Origin: Maribacter sedimenticola
Lineage (GTDB): Bacteria; Bacteroidota; Bacteroidia; Flavobacteriales; Flavobacteriaceae
Length of the DNA: 64,000 nucleotides
Assembly (NCBI RefSeq): GCF_900188415.1
Contig: NZ_FZNV01000005.1
Coordinates: 62,001 to 126,000 of the forward strand
Direction: 5' to 3'
The notes below the pieces were generated by a model. The model did no database searches. It was not told the origin of the DNA and saw only the letters and a program-made list of their open reading frames with translations. The stretch's first letter is position 1; every line of letters starts with the position of its first letter. Below are positions 1 through 64,000 of the stretch, in pieces. Both the position numbers and the translations under genes were made by a program.

Positions 1-335
1 TCCAAATTACCCTGCGCAAGATTACCAATACTTAGGATAGAGGTTCTTAGTTCATTAACGTAAAACAATGTGTCTTTTTGATAGTCCTCAATAAACACAC
101 CTTCCAGAGCAGTATCCCAAGAAATCAAGGATAATTTTAAACGCTCAATATTGATATGGGTTCCATATTGGTTGTTGATTTTTTTGGTGGCATATTGAGC
201 CAATAACGTTTGTACAAAAGGCAAAGAAAAAATTAGGGTACTAAAAACGCATATCAGTAGCAACACCAATACAATTCTTATCAATATTTTCCTAAGTTTT
301 TTGATAGGGCTATATGTTTTACCTTTGTTATTCAA
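1..335 (-). CDS. tamB: TamB-like (DUF490) translocation/assembly protein, N-terminal part only
   Basis: The first ~111 codons of a protein that continues beyond the left edge. A basic stretch (about residues 4-20) precedes one hydrophobic signal-anchor (about 19-39), followed by NIERLKLSLISWDTALEGV-type sequence. This is the usual opening of Bacteroidota TamB/AsmA-like inner-membrane-anchored proteins that span the periplasm and help deliver proteins or lipids to the outer membrane. In this frame a stop lies two codons upstream, and the only start before the membrane segment is a TTG at 335. The start is therefore non-ATG and only 14 bases from the divergent tsaD start. The family call rests on a short N-terminus and on the common flavobacterial tamB-tsaD neighbourhood. 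Confidence 0.6.
   Translation of the reverse strand, partial: MNNKGKTYSPIKKLRKILIRIVLVLLLICVFSTLIFSLPFVQTLLAQYATKKINNQYGTHINIERLKLSLISWDTALEGVFIEDYQKDTLFYVNELRTSILSIGNLAQGNL
300..327 (+). promoter_or_regulatory. Probable tsaD promoter (TTTG-N16-TAnnTTTG)
   Basis: TACCTTTG at 320-327 fits the Bacteroidota -7 consensus TAnnTTTG exactly, with TTTG at 300-303 in the -33 position. Transcription would begin near 334 and give a leader of roughly 16 bases before the ATG at 350. The element lies inside the first codons of the divergent TamB-like gene. Confidence 0.5.
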
Positions 336-349
336 ATTTTATTCCAAAC

Positions 350-1378
350 ATGCTGGAACACAAACCAATTTACATTCTTGCAATAGAGTCTTCCTGTGAC
401 GATACTTCTGCGGCAGTTTTAATGAACGATAAAGTGCTAAGCAACGTGGTGGCAACCCAAGCTATTCATGAGGAATATGGGGGGGTCGTACCAGAATTAG
501 CATCTAGAGCGCATCAACAAAATATTGTTCCTGTTGTGGACCAAGCAATAGCCAGAGCAAATATCGATAAAAAACAATTATCCGCCATAGCATTTACACG
601 TGGACCTGGTCTTATGGGATCATTGCTGGTAGGCACCTCTTTTGCAAAATCCTTATCATTAGGTTTAGACATTCCTTTAATAGAGGTCAACCACATGAAG
701 GCCCATATTCTGGCCCATTTTATAGCGGACGAAAAGATGACCTCCCCCAAATTTCCTTTTTTGGCCTTGACCATTAGCGGAGGCCATACCCAAGTTGTAC
801 AGGTAAACGATTATTTTGACATGAAAATAATTGGCCAGACCTTGGACGACGCCGTGGGAGAGGCTTTCGACAAAAGTGCAAAAATCTTGGGATTGCCTTA
901 TCCAGGGGGTCCATTAATAGATAAACATGCGGCCAATGGAAACCCACATAAATTTGAATTTCCTATACCAAAGGTTAAAGATTTAAATTTTAGTTTTAGT
1001 GGTTTAAAAACCAATATTCTTTATTTCATACAACGCAATACAAAGGACAACCCCAATTTCATAAACGAGAATTTAGAGGATATCTGTGCATCAATTCAAT
1101 ATACGATTATTGAAATTTTAATGCGTAAATTGAAAAAAGCCGTAAAACAGACAGGTATTAAAGAAGTGGCCATTGGCGGAGGAGTGTCAGCAAATTCCGG
1201 GATACGTAAAGCATTGACAGATGCCCAGGAAAAGTACGGATGGAAAACCTATATACCCCAATTTCAATACTGCACGGATAATGCGGCCATGATAGGAATT
1301 GTTGGGTATCATAAGTTTAAAAATGAAATCTTTTCAAAGCAAGATATCACCGCACAAGCTAGATATGTGATATCTTGA
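350..1378 (+). CDS. tsaD: tRNA N6-adenosine threonylcarbamoyltransferase TsaD
   Basis: Cytoplasmic ASKHA-fold enzyme that transfers the threonylcarbamoyl group to A37 of ANN-decoding tRNAs, acting with TsaB and TsaE. At 342 residues it is full length. It shows the N-terminal ESSCDDTSAAVL nucleotide-binding motif, the metal-binding HxxxH motif (HMKAHILAH) near residue 110, and the GGGVSANSGIR phosphate-binding loop near 285. An in-frame ATG exists at 314, but it lies upstream of the predicted transcription start (about 334) and would add 12 residues not typical of the family, so 350 is preferred. It is followed after 16 bases by rsmE. Confidence 0.95.
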   Translation: MLEHKPIYILAIESSCDDTSAAVLMNDKVLSNVVATQAIHEEYGGVVPELASRAHQQNIVPVVDQAIARANIDKKQLSAIAFTRGPGLMGSLLVGTSFAKSLSLGLDIPLIEVNHMKAHILAHFIADEKMTSPKFPFLALTISGGHTQVVQVNDYFDMKIIGQTLDDAVGEAFDKSAKILGLPYPGGPLIDKHAANGNPHKFEFPIPKVKDLNFSFSGLKTNILYFIQRNTKDNPNFINENLEDICASIQYTIIEILMRKLKKAVKQTGIKEVAIGGGVSANSGIRKALTDAQEKYGWKTYIPQFQYCTDNAAMIGIVGYHKFKNEIFSKQDITAQARYVIS

Positions 1379-1394
1379 TGTTTAAATAGATCAT

Positions 1395-2102
1395 ATGCAA
1401 TTATTCTACAATCCAAATCTGGAAGAAAAAGACACCGCGTTTACATTTGACAGCAGTGAGAGCAAGCATATTGTTAAGGTATTGAGGAAAAAAAATGGCG
1501 ATGAACTAAACATTACCAATGGTAAAGGATTCTTGTTTACCGCCAAAATTATTTCAGACAATGTAAAAAAATGTGAAGTTGAAATTAATTCCTGCAATAG
1601 AACCTACCCAAAAGCATACAGACTACATTTGGCAGTGGCCCCCACTAAAATGAACGATCGTTATGAATGGTTCCTGGAAAAGGCCACCGAAATAGGGGTA
1701 GATGAAATTACCCCCTTGATTTGCAAACGTTCTGAACGCAAAATTGTAAAATTGGACCGTATGCAAAGGGTCATTGAAGCAGCTATGAAACAATCTTTAC
1801 AGACCTATTTACCTAAAATAAACGAACCAATTGCCTTTTCTGAATTTATGGACCAACCTACCAATGGGTTAAAGTTCATAGCGCATTGTGAGGAAACCGA
1901 ACGTCATGAACTAAAACGAAGAATAGCCGCCGATCAAGATGTTACCATATTAATTGGCCCCGAAGGAGATTTTACGTTAAGTGAAATAAAAAAGGCATAC
2001 ACCGTAGGATATCAACCCGTTGCCATGGGCAATACAAGGCTCCGTACAGAGACCGCAGCCATTGTAGCTTGTACTATCGTCGCCTCAATTAACAACGGAT
2101 AA
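1395..2102 (+). CDS. rsmE: 16S rRNA (uracil-1498-N3)-methyltransferase RsmE
   Basis: SPOUT-class methyltransferase that uses S-adenosylmethionine to methylate U1498 of 16S rRNA. The 235 residues are the normal length. There is an N-terminal PUA-like region (about 1-70, with SKHIVKVLRKKNGD), then the knotted SPOUT domain with LIGPEGDFTLSEI (near 190) and MGNTRLRTETAAI (near 215), which form the cofactor-binding knot. It lies 16 bases after tsaD in the same direction and is probably co-transcribed. Confidence 0.95.
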   Translation: MQLFYNPNLEEKDTAFTFDSSESKHIVKVLRKKNGDELNITNGKGFLFTAKIISDNVKKCEVEINSCNRTYPKAYRLHLAVAPTKMNDRYEWFLEKATEIGVDEITPLICKRSERKIVKLDRMQRVIEAAMKQSLQTYLPKINEPIAFSEFMDQPTNGLKFIAHCEETERHELKRRIAADQDVTILIGPEGDFTLSEIKKAYTVGYQPVAMGNTRLRTETAAIVACTIVASINNG

Positions 2103-2167
2103 GGAAATAATTTCAATACTAGACAGGCCCAAAAGTTTTTCCATTACCTAATTTACTAAATTTGGGC

Positions 2168-2812
2168 ATGAAAAAATTTGTGGTCTTAATAGCTATCATG
2201 CTTACATCCATTATACTGCATGGACAAGAAATTGCCATTTTAAAATATAATGGTGGTGGCGATTGGTATGCCAACCCAACGGCATTGCCTAATTTAATTA
2301 AGTTTTGCAATTCCAATATTGGCACCACGTTAAAAAATAAACCGGAAACGGTAGAAGTGGGTAGTACATCTATTTTTCAATACCCATTTTTACACATGAC
2401 AGGCCACGGCAATGTTATATTATCCGATGATGAAATAGAAAATCTGCGTACATATCTTTTATCCGGTGGATTTTTACATATCGATGATAACTATGGTATG
2501 AAGCCGTATATTACAAGAGAAATAAAAAGGCTGTTTCCTAACAAACCTTTAGAGGAATTGGGATTGGACCATCCAATTTTCTCTATAGCATATAAATTTC
2601 CACAAGGGCTACCTAAAATCCATGAACATGACGGTGAACGTCCACAAGCTTTTTCCATTGTTCATAATAACAGGATTGTTCTATTGTTCACCTCCGAAAG
2701 TGATTTAGGTGATGGTTGGGAAGACCCTACCGTGCATAATGACCCAGATGAAATAAGACAAATTGCCTTGAAAATGGGAGCCAATATCATCTCCTATGCT
2801 TTTAAAAATTAA
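2168..2812 (+). CDS. DUF4159 domain-containing secreted protein
   Basis: A 214-residue protein with a cleavable-looking signal peptide (about residues 1-19) followed by a DUF4159 domain. That family has a flavodoxin/glutamine-amidotransferase-like fold and is common in Bacteroidota. Family-type segments seen are FLHMTGHGN, LSGGFLHIDDNYG and HPIFSIAYKFP. No biochemical role is established for the family. A TTG two codons upstream (2162) is in frame, but the ATG at 2168 directly begins the signal peptide and is preferred. The next gene starts 2 bases after the stop, so translation is likely coupled. Confidence 0.85.
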   Translation: MKKFVVLIAIMLTSIILHGQEIAILKYNGGGDWYANPTALPNLIKFCNSNIGTTLKNKPETVEVGSTSIFQYPFLHMTGHGNVILSDDEIENLRTYLLSGGFLHIDDNYGMKPYITREIKRLFPNKPLEELGLDHPIFSIAYKFPQGLPKIHEHDGERPQAFSIVHNNRIVLLFTSESDLGDGWEDPTVHNDPDEIRQIALKMGANIISYAFKN

Positions 2813-2814
2813 CT

Positions 2815-3915
2815 ATGACCGCAAAAACCATTTCTAAAGGAATACTAAGGGCTGTTGGCGTAATGGTGGGTATTGTACTCCTACTCTATTTTCTTTATAC
2901 GATTAGGTCCGTATTGGCCTATTTGACCATTGCGGCCGTGGTGGCACTTATTGGCAGCCCTTTGGTCAGGTTTTTTAGGCTTAGGCTAAAACTTCCAAAT
3001 ATTTTGGCCGTAATAATCACCATGCTTTTAATGGTCGGTATTTTAGCCGGTATTTTTGCCTTGTTCATACCCCTACTCTCGGAACAAAGTAAAAACCTAT
3101 CTCTTTTAGATATAGATGGTTTACAAAAAAGCATTAACACCCTTTACCATCAGATCACCAATTATTTGGGGCTTTCATCCAATATGGTGGAAAATGTCAT
3201 TGACGATGTTAAATTGGAAAGGAATATTTTAGAAGGTCTTGATATTGGGTTTATTCCCAACTTTTTAAACTCATTTCTAACAGTTTTAAGTTCGGCAAGC
3301 ATTGGCTTGTTTTCTGTACTCTTTATTTCTTTTTTCTTTTTAAAGGATAGAAAACTTTTTGAATATGGATTGCTCATATTTGTCCCAAAGGATAAAAAAC
3401 AAGGCACTACAAATTCCATTGAAAAAATAAATGGATTGTTATCAAGATATTTTGTTGGATTATTGTTACAGATTTTCATTCTATTTATAATCTACACCAT
3501 AGTATTGCTCATTGTAGGTATAGAAAATGCGGTGGTTATTGCCTTTCTTTGCGCATTGTTTAATATCATTCCATATATTGGCCCAATTATAGGTGGGGTA
3601 ATGATGTTGACCTTGACTATGACCAGTAACTTGGGTCAAGATTTTAGTGAAATTATCTTACCAAAGACAGGCTATGTGTTAATAGGATTGGTTTTTGGGC
3701 AGCTAGTTGATAATTTTTTCTCCCAACCTTTTATTTTTTCCAACAGTGTAAAATCCCATCCATTGGAAATATTCTTGATCATCATTATTGCAGGTCTTTT
3801 ATTTGGTGTAGTAGGTATGATTGTTGCCATACCGGGATATACCGCAATTAAGGTGATTTTAAAAGAATTTTTATCGGACAATCAAATAGTAAAATCACTC
3901 ACGCAAAATCTATAA
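2815..3915 (+). CDS. AI-2E family transporter (PerM-like permease)
   Basis: A 366-residue inner-membrane protein with several hydrophobic segments: two near the N-terminus (about 10-75), a pair near 140-175, and a block from about 205 to 345. This is the arrangement of the AI-2E/UPF0118 permease family. A soluble loop (about 85-140) follows the N-terminal helices, also as usual. Members have been linked to autoinducer-2 or sodium/proton export, and substrate cannot be assigned here. It follows the DUF4159 gene with a 2-base gap. Confidence 0.85.
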   Translation: MTAKTISKGILRAVGVMVGIVLLLYFLYTIRSVLAYLTIAAVVALIGSPLVRFFRLRLKLPNILAVIITMLLMVGILAGIFALFIPLLSEQSKNLSLLDIDGLQKSINTLYHQITNYLGLSSNMVENVIDDVKLERNILEGLDIGFIPNFLNSFLTVLSSASIGLFSVLFISFFFLKDRKLFEYGLLIFVPKDKKQGTTNSIEKINGLLSRYFVGLLLQIFILFIIYTIVLLIVGIENAVVIAFLCALFNIIPYIGPIIGGVMMLTLTMTSNLGQDFSEIILPKTGYVLIGLVFGQLVDNFFSQPFIFSNSVKSHPLEIFLIIIIAGLLFGVVGMIVAIPGYTAIKVILKEFLSDNQIVKSLTQNL

Positions 3916-3921
3916 ACTTTA

Positions 3922-5103
3922 GTGAATCCTGCAGTTTTAAGTGATGAAGTTCAACAGTTCATTAATGAACATCTATCAACTGACGTTCATAAATTACTGT
4001 TGAAAAAATCCCCTTTTGTAGAGATTACATCCAAAGAATTGGTGGAGCAAATAGAATCCAAGGCAAAAGCAAAGCATAAGTTACCTACTTGGTTCAATAC
4101 GGAAAAAATCTATTACCCCAATAAACTAAACCTTTCCCAAACGTCTTCAGAAATTACGGCCGCTTATAAAGCTTCATTATTGCATGGCTCATCATTAATT
4201 GATTTAACAGGTGGTTTTGGAGTAGATACATATGCTTTTGCCAAAATAATGCAACAGGTAGTCCATATTGAAAAAAATATGATGCTTTCAAAAATTGCAG
4301 GCCACAATTTTGAACAATTGGGTATAGCTAATATTGACTTTCATAATGAGGATGGAGTAGCTTTTTTAAGGTCCAATGACCTTATATATGATTGGATTTT
4401 TATTGACCCCTCTAGAAGAGATAAGGATAACAAAAAAGTCTTCTATTTAAAAGACTGCGAACCTAATATAACTGAACAGTTTGATTTTCTTTTTAGCAAG
4501 GCCAACAACATCATGGTAAAAACAGGTCCTTTATTGGACATTAATAATGGTCTTACCCAAATGGCCCATGTAAAGGAAATTCATATTATTGCCGTGTCCA
4601 ATGATGTAAAGGAGCTGCTATGGATTTTAAACAAGGACTATACCGGTGAGCCACACATTAAAACAATAAATTTCAAAGACGCCAACCCACAACTATTTGA
4701 CTTTATTCTAAGTGATGAAAAAAATGCACTCGCTAATTATTCATTACCTAGACAATACCTCTATGAACCTAATGCTTCTATTTTAAAATCCGGAGCCTTT
4801 CAACATATAGCAAATGCTTTTTCCCTTTATAAACTGCATTTACATTCCCATATATATACCTCGGACAAATTAATTAGTTTTCCAGGTAGGCGATTTAAAA
4901 TTTTGGAAACTTTGGATTATTCCAAAAAATCCATAAAGCAATTAAAATTGAACAAAGCCAATTTAACTACCAGAAATTTTCCAGATACCGTTAAGGAAAT
5001 AAGGAAAAAACTCAAATTAAAGGAAGGCGGATTCAATTATCTCTTTTGTACCACCACCTATGATGAAAGATTAAAAATCCTAATTTGCCAGCAAATCTTT
5101 TAA
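3922..5103 (+). CDS. THUMP-like domain class I methyltransferase (PG_1098 family)
   Basis: A 393-residue protein. The central Rossmann methyltransferase core carries SSLIDLTGGFGVDTYAFA (SAM-binding motif I, about 90-108), an acidic motif II around VHIEKN, and FIDPSRRDKD (about 155) in the catalytic-loop position. The C-terminal ~150 residues match the ferredoxin-like plus THUMP-like domains found with this core in Bacteroidota, suggesting an RNA substrate. The start is GTG at 3922, 6 bases after the permease gene. The target RNA is unknown. It is the last gene of the tsaD-direction cluster. Confidence 0.8.
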   Translation: MNPAVLSDEVQQFINEHLSTDVHKLLLKKSPFVEITSKELVEQIESKAKAKHKLPTWFNTEKIYYPNKLNLSQTSSEITAAYKASLLHGSSLIDLTGGFGVDTYAFAKIMQQVVHIEKNMMLSKIAGHNFEQLGIANIDFHNEDGVAFLRSNDLIYDWIFIDPSRRDKDNKKVFYLKDCEPNITEQFDFLFSKANNIMVKTGPLLDINNGLTQMAHVKEIHIIAVSNDVKELLWILNKDYTGEPHIKTINFKDANPQLFDFILSDEKNALANYSLPRQYLYEPNASILKSGAFQHIANAFSLYKLHLHSHIYTSDKLISFPGRRFKILETLDYSKKSIKQLKLNKANLTTRNFPDTVKEIRKKLKLKEGGFNYLFCTTTYDERLKILICQQIF

Positions 5104-5184
5104 AAAGAAATAGGCCTTATTTATATTTTTTTTAACTATAAGTTTTCTTAAAAATATAGGGAAAAACTATTCTCTACACACCAC

Positions 5185-5219
5185 TATAACGTTTTAGAAA
5201 GCGCAACTACAACGTTATA
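5185..5219. promoter_or_regulatory. Inverted repeat TATAACGTT-N17-AACGTTATA
   Basis: Perfect 9-base arms at 5185-5193 and 5211-5219, lying 306 bases before the first susC start. The half-site TATAACGT recurs at 18058-18065 in front of the second susC. It could be a dimeric regulator site; no T-run follows it, which argues against a terminator. Confidence 0.35.
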
Positions 5220-5251
5220 TTTTTAAAAAATTACATACAATTATCAGTTAT

Positions 5252-5271
5252 AATGTTAAAATTTTAACATT
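5252..5271. promoter_or_regulatory. Perfect 20-base palindrome upstream of susC 1
   Basis: AATGTTAAAA at 5252-5261 is followed directly by its reverse complement TTTTAACATT at 5262-5271. It may be an operator, or simply a chance product of AT-rich composition. A second AT palindrome, ATATTTTAAAATAT, occurs at 18047-18060 before the other susC. Confidence 0.3.
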
Positions 5272-5524
5272 TAAAAATATAAATTCTACTTGGCTTTATT
5301 TTTTAAAAAATCAACAAATACGGGCAGTTCAAGAGTTTTCGTGTAGTTGTTTTTTAAAATTGCCAATTATGGACTCCATAATTTTCATAAATGATTTATG
5401 CCTATTTGACATTTAATTGCTATTATTATATCGGATTTTGATTTTTTTAACATTTGATAGCTCAATCAATTAAACAACAAATCAACTTGCCGAAATTTAT
5501 TTAAACTAACAAACAACAACGATT

Positions 5525-8500
5525 ATGAATCAAAAACGTGATTTCAGGTCGGTAAAGTTCCAAAAAAGGTCTTCCTTTTTTAAATCTGGAATTTTATCGG
5601 CACTCATCTGTCTTGGAGCCCAAATGGCACAGGCAAATGAGAAAACAAAAGCTTCAACAGAATTTGAAGTTAACACAGTACAATCTACAGTTACGGGTAC
5701 GGTAACAGATGAACTTGGAACGCCACTCCCAGGAACCAATGTGGTAGAAAAAGGTACTACGAACGGTACCCAAACAGATTTTGACGGTAACTTTACACTA
5801 AATGTTCAACCAGGAGCAACATTAGTGTTTAGCTATATAGGGTTTCAAGCTAAGGAAGTAGCGGTAAATGGTCAATCCGTCATAAACACTTCCTTATCTG
5901 AAGATGCAGCGGCCTTGGATGAAGTTGTAGTAACAGGATATCAAGTACAGACCAAAAGGGAAACAACAGCTGCAGTTTCTATAGTAGCAGCTGAAGATTT
6001 AGCAGCGGTACCTTCTGGAAACATAGAACAACAATTACAAGGTAGGGTTGCCGGTGTTACCGTATTGACAAATGGTCAACCGGGTACTACAAGTCAAATT
6101 AGGGTTAGGGGTTTTAACTCATTTGGTAACAATGCACCGTTATATGTAGTGGATGGAGTCCCAACGCGAAATGTGGACTTTATAAATCCAGATGACGTAC
6201 AAACCGCAACTGTACTTAAAGATGCGGCCGCCGCCTCTATCTATGGTGCAAGAGCTGCAAACGGGGTAATAGTATATACCACCAAACAAGGATCAAGATC
6301 AAAAAGAAAAACTACCATGACATTAAATGTCAACAGTGGTGTTGTTGACCCAAATGTTGCCGGTGCCCCACAAATGCTAAGTCCGTTAGAAATGGCAAGG
6401 TATACGCATATAGGATATGAGAACAATGCAGCCGCCAATGGTACTGCTGTTCAATATACACATCCGCAATATGGTACCAATGCTACGCCAACAATTCCAG
6501 ACTACTTACATGCAAATGGCCAGAACGGAGTAAGTGCTGCAAATGTAGATTTAGCCGCTGTAAGAGCAGCATATGAATCTGATCCAGATAACACGTTCTT
6601 GATCAGACCTAATTTACAAGGTACCAACTGGTATAAGGAAATTACGCGTATAGCACCCCAGAGCAGGGTTTCTTTAGGATTTGATGGTGGAACGGAAAAT
6701 GGTCGTTTTTACATGGGTATTTCAGCACAAAACCAAGACGGTATAGTTCTGGCCCAGGAATTTTCTCGTTACGCAGCCCGTTTTAATTCTGAATGGGACG
6801 TTACGCCTTGGTTGAGCGTTGGTGAAAACTTTCAGGTTACTTACAGATCTGCTATTGGTATTGCCGGTGGAGCCGGTGGTGTAGAAGTAGCGGATGATGA
6901 ATCTGAAGTTCTTTCCGCTTTTAGAATGCCTACCATAATTCCGGTAAGGGATGAATTTGGCAGCTATGCAAGTACGAAAGCAGCTGGTTTCAACAACCCA
7001 AGAAACCCTGTAAGAAGATTAAAACTTAACAATGGTGATGACAAATCATACAACATTGGTGGATTTGGAAATGTTTATGCATTGATTAAACCTTTAGAAG
7101 GTTTAACCTTACGTTCCAGTCTTGGTGGTAGTTATGGTAATTACCATTATGTAGATTACAACTACAGATATTTAGGGGATTCTGAGCCAGAAGCCAGTAA
7201 CTCATTCGGCGAAGGTAGTGGCTATGGTTTTTCATGGACGTTTACAAATACCTTTAGCTATGAAAAACTTTTTGGGCAACATAAGCTGACCGCTTTTGGT
7301 GGTATAGAGGCATTGAATACCGGAAGAGGTAGAAATATTTCAGGTTTTGGTATCAATCCATTTTCTACAGATTTAGATTTTCAAAGCTTAAGTGTTGTGC
7401 AGAGTCCTGTAGTCCAAAGTAACCAGTTTAAGGGATCTACCTACTTTTCTACTTTTGGAAAGTTAGATTATAACTTTAACGAAAAGTATTATTTAACAGG
7501 TGTACTTCGTCGTGATGGTTCATCTCGTTTTGGTGAAAACAAAAGATATGGTGTTTTCCCTGCAGTTTCAGCCGCTTGGAGGGTTATTGACGAACCATTT
7601 ATGCAAAACCAAGATATCATTTCTGATTTAAAAATTAGAGGTGGTTGGGGTGAAATGGGTAGTGATTCCAACGTATCGCCCAATAACCAATACTCTTTAT
7701 TTGCTTCTGATCGTGGCAATACGTTTTATCCAATTGATGGTCAAAACAGTGGTGCCAACGAAGGATTTGCCGCAAGTAGAATTGGAAATCCAAATGCACA
7801 ATGGGAAACCTCTGAAACAACGAACATAGGTTTTGACCTTTCCATGTTCAATAATAAATTGGAATTTATCCTGGATTGGTGGAAAAAAGACACTAGAGAT
7901 CTTCTTTACCAAGTGCCGTTACCAGGTGTAGCAGGTAATTACGCCGCTTCACCATCAGTTAACATTGGTGGTATGAGCAACAAAGGGGTAGACTTCCAGA
8001 TAATTGGTAGAGGTAATATTACCGAAGACCTTTCTTTTGAAGTAACCAGTACAAATTCATTCCTTAAGAATGAAATTACCGCTTTGGCTCCAGGTATTGA
8101 TGCTTTTGGTGATAACATTGCCTATAGAGGTATAGCACCAATTCGTAATTCCGTAGGAGAATCCATTTCTACGTTCTTCGGTTATAATGTAATAGGATAC
8201 TTCAACTCAGCTGAAGAAGTTGCAAATTCACCAGATCAAGCGGATAAGGCCCTAGGTCGTTTTAGATATGAGGACGTAAACGGTGATGGCGCCATTACTC
8301 CGGACGATAGAACGGTTATTGGTAGTGCAGTACCGGATTTTACCGGTGGTTTGGATTTAATCTTACGTTATAAGAACTTAGAGTTCCAGACCTATTGGTA
8401 TGGTTCCGTAGGTAATGAAATTTTCAACCAATCCAAATGGTTTACTGATTTCTTTGGTACGTTTGAAGGTTCTGCAAAAGGTGTGGCCGCTTATGGTTCA

Positions 8501-8836
8501 TGGACACCGGAATTAGGTAACAATGCAACTGCCCCAATTTGGGAAAGTGCCTCTAACTTAAGTACGAGTGGAGCATCTAACTCCTGGTATGTAGAAGACG
8601 GTAGCTACTTAAGGTTGGTTCAACTGAGAATAGGTTATAATTTCGATGCAGACTTAGTTGAAAGCATGGGACTTAGCAAGTTTTCCGTAGGATTATCCGC
8701 AAACAACATTTGGACAATTACGGATTACAGTGGACTTGATCCACAAGTTGCCGGACCAGATACCAACTTTGGTATAGATGTAGGTAACTTCCCAGTAACT
8801 CCAAGCTACGCAATTACCTTAGAAATAGGCATTTAA
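5525..8836 (+). CDS. SusC/RagA-family TonB-dependent outer-membrane transporter (copy 1)
   Basis: A 1103-residue outer-membrane importer that forms a lidded pair with the downstream SusD lipoprotein and imports a ligand using TonB energy. Order: long basic signal region (about 1-38), CarboxypepD_reg-like domain (about 57-130, VTGTVTDELGTPLPGTNVVE), TonB-box/plug start (DEVVVTGYQ), plug domain (GRVAGVTVL, IRVRGFNSFG, LYVVDGVP, LKDAAAASIYGARAANGVI), then a 22-strand barrel ending in an aromatic-containing strand. There is no STN domain, so signalling through an anti-sigma factor is not indicated. The N-terminus is similar to that of the second SusC (MNxKxDFxSVK...ANEK). The ligand is unknown; no polysaccharide-degrading enzyme is encoded nearby. 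Confidence 0.95.
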   Translation: MNQKRDFRSVKFQKRSSFFKSGILSALICLGAQMAQANEKTKASTEFEVNTVQSTVTGTVTDELGTPLPGTNVVEKGTTNGTQTDFDGNFTLNVQPGATLVFSYIGFQAKEVAVNGQSVINTSLSEDAAALDEVVVTGYQVQTKRETTAAVSIVAAEDLAAVPSGNIEQQLQGRVAGVTVLTNGQPGTTSQIRVRGFNSFGNNAPLYVVDGVPTRNVDFINPDDVQTATVLKDAAAASIYGARAANGVIVYTTKQGSRSKRKTTMTLNVNSGVVDPNVAGAPQMLSPLEMARYTHIGYENNAAANGTAVQYTHPQYGTNATPTIPDYLHANGQNGVSAANVDLAAVRAAYESDPDNTFLIRPNLQGTNWYKEITRIAPQSRVSLGFDGGTENGRFYMGISAQNQDGIVLAQEFSRYAARFNSEWDVTPWLSVGENFQVTYRSAIGIAGGAGGVEVADDESEVLSAFRMPTIIPVRDEFGSYASTKAAGFNNPRNPVRRLKLNNGDDKSYNIGGFGNVYALIKPLEGLTLRSSLGGSYGNYHYVDYNYRYLGDSEPEASNSFGEGSGYGFSWTFTNTFSYEKLFGQHKLTAFGGIEALNTGRGRNISGFGINPFSTDLDFQSLSVVQSPVVQSNQFKGSTYFSTFGKLDYNFNEKYYLTGVLRRDGSSRFGENKRYGVFPAVSAAWRVIDEPFMQNQDIISDLKIRGGWGEMGSDSNVSPNNQYSLFASDRGNTFYPIDGQNSGANEGFAASRIGNPNAQWETSETTNIGFDLSMFNNKLEFILDWWKKDTRDLLYQVPLPGVAGNYAASPSVNIGGMSNKGVDFQIIGRGNITEDLSFEVTSTNSFLKNEITALAPGIDAFGDNIAYRGIAPIRNSVGESISTFFGYNVIGYFNSAEEVANSPDQADKALGRFRYEDVNGDGAITPDDRTVIGSAVPDFTGGLDLILRYKNLEFQTYWYGSVGNEIFNQSKWFTDFFGTFEGSAKGVAAYGSWTPELGNNATAPIWESASNLSTSGASNSWYVEDGSYLRLVQLRIGYNFDADLVESMGLSKFSVGLSANNIWTITDYSGLDPQVAGPDTNFGIDVGNFPVTPSYAITLEIGI

Positions 8837-8893
8837 GAGTTAAAACATAAAATTAACAATACAATATTTAGTAACTTTAAGAAAAAGTAAACT

Positions 8894-10642
8894 ATGAAAA
8901 CATTTAAATTAAAAAAAACGTCGTTACTCTTAGGCGCGTTGCTTCTAGCATCGATGTCATGTAGCGATGAATTTTTGCAGGTAGCCCCAACGGACTCCCT
9001 TGCAGATTCACAGGTTAGTACCAAGGCAGGTATTGACGGTTTATTGATCGGTACATATTCTGCCCTGAACGGAGTTTTTGGAAATAGATTTGAAGGTCCT
9101 AACCACTGGGCCACAGGATCAGTTGTTGGTGGAGATGCCAACAAAGGAACAGATGCAGGGGATTATAGCTCCCTTAATCCCATTCAACGTTATGAGGCCA
9201 GTCCCGTAGACCCTAACAATGATTTTAACAATCTTTGGAGAGGTAGGTATGAAGGGGTAAGCCGTGCCAATAAGGTGTTATCGGCCATTGCCAATTCCAC
9301 TGAATTGACCGCTGCAGATGCTACAAGACTTTCTGGGGAAGCTAGAATGTTAAGGGGCCACTTTTATTTTGACCTTAAAAAGCATTTTAACAATATTGTT
9401 GTTTTTGATGAAACCGTAGCTCCAGAAGATTTGGCAACATTGCCAAATAATGGTGATGCTTGGGCTATCATTGAATCTGATCTTCAATATGCCTATGACA
9501 ACTTACCTGCGGTAAACGGTGCCGGTAGAGTAAACAAATGGGCAGCAGGAGCACTTTTGGCAAAGGCCAAATTATACCAACAAAAATTTGGTGAAGCCAA
9601 GGACTTGTTTGACGATGTAATTGAAAATGGTGTAACATCCAACGGTCTTAAGTATGATCTGTTAGATGATTACGCGCAAATTTACAATGCAGAAAATGAC
9701 AACCATGCAGAAGCCGTCTTTGATGTGGAATCTGCAAATAATACGGGTAACGTACAAAATGCAAATGCCTTTGACGACTTGAACTACCCTTATAATACCG
9801 GTCCTGATGGTCCTGGTAACTGCTGTGGATTCTTTCAACCAAGTTTTGAAATGGCAAATTCATATAGAACAGGTGCAGACGGACTTCCTTTATTGGATAA
9901 ATCATATAACAACCCAGAAAATGTGGTGAAAAATGATTTTGGTCTGGAAGCGGATGAACCGTTCGTTGAAGATGATGGTCCGTTAGATCCTAGAATTGAT
10001 CATGCTATAGGAAGAAGAGGTATTCCTTATTTAGATTGGATAGAACATCCAGGTAAAGCTTGGATCCGTAGCCAACCTTATGCCGGTCCCTATTCCCCTA
10101 AAAAGTATATCTATTACAGAAGTCAGGAAAATAGCTTTACGGATGGTAGTTCCTGGACACGTGGTTATGCAACAATGAACTATACCATCATCCGTTTTGC
10201 AGATGTACTTCTAATGGCTGCAGAAGCAGAAATTGAAGCACCGGGCGGTTCATTGGACAAAGCATTGGAATATGTAAATAGAGTGAGAAGAAGAGCTGCA
10301 AATTCAGAACATTGGGTAAAAGAATATGATTCTGATGAGAATGCCGCAAATTATGTAATTTCTGAATATACGTCGTTTCCAAATGCAGATTTTGCTAGGG
10401 ATGCCGTACGTTTTGAAAGAAAACTTGAACTTTCTGGCGAAGGTCACCGTTTCTTTGATTTAGTAAGATGGGGTGTTGCAGCAGAAGAGCTTAATGAATA
10501 TTTGGATTATGAATCTACATTACTGGTAACCAAGTTTGGTGGTGCTAGTTTCGTAGCTGGGAAAAATGAGTACTTCCCTATTCCACAAGCTCAAATTGAT
10601 ATTACTGGTTCTGATGTCCTACAACAAAATCCAGGATATTAA
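8894..10642 (+). CDS. SusD/RagB-family surface lipoprotein (copy 1)
   Basis: A 582-residue ligand-capturing lid for the preceding SusC. The lipobox ends at Cys23 (LLLASMSC) and is followed by SDEF, which resembles the flavobacterial lipoprotein surface-export signal. The SusD N-terminal TPR-like region includes ANKVLSAIAN and GEARMLRGHFYFDLKKHF. The C-terminal part includes IRFADVLLMAAEAEIE, ALEYVNRVRRRA, FERKLELSGEGHRFFDLVRW and KNEYFPIPQAQI, all typical of RagB/SusD. It is 57 bases after susC and followed by a strong terminator, so susC-susD forms one unit. Confidence 0.95.
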   Translation: MKTFKLKKTSLLLGALLLASMSCSDEFLQVAPTDSLADSQVSTKAGIDGLLIGTYSALNGVFGNRFEGPNHWATGSVVGGDANKGTDAGDYSSLNPIQRYEASPVDPNNDFNNLWRGRYEGVSRANKVLSAIANSTELTAADATRLSGEARMLRGHFYFDLKKHFNNIVVFDETVAPEDLATLPNNGDAWAIIESDLQYAYDNLPAVNGAGRVNKWAAGALLAKAKLYQQKFGEAKDLFDDVIENGVTSNGLKYDLLDDYAQIYNAENDNHAEAVFDVESANNTGNVQNANAFDDLNYPYNTGPDGPGNCCGFFQPSFEMANSYRTGADGLPLLDKSYNNPENVVKNDFGLEADEPFVEDDGPLDPRIDHAIGRRGIPYLDWIEHPGKAWIRSQPYAGPYSPKKYIYYRSQENSFTDGSSWTRGYATMNYTIIRFADVLLMAAEAEIEAPGGSLDKALEYVNRVRRRAANSEHWVKEYDSDENAANYVISEYTSFPNADFARDAVRFERKLELSGEGHRFFDLVRWGVAAEELNEYLDYESTLLVTKFGGASFVAGKNEYFPIPQAQIDITGSDVLQQNPGY

Positions 10643-10668
10643 TTCATAGAAATCACTATTGAATACAT

Positions 10669-10698
10669 AAAAAAGGCTACCAATCATGGTAGCCTTTT
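10669..10698 (+). terminator. Rho-independent terminator after susC-susD 1
   Basis: Seven-base GC-rich stem GGCTACC (10675-10681) / GGTAGCC (10688-10694) with a 6-base loop, preceded by six A and followed by TTTTCTTT. It separates the SusCD pair from the next gene. Confidence 0.85.
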
Positions 10699-10700
10699 CT

Positions 10701-10731
10701 TTGTAAATCTTTTTATGTTCCCGCATATTTG
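10701..10731 (+). promoter_or_regulatory. Candidate promoter of the first FG-GAP/ASPIC lipoprotein gene
   Basis: TTG at 10701-10703, a 20-base spacer, and CATATTTG at 10724-10731 (7 of 8 to TAnnTTTG). Transcription would start near 10738, just before the ATG at 10748. It lies immediately after the terminator, where a new promoter is needed. Confidence 0.4.
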
Positions 10732-10747
10732 TATATGCACATTAATA

Positions 10748-13700
10748 ATGAAAATGAATAGATTACCACAACCCCTATTTCTATTATGTAGTTTTTTCCT
10801 ATACTTGGGATGCAATGATAATAATCCCAAAAAACTTTTTACAGTCCTTGATGCAACTACCACCGGATTAAATTTTTCCAATCCCATTTTTGAGAATGAT
10901 TCCATAAATATTATTGACAATGAATTTGTATACAACGGTGCCGGTGTAGCCATTGCAGATATAAATGGTGACGGTCTTGATGATATTTTCCTAGCTGGAA
11001 ATCAGGTAGACAATGCCTTGTTTTTAAATGAAGGAAATTTAAAATTCAGAGATGTAAGCAAGGAATCAAACATTGGTAAGACAGATAGTTTACAATGGTC
11101 ATCCGGAGTCACAGTTCTTGACATTAATTTAGATGGTCTTCAAGATATCTATGTTTGTAATACTTTCAGAAAAGATAGTACTCAAAGAAAAAACTTATTA
11201 TTTATAAACCAAGGAAACAACAATAAAAACGTTCCGGTTTTTAAGGAAGAAGCTTCCAAGTATGGATTGGATGATACAACATATTCCTCGCACGCCCAAT
11301 TTTTTGATTATGATAATGATGGTGATTTAGATGTTTTTATTGGGGTTAACCGTATAGAAGGCATCAACCCAAATCAGTTTAGTCCCTTAACAGATGATGG
11401 CACCTCTAAAAGCAAAGATATTTTATATGAAAATGTATTTGTAGATAGCATATCAGAACCAAGGTTCATAGATGTATCGACCAAGGCAGGCATACGCTAT
11501 CATGGTTACAGTCATAGTACGCTCATACATGATTTTAATGAAGATGGTTGGTTGGACATTTACGTGGCCAATGACTTTTTAAGCAACGACCTAATTTACA
11601 TCAACAATAAAGATGGATCATTTACCAATAAGGCGGGAGATATATTTAAACACTTTAGCCTTTCATCCATGGGCAGTGATATTACTGATGTGGATAACGA
11701 TGGGCGCATGGATATATTTACCACAGAAATGCAGCCCTACTATAACAAAAGAAAAAAACTTTTTCAGGGCCCGAGCAGTTATCAAAAAGAAATTTTTACC
11801 AAGAAATTTTTATATGAACACCAGTATACCAGGAATACTTTACAGCAAAACCTTGGTGTAAGTCCAGAAACAGGTCTACCCATATTTGGTGAAATTGGCA
11901 TGTATATGGGCATACAGGAAACAGATTGGAGCTGGGCTCCATTATTTGCTGATTTTGACAACGATAGTTGGAAAGATTTGCTCATCACCAATGGATTCCC
12001 AAAAGATGTGACCGATCGTGATTTTGGTGATTTTAGAATCTCGGCAAGTAGATTGGTAAGCAAACAAACCTTGATCGATGCCATACCTGAAATTAAAATT
12101 CCAAATTTCATCTTTAAAAATATAGAGGGGAAAATGTTTTATGATGCTACCCAAGATTGGGGACTGGACTTCGGTACATTCTCTAATGGTGCGGCTTATG
12201 GAGACCTTGATAATGATGGGGATTTGGATCTTGTCATCAACAATATTAACGACCCGGTCTTACTTTTGGAAAACAATGCTAACGAATTGTTTCCTGAAAA
12301 GAATTACCTAAGAATAAAGCTATCCGGGGATAAAAAAAATCCAGAAGCATTTGGTAGTACCATAGTAACTTATTACGGTAATAAGGTACAGCGACAGTCA
12401 CTTTTAACGGGAAGGGGTTATTTATCTCAGCCAGAGAAAACGTTCCATGTGGGTTTAGGAAAATTCCAAAAAGTGGATAGCCTAAAAATTATTTGGCCAA
12501 ATGGTGACATTCAGCTTGAAATAAACCCTGCTCTTAATAAACTAAACGAATATACGTACCGTCCTGTCAACAAATTATCACTTCTAAAAAAGAATCCGGT
12601 TTTTAAAAAAGCTTCGCAAAACTTGGGCTTAAACCATGTCACTAAGGATGATGACTTTATCGATTTCAACTTTCAAAGAACCATACCGCATAAATTTTCA
12701 CAATATGGTCCATCTATCGCTGTAGGTGATATTAATGGAGATGGCTTAGACGATATATTCATTGCAGCAAGTAGAGGGCAAGAGGAAACTTGGTTTATAC
12801 AAACCGCTAATAGCACATTTAAAAAAACTATGGTATCCTATAAAAGTGATGAAAAATTAGAAGATGATTCCGGTTCATTATTATTTGATGCCGATAATGA
12901 TGGAGACTTAGATCTTTATTTGGCAAGAGGTAGCGCCCAATATCCTGCAGGTCATGAATTATATAAGGATAAATTATTATTGAATGATGGATTTGGAAAT
13001 TTTACAGAAGCCACCAATTCTATCCCAAATATGTTTTCAAATACAAATTGTGTAAAAGCTGCCGATATTGACAAAGATGGCGACCTAGACCTTTTTGTAG
13101 GTAGTAGGGTTTTACCATTTTCTTACCCTTCTGCGGATAGATCGTACATTTTGGAAAATCAATCCAACGGAACTGATATAAAATTTGTAGATGCTACTTC
13201 CAAAATTAATGCAGATTTAAAGTTTCCAGGATTGATAAGTGATGCCATATGGTCCGATTTTAACAATGATTTTTGGCCAGATTTAATATTGGTCGGTGAA
13301 TGGATGCCCATTAGGTTCTTTGAAAATAAAAACGGAACCCTCATAGAACAAAAGGAAAATGCCAATATACAAGATAAACATGGCTGGTGGAACAGTATAG
13401 CTGCTGGAGATTTGGATAATGACGGTGATGTAGATTATGTAGTTGGCAATGTTGGCCGTAATTTAAATTTCACAGGAACCAAAGAGCAGCCTGTAAGGCT
13501 TTATGCCAAGGATTTGGATAATAATGGTACCATAGACCCCCTTTTATCATTTTATCTCAGGGATAGTCTTGGGACCAAAAAAGAATATCTGTACCACCCC
13601 TGGCAAGATGTTACCAAACAATATGTTGGCATTAGAAAAAAATATAATTCATTTGGTGAATTTGGTGCAGCCACTCTAGCAGAAATGTTCAATGATGGGC

Positions 13701-14311
13701 TATTGCAAGATGCCGTAAAACTTAAACTCAATTACATGGAAACTTCTTTAATAGAAAATATGGGAAGTGGCAAATTTAAGATTCATGCATTACCTATAGC
13801 AAGTCAATATGCACCAATTTACGGTATTATGCTACAAGATATTAACGCTAATGGATTCTTGGATGTTATGCTTGTGGGCAATGATTTCGGAATGGAAGTA
13901 CAACAAGGTATGGCAGATGCTTTCAACGGGCTTTTAATTAAGAATGAAGGTAATTTAAAATTAAGCCCCGTATCTCTTGAAGATTCACATTTTTGGGTAC
14001 CTGGTGACGCAAAATCATTGGTAAATGTGCACTTACAGGACAATAAGGAATTGGTTATAGCTTCGCAAAATAATGATTCATTGAAAATCCATGAATATAA
14101 TGACCAAAGAATAGGCTCACCTATCAATTTTAAACATGGTGAAGTAAAGGCACGTATAACGTTTAAAAATGGAAGAAAAAGAATTCAGGAAGTGTATTGG
14201 GGCAATAGTTTCAATTCTCAGTTCACACCACGTGTGTTCATGACCGCTAGCGTAAAGGAACTAGACTTTTACGACGTAAACGGGGCAATAACCAGAAATA
14301 TCATGAATTAA
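10748..14311 (+). CDS. Large FG-GAP/VCBS-repeat lipoprotein with central ASPIC/UnbV domain (copy 1)
   Basis: A 1187-residue predicted lipoprotein (Cys22; C-N-D-N-N start is rich in acidic/amide residues, possibly surface-exposed). Seven DxDxDG-type Ca-binding motifs (DINGDGLDDIF through DLDNDGDLDLVI) lie in residues ~70-500. An ASPIC/UnbV domain follows (about 518-595; GRGYLSQPEKTFHVGLG and IIWPNGD), then seven more motifs (DINGDGLDDIFI through DINANGFLDVML). This suggests two seven-bladed beta-propellers joined by the ASPIC domain. Function is unknown; such CRTAC1-like proteins bind calcium and are thought to mediate adhesion or ligand binding. An upstream ATG at 10715 is in frame, but 10748 directly precedes the signal peptide and follows the candidate promoter. 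Confidence 0.85.
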   Translation: MKMNRLPQPLFLLCSFFLYLGCNDNNPKKLFTVLDATTTGLNFSNPIFENDSINIIDNEFVYNGAGVAIADINGDGLDDIFLAGNQVDNALFLNEGNLKFRDVSKESNIGKTDSLQWSSGVTVLDINLDGLQDIYVCNTFRKDSTQRKNLLFINQGNNNKNVPVFKEEASKYGLDDTTYSSHAQFFDYDNDGDLDVFIGVNRIEGINPNQFSPLTDDGTSKSKDILYENVFVDSISEPRFIDVSTKAGIRYHGYSHSTLIHDFNEDGWLDIYVANDFLSNDLIYINNKDGSFTNKAGDIFKHFSLSSMGSDITDVDNDGRMDIFTTEMQPYYNKRKKLFQGPSSYQKEIFTKKFLYEHQYTRNTLQQNLGVSPETGLPIFGEIGMYMGIQETDWSWAPLFADFDNDSWKDLLITNGFPKDVTDRDFGDFRISASRLVSKQTLIDAIPEIKIPNFIFKNIEGKMFYDATQDWGLDFGTFSNGAAYGDLDNDGDLDLVINNINDPVLLLENNANELFPEKNYLRIKLSGDKKNPEAFGSTIVTYYGNKVQRQSLLTGRGYLSQPEKTFHVGLGKFQKVDSLKIIWPNGDIQLEINPALNKLNEYTYRPVNKLSLLKKNPVFKKASQNLGLNHVTKDDDFIDFNFQRTIPHKFSQYGPSIAVGDINGDGLDDIFIAASRGQEETWFIQTANSTFKKTMVSYKSDEKLEDDSGSLLFDADNDGDLDLYLARGSAQYPAGHELYKDKLLLNDGFGNFTEATNSIPNMFSNTNCVKAADIDKDGDLDLFVGSRVLPFSYPSADRSYILENQSNGTDIKFVDATSKINADLKFPGLISDAIWSDFNNDFWPDLILVGEWMPIRFFENKNGTLIEQKENANIQDKHGWWNSIAAGDLDNDGDVDYVVGNVGRNLNFTGTKEQPVRLYAKDLDNNGTIDPLLSFYLRDSLGTKKEYLYHPWQDVTKQYVGIRKKYNSFGEFGAATLAEMFNDGLLQDAVKLKLNYMETSLIENMGSGKFKIHALPIASQYAPIYGIMLQDINANGFLDVMLVGNDFGMEVQQGMADAFNGLLIKNEGNLKLSPVSLEDSHFWVPGDAKSLVNVHLQDNKELVIASQNNDSLKIHEYNDQRIGSPINFKHGEVKARITFKNGRKRIQEVYWGNSFNSQFTPRVFMTASVKELDFYDVNGAITRNIMN

Positions 14312-14405
14312 ATAGGACACCTTTAAAACAATATATTAACTGAATTTAAATACTACTATTTACTTCACATGTTTATACAGTAAATTATGAAAGTTTACAA
14401 CCGTG

Positions 14406-14429
14406 TATTTTAAAATTCAGCGTAAATTA
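14406..14429 (+). repeat. Shared upstream box, copy A (TATTTTAAAAT-N4-CGTAAATTA)
   Basis: 11 bases at 14406-14416, four variable bases, and 9 bases at 14421-14429, all identical to the copy at 18048-18071. It ends 29 bases before the second lipoprotein start. A further GTAAATTA lies at 14380-14387. Candidate common regulator or promoter element. Confidence 0.45.
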
Positions 14430-14458
14430 AGGGTGTCATTTAAACCAATCTATACCAA

Positions 14459-17400
14459 ATGCGTTTTCTATCAACCTTTACAATTCTAATTACATTTCTT
14501 GTTTTATGTTCATGCACAGAAGATCCCAAGACCTTGTTTGAAACTCTTCCGGCATCTGAAACGGGAATTGAATTCAATAATCTTATCGTTGAGACAGATA
14601 GCTTTAATATTCTTACCAGTGAATATATTTTTAACGGTGGCGGTGTAGCCATTGGTGATTTCAACAATGATGACAAACCAGATATTTTCTTCAGCGGAAA
14701 TCAAGTACCCAACAAATTATACTTGAACCAGGGAAATTTTAAATTCAAGGATGTTTCAAAGGAAGCAGGTATAGAATCTATAAATACTTGGAATACCGGT
14801 ATTGCACTTGCGGATATCAATAACGATGGGTTTTTGGATATATATGTGTGTTCTGCAATGCTTAACGAAGAAGAGAATAAAAAAAACCTTCTCTTCATTA
14901 ACCAAGGATTAAATAATAACCAAGTTCCAGTATTCTCAAATAAGGCGGAAGAATACGGTATTGAAGAATCGGGCAACAGTATGGGAGCCACATTTTTTGA
15001 TTACAATAAGGACGGTCTTTTAGACCTATATGTATTAAACAATGTGGATATACATGTACTTCCTGCAAATTATCGTAAAAAAACAACTGATGGATCTGCC
15101 CTTAGTAATGACAGGTTATACAAAAATAATGGTAACGGCACATTTACAGATGTTACCCTAGAAGCAGGTATTACTATAGAAGGTTATGGTTTAGGTTTAG
15201 CTATTTCAGATTTGAATTATGATGGTTGGCCGGACATTTATGTCAGTAATGACTACTTGACCAATGATGTTCTTTACATTAACAACCAAGATGGCACGTT
15301 TAGTAATAAAATCAAGGAGCAGGTAAAACACCAGAGTAAATTCTCTATGGGCAATGACATCTCGGATTTTAACAATGATGGCTATCTGGACATTCTGACC
15401 TTGGACATGCTTGGAGAAACCAATCAAAGACTTAAAACTACATTATCAGGACATAAGTATACAGAATATATTCTTAATGAAAGGTATGACTATGAATATC
15501 AGCACACTAGGAATATGCTTCAAAAAGGCAATGGTAGTAATCTTCCTTTTAGTGAAATAGGATTATTGGCAGGAGTATCCAAAACAGATTGGAGCTGGTC
15601 TCCCCTATTTGCAGATATGGACAATGATGGCTATAAGGATATTTTGATCACCAATGGTTTTCCCAGGGATATTACCGACCTTGATTTTGGTGATTTTAAG
15701 TTTAATGTTAGTAGATATTTAAGTCCTGCACAAATCTTGGATTCTATTCCAAAAATTAAAATACCCAATTATGCCTTTAAAAACAACGGAAATAATACGT
15801 TTGAAGATGTGAGTACTACTTGGGGACTTGGGGTTCCATCATTTTCCAACGGGGCTGCATTTGCAGATTTAGACAATGATGGTGACTTGGATTATGTCGT
15901 AAACAATATAAATGACAAAGCTTTGCTTTTTAGAAACACCGCAGATAAGCTAGATCAAAAAAAACATAATTTTTTGACCATAAAGCTAACTGCAAACAAT
16001 GCCCTTACTGTTGGTGCCAAATTGGTTCTAACATTGTCAGACGGCACATTTCAGTACCATGAACACAATACCTATAGGGGCTATATGTCCACAGTAGAAG
16101 ATATTGTTCATTTTGGTTTGGGTCAAAATAACGAAATACAAAGTGTGGAGGTGTTATGGCCAGATGGCAAATTTCAAAAATTGGACAATATTAAGGCCAA
16201 TGAAAAAATAGTACTGGAACACGCAAATGCAGCTTTGGTTTCATTGAATGAACTAAAATTTCCCCTAGCCCAAAATCTCCCTGAAACAATTTTCCAGGAA
16301 GTCTCAAAATCCATTGGCATACAATTTAAACATGTGGAAACGGATAAGATAGATTTTAATATTCAGCGAACGTTACCGCACAAGCTTACACAAAATGGCC
16401 CGCAAATTGCCGTGGCGGATATTAATGGTGATGGCACGGAAGACTTCATTATAGGAAGTTCTTCCGGAACTTCGCCACAATTGTTCACACAGGATACCAA
16501 CGGTACTTTTAGTCAACGATCTCTATATATCGATGAGGAAGATTTTAAGTTTGAAGAAGAGAGTATAGTATTTTTCGATTTGGAGAACGATGGCGATTTA
16601 GATCTATATCTAGTATCTGGCAGTAATGAATTTGCTTTGGGCGACACATCTTATAACGACCAACTTTTACTCAATGATGGTAATGGTAATTTCACTCAAT
16701 CCAAAAACAAAGCACCTGAAATAAACTCAAGCGGATCGGTAGTCATAGCCAATGATTTTGACAAAGATGGCTTTACAGACCTTTTTATTGGAGGACGAAC
16801 ACCTTATGGCCAATACCCTACCCCAGAAAAAAGTTATTTATTAAAAAACATAAACGGAACCTTAAAAGATGTTACCAATGAACTAGCTCCCCAAATAAAT
16901 GAACTGGGTATGGTAACGGATGCTATTTGGGCAGATGTGGACATGGATAATTATGATGATCTTATAGTAGTAGGTGAGCTAATGCCCATTTCTATTTTTA
17001 AGAATAATGGTAGTGGTTTTCAAAAGCTAGAAAACACGGGAGTTGATAATTTACGTGGTTGGTGGGAAAGTATTTCTAAAGTTGATATGGACAATGATGG
17101 AGATCTGGATTTTATAATAGGCAATTTAGGTACCAATAATTTTTACCGCCCAACACTGGAAAGACCTACTACGGTGATCGCCAAGGATTTTGACAATAAT
17201 GGTACCATAGACCCTGTTGTATTTTCCTATTTTAAAGAAAGCTTTGAAAATCCGGTCCAAAAATCTTTTCCTGTACATTTTTGGGCGGACTTAAATGGGC
17301 AAAGTCCTATGTTCCGCGCAAAATTCAATTCGTTTAAATCATATTCCAAAGCAACAATCAAAAATCTTTTCAATGAAAGTGAAATAAAAGGCGCAACTAC

Positions 17401-17788
17401 ATTGACCGCAAATTTTGATAAAAGTATTTTTCTTGAGAATCTTGGCAATGGAACTTTTAGTCATTCCGAATTACCTATAGAAGCTCAATTTGCCCCAATC
17501 AACGACATAGCTATCCTAGATTATAATAATGACTCATTAAAAGATATCCTTTTGGTTGGAAACAATTTTGGAAATGAGGTATTTATAGGTAGAAATGATG
17601 CATTTAACGGTTTGCTTATAAAGAATGAAGGAAACGGTAAATTAACCACCATACCAACTCCGGAAAGTGGGTTTTTAGTACCTGGAGATTCAAAAAGCAT
17701 GGCTATCGTTAACAGCAATAAAGAAAAATTCCCATATTATATAGTTACCCAAAACAGGGATTCCCTAAAGGTATTTCAGAAAAATTAA
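14459..17788 (+). CDS. Large FG-GAP/VCBS-repeat lipoprotein with central ASPIC/UnbV domain (copy 2)
   Basis: A 1109-residue paralogue of the preceding protein with the same plan. Lipobox LCSC gives Cys19, followed by TED (acidic, compatible with surface export). Seven Ca-binding motifs (DFNNDDKPDIFF to DLDNDGDLDYVV) precede an ASPIC/UnbV domain (about 504-580, with TYRGYMSTVEDIVHFGLG and VLWPDGK). Seven more motifs follow (DINGDGTEDFII to DYNNDSLKDILL). Both copies share segments such as TDWSWxPLFAD and ITNGFPxD. Because the copies diverge clearly, the duplication is old. A 147-base gap with the shared box separates it from copy 1, so it may have its own promoter. Function is unknown; ligand capture alongside the flanking SusCD pairs is inference. 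Confidence 0.85.
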   Translation: MRFLSTFTILITFLVLCSCTEDPKTLFETLPASETGIEFNNLIVETDSFNILTSEYIFNGGGVAIGDFNNDDKPDIFFSGNQVPNKLYLNQGNFKFKDVSKEAGIESINTWNTGIALADINNDGFLDIYVCSAMLNEEENKKNLLFINQGLNNNQVPVFSNKAEEYGIEESGNSMGATFFDYNKDGLLDLYVLNNVDIHVLPANYRKKTTDGSALSNDRLYKNNGNGTFTDVTLEAGITIEGYGLGLAISDLNYDGWPDIYVSNDYLTNDVLYINNQDGTFSNKIKEQVKHQSKFSMGNDISDFNNDGYLDILTLDMLGETNQRLKTTLSGHKYTEYILNERYDYEYQHTRNMLQKGNGSNLPFSEIGLLAGVSKTDWSWSPLFADMDNDGYKDILITNGFPRDITDLDFGDFKFNVSRYLSPAQILDSIPKIKIPNYAFKNNGNNTFEDVSTTWGLGVPSFSNGAAFADLDNDGDLDYVVNNINDKALLFRNTADKLDQKKHNFLTIKLTANNALTVGAKLVLTLSDGTFQYHEHNTYRGYMSTVEDIVHFGLGQNNEIQSVEVLWPDGKFQKLDNIKANEKIVLEHANAALVSLNELKFPLAQNLPETIFQEVSKSIGIQFKHVETDKIDFNIQRTLPHKLTQNGPQIAVADINGDGTEDFIIGSSSGTSPQLFTQDTNGTFSQRSLYIDEEDFKFEEESIVFFDLENDGDLDLYLVSGSNEFALGDTSYNDQLLLNDGNGNFTQSKNKAPEINSSGSVVIANDFDKDGFTDLFIGGRTPYGQYPTPEKSYLLKNINGTLKDVTNELAPQINELGMVTDAIWADVDMDNYDDLIVVGELMPISIFKNNGSGFQKLENTGVDNLRGWWESISKVDMDNDGDLDFIIGNLGTNNFYRPTLERPTTVIAKDFDNNGTIDPVVFSYFKESFENPVQKSFPVHFWADLNGQSPMFRAKFNSFKSYSKATIKNLFNESEIKGATTLTANFDKSIFLENLGNGTFSHSELPIEAQFAPINDIAILDYNNDSLKDILLVGNNFGNEVFIGRNDAFNGLLIKNEGNGKLTTIPTPESGFLVPGDSKSMAIVNSNKEKFPYYIVTQNRDSLKVFQKN

Positions 17789-17810
17789 TACGTTTACGAC
17801 ACCTTAAAAT

Positions 17811-17845
17811 ATCGGTTGGTAAAACAAGAAAGTTTACCAACCGAT
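17811..17845 (+). terminator. Hairpin terminator after the second lipoprotein gene
   Basis: Perfect 13-base arms ATCGGTTGGTAAA (17811-17823) and TTTACCAACCGAT (17833-17845) with a 9-base loop. It is followed by AATATTTTGG, only a weak T-run, so termination may be partial. Confidence 0.65.
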
Positions 17846-18047
17846 AATATTTTGGTTAAATACTGCCATAAGTGGATTCTCTAATTGAGATTTAGAATAA
17901 TATCACATTCCCGTTAATTAAATTATCGTTATTTATTTAGCATTTTAGTAACCAATAGATGTAATCTTCCCCATTTATCACTGTAGGATTTTACGACCAA
18001 CAACATCTCATAGACGATAAACGCCATTCCTAAATAGCTTAATGCAA

Positions 18048-18071
18048 TATTTTAAAATATAACGTAAATTA
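18048..18071 (+). repeat. Shared upstream box, copy B (TATTTTAAAAT-N4-CGTAAATTA)
   Basis: Identical in both conserved blocks to 14406-14429, ending 108 bases before the second susC start. Its middle also contains TATAACGT (18058-18065), the half-site of the inverted repeat upstream of the first susC. Confidence 0.45.
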
Positions 18072-18179
18072 TTGGTTATTTCATAAAATATTAACTAATA
18101 TTATGATAATTTAATATAATTTTTAACCTTGATTAAGAATTATTAATAAATCAACAATTTAACTAAACAACAACTTATT

Positions 18180-21100
18180 ATGAACAAAAAACCAGATTTT
18201 AAATCGGTAAAATCCAGAGAAAGCTTATCATTTCTTGGCAAAGGATTTTTACTGATTGTAGCATGCATTTGCACCCATAGTATGGTTGCAAATGAAAAAC
18301 TGAATGTTATGGCAGGTATTGAATCGCCGGTACCCCAGTCAGTAGTCACCGGTACTGTATCCGATGAAATGGGGCCGTTACCCGGCGCCAGTGTTCTTGT
18401 CAAAGGAACTACAAATGGTACTCAAACAGATTTTGATGGTAATTTCACCATTGAAGCCCCTAATGATGCAATTTTGGTCATCAGCTACATAGGGTATAAG
18501 ACAATGGAGGTTGCCGTTGACAGTCAAACGACCATAAATGTAACCCTTCTGGAAGATGCCAGTAAATTGGATGAAGTAGTCGTTACGGGATATGGCACTC
18601 AGGCCAAAAAAGACTTGACCGGTGCAGTATCCGTTGTGGATACTGATGAGCTTTTAGCTACACCTGCCACCACTTTTGCCCAACAACTTCAAGGTAGGGC
18701 TGCCGGTGTCAGTATCGTTAACGATGCAAGACCAGGTGGGGAAGCCACCGTACGTATTAGAGGTTTTGGTACAGTTGGCAACAATGACCCATTATATGTA
18801 ATTGATGGGGTCCCAACCCAGGCCCAAGCCAATTTGAACCCTAATGATATAGAATCCTTACAAATATTAAAAGATGCTTCTGCAGCATCCATTTATGGAT
18901 CCAGGGCCGCAAACGGTGTAATTATCATTACGACCAAGAAAGGAAAAATGGGAAAACCTACTATTTCCTATGATACCTATTACGGAATGCAAACTGCGGA
19001 CAATGACGTGGAGGCGTTGAACGCCAGGGAGCTGGGACAATATTTATATTTGGCAGATTTGTATGCCGGTAAAACCCCAGGTCATGGTCAATATACGTTT
19101 GGGCCCAATGGTGAGGTTACCATACCGGATTATGTATTTCCTAGTGGAGCCAATGAAGGCGATGCTGGAACTGACCCAAATCTCTATGCATTGGAAGAAG
19201 GTAACATCTACGCCATTACCAGATCGGCAGATACGGATTGGTGGAAAGAAGTAACTAGGTCCGCTCCTATTCAAAGCCATAACATCTCTGCTTCCGGTGC
19301 TACGGACAAAGCCCGTTACGCATTTTCACTTGGTTATTTTACGGCAGATTACATTACTAAATTCAGTAGTTACGATAGAATTTCCTTAAGGGCAAATACA
19401 GAATTCAAGGCCATAGGCGACAAACTGACCATTGGTGAGAATTTTACGGCCTCTTTTGATAATACTAAAGGACAATATCAAAATGATGAAGAACAAAACG
19501 CCGTATCCGCAGGATATAAACATCATCCCCTATTGCCTATCTATGATATAGCAGGAAACTTTGCAGGAAGTAGAGGTGCCAACTTGGGTAACAATTTCAA
19601 CCCGTATGCTTCATTAAAGAGAAATGAGGACGATCGCGTGTATAGATTAAGACTGTTGGGTAATGTTTTTGCTAATTACGAGCTTACAAAAAACTTAGCC
19701 ATAAGATCAAGTTTTGGTGTTGACGTGCGTGCCCAAAGAGAAAGGGACTTAGGTAGGCCACAACCGGAATATGTTGAAGGTAATTTTATCAATAGTTCAG
19801 AATCAAGGGAACAATATGAATACCAATGGACATGGACCAATACCCTAAGTTATACCAAGACATTTAACGAAGTTCACAATTTTCAGGCATATGTAGGTAT
19901 AGAATCCATTCAACAATTTGAAGAGCGTTTTGGAGCAAGAAGGGAACGTTTTGCCTTTGAGACCCCTAATATTCTTAGCTATTTAAACCTTGGTAATGCT
20001 ACCACCTCAACTAATTATGGCTTCGTTGAGCAAGATTACTCCTTGTGGTCTCAATTTGGAAAGCTAAACTATGATTATCAAGGAAGGTATTTAGCCCAAT
20101 TCATTTTAAGAAATGATTCATCCTCAAGGTTCCAATCTGCTTCAAGAAGTGCGGTATTCCCGGCATTTAGTTTAGGATGGAGGGTTTCTGATGAAACCTT
20201 TATGAGCAATATAGAATGGATCAATGATTTAAAGGTCAGATATGGCTGGGGCCAAACAGGTAACCAACAGATTGGGGACTATAATGCATTTACCACCTTC
20301 CGTTCTGATATTGGAACCGGCGGTTATCCAATTGATGGTAGCACAGGTTCACCAACCATAGGCTTTTCCACCCGCGCATTTGGTAATCCAAACGCAAAAT
20401 GGGAAACTACTACGTCCAATAACTTTGGGTTGGATTTATTAATGTTCAACAGTAAAGTAAACTTCAATTTAGATATCTGGAATCGTGTTACAACAGATAT
20501 GCTGTTCCAAGTTCCTGTGACCTACACGGCCGGTCAAGCAGATGAACCTAGGTTCAACGTGGGCGGTGTCACTAATAAAGGTGTTGACTTTACCTTAGGG
20601 TTTAATGATACCAAAGGTGATTTTGGCTACGGCATAAGTGCTAACGTTTCTCAATACACCAATAATGTAGACCAATTAAGCGAAAGTGCGGATACTAGGT
20701 TTTTTGGTAGTTCAAGAAGGGTTCCGGCATTAACCGTAACCCAAGCAGGATCTCCGTTATCATCTTTCTATGGTTTTAAAACCGTTGGCATATTTCAATC
20801 GCAGGCAGAAGCGGATGCATGGCCAGAGTATGGAGATTACAACGCTCCTGGTAAGCTAAAGGTTGCGGATATCAATAATGACGGGGTCATAAACGATGAT
20901 GATCGTACCGTTATAGGCAACCCCCATCCAGATTTTACGTATGGTATCAATTTGGACTTTACCTACAAGAACTTAGCATTGAATATTTTCGGAAACGGGT
21001 CACAGGGTAATGATATCTATAATTACGTACGCTATTTCGCAGATTTTAACACCTTTCAGGGAAATAGGTCAAGGAGGGCGCTATATGATGCTTGGCAACC

Positions 21101-21464
21101 CACAAATCCCACTGCCGATCCAAGTACATGGGTAGCCGCCAATCCTAACGCTACCGTTCCTATAATGGATGCCAACGACCAGATAAGTAGTAGACCATCA
21201 TCCTATTTCATAGAAGATGGTAGTTTCTTTAGAATTAAGAACGTTCAATTAACGTATAGTTTTACTGAAAATCTGCTGTCCTCCATTGGTGGAATTTCAA
21301 GGGCATCTATTTATATACAGGGACAAAATTTAGCCACATTTACAAAATATACTGGCTTAAATCCTGAAATACAGACGGGTAACAATACCAACCTTGGGTA
21401 TGACGGTGGTTTCTTACCGGTATCAAGAACCTTTTTAATGGGCCTTAACATTACCTTAAACTAA
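18180..21464 (+). CDS. SusC/RagA-family TonB-dependent outer-membrane transporter (copy 2)
   Basis: A 1094-residue paralogue of the first SusC. Order: signal region (about 1-38, ending MVANEK), CarboxypepD_reg-like domain (VTGTVSDEMGPLPGASVLVK), DEVVVTGYGTQAKK plug start, plug motifs (GRAAGVSIV, IRGFGTVGNNDPLYVIDGVP, LKDASAASIYGSRAANGVI), then the barrel. The barrel includes a periplasmic-turn type motif VADINNDGVINDDDRTVIG near residue 900, also present in copy 1 as DVNGDGAITPDDRTVIG. There is no STN domain. The susD partner follows after about 23 bases. The ligand is unknown. Divergence between the two SusC proteins suggests different ligands or different sizes of the same ligand. Confidence 0.95.
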   Translation: MNKKPDFKSVKSRESLSFLGKGFLLIVACICTHSMVANEKLNVMAGIESPVPQSVVTGTVSDEMGPLPGASVLVKGTTNGTQTDFDGNFTIEAPNDAILVISYIGYKTMEVAVDSQTTINVTLLEDASKLDEVVVTGYGTQAKKDLTGAVSVVDTDELLATPATTFAQQLQGRAAGVSIVNDARPGGEATVRIRGFGTVGNNDPLYVIDGVPTQAQANLNPNDIESLQILKDASAASIYGSRAANGVIIITTKKGKMGKPTISYDTYYGMQTADNDVEALNARELGQYLYLADLYAGKTPGHGQYTFGPNGEVTIPDYVFPSGANEGDAGTDPNLYALEEGNIYAITRSADTDWWKEVTRSAPIQSHNISASGATDKARYAFSLGYFTADYITKFSSYDRISLRANTEFKAIGDKLTIGENFTASFDNTKGQYQNDEEQNAVSAGYKHHPLLPIYDIAGNFAGSRGANLGNNFNPYASLKRNEDDRVYRLRLLGNVFANYELTKNLAIRSSFGVDVRAQRERDLGRPQPEYVEGNFINSSESREQYEYQWTWTNTLSYTKTFNEVHNFQAYVGIESIQQFEERFGARRERFAFETPNILSYLNLGNATTSTNYGFVEQDYSLWSQFGKLNYDYQGRYLAQFILRNDSSSRFQSASRSAVFPAFSLGWRVSDETFMSNIEWINDLKVRYGWGQTGNQQIGDYNAFTTFRSDIGTGGYPIDGSTGSPTIGFSTRAFGNPNAKWETTTSNNFGLDLLMFNSKVNFNLDIWNRVTTDMLFQVPVTYTAGQADEPRFNVGGVTNKGVDFTLGFNDTKGDFGYGISANVSQYTNNVDQLSESADTRFFGSSRRVPALTVTQAGSPLSSFYGFKTVGIFQSQAEADAWPEYGDYNAPGKLKVADINNDGVINDDDRTVIGNPHPDFTYGINLDFTYKNLALNIFGNGSQGNDIYNYVRYFADFNTFQGNRSRRALYDAWQPTNPTADPSTWVAANPNATVPIMDANDQISSRPSSYFIEDGSFFRIKNVQLTYSFTENLLSSIGGISRASIYIQGQNLATFTKYTGLNPEIQTGNNTNLGYDGGFLPVSRTFLMGLNITLN

Positions 21465-21487
21465 TTGAAATGCATAAAATATATATC

Positions 21488-23242
21488 ATGAAAAAGAGGA
21501 ACATATTAATCACGGCTTGTGTCACCGCCCTGGTGTTTATAACAGGATGTAGTGATGAATTTTTAAATAGAGAACCCGAGGGCAGTTTCAGCGAAAGTGA
21601 TGTTGCAACTGCAGATGGGGTTGAAGGACTTTTAATTGGCGCATATACCATGGTACCGGGAGGTGGACTAGAAGGCCAAACTTGGCACAATGACATTCAT
21701 AGTTGGGTATTTAATATTGCCTCAGATGATGCCCTAAAAGGTACTGATGCCGGTGACCAACCAGAACAATCGTTCATAGAAGGATATGACTTTCAATCCT
21801 TTAATATTCATATAAGGGATAAATGGAGAGGACTTTATAAGGGTGTAGCCGCCACTAATATTGTTCTTACCACGCTAGCGGAAGTAGAGGATATTAGTGA
21901 TGAAAGAAGAGCCCAAATAGTGGCAGAAGCAAGATTCTTAAGAGGATTGTTCCATATGGAGGCGCGAAAAATGTGGAGAATGCCAACTTATATAAGTGAT
22001 GAAAATTTCGCCTTAAACGATCTTGAAAGCACGAAAATTCCGAACGACAGGGAAATTTGGCCATTGATCGAAGCGGATTTTGAGGCTGCGGCAGCAGTGT
22101 TGCCCGCTACGCAAGGAGATGTAGGAAGACCAACTAGTTGGGCCGCAAAAGCGTTTTTGGGCAAAGCCAAGATATATCAAGGGTTTGACGAGAACGGCAC
22201 GGCCAACCTGACCAAGATGGGCGAAGCAAAAGTAATTTTCGATGATATTATCGAAAATGGTCCTTTTACTTTAATGGATAAGTTTGAGGATAACTTTAAA
22301 GTTGCCACACGTAATAATACCGAATCTATCTTTGAGGTACAATACGCAATTAGCAGTGCATCTGGAGATGCAGCCAATAGAGGTATTGGCCTGGCACACC
22401 CGTATACCGATCCTTGGGGTTGCTGTGGTTTTTACCAAGCGTCTCAAAACTTGGTGAACGCATATAAAACCGAGGAGGGATTACCACTATTGGACACGTT
22501 CAACGAAACCAACGTATCCGCAGATGTGGATGAAACCACAACATTGTCGACCTATACAGGTACATTGGATCCCCGTTTGGACCATACGGTAGGAAGACCG
22601 GGTATTTTATATAAGGGCTTTAAAATTTACCAAACAGATTTTGTCAGGGACCTTTCGTATGCCGGACCATTTTTCTCCATGAAGCATGTTGCGGAACCTG
22701 AAGCTTTTGGTCAAGGAGGATGGGGAAATCTTTCTGCCAACAATTATAGGATCATGAGGCTAGATATGATATATCTATGGCTTGCTGAAGCAGAGGTTGA
22801 ATTAGGTGATTTGGAAAGGGCTCGTACCTTGGTCAATGAAATAAGAAGTAGGGCGGCTAATCCTGAAGGATTTGTACCCCTTGCCACCCAAGGTACGGAC
22901 CGAAACGATTTTACCATTGAAGCCGGTACACCTGCTGCCAATTATGAAATTGCAACCTATGATGAAGTTTGGACAGACCCCGTCTTGGCAAGAAAAGCGG
23001 TTAGATTTGAAACACGATTGGAATTTGCCTTGGAAGGTCACCGATTTTTTGACCTACAGCGTTGGGGAATTGCAGCAGATGTATTAAATGCATACATAGC
23101 AAGCGAATCTGAGTTGAGGACGTATTTATCGGGAAAATCCTTTACAAAAGGAAAACATGAATATTTTCCTATACCCATAGAAGCCATAGATCGCTCTGCA
23201 GTGGATGGGCAACCAACCATAACCCAAGACCCTAATTATTAA
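21488..23242 (+). CDS. SusD/RagB-family surface lipoprotein (copy 2)
   Basis: A 584-residue partner of the second SusC. The ATG at 21488 gives a compact lipoprotein signal ending in ITGC at Cys21, followed by SDEF, a surface-export-like acidic start. An in-frame ATG at 21470 would add six residues. SusD family segments: LIGAYTMVPGG, ARFLRGLFHMEARKMW, LDMIYLWLAEAEVELGDLE, FETRLEFALEGHRFFDLQRW and KGKHEYFPIPIEAI. Like copy 1 it contains a WGCCGFYQ/NCCGFFQ-type motif in mid-protein, a feature shared by the two lids. The transcription unit ends at the bidirectional hairpin at 23270. Confidence 0.95.
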   Translation: MKKRNILITACVTALVFITGCSDEFLNREPEGSFSESDVATADGVEGLLIGAYTMVPGGGLEGQTWHNDIHSWVFNIASDDALKGTDAGDQPEQSFIEGYDFQSFNIHIRDKWRGLYKGVAATNIVLTTLAEVEDISDERRAQIVAEARFLRGLFHMEARKMWRMPTYISDENFALNDLESTKIPNDREIWPLIEADFEAAAAVLPATQGDVGRPTSWAAKAFLGKAKIYQGFDENGTANLTKMGEAKVIFDDIIENGPFTLMDKFEDNFKVATRNNTESIFEVQYAISSASGDAANRGIGLAHPYTDPWGCCGFYQASQNLVNAYKTEEGLPLLDTFNETNVSADVDETTTLSTYTGTLDPRLDHTVGRPGILYKGFKIYQTDFVRDLSYAGPFFSMKHVAEPEAFGQGGWGNLSANNYRIMRLDMIYLWLAEAEVELGDLERARTLVNEIRSRAANPEGFVPLATQGTDRNDFTIEAGTPAANYEIATYDEVWTDPVLARKAVRFETRLEFALEGHRFFDLQRWGIAADVLNAYIASESELRTYLSGKSFTKGKHEYFPIPIEAIDRSAVDGQPTITQDPNY

Positions 23243-23269
23243 AATTTAAGTTTTATCATTTGTTCGTTC

Positions 23270-23305
23270 AAGAGAGGTTGAAATTTATGTTCAACCTCTC
23301 TTTTC
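23270..23305. terminator. Bidirectional terminator between susD 2 and the cytochrome gene
   Basis: Perfect 13-base arms AAGAGAGGTTGAA (23270-23282) and TTCAACCTCTCTT (23290-23302), 7-base loop, T-rich on the plus side. It sits between convergent genes. Confidence 0.85.
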
Positions 23306-23317
23306 GTTTAAAGGTTT

Positions 23318-24526
23318 TCAGTCATATATCCCTATTAAATGGGTACGTATGTAAACCGGTATTTCATCTTCCTGACCCTCAACGCTTAGTTTCATAACTT
23401 TGGATGGAGATAATGGCATATGGCAAGAAATACAATTTTGGTCTACTGTATGTTTAACATCCAAATTATCAGTATTGATACTATTAACATTATGGCAGGT
23501 TAGACATTTATTGTTGAAATGGTCAGCATTGCCACGCTCGGCTTTATGTGGGTCATGACATGTCATACAATCCATTTTAGGAGTATTTACAAAACATGCA
23601 CTTTTACTCAAAAGTCCCATTTGATTTCCATGTACATCCAGTTCCAATGGAAGGTTATAACTTCTAAAGTTTTTAGAATATAATGATAGTGTGTCCCCAG
23701 CTAAAAAAGAGAAAGGGTTACCTTTTATTTGTTGAGCCTGAAGTCCGGAATGGCATACCGCACAGGCATCTAAACGTTGTTGCCTAGAATACGTACTATA
23801 GTCATCAACATAAGCAGCAGATTTTGAATTGGGCGTATTTCGATGGTATACCACATGTTTTTCCAAAGGACCATGGCATCTTTGACAATCTATACCTAAC
23901 AGCAACTTTTCACGATCATAAGTATTACTATTACCCTTTGGGTTGGTATTCTTTGCAAAGGTTACATGGCATTTTAAACACGTATCATCAACTTCTCTAC
24001 GCACGGCGTATTCCGGAAAGCTTGGACTATTGACCCACGAACCTGTAGGCTGAAAATAGGATGGCTGTAATTGATAAAGTTCATTACCGTTCCAAGTTAG
24101 ATAACTCTGCCCTTTTACACCGGAACCAATGTCCAAATCTAATTTTGACCTTACTTCCAAGGTGTCTCCAAACTTTGCTTTTGCATATTGATAGAGATGA
24201 TTGTTTAACTCGGTCATTTTAAAACGAACACCGGTAAGGTTCAGTTCATTGTAACCCTCGGTAAAGCTTCCTTTTACATGTTCGTTATCCGCAATAGCTG
24301 AAGTGTTGTAATGAGCGGTTTCCAAATGAGATTTGTAAATATCCGGATGACATTCCATACATGTTTCAGAACCAACAAAATTAGCCCCGTTATAATGTGT
24401 AGCCACTATTTCAGGCTCAAGATAATCCGAAATCTTCATAGAGTTCCTTATGGACCAAATCCCATAAGCCAGCAGCAGGAGCAGAATTAAAATTAAAGTG
24501 TATTTAATATTCCGTCTGCTATCCAT
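23318..24526 (-). CDS. Membrane-anchored seven-haem cytochrome c (cytochrome c554-like)
   Basis: A 402-residue protein with an N-terminal hydrophobic anchor (about 9-26) and seven CxxCH haem-attachment motifs. Their first cysteines are at residues 56 (CMECH), 183 (CLKCH), 214 (CQRCH), 255 (CAVCH), 320 (CMTCH), 341 (CLTCH) and 365 (CISCH). It should be exported, carry covalent haems and pass electrons in the periplasm or at the outer face of the inner membrane. The CxxCH spacing and CMTCHDPH / CISCHMP context recall the cytochrome c554/DmsE-like multihaem group, but no catalytic partner (nitrite reductase, hydroxylamine oxidoreductase, molybdoenzyme) is encoded nearby. It lies 15 bases downstream of the esterase gene and is probably co-transcribed with it. 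Confidence 0.85.
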   Translation of the reverse strand: MDSRRNIKYTLILILLLLLAYGIWSIRNSMKISDYLEPEIVATHYNGANFVGSETCMECHPDIYKSHLETAHYNTSAIADNEHVKGSFTEGYNELNLTGVRFKMTELNNHLYQYAKAKFGDTLEVRSKLDLDIGSGVKGQSYLTWNGNELYQLQPSYFQPTGSWVNSPSFPEYAVRREVDDTCLKCHVTFAKNTNPKGNSNTYDREKLLLGIDCQRCHGPLEKHVVYHRNTPNSKSAAYVDDYSTYSRQQRLDACAVCHSGLQAQQIKGNPFSFLAGDTLSLYSKNFRSYNLPLELDVHGNQMGLLSKSACFVNTPKMDCMTCHDPHKAERGNADHFNNKCLTCHNVNSINTDNLDVKHTVDQNCISCHMPLSPSKVMKLSVEGQEDEIPVYIRTHLIGIYD

Positions 24527-24541
24527 GCCCTATACCTCTAA

Positions 24542-25255
24542 CTAGTTTAATTCCTGATTCATAAACCAGTCGTACAATGCATCGGTCTCATAAGCCTTTA
24601 TCCATGCACTATGCCCAACATTTGGATATTTGGTAAATAGGACATCATACCCCATTTCCTTAAGTCGATCCACCATAGTTTCAGATTCTTCAATTGGGAT
24701 AGACTTATCCTTTTCTCCATGAAACACCCAAATTGGCATTTTTTTATTGATCCAAGATGCATAGGGCACCGGCGTCATACCACAAACAACGGCCATTGCG
24801 GCAAAGGTTTCAGGGTACTGAACCGCAAGTTCCCACGCAGCACCTCCGCCTCTACTAAGGCCCGTTAAGTAGATACGTTTTTTATCTATTCTATTGGTCG
24901 CCACTATAGAGTCCAACAATTGTTTCACGGCCCTAGTGTTCCACCATTTTTTTTCATTGGGGTTTTGAGGGGCCAAAATCAAAAAAGGAAATTTCTTCCC
25001 TTGGGCAATAAGTTTTGGAGGTCCATTTCGTTTAACGGTCACCAGGCTATCGCCAGATTCGCCTCCACCGTGCAAAAAAAGCAAAATAGGAAAATCCTTT
25101 TCTGGCTCGGTTTCGTAATTTTCCGGATAGTATAGGTAATAGGCAAGATGCTCCCTTACATTGGTCTCCATGGCATCATCGATTAAGATTGCTCTTTCTT
25201 GGGAAGCACAATTTTGAAATAGCACAAGTAGAATTACATATAAAATATACTTCAT
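24542..25255 (-). CDS. Alpha/beta-hydrolase esterase (phospholipase/carboxylesterase-like), exported
   Basis: A 237-residue secreted hydrolase with an N-terminal signal that may end in a lipobox (LFQNC, Cys16). The alpha/beta-hydrolase landmarks are FLHGGGESGDS (oxyanion region, about 63), the nucleophile elbow GLSRGGG (Ser near residue 133), VFHGEKDKSIP (acid, about 195) and PNVGHSAW (catalytic His, about 215). The family cleaves carboxyl esters, and related Bacteroidota proteins act on acetyl or feruloyl esters; the true substrate is unknown. It begins the two-gene minus-strand unit with the seven-haem cytochrome. An exact -7 box lies 23 bases upstream. Confidence 0.8.
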   Translation of the reverse strand: MKYILYVILLVLFQNCASQERAILIDDAMETNVREHLAYYLYYPENYETEPEKDFPILLFLHGGGESGDSLVTVKRNGPPKLIAQGKKFPFLILAPQNPNEKKWWNTRAVKQLLDSIVATNRIDKKRIYLTGLSRGGGAAWELAVQYPETFAAMAVVCGMTPVPYASWINKKMPIWVFHGEKDKSIPIEESETMVDRLKEMGYDVLFTKYPNVGHSAWIKAYETDALYDWFMNQELN

Positions 25256-25277
25256 TGATGACAGTGAATTAGTCTAT

Positions 25278-25285
25278 CAAATGTA
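25278..25285 (-). promoter_or_regulatory. -7 box for the esterase-cytochrome unit
   Basis: On the minus strand the sequence reads TACATTTG, an exact TAnnTTTG match. Transcription would begin near 25271, giving a leader of about 16 bases. No clear -33 TTG at the expected distance. Confidence 0.4.
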
Positions 25286-25373
25286 CCAAAAAAGGATGGG
25301 TTACAGTTTAAAATAATAATACGCTAAAGGAATTATAATCCTACCGGTGAAAGCCCATATAACCTGTTTGTAT

Positions 25374-25407
25374 AAAAAAAGAGCTAAAATGTTTTAGCTC
25401 TTTTTTT
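25374..25407 (-). terminator. Terminator of the SprB-repeat gene
   Basis: GAGCTAAAA (25381-25389) and TTTTAGCTC (25392-25400) are perfect arms flanked by A7 and T7, so the structure can work in both directions. It lies 19 bases past the stop codon of the giant gene. Confidence 0.85.
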
Positions 25408-25425
25408 ACTTTAAAGTGTATTTAC

Positions 25426-28400
25426 CTATCTATATAAGGTAAAATGGCCAACATATCTTATTTCTGCGGTATTGGCATTGACAACATACCAATAATCTCC
25501 AGTAGGCACTTCTTTACCTTCGTAGGTTCCGTCCCAACCACTTACCTCGTCCAGAACTGCTACAACCCTACCGTAACGGTCATATATTTTAACGACAACC
25601 CCATCAAACAGGTCTCTATTGTTAGGAGACCAAATATCGTTCAGGTTATCTCCATCTGGTGAAAAGAAATTTGGAAACTCCAACATTCCCGTAAACTCAA
25701 ATGGCACATCTAATTGCAGCTCACATCCCATTTGGTCCACTACCCTAACATTTACCATTCCGCTTTCATTTGTCGTATACGTAGTTTCCGTACCATAAGA
25801 CCTACTATTAAAGAAAAATTCGTAGTTACCAAAACCACCTGTGGCCACGGCCACAATTTCATTTGGACCAGTTTTATCAACGGAAAGACTTAAGGGCTCA
25901 TAACTATCTATAGAAAATTCCACACTATTTGTACACCCATTCTCATGATAGATATAGACTGTATGGTCCCCAGGTGGCAAATCTCCCCAAATATATTCCT
26001 CCGTTGCATTGGCACTAATAGGGTCTGTAGGATCTATGGGGTCTAAAGCGAACATTAATTGTGATGCCTGAACATCTCCGCCCCAGTTGATCGTAGTGGT
26101 ATTTGTTGGAAATATACCATCACAACCGTATTGAACTTGTGGTTCGGCAGAAAGGTCAACCCCAATATTTACGGTAAAAACTTCCATGGTTCCACAGAGA
26201 TTTACATCCTGAACATAGATTGCATAAGAAGCCCCTCCTTGTAAGTTTTCTATACGATCGCCTAAATAGGGTTGAAAAGTTGCCGTTCCTGTTTCATCAA
26301 CTGGATCGATCATTTCAATTTTATATTCATAGTATGGGGTATTACTGACCAATACGTCCGTGAAAGGGGTACCACCAATAATGTTAAAGGACATTGAGCC
26401 ATCATTGGCACCTATACATAGTTCTGCCATGGTCTCTATATCCACTATCTGTATTTGATCGGGAGCCTCAATGGTAATGACATCTTTTTCAAAACAACCA
26501 TTTTCGTCCTGTATCAAAATTTCATAAGATCCGGCTTCAAGTTCATCAAACGTATAACTGCCAGGATTTTCAGCATCGCTAAAGAATTCATTAAAATTAG
26601 GTGCGATCGCAAATTGTATTAAACCAACACCTCCTTCACTAACGGTTATAGTTATAGAACCGTCCTCCTCACCGCTACAGGTGACATTGGTAGCAACGGC
26701 ATCAAAAACAATAGGTTCCGGTCTAACAATCTCAAATGGTCCCGCTATATCCATACAAGTGGATCCACTCGTTACCGCTATATAATAATTTGTTCCTTCC
26801 GGAAGGCCTTCAAAAGTTCCATTGTCCTGAGGTCCCCTAACCATAGTAGCGGTTGCAACAGGGTTAAAAGCATCAATTGGATCACCTTCAAAAAGGTAAA
26901 ACAGGTCTTCGCCCACACCACCATTAACAAAGGATTCTATACGGCCATCCAACTCAGAGGCACAGGAAATATCATCAGGTAAATTGGGCAATAACGTAAT
27001 TCCGGTAGCATTGGTCATAGTAATACCGTTACTCCTAATTGAAGGACAAGCACCGGCGGAATTTACCTTTCTCACATCAAATTGATAAGTAATTCCTTCT
27101 ACTCCGGATATTAATATTGAAGTACCGTTCATAGGTTCGTAACCACCTATTGCCACATTGTTCTCTACCCTTAAATACTCATAAGAAAAAGAAGGATCGG
27201 GATTTTCAACGGTCAACCTCATTTCGCCGTCACCACCACAACCTGGTACTCTGGTCTGCACCAAAAGGGGTTGGATCGGCGGAGGTGGGTCAACATAATA
27301 GGCATCGGTAACAAAAGAACATCCAAAACTGGAAGAAACCTCAATTGCATACCAACCAGCACTAATGTAACCTCCACTATCACCAATAAAGGTAGGTGTA
27401 TTCTGTAATCCACTTTGGGAAACGATATCCGTATTATCATTACTATTAAGGTAAAGCAAAGTGTAATTATATCCTGCACCGGCAAAACCACCACTTGCAC
27501 CGGCAATTGCCGTAGCACTATCGCCAGAGGTAATATCAAAAGCCTCCAGTACCGCATTGTTCCCATTAGGGCAGTCAAGGCCTTGGGGCTCTCTAATACC
27601 TGCTACAATTTGTGGAACTTCATCCAATTCAATTTCAAAAGTGTCCGTACACAGTTCAGAATCACGTATTTCCACTTGATAAAAACCATAAGATAATCCC
27701 GTAAAGTTATTGACGTTAGAAAATGCCGCTATTTCCGTGGTATATGTTGCCCCACCATCTGCGCTCATTAACAAACGGTATTCATAAGGAACGTTGTCCC
27801 ATCCTCCGGTACCTGTGGCTTCTATTTCACCTGTATCGTTCGTACAACTAACATTACCAATTGCAACTGCATTAACCGTTAACGGTCCGTTAGGGGTTCT
27901 AATATTAGCTACGTTACTGGTTGCCGAACAGAATGGCATACCTACGGATACTATATCCACAATCAGGTTTCCACCGGGTAAATTCTCTATTCTTGCTTCA
28001 TCACCATTACCATCCGGATAATTGGCCGTATTGAACGTTCCCGTAGCCAATGGAGTTGTTCTTGAAATGTCATCCGCCTCATAGACGGTATAATCAAATA
28101 TACCGGAATAATCACTGACCGTAATGAACAATGCGCCATCATTTCCTGGGTTAGCACAACTTACGGGTTTAGCCTCGCTTATGACGACCCTTGGTTGCAG
28201 AGGTTCAATAACCGTATGAACCGGCATAGGATACGTACAGCCAACCGTATTATCAACAACTTCAAAAAGATAATCGCCGGCAGCAGGCAATAAGACATCT
28301 ACATAGTCATTTCCTGTTGTATTATTTACAGGAGTAACGCTTGCGACCGAAATTGTATTCACCGTAAAATCCGTAGTACCCAAAACTTGGATACGTACCA

Positions 28401-31400
28401 CTTCATCATCCCTACAATTTAGAGGTTCCACATTAATTATAGATGGAACCACATCCGTAGGCGGGTAGATTCTAGGCACATCAAAAGTAGTTTGACATCC
28501 ATTACCATCTATTGCATAAACGGTTATGTCCTGTGGATAACCATTATCCACAATTTCAAACGTATTGCCAGATTGATAGTTGGAGAACCCGGTGATACTA
28601 TACTGATACCCAGATCCAACAGTGCCCGGATCTAAAACATTTATTGAAATAATGGTTGAGCTATAACGGTTTGCACCCGGTTCACAAGCAAAATCCGGAG
28701 CCGAAGCTTCTATTGAAAATACCGCAGGTTCGCTAATTGTTACCTCTACAAGGTCCGTACATCCCAGATCTGTTACAACCTCAGCAACATAATCCCCTGC
28801 ACTTAAACCTGTAAATGAACCAGACAGGTTAGTAGTCGTTGGCGTTGCCGAACTGGGTAATGGTAAGGTACCTGTGTATAAATTATATGCGGCAATCCCA
28901 TCCACATCTGATCCACCGGCCAATATTATGTTGATACTACCGTCATCCGCCCCGTTACAACTTATATTGTTTGCCCCGTCAGCTATAATACTAGGAGCCG
29001 TAGGTATGGTACTTATAATATCATATACGGTAAACGGACAATAAATGGTACCGTCATTTACAAGATCATCCACCAGCACAACTTGGTATTCCCCTGCCGG
29101 TATTCCTGTAAATACTCCTGTAGCATTATCAGCGATATAATTTCCTAAGCTATCCTGTAATTCAAAATTAAAATTACCGCTACCACCATTGGCATAAACC
29201 GTAATTTCCCCATCAGAATCCGTACAATTTGGTGGTCTGGAGAATTCACCTGTTGCGGATAATACCTGATACACTTCAGGATCGGCAGCACCAACACAGC
29301 CGTTTGCATCCATAACATCTACATGGTACACCCCTACACTGTTTACGGTAAAGGTTGTGGTCCAAGGATCGGTATCATTGGCCCTGGTACCTAATTGACT
29401 TACACCGCCCAAGGTAAAGGTTGGCGTATTAATATAGGCCGGTAAGGATAGATCAATGGTAAAGCTAGCCGCAGTTACATCACATTGGTTACTTACCAAA
29501 AAAGTGGGCGCCGGCAATGGTGGGTCTTCCGTAATTATTGCCGCTGAAATCCTATAGGAGCAATTTCTGGAATCCCTCACCCAAATATCATATTCAATTC
29601 CCGCTCCGGGAGCACCAGGCAACGTAACGGTAGAGGCATCCGTAAAATCGTCAGACGGATCACCGGGAGTAAGTGTTCCATTTTCATCTACAGGGGTACC
29701 TGCAGGCACGTAAGCATATTCATAAGGACTACCGGTAGCAAAAGGTGCACCACCACTACCCCTTACGGTAAGTTGGCCTTCCGCATTACAGTTAGAGTTT
29801 ATATTTTCCAAAATATCCACCCTTGGAGCATTCAAAAGAGCTTCTGCCTGTGCACCATCTGAACATTGTGTACCATTATCAAAAACCAAGATACTATAAG
29901 CACCTTCTGGAACTTGGTATGTGAAATTTGTTTCTGATCTTGTTTCGGCAATAAACAGGTCTCCTGTCTCTGTATTTCGTATTTCAATATCCAATAACCC
30001 CGTAGTACCTGTAACAGAATAGGTCAATCCTACTTCATTTCCAGGAATACAGGTAGCATTATCAATAGCAAGGTTTACGTCTACGGTAGAAGGTCCTTGC
30101 GGCACCCCAATAATTTCTTGGTACATACAACCCGAGAACGTATCTACTACCTCAACCGTAAATACCTCCCCAAATTGAATATTTGGAAAACAATACCTTC
30201 TTATTTCACTTGGAGGTGTACCTCCCAATGAAATATACGGCGGATTAGTACCATCTAAAATACGGATATCAAATGGTCCAGTACCACCAACAATATCTAC
30301 GCAATAGGGAAATCCGCCCGGTGTACATGTTGGCGGCAATAACGTATTATCCGGTTGAATCTGTACCGTTGCATTACCAATTGTAACCGTATCCACATCC
30401 CTACAACCTCTAGAGTCCAAAGTAACCAATTGATAGTTTCCTTGTACAATATCTGGATGGGTGATGTTTAAAGGGTAAATTGTTGAACCATCCGTTTCCA
30501 CTCTAGTAATTTCATTTCCAAAAAGGTCTTCAACGATATACACAAATTCTGGCACACCTCCACTTACGGTAGTTATTTCAATACCTCCGGAAACCACATT
30601 ACCAATACAGGTAGCATCAATTGGCGCAACCGTTGCATTTGGTGCCACTGTACCATCTGCAGCTACCGTTACTGTTACAACACCAGGTATTAAACAACCT
30701 CTACCATCCTTGACCACGTACTCATAATCACCGATCGGTAACCCAGAATATGTAGTTTGAGAAGAATATTGGTATGCACCGTCATCTGCCACGGAATAAC
30801 TTAAACTACCGGCAGGTCCAAATTTAATTTCATACGGTGGTATACCTACCGTAGGATCTGGCGTAATATCTATAAAACCACTGTTGGCATCGCCACAACT
30901 GGGACCAACAACTCTATGCGTAGCGGTAATGGTAGATGGAGCTTCAAAAATGATAGGTTCGCTTATATCCGTACAACCATTATTGTCCTCTACAGAAACG
31001 GTATATGTACCATGTTCCAGGGAACCAATTGCAAAATCAAATGAATTTGATGGCAATTGAAGACCTGTTGCGGACGCTACCGGAGACCCATCCTTGAAAA
31101 TGGTATATGAGGTATTGGTCAAATCGGATATATTACCACCATTAACAGTAATACCCATGGTACCGCTACCGGCACATGGTATTTCATCAACAACGGATAA
31201 TTGAACATTGATCTGTGGTGGTATTGTTATATTAACAGAACTTCGACAATTGTTATCATCCTGCACTTCAATAGTATAAGTTCCCGGAAACAAATTGTTG
31301 AACGTAGGTGATGCGGTAAAGCCCCCGTTATTTATTCTATAAACATGTCCTGTTCCCCCACCTGAACTTGTAACGGTTACAGACGGAGTATTGGTTGGCG

Positions 31401-34065
31401 AATAACACAGGTCTGCAGCTGCAATACTAATACTTGGTGCAGTCCTAGCCTCAAGGTCAAAGGTAAAGGTGGTACTACAACCTTCACTATCAATAGCCGT
31501 TAATGTATATACATCGGATGGATCTAGCGCATCCGTAGTTTCTGTCAGATTACCGAATATGTTACCTGATACGACTCCAGTATTATAACCGGAAGGATAT
31601 TCAAGTGCATATTTATATCCTCCCCATCCTCCAGTGGTTATTGCTTCTACCCTACCAATATTATTATTATCACAACTCATTGGTGTTACTACACTTGAGG
31701 TCAAGTCCAAGGTGGTCGCTTCCTCAATATCAAAAGAAGCGGTATCCGTACACCCTGTATCCGAGTCCGTTATAGTAATGGTATATGTACCTGCACCGGA
31801 TAATGGCAAGATAACTTCAGCGTCATTTTGGGGCCCACCGGTATAAAGTCCACCATTTATATCATAGGTATATGTATTTGAAAAACCATCAACGATAAAA
31901 GTACCGGAACCATCTGCAGCACCGCTACATACCCTTAAATCTCCTCCAGATTTTACGCGCACTCTAATAGAGCTGGTAACTATAGGCCTAAAACCTTCCG
32001 TATAGGTACATCCGTTTACATCAGTGATTTGAAAAATATAAGCTTGTGAAGTCAGTAGACCAATAAAAGTATCATTGTTACCATTATCAACGTAAGATGG
32101 GCTAATAATTTCATACCTATTGATGGCCGCATTGCTGGTTGGCGTCAATTGTACATCAGATGTCCCGGCGGAACAACTCACGTTAGATTGTACAAAAGCC
32201 AAATCCGTAGGTGGATCAATATCCAAAATTTCAATTGACGTCAATTCCAATCGGCAACCACCGGCATCACGGATTATAGGTGTGTACGTACCCGGAGACA
32301 AATCAGAATAAGAGGTAATACTCGAAAAATGCACACCATCTATACTAAATTCATAACCGCTACCAGAACCACCTGAAAATGGTCCCACAAAATCTATTTG
32401 TCCACCTACGGTACCACTACTGGTACAGGTAACATCAGAAACTTTATTGGCCGATCCCGTTAAAGAGCCTACCGTATTAACGGTAATGGAAGGCATTGCC
32501 AAGGTACACTCAAAGTCGCCTTGTTGATAACGAACTTCTATATCATTATATGTACCTGCAGCAACAGATATCTGGGGAGTGCTCACCCAAGGGGCAGAGG
32601 CACTTTCACGAAAAGAGATATTATACCCCCGTCCATTGTTTATGGTAAAATCCAATTTAGCACCACCATTACTACAGCTACCATCAATACCGGCCACAGT
32701 TACATCTGGTGGAGACAGTGTTTCAACATCTGATGAAGCACTAATGGTACAACCATTACTATCCGTAATAATAAAATCATAGGTACCAGCGGAAGTTACG
32801 GTAAAGATCGTACTTCCCGTATCCGTAGAAGCATTACCAAAAGCAGGTTGTACCGCACCATTGTTCACCGTAAATGTATAAGGCGCAGAACCGCCATTTG
32901 TATTTAAAATAATATCCACACTTGAAATATCCGAACAGCCAAAACTGCTATTGACCTCTGTAGAGGCGTCCAAGGCAGAGGCACCCGCACCAATGGTCAA
33001 CGTATTTCCATTAACATCTAAATGCTGCCTTGGAGGATTGATTCCGTTACCCGGATCACCCGTACATTGATAGGTTTCCACTTGTACGATATAAGAACCA
33101 AAACCTACCGCAGAGAACGTATAGGAACTGTCTGGCATAAATGCGGTAAATTCCTGACGTACACCGTTGGAATTCAGCAAAGTATATTTGTAAGGCCCTG
33201 GCACTCCTGAAGCATTTACGGTGATGCTACCGGTGTCGCCATTACATAGCGCATCTTGGAAAGTTGCGGTAATATCAATATTTCTTTCTTCAATAATTAT
33301 AGGCTCATAAGGATATTCACAGGTATTCGCCGTATTTTTTAATCGAGCTTTAACATTATAGGTACCCGCTGCCAAATTAGGGAATATAGGTCCTTGCCAA
33401 GCCCCAAAACCACTGCCATCGTTAATACTGAATTCATAAGCACTGGACAAGTTGGTAATTTGGATCCTACCATCTACTCCACAGATGAAGTCTTGCTTTT
33501 CATAAGTTTGGTTTATGGTACTTTTCTTAACTTTAAAATAATAGATTTGACCATTGGCTACAACACGATATTCCGCACCTTGTGTAGAAGGCACGGAACT
33601 GGCGTCCAAGGTAAAGGTCTGTTGATCGGCAACTTCCGTGTAACATGCACCGGTATTTGGACATTCCGTATTAATATCCGGACTACACGACCCACCCAAT
33701 ACTTGCCATGAGACATTACTGTAAGGCCCACCGGAAAGACTTATGATACGGTCATCATAGTCACCGCAAAGATTAAAGCGTGCGACCGTAAAACCGTTGT
33801 CGTCACAATTTTCAAGATTATCCGCCCCTTGAATGATTGTTGCAAACATTGCCGTTGAAGTTGCTTTGGCAACAAGTTGCGCATTCTTTTTCTTGGTTTG
33901 TTGGGGTTGTTTTTTTTCTGTGGTAGAAACAGCCTTATCAAAAGCTAAAGACACTTCCTCAAAAAGGGTACTTACCTTAGAGTTGGCTATTGCAGTTGTA
34001 CCAGCTACGGATATCAATATCAGTAATAGTACAACCAACGTATACCGTTGTTGTTTTGGGAGCAT
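25426..34065 (-). CDS. Giant SprB-repeat protein with T9SS type B sorting (gliding-motility) C-terminal domain
   Basis: A 2879-residue exported protein. An N-terminal signal segment (about 8-28) is followed by a Lys/Gln-rich linker, then about two dozen tandem SprB-type repeats of roughly 100 residues. Each opens with a motif such as VSCNGADDGSI or VTCSGEEDGSITI and ends with YTVTVTDxxGC-like text. The last ~85 residues (FPNFFSPDGDNLNDIWSP, KIYDRYGRVV, GWDGTYEGKEVPTGDYWYVV) are the type B T9SS/gliding C-terminal domain that directs passage through the type IX system to the surface. By family analogy it is a surface adhesin like SprB of Flavobacterium johnsoniae. No SprF-like partner gene is adjacent, although such genes often follow type B cargo. 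It is transcribed alone, divergent from the sugar dehydrogenase and ending at a strong terminator. Confidence 0.92.
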   Translation of the reverse strand: MLPKQQRYTLVVLLLILISVAGTTAIANSKVSTLFEEVSLAFDKAVSTTEKKQPQQTKKKNAQLVAKATSTAMFATIIQGADNLENCDDNGFTVARFNLCGDYDDRIISLSGGPYSNVSWQVLGGSCSPDINTECPNTGACYTEVADQQTFTLDASSVPSTQGAEYRVVANGQIYYFKVKKSTINQTYEKQDFICGVDGRIQITNLSSAYEFSINDGSGFGAWQGPIFPNLAAGTYNVKARLKNTANTCEYPYEPIIIEERNIDITATFQDALCNGDTGSITVNASGVPGPYKYTLLNSNGVRQEFTAFMPDSSYTFSAVGFGSYIVQVETYQCTGDPGNGINPPRQHLDVNGNTLTIGAGASALDASTEVNSSFGCSDISSVDIILNTNGGSAPYTFTVNNGAVQPAFGNASTDTGSTIFTVTSAGTYDFIITDSNGCTISASSDVETLSPPDVTVAGIDGSCSNGGAKLDFTINNGRGYNISFRESASAPWVSTPQISVAAGTYNDIEVRYQQGDFECTLAMPSITVNTVGSLTGSANKVSDVTCTSSGTVGGQIDFVGPFSGGSGSGYEFSIDGVHFSSITSYSDLSPGTYTPIIRDAGGCRLELTSIEILDIDPPTDLAFVQSNVSCSAGTSDVQLTPTSNAAINRYEIISPSYVDNGNNDTFIGLLTSQAYIFQITDVNGCTYTEGFRPIVTSSIRVRVKSGGDLRVCSGAADGSGTFIVDGFSNTYTYDINGGLYTGGPQNDAEVILPLSGAGTYTITITDSDTGCTDTASFDIEEATTLDLTSSVVTPMSCDNNNIGRVEAITTGGWGGYKYALEYPSGYNTGVVSGNIFGNLTETTDALDPSDVYTLTAIDSEGCSTTFTFDLEARTAPSISIAAADLCYSPTNTPSVTVTSSGGGTGHVYRINNGGFTASPTFNNLFPGTYTIEVQDDNNCRSSVNITIPPQINVQLSVVDEIPCAGSGTMGITVNGGNISDLTNTSYTIFKDGSPVASATGLQLPSNSFDFAIGSLEHGTYTVSVEDNNGCTDISEPIIFEAPSTITATHRVVGPSCGDANSGFIDITPDPTVGIPPYEIKFGPAGSLSYSVADDGAYQYSSQTTYSGLPIGDYEYVVKDGRGCLIPGVVTVTVAADGTVAPNATVAPIDATCIGNVVSGGIEITTVSGGVPEFVYIVEDLFGNEITRVETDGSTIYPLNITHPDIVQGNYQLVTLDSRGCRDVDTVTIGNATVQIQPDNTLLPPTCTPGGFPYCVDIVGGTGPFDIRILDGTNPPYISLGGTPPSEIRRYCFPNIQFGEVFTVEVVDTFSGCMYQEIIGVPQGPSTVDVNLAIDNATCIPGNEVGLTYSVTGTTGLLDIEIRNTETGDLFIAETRSETNFTYQVPEGAYSILVFDNGTQCSDGAQAEALLNAPRVDILENINSNCNAEGQLTVRGSGGAPFATGSPYEYAYVPAGTPVDENGTLTPGDPSDDFTDASTVTLPGAPGAGIEYDIWVRDSRNCSYRISAAIITEDPPLPAPTFLVSNQCDVTAASFTIDLSLPAYINTPTFTLGGVSQLGTRANDTDPWTTTFTVNSVGVYHVDVMDANGCVGAADPEVYQVLSATGEFSRPPNCTDSDGEITVYANGGSGNFNFELQDSLGNYIADNATGVFTGIPAGEYQVVLVDDLVNDGTIYCPFTVYDIISTIPTAPSIIADGANNISCNGADDGSINIILAGGSDVDGIAAYNLYTGTLPLPSSATPTTTNLSGSFTGLSAGDYVAEVVTDLGCTDLVEVTISEPAVFSIEASAPDFACEPGANRYSSTIISINVLDPGTVGSGYQYSITGFSNYQSGNTFEIVDNGYPQDITVYAIDGNGCQTTFDVPRIYPPTDVVPSIINVEPLNCRDDEVVRIQVLGTTDFTVNTISVASVTPVNNTTGNDYVDVLLPAAGDYLFEVVDNTVGCTYPMPVHTVIEPLQPRVVISEAKPVSCANPGNDGALFITVSDYSGIFDYTVYEADDISRTTPLATGTFNTANYPDGNGDEARIENLPGGNLIVDIVSVGMPFCSATSNVANIRTPNGPLTVNAVAIGNVSCTNDTGEIEATGTGGWDNVPYEYRLLMSADGGATYTTEIAAFSNVNNFTGLSYGFYQVEIRDSELCTDTFEIELDEVPQIVAGIREPQGLDCPNGNNAVLEAFDITSGDSATAIAGASGGFAGAGYNYTLLYLNSNDNTDIVSQSGLQNTPTFIGDSGGYISAGWYAIEVSSSFGCSFVTDAYYVDPPPPIQPLLVQTRVPGCGGDGEMRLTVENPDPSFSYEYLRVENNVAIGGYEPMNGTSILISGVEGITYQFDVRKVNSAGACPSIRSNGITMTNATGITLLPNLPDDISCASELDGRIESFVNGGVGEDLFYLFEGDPIDAFNPVATATMVRGPQDNGTFEGLPEGTNYYIAVTSGSTCMDIAGPFEIVRPEPIVFDAVATNVTCSGEEDGSITITVSEGGVGLIQFAIAPNFNEFFSDAENPGSYTFDELEAGSYEILIQDENGCFEKDVITIEAPDQIQIVDIETMAELCIGANDGSMSFNIIGGTPFTDVLVSNTPYYEYKIEMIDPVDETGTATFQPYLGDRIENLQGGASYAIYVQDVNLCGTMEVFTVNIGVDLSAEPQVQYGCDGIFPTNTTTINWGGDVQASQLMFALDPIDPTDPISANATEEYIWGDLPPGDHTVYIYHENGCTNSVEFSIDSYEPLSLSVDKTGPNEIVAVATGGFGNYEFFFNSRSYGTETTYTTNESGMVNVRVVDQMGCELQLDVPFEFTGMLEFPNFFSPDGDNLNDIWSPNNRDLFDGVVVKIYDRYGRVVAVLDEVSGWDGTYEGKEVPTGDYWYVVNANTAEIRYVGHFTLYR

Positions 34066-34114
34066 AGGTTAAGTGAAATTTTAAGAACAATGCGATTTGG
34101 GATCTTTACCGTTC

Positions 34115-34150
34115 TTTGTTGTAATTTTTTATACTTATATTTTATCTTTA
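34115..34150 (+). promoter_or_regulatory. Weak candidate promoter of the sugar dehydrogenase gene
   Basis: TTTGTTG at 34115-34121, a 21-base spacer and TATCTTTA at 34143-34150 (7 of 8 to TAnnTTTG). The predicted leader to the ATG at 34191 is about 35 bases. Confidence 0.3.
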
Positions 34151-34190
34151 AATAATGATTAGTCCTTTAATATATTTCTAACGTCTCAAT

Positions 34191-35312
34191 ATGAAAAAAA
34201 GTATCGTTCTACAGCTTTTATTTGTTGTAATGCTCAATTCCTCTTGTGCACAAAATATTGAAAACAAAGTAATTACACCAAACACTTCTGTTTTTGACGC
34301 AGAGTTGTTCGTCGATCAGCTACAGATTCCATGGGGGTTTGCATTCCTTCCGGATAAAAGTATATTGATTACAGAAAAATCGGGAAAATTGATTCATTTT
34401 AAGGATGGCAAAAAATCGATGATCGGTAATGTTCCCGATGTTTATCAGCGTGGTCAGGGTGGGCTTCTGGATATTGCCCTGCACCCGAATTACGACAAAA
34501 ACGGATGGATTTATATCACTCTCGCCTCTGCATCGGGCGATGAAAAAGGAGGTAACACCGCACTAATGAGGGCTAAATTGAGCAATGATAAACTAACGGA
34601 TGTTGAACAATTGTACAAGGCCGTACCCAATACCACCAAAGGCCAACATTTTGGGTCCAGAATAGCGTTTGACAATGAAGGCTACCTCTACTTTTCCATA
34701 GGGGAAAGAGGCGACCGGGATATCAACCCACAGGACATAAAACGAGATGGCGGTAAAATCTATCGATTACATGATGATGGCAGAATTCCAGCGGATAATC
34801 CTTTTATAGGTGTGGATGGTGCCAAAACGGCAATCTATAGCTACGGACACCGTAATCCCCAAGGATTGATAAAACATCCCGTTACGGGAGAAATTTGGGA
34901 CAATGAGCACGGACCTAGAGGCGGGGATGAAATCAACATTATTAAAAAAGGAGCTAACTACGGATGGCCATTGGCCACTTATGGCATTAACTATAGCGGT
35001 ACACCAATAACGGATCAAAAGAGTATTTCCGGTATGGAGAACCCCGTACACTACTGGGTGCCTTCCATTGCCCCTAGCGGTATGGCCTATGTAACGTCAA
35101 ACAAATATAAGGGATGGAAAGGTAGCTTACTGGTAGGGTCTTTGGCCTTTCAATACCTTGAACGTTTGGAACTGAACGGAAACAAGGTGACCTTACGCGA
35201 GAAACTTATGCCAAATTTAGGAAGGGTCAGGGCAGTAAAGGAAGGCCCGGATGGCTTAATTTATGTAGCGGTAGAAGGAAAAGGAATTTACAGGTTAGTC
35301 CCCAAAAAATGA
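34191..35312 (+). CDS. PQQ-dependent sugar dehydrogenase (glucose/sorbosone dehydrogenase family), lipoprotein-like
   Basis: A 373-residue periplasmic six-bladed beta-propeller of the soluble aldose dehydrogenase (YliI/GdhB-like) family. These oxidise aldoses to lactones with pyrroloquinoline quinone. A signal segment ends near NSSC (Cys19), possibly a lipobox. Family motifs: LQIPWGFAFLPD, GQGGLLDIALHP, YLYFSIGERGDRD, YGHRNPQGL, WDNEHGPRGGDEIN and ANYGWP. The motifs carrying PQQ- and calcium-binding residues are present. No PQQ biosynthesis gene is in the window, so the cofactor would have to come from elsewhere. It is monocistronic, convergent with murQ. Confidence 0.9.
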   Translation: MKKSIVLQLLFVVMLNSSCAQNIENKVITPNTSVFDAELFVDQLQIPWGFAFLPDKSILITEKSGKLIHFKDGKKSMIGNVPDVYQRGQGGLLDIALHPNYDKNGWIYITLASASGDEKGGNTALMRAKLSNDKLTDVEQLYKAVPNTTKGQHFGSRIAFDNEGYLYFSIGERGDRDINPQDIKRDGGKIYRLHDDGRIPADNPFIGVDGAKTAIYSYGHRNPQGLIKHPVTGEIWDNEHGPRGGDEINIIKKGANYGWPLATYGINYSGTPITDQKSISGMENPVHYWVPSIAPSGMAYVTSNKYKGWKGSLLVGSLAFQYLERLELNGNKVTLREKLMPNLGRVRAVKEGPDGLIYVAVEGKGIYRLVPKK

Positions 35313-35352
35313 TTATTCAGGAACTATTAATTCTGTTTAAAAAAGTATAAAT

Positions 35353-36168
35353 TCAATTACCCTTAACAGACTCTACCGCTAATTTAACGGACCCATATTT
35401 TTTGAGAAGTTTTTCAGCTTCCGCATAGCCAATACCTAAATCCTCCATAATGTAGCGGGTTCCTCGGTCCACCAGCTTATCATTGCTCATTTGCATATTT
35501 ACCATTTTGTTCCCCTTTACCCTTCCAATTTTTATCATCAACGCGGTAGAAATCATGTTCAATGCCAATTTTTGCGATGTACCACTTTTCATTCTTGTAC
35601 TACCGGTAAGGAACTCTGGACCAACATTGATTTCTATGGGGACATCTGCAATTTTAGCAATCGGCGACCCAGGGTTATTGGTAATGGCAGCAGTAAAGAT
35701 CCCATTGGCCTTTGCCGCTTTAAGCCCACCAACCACATAAGGCGTACTACCGGATGCTGCTATACCAACTACAACATCCTTTTCCGTAATTTGATGCTCT
35801 TTTAAATCTACCCATGCCTGTTCCATTGCATCTTCTGCATTTTCTACAGCTTTTCTGATCGCAGTATCACCGCCCGCGATAAGACCTACCACTCGTTCAT
35901 GGGGCATTCCAAAAGTTGGGGGTATTTCAGAAGCATCCAGAATACCTAAACGACCACTTGTACCTGCACCTATGTAAAACAGTCTACCACCTTGATCAAA
36001 ACGGTTTGCCAGCGCATCTACTAAAATTGTAATCTGTGGTATGGTTTTTTTTACCGCAGCCGCAATTTTTTCATCCTCCTCGTTCATTTTTTGCAAGATT
36101 GTTGCGGTATCCATCATTTCCAAATGGTCGTGATTGGATGGCATTTCGGTAATTTTTTTGTAATCCAT
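35353..36168 (-). CDS. murQ: N-acetylmuramic acid 6-phosphate etherase MurQ
   Basis: Cytoplasmic lyase that cleaves the D-lactyl ether of MurNAc-6P to give GlcNAc-6P and D-lactate. The 271 residues are mostly one SIS domain with LFYIGAGTSGRLGILDASE (about 60-80), VVGIAASGSTPYVVGGL (about 130-148), NNPGSPIAKIAD and the signature GSTRMKSGTSQKLALN (about 188-203). It is somewhat shorter than the ~300-residue E. coli enzyme, as is common in Bacteroidota. It lies 4 bases downstream of the DeoR-family gene, in one unit with it. Context with anmK, nagZ and ampG on the other strand confirms a peptidoglycan-recycling role. Confidence 0.95.
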   Translation of the reverse strand: MDYKKITEMPSNHDHLEMMDTATILQKMNEEDEKIAAAVKKTIPQITILVDALANRFDQGGRLFYIGAGTSGRLGILDASEIPPTFGMPHERVVGLIAGGDTAIRKAVENAEDAMEQAWVDLKEHQITEKDVVVGIAASGSTPYVVGGLKAAKANGIFTAAITNNPGSPIAKIADVPIEINVGPEFLTGSTRMKSGTSQKLALNMISTALMIKIGRVKGNKMVNMQMSNDKLVDRGTRYIMEDLGIGYAEAEKLLKKYGSVKLAVESVKGN

Positions 36169-36172
36169 ATAC

Positions 36173-36922
36173 TTAAATAATTTTTATATCATGGTTTTTA
36201 AACGCATTGAGCAGGGTGTTTTCCGGTTTTAATTCCGTAATCATAGTATTAATGGAATTGATATCACAGGTTTTATAGCGGTGTTGTGAGTTCAATTTTT
36301 CAGAAATGGACAACAGAACCGTTTTTTTTGATGCCTTGATTACCGCTTTTTTAATCTGAACGATATCCCAATCAAACTCCGTTAGCCCATAAATAGCATC
36401 TACATAACCCGTACCTATAAAACTATAGTCAAACCTAATTTCCGATAAATGGTGTATGGCATTTGCCCCAATTGCTATCTGTGCTTCCTTTGCAATTTGT
36501 CCTCCAATGGAAATTACACTGATATTTTCTTTATTGGAAAGTTCCATTGCGACCGGCAGACTTATTGTAAAACAGGTAAGGTTTAGGTTTTCCGGTATAA
36601 TTCTGGCCATTTCCAAACAAGTTGTGCCCCCATCTATAAAGATAACGGCACCATCTTTCAATAAACTTATTGCCTTGGTGGCGATCGCCATTTTTTGGTC
36701 TAGCTTATAAATTTTGGTATTACGTGCACTATTGCTCATAAAACCCATGGATATGGCACCACCGTGTACTTTTCGTAATTTTTTCTCCGCATCCAGCTCC
36801 TTAACATCTCTTCTAACGGTATCGATAGATACATCCAAGGCCTCTGCGATATCGGTCAATAAAATTCTATTATGAAGATCTACCTCATTTAAAATAGTTC
36901 TGTGACGTTCCTCTTTTAGCAT
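36173..36922 (-). CDS. DeoR/GlpR-family transcriptional regulator of the recycling cluster
   Basis: A 249-residue repressor-type regulator. The N-terminal winged helix-turn-helix has the DeoR signature (RHRTILNEV, LTDIAEALDVSIDTVRRDV, LRKVHGGAIS; residues about 5-58). The C-terminal DeoR sensor domain binds a sugar phosphate (DGAVIFIDGGTTCLEMARII near 95, FIGTGYVDAIYGLTEFD near 165). It heads the murQ unit and diverges from the NagB-PIG-L gene, so it most likely controls both units and responds to an amino-sugar phosphate such as MurNAc-6P, GlcNAc-6P or GlcN-6P. The ligand is inference. Candidate operators lie in the intergenic region at 36976-37082. Confidence 0.9.
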   Translation of the reverse strand: MLKEERHRTILNEVDLHNRILLTDIAEALDVSIDTVRRDVKELDAEKKLRKVHGGAISMGFMSNSARNTKIYKLDQKMAIATKAISLLKDGAVIFIDGGTTCLEMARIIPENLNLTCFTISLPVAMELSNKENISVISIGGQIAKEAQIAIGANAIHHLSEIRFDYSFIGTGYVDAIYGLTEFDWDIVQIKKAVIKASKKTVLLSISEKLNSQHRYKTCDINSINTMITELKPENTLLNAFKNHDIKII

Positions 36923-36952
36923 TTTACAACAACATATTTTAGCGAATTAAGG

Positions 36953-36960
36953 CAAAGATA
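36953..36960 (-). promoter_or_regulatory. -7 box of the deoR-murQ unit
   Basis: On the minus strand the sequence reads TATCTTTG, an exact TAnnTTTG match. The expected start is near 36946, giving a leader of about 24 bases before the ATG at 36922. A conserved 12-base element lies 15 bases upstream. Confidence 0.5.
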
Positions 36961-36975
36961 ACATTTTAATTTACT

Positions 36976-36987
36976 TGCCGTTTTATG
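36976..36987 (-). promoter_or_regulatory. Candidate DeoR-family operator, copy 1 (CATAAAACGGCA)
   Basis: Read on the minus strand, this matches 11 of 12 bases of CAAAAAACGGCA at 37052-37063 on the plus strand. It lies 15 bases upstream of the deoR -7 box, over the -33 region, in the same orientation relative to its promoter as the other copy. Confidence 0.4.
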
Positions 36988-37051
36988 ACGTTAAAGTTAA
37001 TAAAACAACATATCAATATTAATTAACAGCAAAATAAAGCAAATTTTATTG

Positions 37052-37082
37052 CAAAAAACGGCATAAATGCAAAATAGTGCAT
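37052..37082 (+). promoter_or_regulatory. Candidate DeoR-family operator, copy 2, with adjacent inverted repeat
   Basis: CAAAAAACGGCA (37052-37063) lies 18 bases upstream of the nagB -7 box. Between it and the box lies a perfect inverted repeat ATGCA-N6-TGCAT (37067-37071 and 37078-37082) whose last base is the first base of the -7 element. A protein bound here would block RNA polymerase. Confidence 0.4.
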
Positions 37083-37089
37083 ATATTTG
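37082..37089 (+). promoter_or_regulatory. -7 box of the nagB-like operon
   Basis: TATATTTG, an exact TAnnTTTG match. Transcription would begin near 37096, downstream of an in-frame ATG at 37067 and close to a second one at 37091. This supports the ATG at 37124 as the true start. Confidence 0.5.
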
Positions 37090-37123
37090 CATGAATTTAA
37101 AACCAAAATTTTATTGCTGTCCT

Positions 37124-39052
37124 ATGAAAAACGCCTTACAAGATTCTAAGATTGATATCAGCCATAAACCCATTGGCCAATTTGAGGAAACTCGTTTTGA
37201 AAAAATCCATAATGTAATCTTCCAAGATTCCAACATTGCATCCATTAAAGTTGCGGAAGAAATTGCCAACCTGATCAAGAAAAGACAGGGGCAAAAAAGA
37301 AAGTGTGTACTAGGACTGGCAACCGGCTCTTCCCCAATTAGGGTATATGAAGAATTGGTACGTATGCACAAGGAAGAAGGATTAAGTTTTAAAAACGTGG
37401 TTACTTTTAATTTGGATGAATATCTACCTATGGAGCCCAATAACATACAAAGTTATTTTTACTTCATGCACGAACATTTGTTCAACCATATAGATATCCC
37501 AGAAGAAAACATTCATATTCCAGACGGTACGGTCAGCAGTGATGAAACTACCGCTTATTGCCTTTCCTACGAAAGAAAGATCAAAGAACATGGAGGTCTT
37601 GATTTTCAATTGTTGGGCATAGGTAGAACAGGCCATATAGGTTTTAACGAACCAGGATCACATTTGAATTCCGGTACAAGGGTCATAACCTTGGACCACA
37701 TTACTCGCGTAGATGCGGCTCCATCGTTCTTGGGAATAGACAATGTTCCCAGAAAAGCCATTACAATGGGTATTTCAACAGTAAAAAAGGCTAAACGCAT
37801 TATACTCTTGGGCTGGGGTCAAAACAAGGCGGATATTATCAAAAAAACTATAGAGGGGGAAATATCCTCACATGTACCCGCCACCTACTTGCAGGACCAT
37901 GACAATTGTACGTTTGTTCTAGATACAAGTGCCGGTACCGAGCTTACCAGAAATAAGACTCCATGGCTGGTAGATGCCTGTACCTGGACGGACGAGCTAA
38001 AATCCAAAGCTATGGTTTGGCTATGCGAAACTACCGGTAAAACAATATTGAGTTTAACGGATAAGGATTATAATGACAATGGTATGGCAGATCTCTTAGC
38101 ACAGGAAGATGCCTATAACCTAAACATTAAAATGTTCAACAAACTTCAGCATACCATTACAGGTTGGCCCGGGGGCAAGCCCAATGCCGATGACACCCAC
38201 AGACCGGAACGCGCAACCCCGGCACAAAAAAGGGTCATTATCTTTAGTCCACACCCAGATGATGACGTCATTTCAATGGGCGGTACTTTTGACAGGTTGG
38301 TTGAACAAGGTCATGATGTACATATTGTCTACCAAACCTCAGGAAATATTGCGGTATCTGATGTTGATGCAAGAAAATATGCGGAAATAGCGATGCAGAT
38401 CACCCCTTCTTCCGAAGCGGAAAAAATCATAAAATCCATTACGGACAAAAATGAGACCAGGATAGATTCTCCCGAAGTCAGAAATCTAAAAGGTAAGATC
38501 AGACGCGGGGAAAGCTATGCGGCAACAAGATATATGGGACTACAGGATGAAAATGTACACTTCTTGGACCTGCCATTTTATGAAACAGGAACCATTAAAA
38601 AGAAAAATTTAAGCGCTAAGGACATTGCATTAATGGTGGAGATTATTAGTAAGATAAAACCTCATCAAATTTATGCCGCAGGAGATTTGGCAGACCCGCA
38701 CGGAACGCATAAAGTTTGTCTAGATGCTGTTTTTGCAGCCTGTGAGCAATTGAAATCAGAACCGTTTATGAAAGATTGCTGGTTATGGCTGTATAGAGGA
38801 GCTTGGCATGAATGGGATATCAACGAAATTGAGATGGCCGTACCAATGAGTCCGGGGCAGGTATTGAAAAAACGAAATGCCATATTTTGCCATCAATCTC
38901 AAAAAGATGGGGTCATGTTCCAAGGAGATGACTCTAGGGAATTTTGGATGCGCGCCGAGGAACGTAACCGTGACACGGCCAATAAATATAAGGCGTTAGG
39001 ACTTTCTTCCTATGCCGCTATGGAAGCCTTTGTACGCCATAAATTCAATTAA
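37124..39052 (+). CDS. nagB: Glucosamine-6-phosphate deaminase fused to a PIG-L-type deacetylase
   Basis: A 642-residue two-domain cytoplasmic protein. The N-terminal NagB domain (about 30-290) has LGLATGSSPIRVYEEL, VTFNLDEYLPM and GIGRTGHIGFNEP. The catalytic His and Glu of the last motif are present, while the position of E. coli Asp141 is Thr. The C-terminal PIG-L domain (about 370-620) has IIFSPHPDDDVISMGG (near 375) and ADPHGTHK (near 523), the PHPDD and HxxH zinc-site motifs of GlcNAc deacetylases. NagB converts GlcN-6P to fructose-6P and ammonia. The fused domain could deacetylate GlcNAc-6P first, filling the NagA role. The start at 37124 is chosen over 37067 because the -7 box lies between them. 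Followed by a terminator. Confidence 0.9.
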   Translation: MKNALQDSKIDISHKPIGQFEETRFEKIHNVIFQDSNIASIKVAEEIANLIKKRQGQKRKCVLGLATGSSPIRVYEELVRMHKEEGLSFKNVVTFNLDEYLPMEPNNIQSYFYFMHEHLFNHIDIPEENIHIPDGTVSSDETTAYCLSYERKIKEHGGLDFQLLGIGRTGHIGFNEPGSHLNSGTRVITLDHITRVDAAPSFLGIDNVPRKAITMGISTVKKAKRIILLGWGQNKADIIKKTIEGEISSHVPATYLQDHDNCTFVLDTSAGTELTRNKTPWLVDACTWTDELKSKAMVWLCETTGKTILSLTDKDYNDNGMADLLAQEDAYNLNIKMFNKLQHTITGWPGGKPNADDTHRPERATPAQKRVIIFSPHPDDDVISMGGTFDRLVEQGHDVHIVYQTSGNIAVSDVDARKYAEIAMQITPSSEAEKIIKSITDKNETRIDSPEVRNLKGKIRRGESYAATRYMGLQDENVHFLDLPFYETGTIKKKNLSAKDIALMVEIISKIKPHQIYAAGDLADPHGTHKVCLDAVFAACEQLKSEPFMKDCWLWLYRGAWHEWDINEIEMAVPMSPGQVLKKRNAIFCHQSQKDGVMFQGDDSREFWMRAEERNRDTANKYKALGLSSYAAMEAFVRHKFN

Positions 39053-39066
39053 CATATTCTTTATTC

Positions 39067-39102
39067 AAAAAGGCCTATTTTAGTTCTAAAATGGGCCTTT
39101 TT
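39067..39102 (+). terminator. Terminator after the NagB-PIG-L gene
   Basis: A 17-pair stem (39067-39083 with 39086-39102, one G-T pair) built on AAAAAGGCC and GGCCTTTTT with a two-base tip. Genes downstream may therefore need their own promoter or read-through. Confidence 0.8.
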
Positions 39103-39113
39103 CATTCCTATAT

Positions 39114-40646
39114 ATGTCAAAATACATCATCTTAATAATTTGCATTCTTTTATTTCATTCCTGTGGAGTTTTTAAAACCTATGAGAAACATCCTAAAACA
39201 GAATTTAGAGGGGTTTGGATCGCAACCGTAGTAAATATTGACTGGCCAAAAAATGGAAATGACACTTCTAAGAAACAAAAGGAAGACTATTTAAAAATTC
39301 TAGATTTTTACCAAAAAGAGAATTACAATGCAGTCATTGTACAAATACGTGCTGCAGGTGATGCCTTTTACGATTCTGAATTTGCTCCTTGGTCTAGATT
39401 TCTGTCCGGTGAAGAAGGAAAAGCTCCAGAATGGAATACCGATGTGCTGGACTGGATGATCAAAGAAGCGCATTTGCGGGGAATGGAATTTCATGCATGG
39501 TTAAATCCGTACAGGGCAACTTTCGATGAAAATTTTGAAGTTCTTTCAAAATCCCATGATTACTGTACCCACCCAGAATGGATGGTGCATTACGGAAAAA
39601 AGAATTATTACAATCCCGGGTTACCAGAGGTTCAAAAAAGATTCTCTGAAATTGTGGGTGAAATAGTTACCAATTATGATATAGATGCCATACATTTTGA
39701 TGATTATTTTTACCCCTATAGAATTAAGGATGAAATCTTCAATGATTCAACAGCATTTAAAACCTATGCAAAGCCAAATCAAAATTTAGAGGATTGGAGA
39801 CGTAGTAATATTGATTCTTTGGTACTACAGACCCACCGCACCATTAAATCCATTAAACCATATGTCCAGTTTGGAATAAGTCCGTTTGGGGTATGGAAAA
39901 ATAAAACAACAGACCCAAGTGGGTCCAATACCAAAGCTGGTCAAACTACCTTTGAGGACTTATATGCAGATCCGTTATTATGGATGAAAAATGGGTGGAT
40001 AGATTACTTAGCTCCACAAATTTATTGGAGCATGGATCTCAAAGCGGCACCACACGCAACTTTGGTAGATTGGTGGGCCAATAACAGCTACAATACCAAC
40101 ATATATATAGGTAATGGCGCATATAAAGTCAAAAACAACAGTGACCCCGCCTGGAACAATCCAAAGGAACTTCCTCAGCAATTAGAACTGGCTAGAAAAA
40201 CCCCTGAGGTATTTGGAAATATTATGTTCAGTGCAAAATCATTAATGAACGACAATGAGGATGTTGTGAACGCAATACGCAAAGATTTTTATAAGGTACC
40301 GGCCTTGACCCCTTCATTTTCATCCTTGAACATAACAGCAGTGCCTACACCGCGTTTGGCAATTACTGAACTAAACGATCAAGAATTTATTCTGCACATA
40401 GAAGATATCGTCAATATGAGATATGCAGTGTTATACAAATCTGGCCGTAAGGTAAAGGAGGCATACAAAATGAAGAAATTGGTAAAAAAAATATTTTTGG
40501 ATGAAAACCCCAACACCATAAGTATTCCAAAAACAGCTATTAGCGACAATTTTATAGCCCTTAGTTTCATAGACAAATATGGTGTAGAAACAGCGGCAAC
40601 CGTAATTAATATTAAGAAATTAAAAAAGAATGGTACAAAAAGATAA
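39114..40646 (+). CDS. GHL10 (DUF187-type) family 10-like glycoside hydrolase lipoprotein
   Basis: A 510-residue exported enzyme. The signal ends near FHSC (Cys17), without acidic residues after the cysteine, so a periplasm-facing lipoprotein is likely. The GHL10 TIM-barrel domain (about 30-350) shows FRGVWIATVVNIDWP, FHAWLNPYRA, HFDDYFYP and FGISPFGVWKN. The last ~110 residues form a small beta-rich domain. Related YngK-type proteins are thought to act on cell-wall or exopolysaccharide glycans. The position directly before ampG, with a 17-base overlap, suggests it generates peptidoglycan fragments for uptake; this is inference from context. Confidence 0.85.
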   Translation: MSKYIILIICILLFHSCGVFKTYEKHPKTEFRGVWIATVVNIDWPKNGNDTSKKQKEDYLKILDFYQKENYNAVIVQIRAAGDAFYDSEFAPWSRFLSGEEGKAPEWNTDVLDWMIKEAHLRGMEFHAWLNPYRATFDENFEVLSKSHDYCTHPEWMVHYGKKNYYNPGLPEVQKRFSEIVGEIVTNYDIDAIHFDDYFYPYRIKDEIFNDSTAFKTYAKPNQNLEDWRRSNIDSLVLQTHRTIKSIKPYVQFGISPFGVWKNKTTDPSGSNTKAGQTTFEDLYADPLLWMKNGWIDYLAPQIYWSMDLKAAPHATLVDWWANNSYNTNIYIGNGAYKVKNNSDPAWNNPKELPQQLELARKTPEVFGNIMFSAKSLMNDNEDVVNAIRKDFYKVPALTPSFSSLNITAVPTPRLAITELNDQEFILHIEDIVNMRYAVLYKSGRKVKEAYKMKKLVKKIFLDENPNTISIPKTAISDNFIALSFIDKYGVETAATVINIKKLKKNGTKR

Positions 40647-41904
40647 AGGAGCTTGGGCATGGGTACCGGTCTTATATTTTACACAAGGTTTGCCTTATGT
40701 TTTAGTAGTTACCGTATCAGTAATCATGTACAAAAAACTTGGTGTAAGCAATGAAGATATAGGTCTATATACCAGCTTATTGTACTTGCCTTGGGTGTTA
40801 AAACCACTATGGAGCCCTTTTGTGGATTTAAAAAGCACAAAGCGTAACTGGTTTCTAGCCATGCAATTGCTAATAGCTATTGCCCTATTGGGCGTAGGCC
40901 TTACCCTACCTACCAATATGTTCTTTATCTCCTCCCTTGCTTGTTTCTGGATGGCCGCTTTTGCTTCTGCTACCAATGATATTGCTTCAGATGGTTATTA
41001 TATGCTGGGACTAACGGAAAAAAAACAATCTTTTTTTGTGGGGATGCGCAGTACGTTTTATAGATTGGCCATGGTCACGGGAGAAGGATTAATTGTTGTT
41101 TTGGCAGGTTTCCTTGAAAATAAGTATGGTGACAATACCAAGGCATGGAGCATTACCATGTCCGCGGCAGCATTCTTAATGCTGATCATGACGGTGACCA
41201 ATTTTTTTGTAACCCCAAAATATGAATCGGAAAATGGGATAAATAACGAAAAAGCTACTGGCTTCTTGGAAGTTTTTTCTTCATTTTTCAAAAAGCCGGG
41301 TATAGGAATTGCTCTAGCTTTTATTTTAACTTACCGTTTAGGAGAATCGCAATTGGTTAAAATGGCATCGCCTTTTTTGTTGGACACACCAGATAAAGGC
41401 GGCTTAGGATATTCCACGGAACAGTTGGGAACCATATTTGGTACGGCTGGCGTAATTTTTCTATCCATTGGAGGTATATTGGGAGGAATCTTGATTTCTA
41501 AGGATGGATTAAAAAAATGGATGCTACCTATGGTCCTTTCGTTAAACCTTCCAAATATTTTATATGCGGTGTTGGCATTCACGAATACCACCAACATATA
41601 TGCAGTGACCGCAACGGTTATATTTGAGAAATTTGGCTATGGGTTTGGTTTTGCAGCCTTCTTGATGTATTTAATCTATATAGCGGATGGCAAATCAAAA
41701 ACATCACATTATGCAATTGCTACTGGTTTTATGGCCTTAGGAATGATGCTGCCCGGCATGATCAGCGGTTATATGCAACAGTGGTTAGGTTATGACGGCT
41801 TTTTTATCTGGGTGGTCATTGCGGCCCTCCCTGCCCTATTACTATTAAAGTTTATAACCTATCCAGCAGATTTCGGTAAAAAAACAGCAGTTCCCAATGA
41901 ATAA
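40630..41904 (+). CDS. ampG: AmpG-like muropeptide permease (MFS)
   Basis: A 424-residue inner-membrane major facilitator protein with about 12 hydrophobic segments. The N-terminal text WVPVLYFTQGLPYVLVVTV and LYLPWVLKPLWSPFVD is characteristic of AmpG/PAT-type permeases, which import GlcNAc-anhydroMurNAc and its peptides. FASATNDIASDGYYM in helix 4 is another family feature. The start overlaps the end of the GHL10 gene by 17 bases, and the gene overlaps nagZ by 8 bases, so the three are translationally linked. Substrate assignment rests on family and on the surrounding nagZ, anmK and murQ. Confidence 0.9.
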   Translation: MVQKDKGAWAWVPVLYFTQGLPYVLVVTVSVIMYKKLGVSNEDIGLYTSLLYLPWVLKPLWSPFVDLKSTKRNWFLAMQLLIAIALLGVGLTLPTNMFFISSLACFWMAAFASATNDIASDGYYMLGLTEKKQSFFVGMRSTFYRLAMVTGEGLIVVLAGFLENKYGDNTKAWSITMSAAAFLMLIMTVTNFFVTPKYESENGINNEKATGFLEVFSSFFKKPGIGIALAFILTYRLGESQLVKMASPFLLDTPDKGGLGYSTEQLGTIFGTAGVIFLSIGGILGGILISKDGLKKWMLPMVLSLNLPNILYAVLAFTNTTNIYAVTATVIFEKFGYGFGFAAFLMYLIYIADGKSKTSHYAIATGFMALGMMLPGMISGYMQQWLGYDGFFIWVVIAALPALLLLKFITYPADFGKKTAVPNE

Positions 41905-43453
41905 GATTATGCTAACCCAAGAGACACTAGACCAACTTACAACTACGGAAAAAGTAGGTCAATTATTTATGCCTGCCGCTTTTATCAATGATACCGAAGA
42001 TGAGATACGAGATCTAGAAAATTTAATAGCCAATTACCATATTGGAGGATTGTGTTTTTTTCATTCCAGAGCAAGTGCAGCTACAAATTTTGAAGGAAAG
42101 AAAAAGATAGCTCACAATGCGCACAGTTTTGAGGTGCTTAAACAACTGATTAACCGTTACCAACAAGCAGCTAAACACCCCCTTTTAATAGCAATTGATG
42201 CGGAATGGGGGTTGGCAATGCGTATTGAAAATACACCACAATACCCTTATGCCATAACCTTAGGGGCTAATACCGACAATTTGGATTTGGTGTTTGAAGT
42301 TGGAAAACAAATTGCAATAGACTGTAAAGCGGCTGGTATACATTGGAATCTCTCTCCGGTAGTGGACATAAATACCAACCCCAATAATCCAGTAATTGGT
42401 TATCGTTCCTTTGGTGAAAACAAAGACCATGTAACCTCATTGGCAACCGCATATGTAAATGGAACGCAGAGCGAAGGCATCCTTACGAGTATTAAACATT
42501 TTCCAGGACATGGTGATACTGCTACAGATTCACATTTAGGATTACCTGTAATAGACAAAACCAAGGCCGAGCTTTTGGAAAATGAACTATATCCTTTTCA
42601 ACAGCTCATTAAAAATGGGGTAAATTCCATAATGGTAGGCCATTTATCAGTACCTGCACTGACAGCGGATAGAAGTTTACCCTCTAGTATCAATAAAGAT
42701 ATTATTACGGGAATATTAAGAAACGAAATGGGTTTTGACGGAGTAGTCATATCCGATGCGCTGAACATGCATGCCGTATCAAAAAACTATCCTACACCAG
42801 GGCAATTAGAATGGCTGGCATTTAATGCCGGAAATGACGTTTTGTGTTTTGCGGAGCATATAAAAGAAGGTATCGACATGATACTAAAAAACGCATCAAT
42901 TGCCCAAATTAACAAAAGTCTTGAACGAATTTGGAAGCTTAAAACAAAGGCTTTTCAAAATACAGACCCAAATATTGAGCTCACCAACCCTAGTTCCTTA
43001 AACCGAAAGATTGCAGAGCGATCGCTCACGTTACAGGTTGGTACTACAAAGGCAATTGAAAAATTCAGACAAACAAATCACTGCACTATTACAATAAAAC
43101 GCTATAGTGCTGATCAATCCGAAAAAGAAATATTAGCATCCTTGAAAGAAATGCAGAATGATGTTGCAGATGAGACAGATGCGTTGATACTACTGACCCC
43201 ACCACAAATAAAACCCACGAACAATTTTGGATTCCTGAAGGAAGAAATTGAGTTCATAAATCATCTTATAAAAAGAAAAAACGTAGTGCTGTATCATTTT
43301 GGCAATCCCTATGCCCTTAAATTTTTTGATATAGACAAGACAACAGCTACGGTAATTGTCTATCAAAATTTTAAGGAATTTCAAGACGTGGCCACCGCTC
43401 ATTTTTTGGGAACAATTGAAGCTCATGGAAGACTTCCGGTGGCATTAAATTAA
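41897..43453 (+). CDS. nagZ: Beta-N-acetylhexosaminidase of GH3 (NagZ-like) with C-terminal extension
   Basis: A 518-residue cytoplasmic enzyme (no signal peptide) that should remove GlcNAc from GlcNAc-anhydroMurNAc. The GH3 barrel (about 1-350) carries the NagZ signature KHFPGHGDTATDSHLG, with the Asp-His dyad acting as acid/base, and VVISDALNMHAVS with the nucleophile Asp. An extra ~165-residue C-terminal domain resembles the second domain of GH3 enzymes from Gram-positives rather than the short (~340 residue) E. coli NagZ. The start at 41897 overlaps ampG; an alternative ATG at 41909 lies just after the ampG stop. Confidence 0.92.
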   Translation: MNKIMLTQETLDQLTTTEKVGQLFMPAAFINDTEDEIRDLENLIANYHIGGLCFFHSRASAATNFEGKKKIAHNAHSFEVLKQLINRYQQAAKHPLLIAIDAEWGLAMRIENTPQYPYAITLGANTDNLDLVFEVGKQIAIDCKAAGIHWNLSPVVDINTNPNNPVIGYRSFGENKDHVTSLATAYVNGTQSEGILTSIKHFPGHGDTATDSHLGLPVIDKTKAELLENELYPFQQLIKNGVNSIMVGHLSVPALTADRSLPSSINKDIITGILRNEMGFDGVVISDALNMHAVSKNYPTPGQLEWLAFNAGNDVLCFAEHIKEGIDMILKNASIAQINKSLERIWKLKTKAFQNTDPNIELTNPSSLNRKIAERSLTLQVGTTKAIEKFRQTNHCTITIKRYSADQSEKEILASLKEMQNDVADETDALILLTPPQIKPTNNFGFLKEEIEFINHLIKRKNVVLYHFGNPYALKFFDIDKTTATVIVYQNFKEFQDVATAHFLGTIEAHGRLPVALN

Positions 43454-43477
43454 TTAGATCATTTAAATATCATTCAA

Positions 43478-44554
43478 ATGAAGGTTTATAAAATTCTTGG
43501 TCTTATGTCCGGCACATCTTTAGATGGACTGGACTTGGCATACTGTCACATTTGGGAAAACAAAGGGTCTTGGAAATTTGAAATTAAGGCCTCCAAAAGT
43601 ATATCGTATTCCAAGGAAATGTTAGTTGAACTTAAAGATGCTATTGGTTTATCCGCCGAAAAACTGATTGAACTTCATAATACATATGGAACTTGGCTTG
43701 GGGAACAATCCTTACAATTTATTAAAGATCATCATTTAGAAGTTGAGTATATAGCCAGTCATGGCCATACCACGCACCACCGTCCGGAGATGGGACTTAC
43801 TTTCCAAATTGGATCAGGTCAACATTTGGCCAATGTCAGCGGAATTAAGGTCATTGCGGATTTTAGGACCAATGACATGGCCCTTGGCGGTCAGGGAGCT
43901 CCTTTAGTCCCCATTGGCGACCGACTTTTCTTTGACGAGTATGACTTCTGTCTAAATCTTGGGGGCATTAGCAATATATCCTTTGAGGTAAAGAACAAAC
44001 GTATTGCCTATGATATAGGTTTGGCAAATATGATATTGAACTATATCACCAGAAAAGTTGATTTGGAATATGATGAAGATGGAAGATTAGCAAGCAGCGG
44101 GGCCATAAATGAAACGATGTTAAAACGACTGAACGATTTACAGTACTACCTTTTGCCCCATCCAAAATCAATTGGTTATGAATGGTTTTTGGAAGAAGTC
44201 TTACCAATCGTTGAAGAAACGGAAGACACCATAGAAAATTTACTCCACACCAGCATTCACCATGTGTGCGATAAAATAGCACAACAGGTAAAATTGAACA
44301 CAAAGAAAAAAACGCAACGATTATTGGTAACTGGTGGCGGTGCATTAAACTCTTTCCTTATAAGGATATTACAGCAAAAGCTAGGTCAGGGCACAGAAAT
44401 CGTTATACCAGAAAAAATAATCATTGAATTCAAGGAAGCACTTGTATTTGCATTAATGGGGGTGTTAAGGGTAGAACAACAAACAAATGTTCTGTCTTCT
44501 GTTACAGGAGCCAAAAAAGATTCCTCTAGTGGAGTATTGTTCATACCAAATTGA
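43478..44554 (+). CDS. anmK: Anhydro-N-acetylmuramic acid kinase AnmK
   Basis: A 358-residue ASKHA-fold kinase that opens the 1,6-anhydro ring of anhMurNAc and phosphorylates it to MurNAc-6P, the substrate of MurQ. Motifs: ILGLMSGTSLDGLDLAY (residues 5-21, ATP site), HGHTTHHRPEMGLTFQIG, ADFRTNDMALGGQGAPLVP with the catalytic Asp, FCLNLGGISNIS and RLLVTGGGALN. Full length. It lies 24 bases after nagZ in the ampG-nagZ-anmK unit. Confidence 0.96.
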   Translation: MKVYKILGLMSGTSLDGLDLAYCHIWENKGSWKFEIKASKSISYSKEMLVELKDAIGLSAEKLIELHNTYGTWLGEQSLQFIKDHHLEVEYIASHGHTTHHRPEMGLTFQIGSGQHLANVSGIKVIADFRTNDMALGGQGAPLVPIGDRLFFDEYDFCLNLGGISNISFEVKNKRIAYDIGLANMILNYITRKVDLEYDEDGRLASSGAINETMLKRLNDLQYYLLPHPKSIGYEWFLEEVLPIVEETEDTIENLLHTSIHHVCDKIAQQVKLNTKKKTQRLLVTGGGALNSFLIRILQQKLGQGTEIVIPEKIIIEFKEALVFALMGVLRVEQQTNVLSSVTGAKKDSSSGVLFIPN

Positions 44555-44595
44555 ACTTTTTTACCTAATTTACTGGATTGTAAATCAACTTAAAG

Positions 44596-44856
44596 ATGTC
44601 AGAAAAACAAAAGAAAGCAACTGCTTACTGGAAAGAGAACGTAAAATATCTTTTCATTTTATTGACTATTTGGTTCCTGGTTTCGTTCGGTGCGGGAATT
44701 TTATTAAAAGATGCCTTGGATTCCATTACCATAGGTGGATTTAAACTAGGGTTTTGGTTTGCACAACAGGGTGCCATCTATGTGTTTGTTATCCTCATAT
44801 TTGTATATGTAAGGCTCATGAACAAATTGGATAAAAAATACCAATACAACGACTAG
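44596..44856 (+). CDS. DUF4212 small membrane subunit of a sodium:solute symporter
   Basis: An 86-residue protein with two membrane segments (about 18-38 and 48-74) and the family text YWKENVKYLFILLTIWF and FWFAQQGAIYVFV. DUF4212 proteins are nearly always encoded just upstream of a VC_2705-type sodium:solute symporter and are thought to be its accessory subunit, analogous to YjcH with ActP. The symporter gene follows 33 bases on. Confidence 0.9.
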   Translation: MSEKQKKATAYWKENVKYLFILLTIWFLVSFGAGILLKDALDSITIGGFKLGFWFAQQGAIYVFVILIFVYVRLMNKLDKKYQYND

Positions 44857-44889
44857 ACCATTCTCTAACCAACCAAAATTACCAACAAT

Positions 44890-46584
44890 ATGAGTGTTCA
44901 AACCTGGACGTATATTTTAGTAGGGCTTACCTTTGCCCTTTATATCGGCATAGCTATTTGGTCAAGGGCCGGTTCAACAAAAGATTTTTATGTAGCCGGT
45001 GGGGGCGTATCTCCCCTTGCCAATGGCATGGCTACCGCAGCGGATTGGATGTCAGCTGCATCATTTATTTCAATGGCCGGAATAATTTCATTTGCAGGCT
45101 ATGACGGTTCCGTTTACCTAATGGGCTGGACCGGCGGGTATGTACTGTTGGCACTTTTATTGGCTCCCTACCTTCGTAAATTTGGAAAGTTTACGGTGCC
45201 TGATTTCATAGGCGACCGCTATTATTCAAAAACAGCTCGCATTGTGGCCGTCATCTGCGCACTTATCGTATCCTTCACGTATGTAGCTGGGCAAATGCGT
45301 GGTGTAGGTGTCGTTTTCTCCAGGTTTTTACAAGTAGATATCAATACAGGTGTAATTATAGGTATGGTGATTGTCCTATTTTATGCGGTTCTTGGCGGAA
45401 TGAAAGGCATAACCTATACACAGGTTGCCCAGTATTGCGTATTGATATTTGCCTTTATGGTTCCAGCCATATTCATATCCATACAAATGACAGGCAACCC
45501 AATTCCACAATTGGGCATGGGGGCTACCCTCAACGATGGTTCCGGTACTTATTTACTGGAAAAGTTGGATGGTCTCTCCACTGAACTTGGTTTTAATGAA
45601 TATACCAATGGGTCAAAATCTATCACCGATATATTTGCAATAACACTTGCCTTAATGGTCGGAACCGCAGGTTTGCCCCATGTTATCGTTCGTTTCTTCA
45701 CCGTAAAAAAAGTAAAGGATGCACGTAAGTCTGCAGGGCTGGCGCTTTTGCTGATTGCCATACTATACACAACGGCACCAGCGGTAGCCGTTTTTGCAAA
45801 AACAAATTTAATTGATACGGTAAGTAACCAAGAATATTCCAGTATGCCCGTTTGGTTTAAAAACTGGGAGGAAACCGGCCTACTTTCTTTTGATGATAAA
45901 AATGAAGATGGAAAAATTCAATATGTAGCGGATAAAGTAAAAAATGAGCTTACGATCGACAATGACATTATGGTATTGGCAAATCCTGAAATTGCAAACT
46001 TACCTGCTTGGGTAATTGCCTTGGTAGCAGCAGGTGGTCTTGCCGCCGCACTTTCAACCGCCGCAGGTTTATTGTTGGTGATATCAGCTTCCGTTTCCCA
46101 TGATTTGGTAAAAAAGGTATTTAACCCCAACATATCGGACAAGGCAGAATTATGGGTGGCAAGAGGTTCTGCAACTGTTGCAGTCGCAATAGCAGGTTAC
46201 TTTGGCATTAATCCGCCTGGTTTTGTAGCTGCCGTAGTGGCTTTGGCATTTGGGCTGGCAGCGGCTTCATTTTTTCCGGCCATTGTACTAGGTATTTTTT
46301 ATAAAAAAATGAATAAGGAAGGAGCTATTAGCGGTATGGTAGTAGGAATTCTACTTATGCTTTTTTATATGACTAAATTTAAATTCGGTTGGTTTGGTGG
46401 AGGAACACAAGACGACTGGTGGTTTGGTATTTCACCGGAAGGATTTGGTAGTATTGCCATGATCGCTAACTTTATAGTATCGATCATTGTTTTACAATTT
46501 ACACCTGAGCCGCCGGAAGATGTTCAAGAAATTGTGGAGAATATTAGAATTCCAAGCGGAGCAGGAGAAGCAACCGGTCACTGA
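44890..46584 (+). CDS. Sodium:solute symporter, VC_2705/ActP-like (probable acetate/monocarboxylate uptake)
   Basis: A 564-residue inner-membrane symporter with about 13 hydrophobic segments and the LeuT-fold SSS family text (TKDFYVAGGGVSPLANGMATAADWMSAA split across helix 1-2, AGTAGLPHVIVRFFTV, GLAAALSTAAGLLLVISA). A hydrophilic insertion at about 305-360 is typical of the VC_2705 subgroup. Position between its DUF4212 subunit and acs makes a short-chain carboxylate such as acetate the likely substrate. The substrate is inferred from context. Confidence 0.9.
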   Translation: MSVQTWTYILVGLTFALYIGIAIWSRAGSTKDFYVAGGGVSPLANGMATAADWMSAASFISMAGIISFAGYDGSVYLMGWTGGYVLLALLLAPYLRKFGKFTVPDFIGDRYYSKTARIVAVICALIVSFTYVAGQMRGVGVVFSRFLQVDINTGVIIGMVIVLFYAVLGGMKGITYTQVAQYCVLIFAFMVPAIFISIQMTGNPIPQLGMGATLNDGSGTYLLEKLDGLSTELGFNEYTNGSKSITDIFAITLALMVGTAGLPHVIVRFFTVKKVKDARKSAGLALLLIAILYTTAPAVAVFAKTNLIDTVSNQEYSSMPVWFKNWEETGLLSFDDKNEDGKIQYVADKVKNELTIDNDIMVLANPEIANLPAWVIALVAAGGLAAALSTAAGLLLVISASVSHDLVKKVFNPNISDKAELWVARGSATVAVAIAGYFGINPPGFVAAVVALAFGLAAASFFPAIVLGIFYKKMNKEGAISGMVVGILLMLFYMTKFKFGWFGGGTQDDWWFGISPEGFGSIAMIANFIVSIIVLQFTPEPPEDVQEIVENIRIPSGAGEATGH

Positions 46585-46652
46585 TTTGAAAACAACTTTT
46601 ATCAACAACCATAGGGATGTAAAATCCTTGAATAATATAATTAACGCATACA

Positions 46653-48560
46653 ATGAGTAATTATCACATTAAGCATTTAGAGGAATATTTTCAGGTTTAT
46701 AGAAAATCCATTCGAAACCCTGAAGCCTTTTGGGAGGAAATTGCAGAAGAGCATTTTGTTTGGCGCAAGCGCTGGGACAATGTGTTGAGCTGGGATTTTA
46801 AAAAACCGGAGATTAAATGGTTTGAAGGGGCAAAACTGAACATAACGGAAAATTGTTTGGACCGCCACCTACCCACAAGGGGAGATAAAACGGCCATAAT
46901 TTTTGAACCTAACGACCCCAAGGAAGAAGCAACCCATATTACCTATAGACAATTACATGAACGGGTATGCCGCATGGCTAATGTACTTTTAGACCACGGT
47001 GTTAAAAAAGGAGATAGGGTTTGCATCTATTTACCCATGATTCCCGAACTGGCCGTAGCCTTATTGGCATGTGCTAGAATTGGCGCTATCCACTCTGTAG
47101 TATTTGCAGGTTTTTCCGCAAATGCGCTATCTACCAGAATTAATGACAGTGACTGTAAGATGGTACTCACCTCAGATGGATCCTTTAGGGGTTCCAAGTC
47201 TATTGACCTAAAAGGTATAGTTGACAAGGCCTTGGAAGACTGCCCAGGTGTAGAACATGTATTGGTAGCAAAACGTACAGGCACGGATATACATATGGAA
47301 AAAGGAAGGGATAAATGGTTACAGCCCTTGTTAGATGAAGCATATGCGGATTGCGTAGCGGAAATCATGGATGCAGAAGACCCACTGTTTATCTTATACA
47401 CTTCTGGTTCAACCGGCACTCCAAAAGGTATGGTACATACTACCGCAGGATATATGGTCTATACGGCCTATACTTTTAAAAATGTTTTTCAATATCGAGA
47501 ACATGATGTGTACTGGTGTACTGCGGATATTGGATGGATAACCGGACATTCTTATATAGTGTACGGACCATTGGCCAATGGTGCAACCACCTTAATGTTT
47601 GAAGGGGTTCCCTCCTACCCGGATTATGGTCGTTTTTGGGAAGTTGTAGAAAAGCATAAAGTCAATCAGTTCTATACAGCACCTACCGCTATTAGAGCAT
47701 TGGCCAAAGAAAATCTGGATTATGTAGAAAAACATGACCTTTCTAGCCTAAAGGTTTTAGGATCTGTAGGCGAACCCATCAATGAAGAGGCATGGCATTG
47801 GTACAATAATAATGTGGGGAAGAAAAACAGTCCTATTGTTGATACCTGGTGGCAAACAGAAACCGGTGGTATTATGATTACCCCAATACCGTATGTTACA
47901 CCAACGGCCCCAACGTATGCAACGCTGCCATTTATTGGTATTCAACCAGCTTTAATGGATGAAAATGCAAAAGAAATCAAAGGGAACCAAGTAGATGGCC
48001 GACTTTGTATTAAATTTCCATGGCCTTCAATTGCCCGTACTATTTGGGGCAATCATGACCGTTATAGAGACACCTATTTTAGCGCTTATGAAGACATGTA
48101 TTTTACGGGTGATGGAGCCCTAAGGGATGCTGTAGGATATTATAGAATTACTGGTAGAGTCGATGATGTTATCATTGTATCCGGTCATAACCTTGGAACA
48201 GCACCAATAGAGGATTCCATTAACGAGCACCCTGCCGTAGCAGAGTCCGCAATTGTAGGTTTTCCACATGATGTCAAGGGTAACGCCCTATATGGTTATG
48301 TTATTCTAAAAGAGACGGGAGAAAGTAGGGATAGGGACAACCTTAGAAAAGAAATCAATCAACAGATTACAGAACAGATAGGGCCAATTGCAAAATTGGA
48401 TAAAATCCAGTTTGTTTCTGGCTTGCCAAAAACGCGTAGTGGTAAAATTATGCGCCGCATTTTACGCAAGATTGCAAGTAACGACACCAGCAACCTTGGA
48501 GACACAAGTACACTTCTAAATCCAGAAGTTGTTCAAGAAATTATGGATAATGCCCTATAA
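46653..48560 (+). CDS. acs: Acetate--CoA ligase (acetyl-CoA synthetase) Acs
   Basis: A 635-residue AMP-forming ligase converting acetate, ATP and CoA to acetyl-CoA. Seen in order: the N-terminal ACAS region (LEEYFQVYRKSIRNPEAFW), the P-loop-like YTSGSTGTPKGMVHT (about 250), WWQTETGGIMITP (about 400), ITGRVDDVIIVSGHNLGTAPIE (about 505) and the C-terminal LPKTRSGKIMRRILRKIA. The lysine of the last motif is the catalytic residue that is acetylated for regulation in other bacteria. The canonical IE/H of GHRLGTAEIE is NLGTAPIE here. It is downstream of the symporter by 68 bases and ends at a strong terminator. Confidence 0.95.
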   Translation: MSNYHIKHLEEYFQVYRKSIRNPEAFWEEIAEEHFVWRKRWDNVLSWDFKKPEIKWFEGAKLNITENCLDRHLPTRGDKTAIIFEPNDPKEEATHITYRQLHERVCRMANVLLDHGVKKGDRVCIYLPMIPELAVALLACARIGAIHSVVFAGFSANALSTRINDSDCKMVLTSDGSFRGSKSIDLKGIVDKALEDCPGVEHVLVAKRTGTDIHMEKGRDKWLQPLLDEAYADCVAEIMDAEDPLFILYTSGSTGTPKGMVHTTAGYMVYTAYTFKNVFQYREHDVYWCTADIGWITGHSYIVYGPLANGATTLMFEGVPSYPDYGRFWEVVEKHKVNQFYTAPTAIRALAKENLDYVEKHDLSSLKVLGSVGEPINEEAWHWYNNNVGKKNSPIVDTWWQTETGGIMITPIPYVTPTAPTYATLPFIGIQPALMDENAKEIKGNQVDGRLCIKFPWPSIARTIWGNHDRYRDTYFSAYEDMYFTGDGALRDAVGYYRITGRVDDVIIVSGHNLGTAPIEDSINEHPAVAESAIVGFPHDVKGNALYGYVILKETGESRDRDNLRKEINQQITEQIGPIAKLDKIQFVSGLPKTRSGKIMRRILRKIASNDTSNLGDTSTLLNPEVVQEIMDNAL

Positions 48561-48589
48561 TTTCAAATCATAGAAAAAGTTTTAAGTGT

Positions 48590-48632
48590 AAATTTCGCCA
48601 GACATATTTAAAAAATGGGTCTGGCGAAATTT
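48590..48632 (+). terminator. Terminator after acs
   Basis: 14-base perfect arms AAATTTCGCCAGAC (48590-48603) and GTCTGGCGAAATTT (48619-48632) with a 15-base A-rich loop, followed by ATTTTATA. Its right arm overlaps the stop codon of the decayed TPR gene on the other strand. Confidence 0.75.
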
Positions 48633-48935
48633 ATTTTATACGGGAAATAGATATATCAATATCAGCATTCTCCCAGCTTTGAATTAATTGCCCTCAATTT
48701 CTTTTACCCTTTATACATAATTTAGATTTTGATAAGCCAGTTTTAATCCGTGTAAAGCCCTTCCGTTTTTATAAAGTCTAACTAAGTCTTCATTGTACAT
48801 TCTTATTACATCTTGGTATATGCCAGCTTCTATATAAATAGCTCCTAGGTGATGCCTTACCCAAAAAAATCAATCTGGTGGTTCGGTATAATTCAGAGCA
48901 TTTTCAAGTTGATATCGGGCTCCATGCCCGCGTTA
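48631..48935 (-). pseudogene. Decayed C-terminal part of a TPR-repeat protein
   Basis: Read on the minus strand from about 48925, the frame gives ALNYTEPPD, then TGA, then FFWVRHHLGAIYIEAG and MYNEDLVRLYKNGRALHGL, LAYQNLNYV, then TAA. A frame change near 48690 leads to QLIQSWENADIDISISRIK and a stop. This matches the C-terminus of large TPR proteins, in which EPPxWxxPVRxxLGA precedes a YxEDLxxxxxNGxALxGL segment. The TGA falls where a Trp (TGG) is expected. Two nonsense codons plus one frameshift mean it is not functional. Nothing upstream of ~48935 could be assigned with confidence, so most of the gene has been deleted. Confidence 0.7.
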
Positions 48936-49203
48936 TAATTTGGACCTAGCACATGAACGGTCTATGCAAAATATTCTCTACCCTACCCATATTCTTACAA
49001 GCAATGATAATAAGAAACAGTTCTAAAAAATAAACGGTTGTGTTTTTTACAATTCTCAACATTAAGCTTTTTAAACAATGAAGTTGAAAATATATGTTCA
49101 TCAATACCAACAACTTAACGTGCGAACAGTGTAGAATAACGTATAAATTACAATTCGTTAAATCTCCGGACAGCCAGATGCTACTAGAAAATATTAGTTG
49201 TAA
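48936..49203. other. Non-coding remainder between the decayed TPR gene and the MFS gene
   Basis: 268 bases with short, interrupted frames only. Part may be further degraded sequence of the lost TPR gene, but no family could be recognised on either strand. Confidence 0.4.
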
Positions 49204-50430
49204 TTATTTGGAAAACGCATGGTTGTTGGCAAATAATGGCCTTGTCTTAAAGGTCATGAACAACACTACGGAAAGTAGTCCGCAAATACCTAAGCCTGCA
49301 AACAAGGCCCAAACGGAATCTTTTATAAAACTACCTACAAAGATAGAAATAGGAATGGACAAAATAGTGGATACAAAACCGGTTATTGCCGCTCCTATAC
49401 CTGCTATATGGCCTATTGGTTCCATGGCAATGGAGCGCATATTGCCCCAAATAAAACCAAGACACAAAAACAAGAGCGATAGAAAAACCAAAAGTATGGT
49501 AATATTAGGGTCATGGGAATTAACGAACAAAATGCTATAGGTCAACGCTATTGTCGTAAATGCTACCAAAGCCATAAACGAAAGGTTGCGCATGCCAAAA
49601 CGTAGTACCAAAGTGCCGTTCATTAATGTGGAAAGTCCTACGGACAATGCCAGGCCGGCAAACACGTAAGGAAAAGTATCCGTTAGACCATAAAGGTCTT
49701 CAAATACATGTTGGGCAGAACTTAAATACACCAAAAAAGACCCTGTTATAAGTCCGGAAATAATTGTACAGGAAACAGTTTCCTTATACTTGAATATTTC
49801 CTTGGTCCCTTTGATGAACACTTTAAAGGAAAATGGAACTTTGTAAGCCGGACTCAATGTTTCTTGTTGTCTCTTAAAAAACCAAATGCCTACGATTAGG
49901 GCAAAGAACAATTGCATATAAAAAATGCCCTGCCAACCTGTATACCCCATTACCGCTTTTCCAATGGCCGGTGCCACAACAGGCACCAAAATAAAAAATG
50001 CGGTTACAAAGGACATGATCTTGGCCATATAGTCTCCACGATAAGTATCCCTAATAATGGATATACTTATCGTCCTGGGCGCAGAAAGTCCAACACCCTG
50101 TAAAATTCTGCCTACCAGCATAATTTCAAGGTTTGGTGCCACCAAACAAATGATACTGGCAATAAAAAAGATGATAAATCCAAAATAGACAATTGGTTTT
50201 CTCCCTAAACTATCTGACAAAGGTCCAAAAAACAACTGCCCTACACCCAGTCCAAGAAAAATCATGGTGACCAACAGTTGATTTTGCGTAGGGTCCAAAC
50301 TGTTTATTGCGATACCAATATCTGCCATTGCCGGTAAAATTGCATCTATGGTAAGTGCCACAATGGACATTAACGAAGCCATTAATGCTACAAATTCAAA
50401 ATTTGGTTTTGTATGTTCTTGTTGCATCAT
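49204..50430 (-). CDS. Bcr/CflA-family multidrug efflux MFS transporter
   Basis: A 408-residue inner-membrane exporter with about 12 hydrophobic segments. The helix-1 text MSIVALTIDAILPAMADIG and the helix 2-3 text GQLFFGPLSDSLGRKPIVYFG (MFS motif A) identify the Bcr/CflA (DHA1) drug-proton antiporter group. Homologues export bicyclomycin, chloramphenicol or sulfonamides; the actual substrate is unknown. Two adjacent ATG codons begin the gene. An exact -7 box ends 1 base upstream of the first, so the transcript may be leaderless. It is divergent from udk. Confidence 0.9.
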   Translation of the reverse strand: MMQQEHTKPNFEFVALMASLMSIVALTIDAILPAMADIGIAINSLDPTQNQLLVTMIFLGLGVGQLFFGPLSDSLGRKPIVYFGFIIFFIASIICLVAPNLEIMLVGRILQGVGLSAPRTISISIIRDTYRGDYMAKIMSFVTAFFILVPVVAPAIGKAVMGYTGWQGIFYMQLFFALIVGIWFFKRQQETLSPAYKVPFSFKVFIKGTKEIFKYKETVSCTIISGLITGSFLVYLSSAQHVFEDLYGLTDTFPYVFAGLALSVGLSTLMNGTLVLRFGMRNLSFMALVAFTTIALTYSILFVNSHDPNITILLVFLSLLFLCLGFIWGNMRSIAMEPIGHIAGIGAAITGFVSTILSIPISIFVGSFIKDSVWALFAGLGICGLLSVVLFMTFKTRPLFANNHAFSK

Positions 50431-50431
50431 G

Positions 50432-50439
50432 CAAAAATA
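50432..50439 (-). promoter_or_regulatory. -7 box next to the MFS start codon
   Basis: On the minus strand it reads TATTTTTG, an exact TAnnTTTG match. With the usual spacing, transcription would start at or within the first codons, either a leaderless transcript or a chance match. Confidence 0.3.
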
Positions 50440-50511
50440 AGGCTTACCATCTCAAGGGGTGTTAATAAAAGTTGAATTTTAAGTTTTATGCATTTTTGAT
50501 ATTCAAATATG

Positions 50512-50519
50512 TATTTTTG
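50512..50519 (+). promoter_or_regulatory. -7 box of udk
   Basis: TATTTTTG, exact TAnnTTTG. It overlaps the in-frame ATG at 50509, so translation must begin at the ATG at 50536, leaving a leader of about 10 bases. Confidence 0.4.
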
Positions 50520-50535
50520 CATCAAAGCAATTGGT

Positions 50536-51150
50536 ATGTTGATTATTGGGATAGCCGGAGGGACCGGGTGTGGAAAAACAACGGTAGTAAATCAAATTAT
50601 AAATGAATTACCTAATGAGGAAGTGGGTGTAATTTCCCAAGATTCCTATTACAATGATCTCTCACATCTATCACTTGAAGAAAGAAGAAAAACCAACTTT
50701 GACCACCCAAATTCTATTGACTTTGCACTTTTGGAAGAGCATTTAAATGCATTGCGAAACGGCAAATCCATTGAACAGCCCGTGTATTCATTTTTAGAGT
50801 GCAATAGAACGGCCAAAACAATCCTTACCCACCCTACCAAGGTAATTATCGTAGAAGGTATTTTGATCATGACGAATCCTGCCATCAGAAAGATGTTCGA
50901 CATTAAGATTTTTGTACATGCAGATACGGATGAGCGACTAATTCGCAGATTAAAAAGAGATGTAAACGAACGAGGTTGGAATTTAGATGAGACCCTAGAG
51001 AAGTATCAGGCCATAATAAAACCTATGCACGAGCAATTTATTGAGCCAACCAAGGAATATGCGGATATTATAATACCAAATAATAAATACAATACGGTTG
51101 CCGTTGAAATCGTAAAGAGTATAATCAACGAAAAATTAATGCAGTCCTAA
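50536..51150 (+). CDS. udk: Uridine kinase
   Basis: A 204-residue cytoplasmic pyrimidine-salvage kinase that phosphorylates uridine and cytidine. Walker A is GIAGGTGCGKTT (residues 4-15). Further family text is ISQDSYYNDL, FDHPNSIDFALLEEHL (substrate site), YSFLECNR, VIIVEGILIMTNPAIR and RRLKRDVNERGW. The ATG at 50536 begins the conserved MLIIGIAGGTG. The in-frame ATG at 50509 lies upstream of the predicted transcription start. The stop shares one base with the next start (TAATG), so the two genes are coupled. Confidence 0.93.
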   Translation: MLIIGIAGGTGCGKTTVVNQIINELPNEEVGVISQDSYYNDLSHLSLEERRKTNFDHPNSIDFALLEEHLNALRNGKSIEQPVYSFLECNRTAKTILTHPTKVIIVEGILIMTNPAIRKMFDIKIFVHADTDERLIRRLKRDVNERGWNLDETLEKYQAIIKPMHEQFIEPTKEYADIIIPNNKYNTVAVEIVKSIINEKLMQS

Positions 51151-51482
51151 TGTCGTTCAAAGATCTAAAACAAAAGAAGTGGTTTAAGGTAGTGACCAAT
51201 ATGTATGTATTGGTACTTTCCGCTTTTGTTATTTGGATGCTTTTTTTTGACACCAACTCCTTAATGATTCATTTAGAGTTGAGGAAAGAAATCAAGAAAT
51301 TGGAAAAAACCCAGGATTTTTTGAAAAAGGAAATTGCAAAGGATAAAAAGATTATAGAAAAACTCTCAAGTGAAGGGGAATTGGAAAAATTTGCCAGAGA
51401 AGAGTACTACCTTAAAAAAAAGAATGAGGAAATCTATCTAATTGAATATGAGGATAGCCTAAAACTAAAGGAAAAGGAGTAG
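51150..51482 (+). CDS. Septum formation initiator (FtsB/DivIC-like) protein
   Basis: A 110-residue bitopic membrane protein with one transmembrane helix (about 15-35) followed by a coiled coil rich in Lys, Glu and Leu (about 40-85), the plan of FtsB/DivIC. These bind FtsL and FtsQ and help recruit the septal cell-wall synthase. The sequence LEKFAREEYYLKKKNEEIYLIEYED matches the conserved FAREEYxxKKxxEDIYxIE region of the family; quoted pieces are LEKFAREEYYLKKK and EEIYLIEYE. It overlaps udk by one base, a pairing common in flavobacteria. Confidence 0.9.
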   Translation: MSFKDLKQKKWFKVVTNMYVLVLSAFVIWMLFFDTNSLMIHLELRKEIKKLEKTQDFLKKEIAKDKKIIEKLSSEGELEKFAREEYYLKKKNEEIYLIEYEDSLKLKEKE

Positions 51483-51669
51483 ACAATTGCATGCTTAATA
51501 AGTTGTTGAAAGAAATTTAAAGGCCGTATACTACAAAACATAAGCCTTTCATTTTAAATAAATTAACGCTTTTTTAATGAATTCAATTTCATTATTCACT
51601 TAGTGTTAACAAAATCCTTTCATAAGCCCCGTAAATAATTGTATTTTTACGGCCTAACTTACTTTAAAT

Positions 51670-52443
51670 ATGGGCAAGATTATTGCTATAGCCAATCAGA
51701 AAGGTGGGGTAGGTAAAACTACCACTACAGTGAACTTAGCCGCCTCGCTAGGTGTATTGGAAAAAAAAGTGTTGTTGATCGATGCTGACCCACAAGCCAA
51801 TGCCACATCTGGCCTTGGAATAGATGTAGATGGAGTGGAATTGGGCTCTTACCAATTATTGGAACATACTAAGAGTGCAAAGGAGACGATTATACCAACC
51901 ACTTCCCCAAATGTAGACCTTATCCCGGCACATATAGATTTGGTGGCCATTGAAATAGAACTAGTGGATAAGGATGAGCGGGAATATATGATGAAAAAGG
52001 CCATTTTGGACCTTAAGAACGATTATGACTTTATCCTTATAGACTGTGCCCCTTCCTTGGGTCTTTTGACCTTGAATGCACTTACTGCAGCAGATTCGGT
52101 AATAATTCCTATACAATGTGAATATTTTGCCCTTGAAGGATTGGGAAAACTTTTGAATACCATAAAAAGCGTTCAACGATTGCATAATGCGGAATTGGAT
52201 ATTGAAGGAATGTTATTGACCATGTATGATTCTAGGTTACGATTGTCCAACCAAGTGGTAGATGAAGTAAGAAAACATTTTGGCGATATGGTATTCGATA
52301 CGGTTATACAGCGTAATGTACGATTGAGCGAAGCACCAAGTTATGGGGAAAGTATTATTAAATATGATGCTTCTAGTAAGGGAGCGACCAACTATCTGAA
52401 TTTGGCAGATGAGATAGTCAAAAAAAATAAGCAGACGGTTTAA
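51670..52443 (+). CDS. parA: Chromosome-partitioning ATPase ParA (Soj)
   Basis: A 257-residue ParA/MinD ATPase. The deviant Walker A motif KGGVGKTTTTVNLAASL (residues 11-27), the switch I region LLIDADPQANATSGLG and the Walker B-like FILIDCAPSLGLLTLNAL are intact. It works with ParB to segregate newly replicated origins. The gene is 1 base before parB and heads a run of six or seven co-directional genes. A near-match to the -7 box (TATTTTTA, 51642-51649) lies upstream. Confidence 0.95.
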   Translation: MGKIIAIANQKGGVGKTTTTVNLAASLGVLEKKVLLIDADPQANATSGLGIDVDGVELGSYQLLEHTKSAKETIIPTTSPNVDLIPAHIDLVAIEIELVDKDEREYMMKKAILDLKNDYDFILIDCAPSLGLLTLNALTAADSVIIPIQCEYFALEGLGKLLNTIKSVQRLHNAELDIEGMLLTMYDSRLRLSNQVVDEVRKHFGDMVFDTVIQRNVRLSEAPSYGESIIKYDASSKGATNYLNLADEIVKKNKQTV

Positions 52444-52444
52444 T

Positions 52445-53359
52445 ATGGCAAAAGCGACAAAAAAACAAGCTTTAGGTAGAGGACTTTCGGCTCTATTAAA
52501 AGATCCGGAAAATGATATTAATACGGCAACCGATAAAAATGCAGATAAGGTAGTAGGCAATATTATTGAGCTGGATTTGGAGCATATAGAGGTAAATCCT
52601 TTTCAACCACGCTCCAACTTCAATGACGAATCCATTAAGGAATTGGCTACTTCTATAAAAGAATTGGGTGTTATTCAACCCATAACGGTTCGCAAACTAG
52701 GTTTTAACGAATACCAGTTGGTTTCTGGCGAAAGAAGGTTTCGTGCATCCAAACTGTTGGGACTGGAAACCATACCCGCTTACATTCGTATTGCAAATGA
52801 CCAGGAGTCTTTGGAAATGGCATTGGTCGAAAATATTCAGCGCCAGGATTTAGACCCTATTGAAATAGCACTCTCATATCAGAGATTGATAGATGAGATT
52901 AACCTTACCCAAGAAAAATTAAGTGACCGTGTTGGTAAAAAAAGGTCTACCATAGCAAACTATTTAAGGTTGTTGAAATTGGACCCAATTATCCAGACAG
53001 GTATGCGCGATGGTTTTTTAAGCATGGGGCATGGCAGGGCCTTGGTCAATATTGACAAGAAACAGGATCAGTTGGCACTTTATGAAAAAATCATTACCAA
53101 CAACCTATCTGTTAGGGATACTGAAAGTGCAGTTAAATCCTACCATACGGACGCTTCTGATAAATCTTCAAAAGAAGTAAAGAAAACGGGAAAAAAGGAC
53201 CCCGCAGTTTTTGTACGTAAAGGAATCAAGGAACTTACCGATGCCCTTTCCGTGAAAGTGGACATCAAAGCTTCGGATAAGGCACAGGGAAAAATTACTA
53301 TTCCTTTTAAATCACAAGAAGAATTTGACCGTATCAAAAAATTGATTACTGGTGCGTAG
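52445..53359 (+). CDS. parB: Chromosome-partitioning protein ParB (Spo0J)
   Basis: A 304-residue ParB. The N-terminal CTPase/ParB domain includes NPFQPRSNF, LGVIQPITVRKL, VSGERRFRASKLLG and ALVENIQRQDLDPIE (the GERRxRA and ENxQR boxes). A helix-turn-helix (TQEKLSDRVGKKRSTIANYL) follows, then a C-terminal dimerisation region (KITIPFKSQEEFDRI). It binds parS sites and loads condensin. No parS-like site was recognised in or beside parAB. The 3' end overlaps the DUF5683 gene by 8 bases. Confidence 0.95.
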   Translation: MAKATKKQALGRGLSALLKDPENDINTATDKNADKVVGNIIELDLEHIEVNPFQPRSNFNDESIKELATSIKELGVIQPITVRKLGFNEYQLVSGERRFRASKLLGLETIPAYIRIANDQESLEMALVENIQRQDLDPIEIALSYQRLIDEINLTQEKLSDRVGKKRSTIANYLRLLKLDPIIQTGMRDGFLSMGHGRALVNIDKKQDQLALYEKIITNNLSVRDTESAVKSYHTDASDKSSKEVKKTGKKDPAVFVRKGIKELTDALSVKVDIKASDKAQGKITIPFKSQEEFDRIKKLITGA

Positions 53360-54011
53360 CAAGCTATCCCTTTTAACTTTTCTATTAATAGTATCAGGTT
53401 TTTGCTATGCGCAAGAAGAGGAACCAACCGTACCTACAGTGGTAACGGATAGCGTACCAGAAATACGTGAGAATGAAGTTGTGGTAATCAATGATTCTGT
53501 TGCATTAAAAAAAACAGAACGGGAATTTAAGCCCTTAGCGCCAAGTAAAGCCGCTTTTTATTCCGCATTGGTTCCCGGACTAGGTCAAGTCTACAATAAA
53601 AAATATTGGAAAGTACCTCTAGTCTATGGTGCCATAGGTGGAAGTATATATGCTTACACTTGGAACAATGACAATTATCAAAGCTTTAGAACTGCATTTA
53701 AAAGAAGGTTGGCCGGTTTTACGGACGATGAATATTATGATATCAACAATGATAATTTACCGGGTGATCCACCAGATTTAGATCAAGATGATCTGGAATA
53801 TCAACAGGAACGGTTTCAAAGTGACCGCGACCTGTGGTTGGTAGTTGCCATTGGCATGTATGCGTTGAATATTGTGGATGCCAATGTAGATGCACATTTA
53901 AAACAATTTAATATTGACGATGATTTAAGTATAGATTTTGAACCTTACTTTGACTTAAATCAGGTGACCAACAGCCCAAATTACGGTATGGCCCTAATTA
54001 TAAAATTTTAA
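53352..54011 (+). CDS. DUF5683 domain-containing exported protein
   Basis: A 219-residue protein with a signal peptide (about 1-20, ending CYAQ). The conserved DUF5683 core begins SKAAFYSALVPGLGQVYN and continues KYWKVPLVYGAIGGSIYAY; the first part resembles a membrane hairpin motif. A second hydrophobic segment with DANVDAHLKQFNI follows near residue 180. Function is unknown. The position between parB and dapB is conserved in flavobacteria. The start codon is GTG at 53352, inside the end of parB. Confidence 0.85.
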   Translation: MRSKLSLLTFLLIVSGFCYAQEEEPTVPTVVTDSVPEIRENEVVVINDSVALKKTEREFKPLAPSKAAFYSALVPGLGQVYNKKYWKVPLVYGAIGGSIYAYTWNNDNYQSFRTAFKRRLAGFTDDEYYDINNDNLPGDPPDLDQDDLEYQQERFQSDRDLWLVVAIGMYALNIVDANVDAHLKQFNIDDDLSIDFEPYFDLNQVTNSPNYGMALIIKF

Positions 54012-54013
54012 GA

Positions 54014-54715
54014 ATGAGAATCGCACTTTTTGGATATGGGAAAATGGGCAAGATGATAGAGCAGATAGCTTTATCTCGTGGTCATGAAATTGCGGCAAGA
54101 ATTGATGAAAATACAGGTCAAATTGATTTTGGCGCCATGGATGTGGCAATAGATTTTAGCATGCCCAATGCCGCCTATAACAATATTAGCACCTGTTTGA
54201 ACAATAATATCCCAGTCATATCCGGTACTACAGGATGGTTGGATCGCTATGATGATGCGGTGTCACTTTGCAATAAGAACAATGGTGCATTCATTTATGC
54301 ATCTAACTTTAGTTTAGGGGTGAACATTTTTTTTGAACTGAATAACTATTTGGCAAAAATGATGCAAAACCTCCCCGAGTATAAAGTTTCCATTGAGGAA
54401 ATCCATCACACTCAAAAATTAGATGCCCCAAGTGGTACAGCCATAACTTTGGCAGAAGGTATTATTGAAAATTCTGACTATGGGCAATGGAAGTTAGACG
54501 AGGATACCCAGGGTACAATACCGATAACGGCAAAAAGAATTGGCCAAACACCGGGTACACATACTATAGATTATACTAATAACATAGATAGCATTGAGAT
54601 AAAGCATACTGCCCATAATAGGGAAGGATTTGCGCTTGGTGCAGTAACCGCTGCAGAATGGATTGTTGGCAAAAAAGGTGTATTTTCCATGCGCGATGTG
54701 TTAAACCTTGGTTAA
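54014..54715 (+). CDS. dapB: 4-hydroxy-tetrahydrodipicolinate reductase DapB
   Basis: A 233-residue NAD(P)H-dependent reductase of the lysine/diaminopimelate pathway, supplying meso-DAP for peptidoglycan. The nucleotide-binding loop is FGYGKMGKMIEQIA (residues 5-18), and ISGTTGW, SNFSLGVNIFFEL and EIHHTQKLDAPSGTAITLAE carry the substrate-binding and catalytic His/Lys residues. It is shorter than the ~270-residue E. coli enzyme, as usual in Bacteroidota. It lies 2 bases after the DUF5683 gene. Confidence 0.95.
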   Translation: MRIALFGYGKMGKMIEQIALSRGHEIAARIDENTGQIDFGAMDVAIDFSMPNAAYNNISTCLNNNIPVISGTTGWLDRYDDAVSLCNKNNGAFIYASNFSLGVNIFFELNNYLAKMMQNLPEYKVSIEEIHHTQKLDAPSGTAITLAEGIIENSDYGQWKLDEDTQGTIPITAKRIGQTPGTHTIDYTNNIDSIEIKHTAHNREGFALGAVTAAEWIVGKKGVFSMRDVLNLG

Positions 54716-54807
54716 AAAACGTAACAATAGATAGTTGTAAAGACTGATGGATCATTGATGCCTTACACTGTGGTTAGCAGTGGGTCTTGATTATAAAAAC
54801 AAAACAT

Positions 54808-56523
54808 ATGAATGCAACCCAGTGGATAATTTTTATTTTAATTGTTCAAGTCATACATTTTTTAGGCACTTGGAAACTTTACGTCAAAGCAGGAAGAAAA
54901 GCTTGGGAGGCAGCAGTTCCCGTATATAATGCAATAGTGTTGATGCAAATTATCAAAAGACCTAAGTGGTGGGTTATTTTGCTTTTCATACCTATTATCA
55001 ATCTATTGATGTTCCCGGTAATTTGGGTGGAGACCATTAGAAGTTTTGGAAGAAACAGTACGTTGGAGACATGGATAGTAATAGGTACCCTTGGTTTCTA
55101 TATTTATTACGTAAACTATTCCTTGGAAGTATCCTATATTCAAGATCGCAGCTTACAACCTAAGACAGCAACGGGAGAATGGATAAGTTCCATACTATTT
55201 GCTATTGTGGCCGCTACATTGGTTCACACTTATTTTATACAGCCCTACGTAATACCTACGGGCTCGTTGGAGCGTACATTGCGCATTGGTGATTTCCTTT
55301 TTGTAAGTAAGTTTCATTATGGGGCAAGAACACCAATGACAACGGTTGCAGCACCTATGGTGCATGACACCTTGCCCATATTGGGAACACCTTCATATTT
55401 AAAAAAACCACAACTACCCTATTTTAGGCTGCCCGGTTTTACCAAGGTAGACCGTAATGATATTGTAGTATTCAGTTGGCCAGCAGATACGGTCCGTGTA
55501 TTCTTTAAAAAAGAAAAAGGGGTAAAAAAACCAATTGATAAAAAATCAAATTATGTAAAACGGTGTGTAGGACTCCCAGGGGATTCATTGGAAGTACGTA
55601 ATGGCTATGTATTTATAGATGGCAAACAATTGGAATTACCTGGAAGTGCCAAACCACAGTTTGATTATACCATTTATAGTGCTAAAGGAGTTTCTTCCAG
55701 ATTACTGTTGCAAAAAGGTATAACCAGTTTTACCCGTAAGTACATTTCAGGACCCATAAATCAAGAGCAGGTCAACGGGTTACAAGGTTATGTGGTAGGC
55801 TTTAATCAATCCGCCAATGGGCAAATAGAATTATATACCGGTAGTTCAGGGATACCGGCCAATGTAATTTCCAATTATAGACTATCCTTGAAAGAAGTAA
55901 CGGATCGGGAACGAACCATACCCTTGACCGCTGATATGGTAAGGGCACTTAAGTCAGATTCTAGCATAGATTCTGTGGTTCAAAATGTCCAGCCAAAAGG
56001 TAAAAGAGGAACCAATTTATTTCCACAGAGTACGGACTATCCTTGGAACTATAGTCAAATGGGACCAATTTATATTCCTAAAAAAGGGGCTACCGTAGAT
56101 TTAAATTTAAAAGTATTACCGCTCTATAAAAAAATAATAAGGGAGTATGAAGGCAACGAAATATCCGTTGCAGGAAATCAGATTAGTATTAACGGCACAC
56201 CAACGGACACCTATACCTTTCAGCAAGATTATTATTGGATGATGGGTGATAATAGGGACCATTCAGAAGACAGTAGGGCTTGGGGCTATGTACCTGAAAA
56301 CCATATTGTAGGCACCCCTATCTTCATTTGGATGAGCTTTGATAATTTTGTCGATGCAAATGGAAACCCGAATAAAATATGGAAATGGAAACCTAGATGG
56401 GACCGCATATTCACCACCGTTAACGGTGAAGGACAACCACAATCCTATTTCAAATATTTCTTGATTCTTTTAGGTGTTTATTTTGTTGGAAATTGGTTCT
56501 GGAAACGAAAAAAATCAAAATAG
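54808..56523 (+). CDS. lepB: Signal peptidase I (long Bacteroidota form)
   Basis: A 571-residue membrane protease. The N-terminal ~120 residues form a DUF5684-like membrane region with several hydrophobic segments. The S26 catalytic core has the nucleophile Ser153 in IPTGSLERTLRIGDFLFVSK, the general base Lys251 in YVKRCVGLPGDSLEV and the late box MMGDNRDHSEDSRAWG (about 479-494). About 230 residues separate the Lys and GDNRD boxes, far more than in E. coli; this insertion is typical of Bacteroidota. The serine context is GSLERTL rather than the common GSMxPTL. An in-frame TTG at 54787 would add seven residues, but the ATG at 54808 is preferred. Confidence 0.93.
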   Translation: MNATQWIIFILIVQVIHFLGTWKLYVKAGRKAWEAAVPVYNAIVLMQIIKRPKWWVILLFIPIINLLMFPVIWVETIRSFGRNSTLETWIVIGTLGFYIYYVNYSLEVSYIQDRSLQPKTATGEWISSILFAIVAATLVHTYFIQPYVIPTGSLERTLRIGDFLFVSKFHYGARTPMTTVAAPMVHDTLPILGTPSYLKKPQLPYFRLPGFTKVDRNDIVVFSWPADTVRVFFKKEKGVKKPIDKKSNYVKRCVGLPGDSLEVRNGYVFIDGKQLELPGSAKPQFDYTIYSAKGVSSRLLLQKGITSFTRKYISGPINQEQVNGLQGYVVGFNQSANGQIELYTGSSGIPANVISNYRLSLKEVTDRERTIPLTADMVRALKSDSSIDSVVQNVQPKGKRGTNLFPQSTDYPWNYSQMGPIYIPKKGATVDLNLKVLPLYKKIIREYEGNEISVAGNQISINGTPTDTYTFQQDYYWMMGDNRDHSEDSRAWGYVPENHIVGTPIFIWMSFDNFVDANGNPNKIWKWKPRWDRIFTTVNGEGQPQSYFKYFLILLGVYFVGNWFWKRKKSK

Positions 56524-56603
56524 GTATAAATAAGTAGTTTAGGCGATTGTAACGTAACTACCTGATCATTATAAATATACTTTGACGTAATTAAAAATAT
56601 ATA

Positions 56604-57239
56604 ATGAAGATGAAACTAATTCATCCTACATATTTTCCAAATATCCATACATTTAGTTTTATCGCAAATGAAAGTATCTGCTGGGAACTAGAGGATAATT
56701 ACCAAAAGCAGACTTTTAGGAACAGGACATATATTTCTACGGATCGCGGAAAACATATTTTAAGCATACCAATTGTTCATGTAGGGAAAGAATTTGGAAG
56801 ACAACGCTATAAGTCAGTGGCATTGGACCACACCTATCCTTGGCAACGCCAACATTGGAGAACATTGGAAACAGCTTATAGAACCTCTCCTTTTTTTGAA
56901 TTCTATGAAGATGAGATAAGACCGCTATACACCCAGCCTTTTGATTTGTTGATGGATTTTAACTTAAAGACCATTGAAGTAATATTAGATTGCCTTCAAT
57001 TACAAATGCCCTCAGAAACAACCAGCTCTTACGAAGACAAACCTGCTTTATACAAGGACTACAGGTTTTTGGTAAATGCCAAATTAGACCATGATCTACA
57101 TTTTGAACCTTACACCCAGGTTTTTGGCGATCGGCATGGGTTTATCCCTAATTTAAGCATATTGGACCTCTTATTTAACTTGGGTCCAAATGCACTGAGT
57201 TATTTGAAGCAAGGTATTTTGCCTAAAACACATGGTTAG
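56604..57239 (+). CDS. WbqC family protein
   Basis: A 211-residue cytoplasmic protein of the WbqC-like family. Conserved text: LIHPTYFPNIHTF, ENYQKQTFRNRTYI-like (here DNYQKQTFRNRTYIST), YPWQRQHWRTLETAYR and SPFFEFYEDEI. Homologues occur in O-antigen or surface-polysaccharide loci and next to lepB in flavobacteria; the activity is not established. An alternative start is the ATG at 56610. It overlaps the next gene by 8 bases. Confidence 0.85.
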   Translation: MKMKLIHPTYFPNIHTFSFIANESICWELEDNYQKQTFRNRTYISTDRGKHILSIPIVHVGKEFGRQRYKSVALDHTYPWQRQHWRTLETAYRTSPFFEFYEDEIRPLYTQPFDLLMDFNLKTIEVILDCLQLQMPSETTSSYEDKPALYKDYRFLVNAKLDHDLHFEPYTQVFGDRHGFIPNLSILDLLFNLGPNALSYLKQGILPKTHG

Positions 57240-57552
57240 ATTTATTGCCCACTACGGCATACATTTTATAGTACCCTTAGTTATCGCCTTTTATTTTTAT
57301 AAGGAAAATAGATTACTGGCTACGCTTATTCTTTTATCAGGAATACTTATTGATCTTGATCACGTTTTGGCCACCCCAATGTTTCAGACAAATAGATGCA
57401 GTATAGACTTTCATCCGTTGCACAGTTATTTAGCCATTGCTATTTATATATTGTTATTTACGTTTAAAAAAACTAGAATTTACGGTTTGGCGCTTCTACT
57501 GCATATTCTGGCAGATACGGTAGATTGCCTTTTTATTCGTTCCCAATTTTAA
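57232..57552 (+). CDS. DUF6122 family small membrane protein
   Basis: A 106-residue protein with about four hydrophobic segments and histidine/aspartate-rich turns (GIHFIVPLVIAF, GILIDLDHVLATP, FHPLHSYLAIAIYI, LHILADTVDCLF). The DLDH and HPLHS motifs recall membrane-bound metal-dependent hydrolases of the YdjM/DUF457 type, but function is unknown. It starts within the WbqC gene, and its end overlaps the convergent phosphatase gene by 20 bases. Confidence 0.8.
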   Translation: MVRFIAHYGIHFIVPLVIAFYFYKENRLLATLILLSGILIDLDHVLATPMFQTNRCSIDFHPLHSYLAIAIYILLFTFKKTRIYGLALLLHILADTVDCLFIRSQF

Positions 57553-58561
57553 TCGTAGCCATAATAGGCTCATGATCAGAGAGATTTATTTCATAATTAT
57601 GATGAGACAGTACTTCATAGACGGGGTCTACCAGAATAAAATCTATCCTAAAAGGAAATTTCCAAAAATTAATGGTTTTGCCATATCCATTTCCCTTTTT
57701 CAAAAAAGTATCGTTTAAACTACCCTTTATGGTAAAATACGAATTGGAAAATTGCGTATTGTTGAAATCTCCGCAGACAATTATAGGATATGGACTTTTA
57801 TTGATAAGGCTGCGCACAATAGTAGATTGCTGTTGTTGCTTGGAGAATGAGTTTCGTAGTCTTACGAACAATTTATCCGATCGTTCCCTCTTAATACTGG
57901 AAGGTCTTATGTTTAAGGATTCTAAATGTAAATTATAGACCCTAATAGTATCTTTTTGAACTATAACATCTGCATAAACCGCACTGTTAGATGACTCGGG
58001 AAACTCTATTATTTCCTTATTGATGATCTTGTGTTTTGAATAAATTGCCTGAATTACCTTATCCTCGTCAACATCAAAATTAAAATCAACATATTTATAC
58101 GGGTATTCTTCAAAAAAGTGCGAGCGTATTTTTCTATAATCGAACTCTTGAAAACAAACAATATCCGGATTCTCTCGTTGTATAAATTTTACTATGGTAT
58201 CTCCAGCCGTACTCTTCCACTCATCTTCCTTTCCCCTAAACCCTAAACTATTAAAACTCATAATGGATAGGGTATTAGAAGTATCTTCCACTTCTTCAAT
58301 GCTATTGAATACTACAAACGTATCCAAAGCAAAATATCCATAAATTAGGACCGAGAGCGATAATAGCATTCTAATATTGAACTTAAAAAGCCAATAAAGA
58401 AAAAACAGCATATTCACGAACACCAAAACCGGTACGGCCAAACTTACAAAAGCCAAACTTGCTGATGCTGTATATGGTACAATACATGCCAGCAATAGAA
58501 TGAGGAAAAAAATCATGTTTAAAGCAAACATGATCTTAGCGAAAAATGAAGATATTCGCAT
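57533..58561 (-). CDS. Endonuclease/exonuclease/phosphatase family membrane protein
   Basis: A 342-residue protein with three N-terminal membrane segments (about 8-30, 35-58, 66-84) followed by an EEP domain. Motifs: IMSFNSLGFRG (catalytic Asn), DIVCFQEFDY (metal-binding Glu), YNLHLESLN, IIVCGDFNNTQFSNSY (Asp/Asn) and NLSDHEPIMATI (the general-base Asp-His). The domain hydrolyses phosphodiesters in nucleic acids, phospholipids or inositol phosphates; its substrate here is unknown. It is the last gene of the mutL-rhomboid transcription unit, 3 bases after the rhomboid. Confidence 0.85.
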   Translation of the reverse strand: MRISSFFAKIMFALNMIFFLILLLACIVPYTASASLAFVSLAVPVLVFVNMLFFLYWLFKFNIRMLLSLSVLIYGYFALDTFVVFNSIEEVEDTSNTLSIMSFNSLGFRGKEDEWKSTAGDTIVKFIQRENPDIVCFQEFDYRKIRSHFFEEYPYKYVDFNFDVDEDKVIQAIYSKHKIINKEIIEFPESSNSAVYADVIVQKDTIRVYNLHLESLNIRPSSIKRERSDKLFVRLRNSFSKQQQQSTIVRSLINKSPYPIIVCGDFNNTQFSNSYFTIKGSLNDTFLKKGNGYGKTINFWKFPFRIDFILVDPVYEVLSHHNYEINLSDHEPIMATIKIGNE

Positions 58562-58564
58562 ATA

Positions 58565-59443
58565 CTAATTTTCTTTGCCCGCTTTAAATAAAAAATCCTT
58601 TTCTGCTTTGGAAAGGCTCTCATAACCGGACTTACTGATTTTATCCAAAATGGCATCTATTTTTTTCTGATGCGTTTTTTTGTCATAATCCTGAGAAGAC
58701 CCAAAGTTAGCAGTTCTCTTCTTGTTTTTATAAACCGTTTTCATAGGGGCTTTTTTACCTGTGGTCTTGAACACGTTGACCACATTGTCCATTAATTTTG
58801 AAAAACCGGAACCTATATCCGTACCTTTCAATAACTGACTGGCATAAAAATATCCTAGAAATGCACCTCCCAAATGTGCTAAATGTCCACCGGAATTACT
58901 TATGGGCAACTGAATCAGGTCCAAGAGAACCACCCCGGCACCTACCATCCAAAGCTTTACGTTAAAAAAAATGAGTCTAACTTCTTGATTTGGCAAATAG
59001 GTACAAATAAAAATAAGAACCGCACTGGCCCCCGCAGAAGCCCCTATCAAATAGGCATTGGTATTAAAAAAAGCAGGAAATATATTGTAGCCCAGTACAA
59101 AAGTAAGCCCTCCTAGAATGACCCCCAAAAGGTATACCGTTAAAAAACGCTTGGCATCAAAAAGGTTAAGGAATATTCTACCAACAAAATATATGAGCAA
59201 CATGTTCCAGAACAGATGACCAATGCCTCCATGAAAAAAAGAATAGGTAATGATGGACCATGGCTGATAAACAATATCCATCAAGTTATTGGGTAGCTCA
59301 AACCATTGTACAATGCTATTTTTAGAAATCCCCAATAAAAAAGGTACAAGTCCGTTGACGACAAAGACCAGTACATTTATGGCAATAAGCTTTTCAGCTA
59401 CGTTTAATCTACTCCATTGATATCTTATATCCGGTTGTGCCAT
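58565..59443 (-). CDS. Rhomboid family intramembrane serine protease (with C-terminal tail domain)
   Basis: A 292-residue protein with six hydrophobic segments (about 15-205) and a soluble tail of about 85 residues. The catalytic Ser is in IGASAGASAVL (near 140) and the catalytic His in GHLAHLGGAFLGY (near 190). FFHGGIGHLFWNMLLIYFVG is the helix 2 signature. The tail ends KIDAILDKISKSGYESLSKAEKDF when joined (a DUF6576-like element; KIDAILDKISKSGYESL shown in part). Rhomboids cleave membrane-anchored substrates; the target is unknown. It lies 3 bases downstream of the second rhomboid gene. Confidence 0.9.
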   Translation of the reverse strand: MAQPDIRYQWSRLNVAEKLIAINVLVFVVNGLVPFLLGISKNSIVQWFELPNNLMDIVYQPWSIITYSFFHGGIGHLFWNMLLIYFVGRIFLNLFDAKRFLTVYLLGVILGGLTFVLGYNIFPAFFNTNAYLIGASAGASAVLIFICTYLPNQEVRLIFFNVKLWMVGAGVVLLDLIQLPISNSGGHLAHLGGAFLGYFYASQLLKGTDIGSGFSKLMDNVVNVFKTTGKKAPMKTVYKNKKRTANFGSSQDYDKKTHQKKIDAILDKISKSGYESLSKAEKDFLFKAGKEN

Positions 59444-59446
59444 AAT

Positions 59447-60190
59447 TTAATTCCACCTATTGTTATTAAATTGATTTTTTTTCCAGTACCACATCATTAG
59501 GAAGCCGAACAATGCACCACCTACGTGGGCAAAATGTGCAATACCTTGACCAAACAAACTATAGCCCGTTACCCCAGAAAATAAATCTAAAGCTATTAAA
59601 ACCGGAATAAAATACTTGGCCTTAATTGGTACTGGCAAAAACAATAAAAATAGTTCACTGTTAGGGTAAGACATACCAAAGGCCACCAAAACTCCGTAGA
59701 TGGCCCCAGAAGCTCCCACTACTGGAGTATTAAAGGCTCCCAAAAAGTTATCTATGGTAGATTTACCTGCAATCTCATACCATTGCGTACTATACTGCCC
59801 ACTATTGATAATTTCCAGAATATTACTTTCAGTCAACCCTGCACTCAAAAGGGCGTTCATACCCGCATTGTAATAATAATAATTGACACCTATATGAATC
59901 AAGGCCGCCCCAAGTCCTGCTGAGATATAAAAGAACAAAAACTTGTTTCTACCCCACATACGCTCCAAAGGTGAACCAAATGCATACAATGCATACATGT
60001 TGAATAAAATATGCATAAACCCACCATGCATAAACATGTGGGTAACAATTTGCCATAATTGAAAATGGTCGTTTTTAGGAAAATACAGCGAAAACCACTC
60101 GTACATTTGGTCTCCGTACATATTCGTTGCAATAAAAAACAGTACGTTTATTATTAGCAAATGTTTAATGGTCTCGGTCAATCTACCCAT
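59447..60190 (-). CDS. Rhomboid family intramembrane serine protease
   Basis: A 247-residue rhomboid with six hydrophobic segments. Signature elements: THMFMHGGFMHILFNMYALY (helix 2), the catalytic Ser in VGASGAIYGVLVAFG (near 165) and the catalytic His in IAHFAHVGGALFGF (near 222). It differs clearly from its neighbour and lacks the long tail, so the two are separate paralogues rather than a recent duplication. The start codon directly abuts the mutL stop with no spacer. Confidence 0.93.
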   Translation of the reverse strand: MGRLTETIKHLLIINVLFFIATNMYGDQMYEWFSLYFPKNDHFQLWQIVTHMFMHGGFMHILFNMYALYAFGSPLERMWGRNKFLFFYISAGLGAALIHIGVNYYYYNAGMNALLSAGLTESNILEIINSGQYSTQWYEIAGKSTIDNFLGAFNTPVVGASGAIYGVLVAFGMSYPNSELFLLFLPVPIKAKYFIPVLIALDLFSGVTGYSLFGQGIAHFAHVGGALFGFLMMWYWKKNQFNNNRWN

Positions 60191-62047
60191 TTATATAAAT
60201 TTTCGTTCTATATCGTTCTCTGTAATCATTATATATACTTTCTTATTAAACGGGCTCAAGGTAGATTCCTTACAGGCGAACAAGTCATTGACCAGTTTTT
60301 GCTGTGAAAATTCATCCAAGGTTTCTCCCGTTTTTACGGATAGCGTTTTGGCCAATGTTTTTGCCAACATATCACTTTGTGAAAAACTATCTCCTGGAAC
60401 TTCCTGCTGAAAATCTGACATAAGCTGCTCCATGATCATCTGCACCTCGCTTTCTGCTACCAGTACAGGAACACCCTTGATTTCCACACCTTCATTGGAC
60501 ACCTCTCCAAATACAAAACCAACCGTACAAAGGTTATCCTTTATCTCATCTAATATTTCTATTTCACTTGGGGTAAATGACAAGGTCAAGGGAAACAACA
60601 ACTGTTGGCTTACCGCTTCCTTTATGGTAATGTTCTTTAAAAAATTCTCATATAATACCCGCTGATGAGCCCTGCTTTGGTTAATGACCACCATACCGGA
60701 TTTGATAGTGGTAATAATATACTTTTTCCGTAACTGAAACGTGTGGGTTACATGGTCCGCCGCTTCATTATCAGATTCAAAAATACTACTGTTCACGACT
60801 TCAGATTCAAATTCCAAAGTACTATTATTACTGCTAGGATGATCTACGGCGACCTCTAGACCGGCATACATGTTTTCCCAACCCTTGGCACTTGTTTTAG
60901 TGTAATTTCCAGAAGTACCGCCTTTAGATTTTTTGACCTCTTCAAAAGGATTGAACGAAGCATCTACGACAACTTGTGGAATACCAACTTTTTTACCTTT
61001 GTAGGCATATGGAGTTTCCAAATTCTGGTCCTGCTCAAAATCAAGTGCAGGTATAACGTTAAATTGGCCCAAACTATGTTTCACCGCAGATTTTAGCATG
61101 GCGTAAAGAGTGTGCTCATCGTCAAACTTCACTTCGGTTTTAGTAGGATGAATATTAATATCTATGGTACCGGGATCAACCTCTAAATTTAAAAAATAAC
61201 CAGGATGCGTACCCGGTCGTATCAACCCTTCAAACGCACCTAAAATGGCATGGTGCAGATACGGACTTTTTATAAATCGATTATTGGCAAAAAAGAACTG
61301 TTCTCCCCTACTCTTTTTGGCAAATTCAGGTTTCTGAATATAACCCGATATTTTTACCACCTGTGTATCCTCTTCTACAGGCACTAACTTTTCGTCTGTT
61401 TTCCTGCCGAATATATGGACAATACGCTTTCTAAAATCATTGCCGGGCAATTGAAAAACATCACTGCCATTATTGTAAAAACTGAATGCAACTTGAGGAT
61501 GCGCCAATGAAATTCTATGAAACTCGTCTGTAATATGCCTATACTCTACCTGATCGGATTTAAGGAAATTACGTCTGGCGGGAATATTGAAAAACAAGTT
61601 TTTAACCAACATGGAGGTACCCTTAGGGGCCACCACCACTTCTTGAGCTACGACCTTGGAACCCTCTATCTTAATTTTGGTGCCTATTTCATCATCTTCA
61701 GTCTTGGTAAGCATCTCTACATGTGCAATTGCCGCAATAGAAGCGAGCGCTTCTCCCCTAAAACCTTTGGTATGCAAATTAAATAAGTCCTCTGCCTTCT
61801 GGATTTTAGATGTGGCATGGCGTTCAAAACTCAACCTGGCATCGGTACCGCTCATACCTTTACCATTATCAACTACCTGAATCAAAGTCTTACCCCCATC
61901 CTTAATTATAAGTTTTATTTCAGTGGCGCCTGCATCTATGGCATTCTCCAACAATTCCTTGACTACGGATGATGGGCGCTGAACCACTTCTCCTGCAGCA
62001 ATTTGGTTCGCTACATGGTCTGGTAATAATCTAATAATATCGGCCAT
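60191..62047 (-). CDS. mutL: DNA mismatch repair protein MutL
   Basis: A 618-residue MutL. The GHKL ATPase N-terminus is intact: MADIIRLLPDHVANQIAAGE, KELLENAIDAGA (catalytic Glu), VVDNGKGM and THTKGFRGEALASIA-like FRGEALASIAAIA. The C-terminal domain lacks the MutL endonuclease signature: the place of DQHAxxE reads INQSRAHQRVLYE, the CPHGRP zinc motif is absent, and the protein ends MITENDIERKF after ACKESTLSPFNK. It therefore looks like a non-endonuclease MutL that coordinates MutS with other factors. Two bases separate it from the upstream small membrane protein gene. Confidence 0.95.
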   Translation of the reverse strand: MADIIRLLPDHVANQIAAGEVVQRPSSVVKELLENAIDAGATEIKLIIKDGGKTLIQVVDNGKGMSGTDARLSFERHATSKIQKAEDLFNLHTKGFRGEALASIAAIAHVEMLTKTEDDEIGTKIKIEGSKVVAQEVVVAPKGTSMLVKNLFFNIPARRNFLKSDQVEYRHITDEFHRISLAHPQVAFSFYNNGSDVFQLPGNDFRKRIVHIFGRKTDEKLVPVEEDTQVVKISGYIQKPEFAKKSRGEQFFFANNRFIKSPYLHHAILGAFEGLIRPGTHPGYFLNLEVDPGTIDINIHPTKTEVKFDDEHTLYAMLKSAVKHSLGQFNVIPALDFEQDQNLETPYAYKGKKVGIPQVVVDASFNPFEEVKKSKGGTSGNYTKTSAKGWENMYAGLEVAVDHPSSNNSTLEFESEVVNSSIFESDNEAADHVTHTFQLRKKYIITTIKSGMVVINQSRAHQRVLYENFLKNITIKEAVSQQLLFPLTLSFTPSEIEILDEIKDNLCTVGFVFGEVSNEGVEIKGVPVLVAESEVQMIMEQLMSDFQQEVPGDSFSQSDMLAKTLAKTLSVKTGETLDEFSQQKLVNDLFACKESTLSPFNKKVYIMITENDIERKFI

Positions 62048-62049
62048 TA

Positions 62050-62346
62050 TTAAGAAAAGAAAATTGAGAGTTCAAAATCAATAATATAGAGAAAAATAAG
62101 TATGAGTACCGCCAAAATTACGGCCATTCTTATTTTAATGTTCCGATCACCCTTTCTTTTGGTATCTTCAAGAGCACTATTGATTTTATTTTTAAGTCCC
62201 CTAGAGGTATGTAAGGTACTTCTAAACTGATCGAACTTTGGTTCTATTTTGTAAGGGTTGGCTTTATCCTTGTTATCATAATACCTAGGATTATATTCAA
62301 ACTGCCTGTTTTTTCGTAACCTCGTTATTTTACTCAACATCCCCAT
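62050..62346 (-). CDS. Small membrane protein (often mislabelled riboflavin synthase subunit beta)
   Basis: A 98-residue protein with a basic, Tyr/Asn-rich N-terminal half (RKNRQFEYNPRYYDNKDKAN, then YKIEPKFDQFRSTLHTSRGL) and one C-terminal transmembrane helix (about 76-95). It has no resemblance to a riboflavin-synthesis enzyme. The familiar database label probably arose from the ribH neighbour. Function is unknown, but the ribH / small protein / mutL order is common in flavobacteria. A second ATG at 62340 is also possible. Confidence 0.75.
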   Translation of the reverse strand: MGMLSKITRLRKNRQFEYNPRYYDNKDKANPYKIEPKFDQFRSTLHTSRGLKNKINSALEDTKRKGDRNIKIRMAVILAVLILIFLYIIDFELSIFFS

Positions 62347-62351
62347 AATAC

Positions 62352-62359
62352 CAAAGTTA
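62352..62359 (-). promoter_or_regulatory. -7 box for the small protein-mutL-rhomboid unit
   Basis: On the minus strand it reads TAACTTTG, an exact TAnnTTTG match ending 5 bases from the ATG at 62346. It implies a very short leader or a leaderless transcript, or use of the ATG at 62340. Confidence 0.35.
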
Positions 62360-62470
62360 CTTAAAATAGAAAAATAGCACCCTAAAGGAATGCCAAAATT
62401 TGTTAACAGCTATATGGACTGTAGAACTAATCTATAATCAGTTAACAAATAAGTAAATAAACAGAAAGCG

Positions 62471-62953
62471 CTAGTTTCCTAGAACAGCCATTTTAATGGC
62501 GGCTATGGCAGCCTCAGTACCTTTATTGCCATGTTTTCCACCACTGCGATCAATGGATTGTTGTATGTTATTATCCGTAAGTACACAGAAAATAACGGGT
62601 ACATCCATTAAAACATTCAGGTCCTTAATTCCTTGGGCGGTTGCATCACATACGAAATCAAAATGTTTGGTCTCACCCTGTATTACGCTACCTATGGCAA
62701 TAACCGCGTCTACTTTTTGCGTTTGGATCATTTTTTTTGCACCAAAGGTAAGTTCAAAACTACCTGGAACATTCCACCGTAAAATATCCGTTTCCGTTAC
62801 CCCACAATCTAACAATGCCTCCATGGCACCCGAAAAAAGTCCTTCCGTAATTTGGGAATTCCATTCAGAAACAACAATCCCAAACCGAAGTCCTTTCGCG
62901 TTTGGGATTGTTGCTTTATCGTAAACTGATAAATTTTTATTGATCGTAGCCAT
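62471..62953 (-). CDS. ribH: 6,7-dimethyl-8-ribityllumazine synthase RibH
   Basis: A 160-residue cytoplasmic enzyme that condenses the ribityl-aminouracil intermediate with dihydroxybutanone phosphate, the penultimate step of riboflavin synthesis. Motifs: VSEWNSQITEGLFSGA (substrate pocket), VPGSFELTFGAKKM, AIGSVIQGETKHFDFVCDA (with the catalytic His) and FCVLTDNNIQQSIDRSGGKHGNKG. The start overlaps the upstream TPR gene stop by one base (TAATG), so translation is coupled. Confidence 0.96.
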   Translation of the reverse strand: MATINKNLSVYDKATIPNAKGLRFGIVVSEWNSQITEGLFSGAMEALLDCGVTETDILRWNVPGSFELTFGAKKMIQTQKVDAVIAIGSVIQGETKHFDFVCDATAQGIKDLNVLMDVPVIFCVLTDNNIQQSIDRSGGKHGNKGTEAAIAAIKMAVLGN

Positions 62954-63720
62954 TATGCACCACTTTTAGCCATTCCTATAAATGCATCGATACTACCGGC
63001 ATTTTCAGATTTTGGATACTCGTCCTTTATTCTTTGGAAAAAGCCCAAAGCTTTGTCCTTATCACCCATTTCAAGAGCGGTAACACCTGCCTTGTAAAGA
63101 AATTTAGGCGTAGTATAATCATTGGTACTGTGGGCCACTGCTGCCTCATAATATCCCAAGGCATCTTCCGGCTGATCTAATTGCATAAAGGCATCACCCA
63201 ATCCGCCTTTGGCAAGTGCCCCCAATATGGCATCATCGGAACTGAAGTTTTCCAAATAATTGATTGCCTCTTGGTATTTGTTCATATTCAAGTAGGACAT
63301 ACCGGCACCATAGTTTGCCAAGTTTGCAGCTTGGGTACCACTATATTCCTCTATAATATCCTTAAAGCCGTACTTACCTTCTGCACCTTCCAAAGCCAAT
63401 GTAAACAATGAATCTTTGGCAGTTGTACTTGTCAACGCCTGATCAAAGTATTGCTGGGGATAATACATTTCGTTAGCCGCACTGGTCTCCTTTGGTTTTA
63501 CCACAAATTGACTATAGGCCAAATATCCCAAAACACTAATTGCAATAACCCCTATAGCACCCAATATATAATTTTGGTTTCTAGAAACCCACTCCTCTGA
63601 CCTTGAAGCCCCTTCGTCCAAGGAACTAAATACTTCTGCGGTAGTACTTTCTTGCTCATCGAATTCTTGCTTTTCAGCCTTTGTTTCAGGTTTGTATCCT
63701 CTTTTCTTATATGTAGCCAT
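62953..63720 (-). CDS. Tetratricopeptide-repeat inner-membrane protein (YfgM-like plan)
   Basis: A 255-residue protein. A basic N-terminus (MATYKKRGYKPETKAEKQEF) and an acidic stretch precede one transmembrane helix (about 52-72), then TPR-type repeats to the end (GAGMSYLNMNKYQEAINYLE, GLGDAFMQLDQPEDALGYYE, KAGVTALEMGDKDKALGFFQ). The plan resembles YfgM-type proteins that interact with chaperones at the translocon, though that role is only inferred. An in-frame ATG at 63768 lies upstream of the predicted promoter, so 63720 is the start. Confidence 0.85.
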   Translation of the reverse strand: MATYKKRGYKPETKAEKQEFDEQESTTAEVFSSLDEGASRSEEWVSRNQNYILGAIGVIAISVLGYLAYSQFVVKPKETSAANEMYYPQQYFDQALTSTTAKDSLFTLALEGAEGKYGFKDIIEEYSGTQAANLANYGAGMSYLNMNKYQEAINYLENFSSDDAILGALAKGGLGDAFMQLDQPEDALGYYEAAVAHSTNDYTTPKFLYKAGVTALEMGDKDKALGFFQRIKDEYPKSENAGSIDAFIGMAKSGA

Positions 63721-63740
63721 CTCTAATTTTATTGGTCGCG

Positions 63741-63768
63741 CAAAAATAAAGTTTTTATTGAAATCCAA
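63741..63768 (-). promoter_or_regulatory. Promoter of the TPR-ribH unit (TTG-N17-TATTTTTG)
   Basis: On the minus strand TTG (63768-63766), a 17-base spacer and TATTTTTG (63748-63741) form a complete Bacteroidota promoter. Transcription would start near 63735, about 15 bases before the ATG at 63720. Confidence 0.55.
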
Positions 63769-63784
63769 TGGTGTATTTATTCGT

Positions 63785-63792
63785 TATTTTTG
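63785..63792 (+). promoter_or_regulatory. -7 box of recF
   Basis: TATTTTTG, an exact TAnnTTTG match, with a TTG at 63758-63760 at a slightly long spacing of 24 bases. The leader to the ATG at 63843 would be about 44 bases. Confidence 0.4.
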
Positions 63793-63842
63793 GATATTAT
63801 AGGGTAGTTATCGCCTAATAAATCCCAAATTCAAGAATTTTA

Positions 63843-64000
63843 ATGTTACTGAGACAATTATCATTAATCAATTATAAAAATTTCGAATCAAAAGAATTAG
63901 TGTTCGATGCTAAGATTAATTGTTTTGTGGGTGATAATGGGGTTGGCAAAACCAATATTCTGGATGCCATTTATCATTTATCCTTTGGTAAGAGTTATTT
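63843..64000 (+). CDS. recF: DNA replication and repair protein RecF, N-terminal part only
   Basis: The first 52 codons of RecF, cut by the right edge. The sequence begins [14 protein letters not shown], and the Walker A motif is [20 protein letters not shown], both standard for RecF, an SMC-like ATPase that helps load RecA at gaps. It is divergent from the TPR-ribH unit. In flavobacteria recF is often next to this TPR gene rather than beside dnaA. Confidence 0.9.

Follow-up and report, generated by a model that had tools for sequence, protein, structure and literature searches.

The levan and dextran utilisomes of B. thetaiotaomicron consist of SusC2D2 with surface lipoproteins, and these extra lipoproteins are encoded together with SusCD (PMC7618045, partial text). 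In the BtuB-BtuG complexes for B12, a TonB-dependent transporter is combined with a beta-propeller surface lipoprotein (PMC10404256, partial text). The RagAB system of P. gingivalis shows divergent SusC/SusD types at one locus, with four ragAB alleles (PMC11817032, partial text). The window analyzed here, a stretch of 64,000 nucleotides from a Maribacter genome, contains a locus that resembles each of these systems in part. The locus is a mosaic of two modules, and a single site sees its pieces come and go between genomes. We hold with moderate confidence that it is a composite uptake locus for glycans or glycosides, in which large propeller lipoproteins (V) serve as surface receptors on SusCD and a multihaem cytochrome takes electrons from the oxidation of the import.

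Six ORFs were found between positions 5525 and 23242, all on the + strand and all open over their full length. Their families, assigned by TIGR04056 and Pfam, confirmed the order SusC-SusD, lipoprotein, lipoprotein, SusC-SusD described in an earlier sequence-only reading. The layout is not the mirror-like one of that reading: the second SusCD pair repeats the first in direct orientation. Module 1 is composed of the TonB-dependent outer-membrane transporter SusC1 (5525..8836), the lipoprotein lid SusD1 (8894..10642), and the large FG-GAP/ASPIC-UnbV lipoprotein V1 (10715..14311), whose start, as read from the sequence, is possibly an internal ATG at 10748 or 10754. Module 2 is composed of V2 (14459..17788), a predicted double beta-propeller lipoprotein with an ASPIC/UnbV domain, SusC2 (18180..21464), SusD2 (21470..23242), and a heptahaem c-type cytochrome (23318..24526, - strand) with seven CXXCH motifs, a PF13435 match and an N-terminal hydrophobic stretch. 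SusC and SusD are separated by 57 bases in module 1 and by 5 bases in module 2. The cytochrome gene and a putative esterase lipoprotein gene (24542..25255, - strand; PF02230 and other alpha/beta-hydrolase families) lie directly past position 23242, where the sequence-only reading had ended. The esterase gene is a conserved right flank: in G000 and L041 it comes after the cytochrome, and it also borders loci without module 2 on the right. SusD2 and the cytochrome gene converge, and the gap that separates them contains a terminator-like hairpin (23270..23302, + strand; a 13-pair stem, then a T-rich tail). Terminator-like sites in the region numbered 16 versus 14.5 in shuffled sequences, that is, chance level, as was the count of sigma-70-like sites. 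The promoter motif TTG-N17-23-TANNTTTG was absent from the intergenic gaps.

No ORF of at least 150 residues other than the six was found within 5525-23242. Therefore, genes for CAZymes, sulfatases, sigma factors and two-component systems are all missing from this range, as the earlier reading had stated. By one definition, a polysaccharide utilization locus (PUL) has a CAZyme within eight ORFs of SusCD (PMC11345257, partial text). A PIG-L domain gene and a GHL10 gene are the seventh and eighth large ORFs past SusD2, both within an amino-sugar gene cluster, and the ORF list and Pfam revealed no CAZyme contiguous with SusCD of the window locus and in the same direction.

Both SusC proteins exceeded the TIGR04056 cut-off of 368 bits (784 bits for SusC1 and 886 bits for SusC2), and a SusD-family lipoprotein gene directly follows each (PF07980 and PF14322). 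For both SusCs and both SusDs, the nearest PDB sequences were those of the BT1762-63 levan importer. The top match of both SusCs was 5t3r_D, a SusC homolog and the nearest solved relative of SusC1 (E 1e-134), and the top matches of SusD1 and SusD2 were 5lx8_A and 5t3r_A with near-equal E-values, 5lx8_A being the closest solved structure for SusD1; 5T3R is named Bt1762-63 in PMC7782687. The binding-site residues listed for BT1762-63 include D67, C298-C299 and R368 (PMC7782687), and D, CC and R are aligned at these positions in both SusDs (vicinal CC at residues 310-311 in SusD1 and 318-319 in SusD2). D41 and N43 are retained in neither. At the W85 and Y395 sites, a 35-row alignment showed no aromatic residue in either SusD, whereas pairwise alignment gave SusD2 a Phe at the first site and a Trp at the second; by either alignment, Trp is at W85 in neither SusD. 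Four GH32-linked Maribacter SusDs have Trp (three) or Phe (one) at W85 and Phe at Y395. The window locus has no GH32, and the genome's strong GH32 match lies on contig C12. The Cellulophaga baltica relative L043 has an adjoining GH32, 66% identical to the stand-alone GH32 of this genome. Fructan was considered as a ligand because of the levan-importer matches and the C. baltica GH32. This candidate was weakened as Trp85 is not kept (SusD2 may keep other aromatics), and it is further disfavored by the different SusCD of the Maribacter fructan-type loci and by the C. baltica GH32 being closest to a stand-alone enzyme.

The locus was compared across 36 Maribacter genomes, in which 29 loci were resolved and four were partial (G006, G008, G031 and G034); G009, G021 and G025 had no V2-like match of the locus type. 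This survey overlaps with a second one of loci chosen by V2 similarity (L041 = G013, L042 = G014, L044 = G002, L045 = G024). A sulfatase gene was found in the same locus in 4/29 (two by Pfam and two by similarity). In G108, a sulfatase gene precedes the cytochrome (by similarity), and in G006, GH43, GH5 and aldose epimerase genes are found beside the cytochrome and a SusC2-type gene. Paralogous SusCD-V loci of the window's own genome contain GH67, GH43 with arabinofuranosidase, or GH20. Therefore, the absence of enzymes is a trait of this genome and not of the system, and the step taken in the sequence-only reading from missing enzymes to a ligand imported whole, for instance a chelate or cofactor, is not warranted. 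Uptake of an intact non-glycan ligand (haem, an iron chelate, a cofactor or a glycopeptide), captured by the propeller as by BtuG and reduced or received in the periplasm by the cytochrome, would agree with a CAZyme-free window locus, with the linkage of a multihaem cytochrome to SusCD2, and with BtuG being a propeller lipoprotein that caps a TonB-dependent transporter (PMC10404256, partial text). We consider it unlikely, given that relatives have sulfatase, GH43, GH5 and GMC-type dehydrogenase genes in the locus or beside the module, that both SusDs belong to the clade of a fructo-oligosaccharide lid, and that the BtuB model TIGR01779 gave 34 and 37 bits for the two window SusCs against a cut-off of 600.

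Conservation of the six genes as a block, which the earlier reading had named as a check, was not observed, as the exact order was present in only 4 of the 29 resolved Maribacter loci. Separation of the lipoproteins from the SusCD pairs, named in that reading as evidence against a joint system, thus applies to the six-gene unit; it does not apply to SusCD1 type A and V1, because V1 directly follows SusD1 type A in all seven loci having V1 (one of them partial). At this one site, the first SusCD slot is filled by divergent types (A in 12 loci, B1 in 11, B2 in five, and a B-like type in G032), and in G036, which belongs to another genus, the site holds SusCD alone. V2 was retained in 27 of the 29 resolved loci. 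Wherever SusCD2 occurs in the resolved loci (10/10), V2 directly precedes it and the cytochrome follows. The cytochrome was present at these 10 of the 29 loci and at none of the 19 others within the fetched stretch. SusD2 orthologs were found in 19 of the 36 genomes. Nine Maribacter genomes encode SusCD2 at another site with no adjoining V gene, so the outcome for SusCD2 and V2 is mixed. The same nine have a more distant cytochrome (47-50% identity to that of the window) apart from SusCD2. In eight of them this cytochrome comes after a 1478-residue gene (in L203, the one checked, Pfam identified it as DnaE), and in G010 the corresponding neighbor is in pieces. The trees of SusD2 and of the cytochrome place different at-locus copies together (G013 was left out of the flanking-gene tree), and an independent-pairs test gave a median p of 0.25, with too few events. 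The cytochrome as a permanent operon partner within Maribacter was therefore rejected in the strict sense, based on its separation in nine genomes and the differing gene trees.

SusC2 orthologs (62-84% identical) were found in seven other genera of the family, and SusD2 orthologs in 7 of the 198 other genomes of the family sample. Among the 199 genomes, SusD2 was present in eight, the cytochrome in 12 and both in five (expected 0.48; p = 1.6e-5, kinship ignored); without the window's genome, both were present in 4/198 (p = 1.7e-4, kinship again ignored). The two genes are neighbors in all five genomes. The cytochrome gene is directly upstream of SusC2 in four other genera. Three of these have the order cytochrome, SusC2, SusD2, V2 on one strand, and in the fourth the contig ends after cytochrome, SusC2, SusD2. 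We propose that V2-SusC2-SusD2 and the cytochrome of the window are a rearranged form of this arrangement. A V2-type propeller follows SusD2 in all five covered loci of the SusD2 search outside Maribacter, and also in a Cyclobacterium locus found via V2 (L047). Two of the seven other SusD2 genomes (G177 and G217) had no cytochrome at threshold, and a third (G138) is 66% complete. The family search yielded 13 cytochrome loci, all fetched except G194; G241, G195 and G102 showed no adjoining SusCD in the fetched stretch, and in G090 a SusD-V set lies two genes off. The AlphaFold2 model of the cytochrome (two sequences) was unusable, with a pLDDT of 31.

In G165 and G076, a GMC-type dehydrogenase gene and a putative small-subunit gene lie just upstream of the cytochrome, the GMC gene of G076 being 951 bases from it. 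The small subunit was named by its size, start and position alone and had no PDB match. The GMC proteins of both genomes contain Cys-x5-Cys-x3-Cys, as does BcGDH (PMC6719666), and the best matches of the G076 protein were glucose and fructose dehydrogenases. This pairing was found in two of four genera and may be due to chance. No GMC dehydrogenase gene lies beside the window cytochrome; the four GMC matches of the genome are on contigs C10 and C11.

The mosaic could also consist of enzyme-poor PUL remnants, that is, SusCD-V cassettes minus enzymes, swapped at a permissive site with the cytochrome as a passenger. The divergent types in the first SusCD slot, the site of G036 and the separation of SusCD2 from the cytochrome in nine genomes are consistent with such a history, as is Maribacter forsetii, reported to have SusCD genes away from CAZymes (PMC11345257, partial text). 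However, cytochrome and SusCD2 are again adjacent, though differently oriented, in four other genera, the six window ORFs are intact in length, and V2 is kept in nearly all resolved loci, which makes mere remnants improbable.

V1 and V2, 44% identical to each other, both carry an ASPIC/UnbV domain behind their FG-GAP repeats (PF13517 and PF07593, each above its cut-off; V1 also matches PF01839). In agreement with the "double propeller" of the sequence-only reading, the AlphaFold2 model of V2 (mean pLDDT 90.9; the model covers V2 only) predicts two beta-propellers and an ASPIC/UnbV domain. Its nearest fold was murine CRTAC1 (9etn_A; Z 37.5, rmsd 2.5 over 460 residues, 22% identity), a protein whose role in animals is not known to be related. 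Lower Foldseek matches (DDB1 and spliceosome proteins; TM-scores 0.1-0.3) were dismissed as generic propeller likeness. Cys19 of V2 is invariant in 52 aligned sequences. We surveyed the best 80 of 154 loci, ranked by V2 similarity, leaving out nine contig-edge loci. Runs of V genes were located right after a SusD gene in at least 63 of the remaining 71 loci with upstream sequence, a lower bound since our home-made SusD model misses some genes (L125 and L126, found by Pfam). Among these best 80 of 154, which are mostly from Flavobacteriaceae and Cytophagales, SusCD-linked CRTAC1-like lipoproteins were common, and all seven ASPIC/UnbV loci of the window's genome include SusC and SusD. SusC-SusD-V is thus a widespread cassette, often among enzyme genes. 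The position of V runs directly behind SusD makes a role as surface receptor or scaffold beside SusCD plausible, and the sequence-only proposal of such a role gains a tie to SusCD from this. Among the matches listed in the open-licence literature, seen as partial texts, there was no description of CRTAC1-like lipoproteins as SusCD partners. A role of the V proteins in adhesion or gliding, as surface proteins with integrin-like FG-GAP repeats that are mere neighbors of the transporters, is highly improbable in view of the adjacency to SusD and of the seven SusCD-containing loci, even though FG-GAP is among adhesion-protein repeats (PMC2668756, partial text) and a giant protein gene (25426-34065) adjoins the locus.

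In the composite glycan or glycoside uptake locus that we favor, the SusC barrel and the SusD lid of each module would import the ligand by a pedal-bin mechanism. V1 and V2 would form a third subunit on the cell surface that captures the ligand and passes it to SusCD, in the slot taken by SGBPs in gut utilisomes. The ligand would most likely be an oligomer of a glycan or glycoside, cleaved by enzymes whose genes lie at other sites; laminarin use by Maribacter forsetii has been reported with enzymes encoded elsewhere (PMC11345257, partial text). The cytochrome may be anchored in the inner membrane, face the periplasm and receive electrons from the oxidation of the imported sugar. The occurrence of module 2 with a multihaem cytochrome in several genera is a hint that import of a sugar-like nutrient may be linked to oxidation of that nutrient. 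A bolder reading, which we put forward tentatively as possible rather than probable, is that a four-component redox-coupled module, made up of the heptahaem cytochrome, SusC, SusD and the double-propeller lipoprotein, imports a sugar or glycoside, oxidizes it in the periplasm and passes the electrons directly to the respiratory chain, and that SusCD has in the CRTAC1-like propellers a new class of subunit, widespread in Bacteroidota and mostly staying in place while SusCD pairs are exchanged. If V proteins are a third subunit, many seemingly incomplete uptake loci encode the full surface complex. Linkage of SusCD to a multihaem cytochrome, of which we found no account in the open-licence literature (partial texts), would tie outer-membrane uptake to respiration.

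Compared with direct-electron-transfer FAD sugar dehydrogenases (BcGDH and fructose dehydrogenase), G165 and G076 are alike in encoding, just upstream of the multihaem cytochrome, a putative small subunit and a GMC protein whose Cys residues are spaced as for a 3Fe-4S cluster; however, the cytochrome of those enzymes has three haem motifs whereas the window-type cytochrome has seven, and the window cytochrome has no such adjoining enzyme. The locus differs from the levan and dextran utilisomes by the lack of a surface GH and by the multihaem cytochrome linked to module 2. The utilisome SGBP is an Ig-plus-binding-domain protein, whereas the window lipoprotein is a predicted double propeller of about 1100 residues, and the levan-stacking Trp of the levan utilisome is not conserved in the window SusDs. 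Unlike BtuB-BtuG, the window modules have a SusD lid and a SusC rather than a BtuB transporter, and V, in comparison with BtuG, comprises two predicted propellers plus an ASPIC/UnbV domain. V2 is similar in predicted fold to CRTAC1 and other ASPIC-UnbV FG-GAP proteins, from which it differs by the second propeller and the lipoprotein signal. Finally, the divergent SusC/SusD types recall the ragAB alleles, but the window-type variants are distributed across a genus and adjoin a propeller gene that is mostly retained.

The six genes were present exactly where the sequence-only reading had placed them in the 4.27-Mb genome, and its account of gene content and order was right. Pfam and NCBIfam confirmed two SusC genes (5525-8836 and 18180-21464), two SusD genes (8894-10642 and 21470-23242) and two genes for FG-GAP/ASPIC-UnbV lipoproteins, V1 (10715-14311) and V2 (14459-17788). 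The paired members are divergent (37% identity between SusC1 and SusC2, 37% between SusD1 and SusD2, 44% between V1 and V2). All six genes lie on the plus strand; therefore, the second SusC-SusD pair repeats the first in direct orientation and is not the mirror image that had been proposed. Directly 3' of SusD2 are a terminator-like hairpin, a convergent gene for a c-type cytochrome with seven CXXCH motifs (23318-24526, minus strand) and an esterase gene (24542-25255, minus strand). The conserved right flank includes a gene for a 2879-residue protein (25426-34065), and a matching protein in another locus (L211) carries the type IX secretion domain CHU_C. A cluster at 35353-43453 resembles amino-sugar or peptidoglycan recycling genes, encoding SIS (GKRP-like), a DeoR regulator, a glucosamine isomerase-PIG-L fusion, GHL10, an MFS transporter and GH3.

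The six genes do not form one conserved block. Among 29 resolved Maribacter loci compared between the same flanks, the full order SusCD1-V1-V2-SusCD2 occurred in four (genomes G000, G013, G015 and G020). Six had SusCD1-V2-SusCD2, with an intervening fasciclin gene in G026, and the remaining 19 lacked the second SusCD pair at the locus. V2 was present in 27 loci, V1 in six, a half-length propeller gene in nine and a fasciclin gene in two. The first SusCD slot was occupied by divergent types (A in 12 loci, B1 in 11, B2 in five and a B-like type in G032), and changes between A and B required at least three steps on the flanking-gene tree. In G036, of another genus, SusCD only lay between the flanks. 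Cellulophaga baltica and two Maribacter genomes carried a triple-fasciclin protein gene inserted between SusD and V (L043 8037-9644, L133 10382-11983 and L139 8025-9629; two by Pfam, the third by similarity). L128 and L152 show the cytochrome gene of G015 and SusC1 of G010 split into several reading frames.

The ten ASPIC/UnbV genes in the genome of the window are distributed over seven loci, all of which also contain SusC and SusD (SusD identified by Pfam in L125 and L126). Their companions include GH67 (L121), GH43 with an arabinofuranosidase (L124), GH20 (L126), an arylsulfotransferase (L125) and PAP2-family proteins (L122 and L123). The earlier argument from missing enzymes, that the ligand is perhaps taken up intact, was not borne out, given the GH67, GH43 and GH20 companions of these paralogous loci and a sulfatase in 4/29 Maribacter loci (G005, G010, G029 and G030; Pfam on G029 and G010). 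In a survey of the best 80 of 154 named loci, ranked by how similar they were to V2, sequence upstream of the run of adjacent V genes was available for 71; a SusD gene directly preceded the run in 63 of them, and SusC preceded that SusD in 61. A Flavobacterium set (L052) was flanked by GH65, PfkB, MFS and an amylase-like gene. This frequency and the companions across loci indicate that SusC-SusD-V is a common cassette, and the cassette alone suggests glycans. In several loci the V genes are followed by a gene for a PAP2-family protein (about 445 residues), possibly a vanadium haloperoxidase (L122, L123, L052 and many Flavobacterium); the assignment is by Pfam in L052, L122, L123 and L088 and by size only elsewhere. 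V genes are often separated by a gene of about 190-205 residues, as in loci of Roseivirga and other Cytophagales (L088 9395-9979 and similar places), and the one example examined had no Pfam match.

The AlphaFold2 model of V2 (52-row alignment) had a mean pLDDT of 90.9 and a pTM of 0.91. Its best solved match was murine CRTAC1 (VIA Z 37.5, rmsd 2.5, 460 residues, 22% identity; Foldseek E 6.5e-28). The predicted second propeller (about residues 607-1109) matched many propellers, among them LGI1 EPTP (Z about 31) and that of aldos-2-ulose dehydratase (Z 28.7). Cys at position 19 was invariant in 52/52 aligned rows, as expected for a lipoprotein, and we infer that V2 is exported to the cell surface.

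Import by SusC and SusD follows a pedal-bin mechanism according to PMC7782687, and by homology the proteins of the window would do the same. In alignment, both SusDs fell in the BT1762 clade and kept D67, the vicinal Cys pair and R368. Trp85 was kept in neither; pairwise, SusD2 has Phe at W85 and Trp at Y395. SusDs of four Maribacter GH32 loci formed a separate clade with BT1762. Based on these sequence features, the ligand is probably a glycan or glycoside, and a fructan is less probable. Fructan-type loci of Maribacter relatives (L256, L257, L258, L259 and L266) contain a gene of ~916 residues (in L266 truncated or beyond the sequence covered), a 437-455-residue gene, GH32, SusC and SusD (580-583 residues), with an extra gene of 261-303 residues in 4/5; the four SusDs compared were 41-42% identical to BT1762.

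SusD2 orthologs were found in 19/36 Maribacter genomes, ten at the window locus and nine at another shared site (L191-L199), where no V gene was present and a 606-627-residue gene adjoined (TPR and AraC-type regulator by Pfam in one example, L192). A similar gene lies near the second module (SusC2-SusD2-V2, with or without the cytochrome) in G165, G076 and G217. The cytochrome was at the locus in the same ten genomes, its frame broken in G015. The other nine carried a more distant copy elsewhere, in eight after a 1478-residue gene (DnaE by Pfam in one example). G034 has a second copy adjoining a V gene. In G006 and G032 the cytochrome is divergent and a full SusD2 is lacking; in G006, pieces of SusC2 and SusD2 (71-72% identical) run to contig ends, the cytochrome precedes SusC2, and GH43, GH5 and aldose epimerase adjoin. 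Across the 36 genomes, 19 had both SusD2 and the cytochrome, two the cytochrome alone and 15 neither (p = 2.4e-8, relatedness ignored); with tree-based pairs, which were too few, the median p was 0.25. At-locus copies formed two clades in the SusD2 tree and one in the cytochrome tree, which counts against a single travelling unit.

Among 199 Flavobacteriaceae genomes, SusD2 occurred in eight, the cytochrome in 12 and both in five (expected 0.48; p = 1.6e-5, or 4/198 and p = 1.7e-4 without the window's genome, relatedness ignored in each). All four other genera with both had the order cytochrome, SusC2, SusD2 on one strand. V2 followed SusD2 in G165, G076 and G108 (the G095 contig ends there), and also in G177 and G217, which had no cytochrome at the threshold used; a V2-type gene is thus present in 5/5 covered loci. 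Sequence of G138 (66% complete) stops after SusD2. A search with V2 also led to Cyclobacterium salsum (L047), where SusC2, SusD2 and V2 follow one another at 63, 63 and 52% identity and the propeller branches basally in the V2 clade. Two genes before this set, L047 encodes a 3-keto-disaccharide hydrolase domain (581-2419), in line with oxidative sugar metabolism. In G246, in G077 and at a further site in G108, related cytochromes come after other SusC-V sets, and G090 has a SusD-V set two genes from one. No SusCD lay beside the cytochrome within the fetched stretches of G241, G195 and G102; G194 was left out.

PMC7618045 describes how additional lipoproteins of gut utilisomes are positioned on the SusC lip; by analogy, V would occupy that place. 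The cytochrome has a hydrophobic N-terminal stretch and would receive the electrons released when the imported sugar is oxidised. Genes for GMC-type dehydrogenases and putative small subunits lie upstream of it in G165 and G076. The G076 GMC protein had glucose and fructose dehydrogenases as its best PDB matches, and its putative small subunit had no PDB match. Both GMC proteins contain Cys-x5-Cys-x3-Cys, the spacing of Cys212, Cys218 and Cys222 of BcGDH, which, according to PMC6719666, hold a 3Fe-4S cluster passing electrons to a multihaem subunit. Compared with open-licence papers, among the matches listed, both the recurrent cytochrome-SusC-SusD-double propeller module and the way in which SusCD types are swapped around a mostly stationary propeller gene are new.
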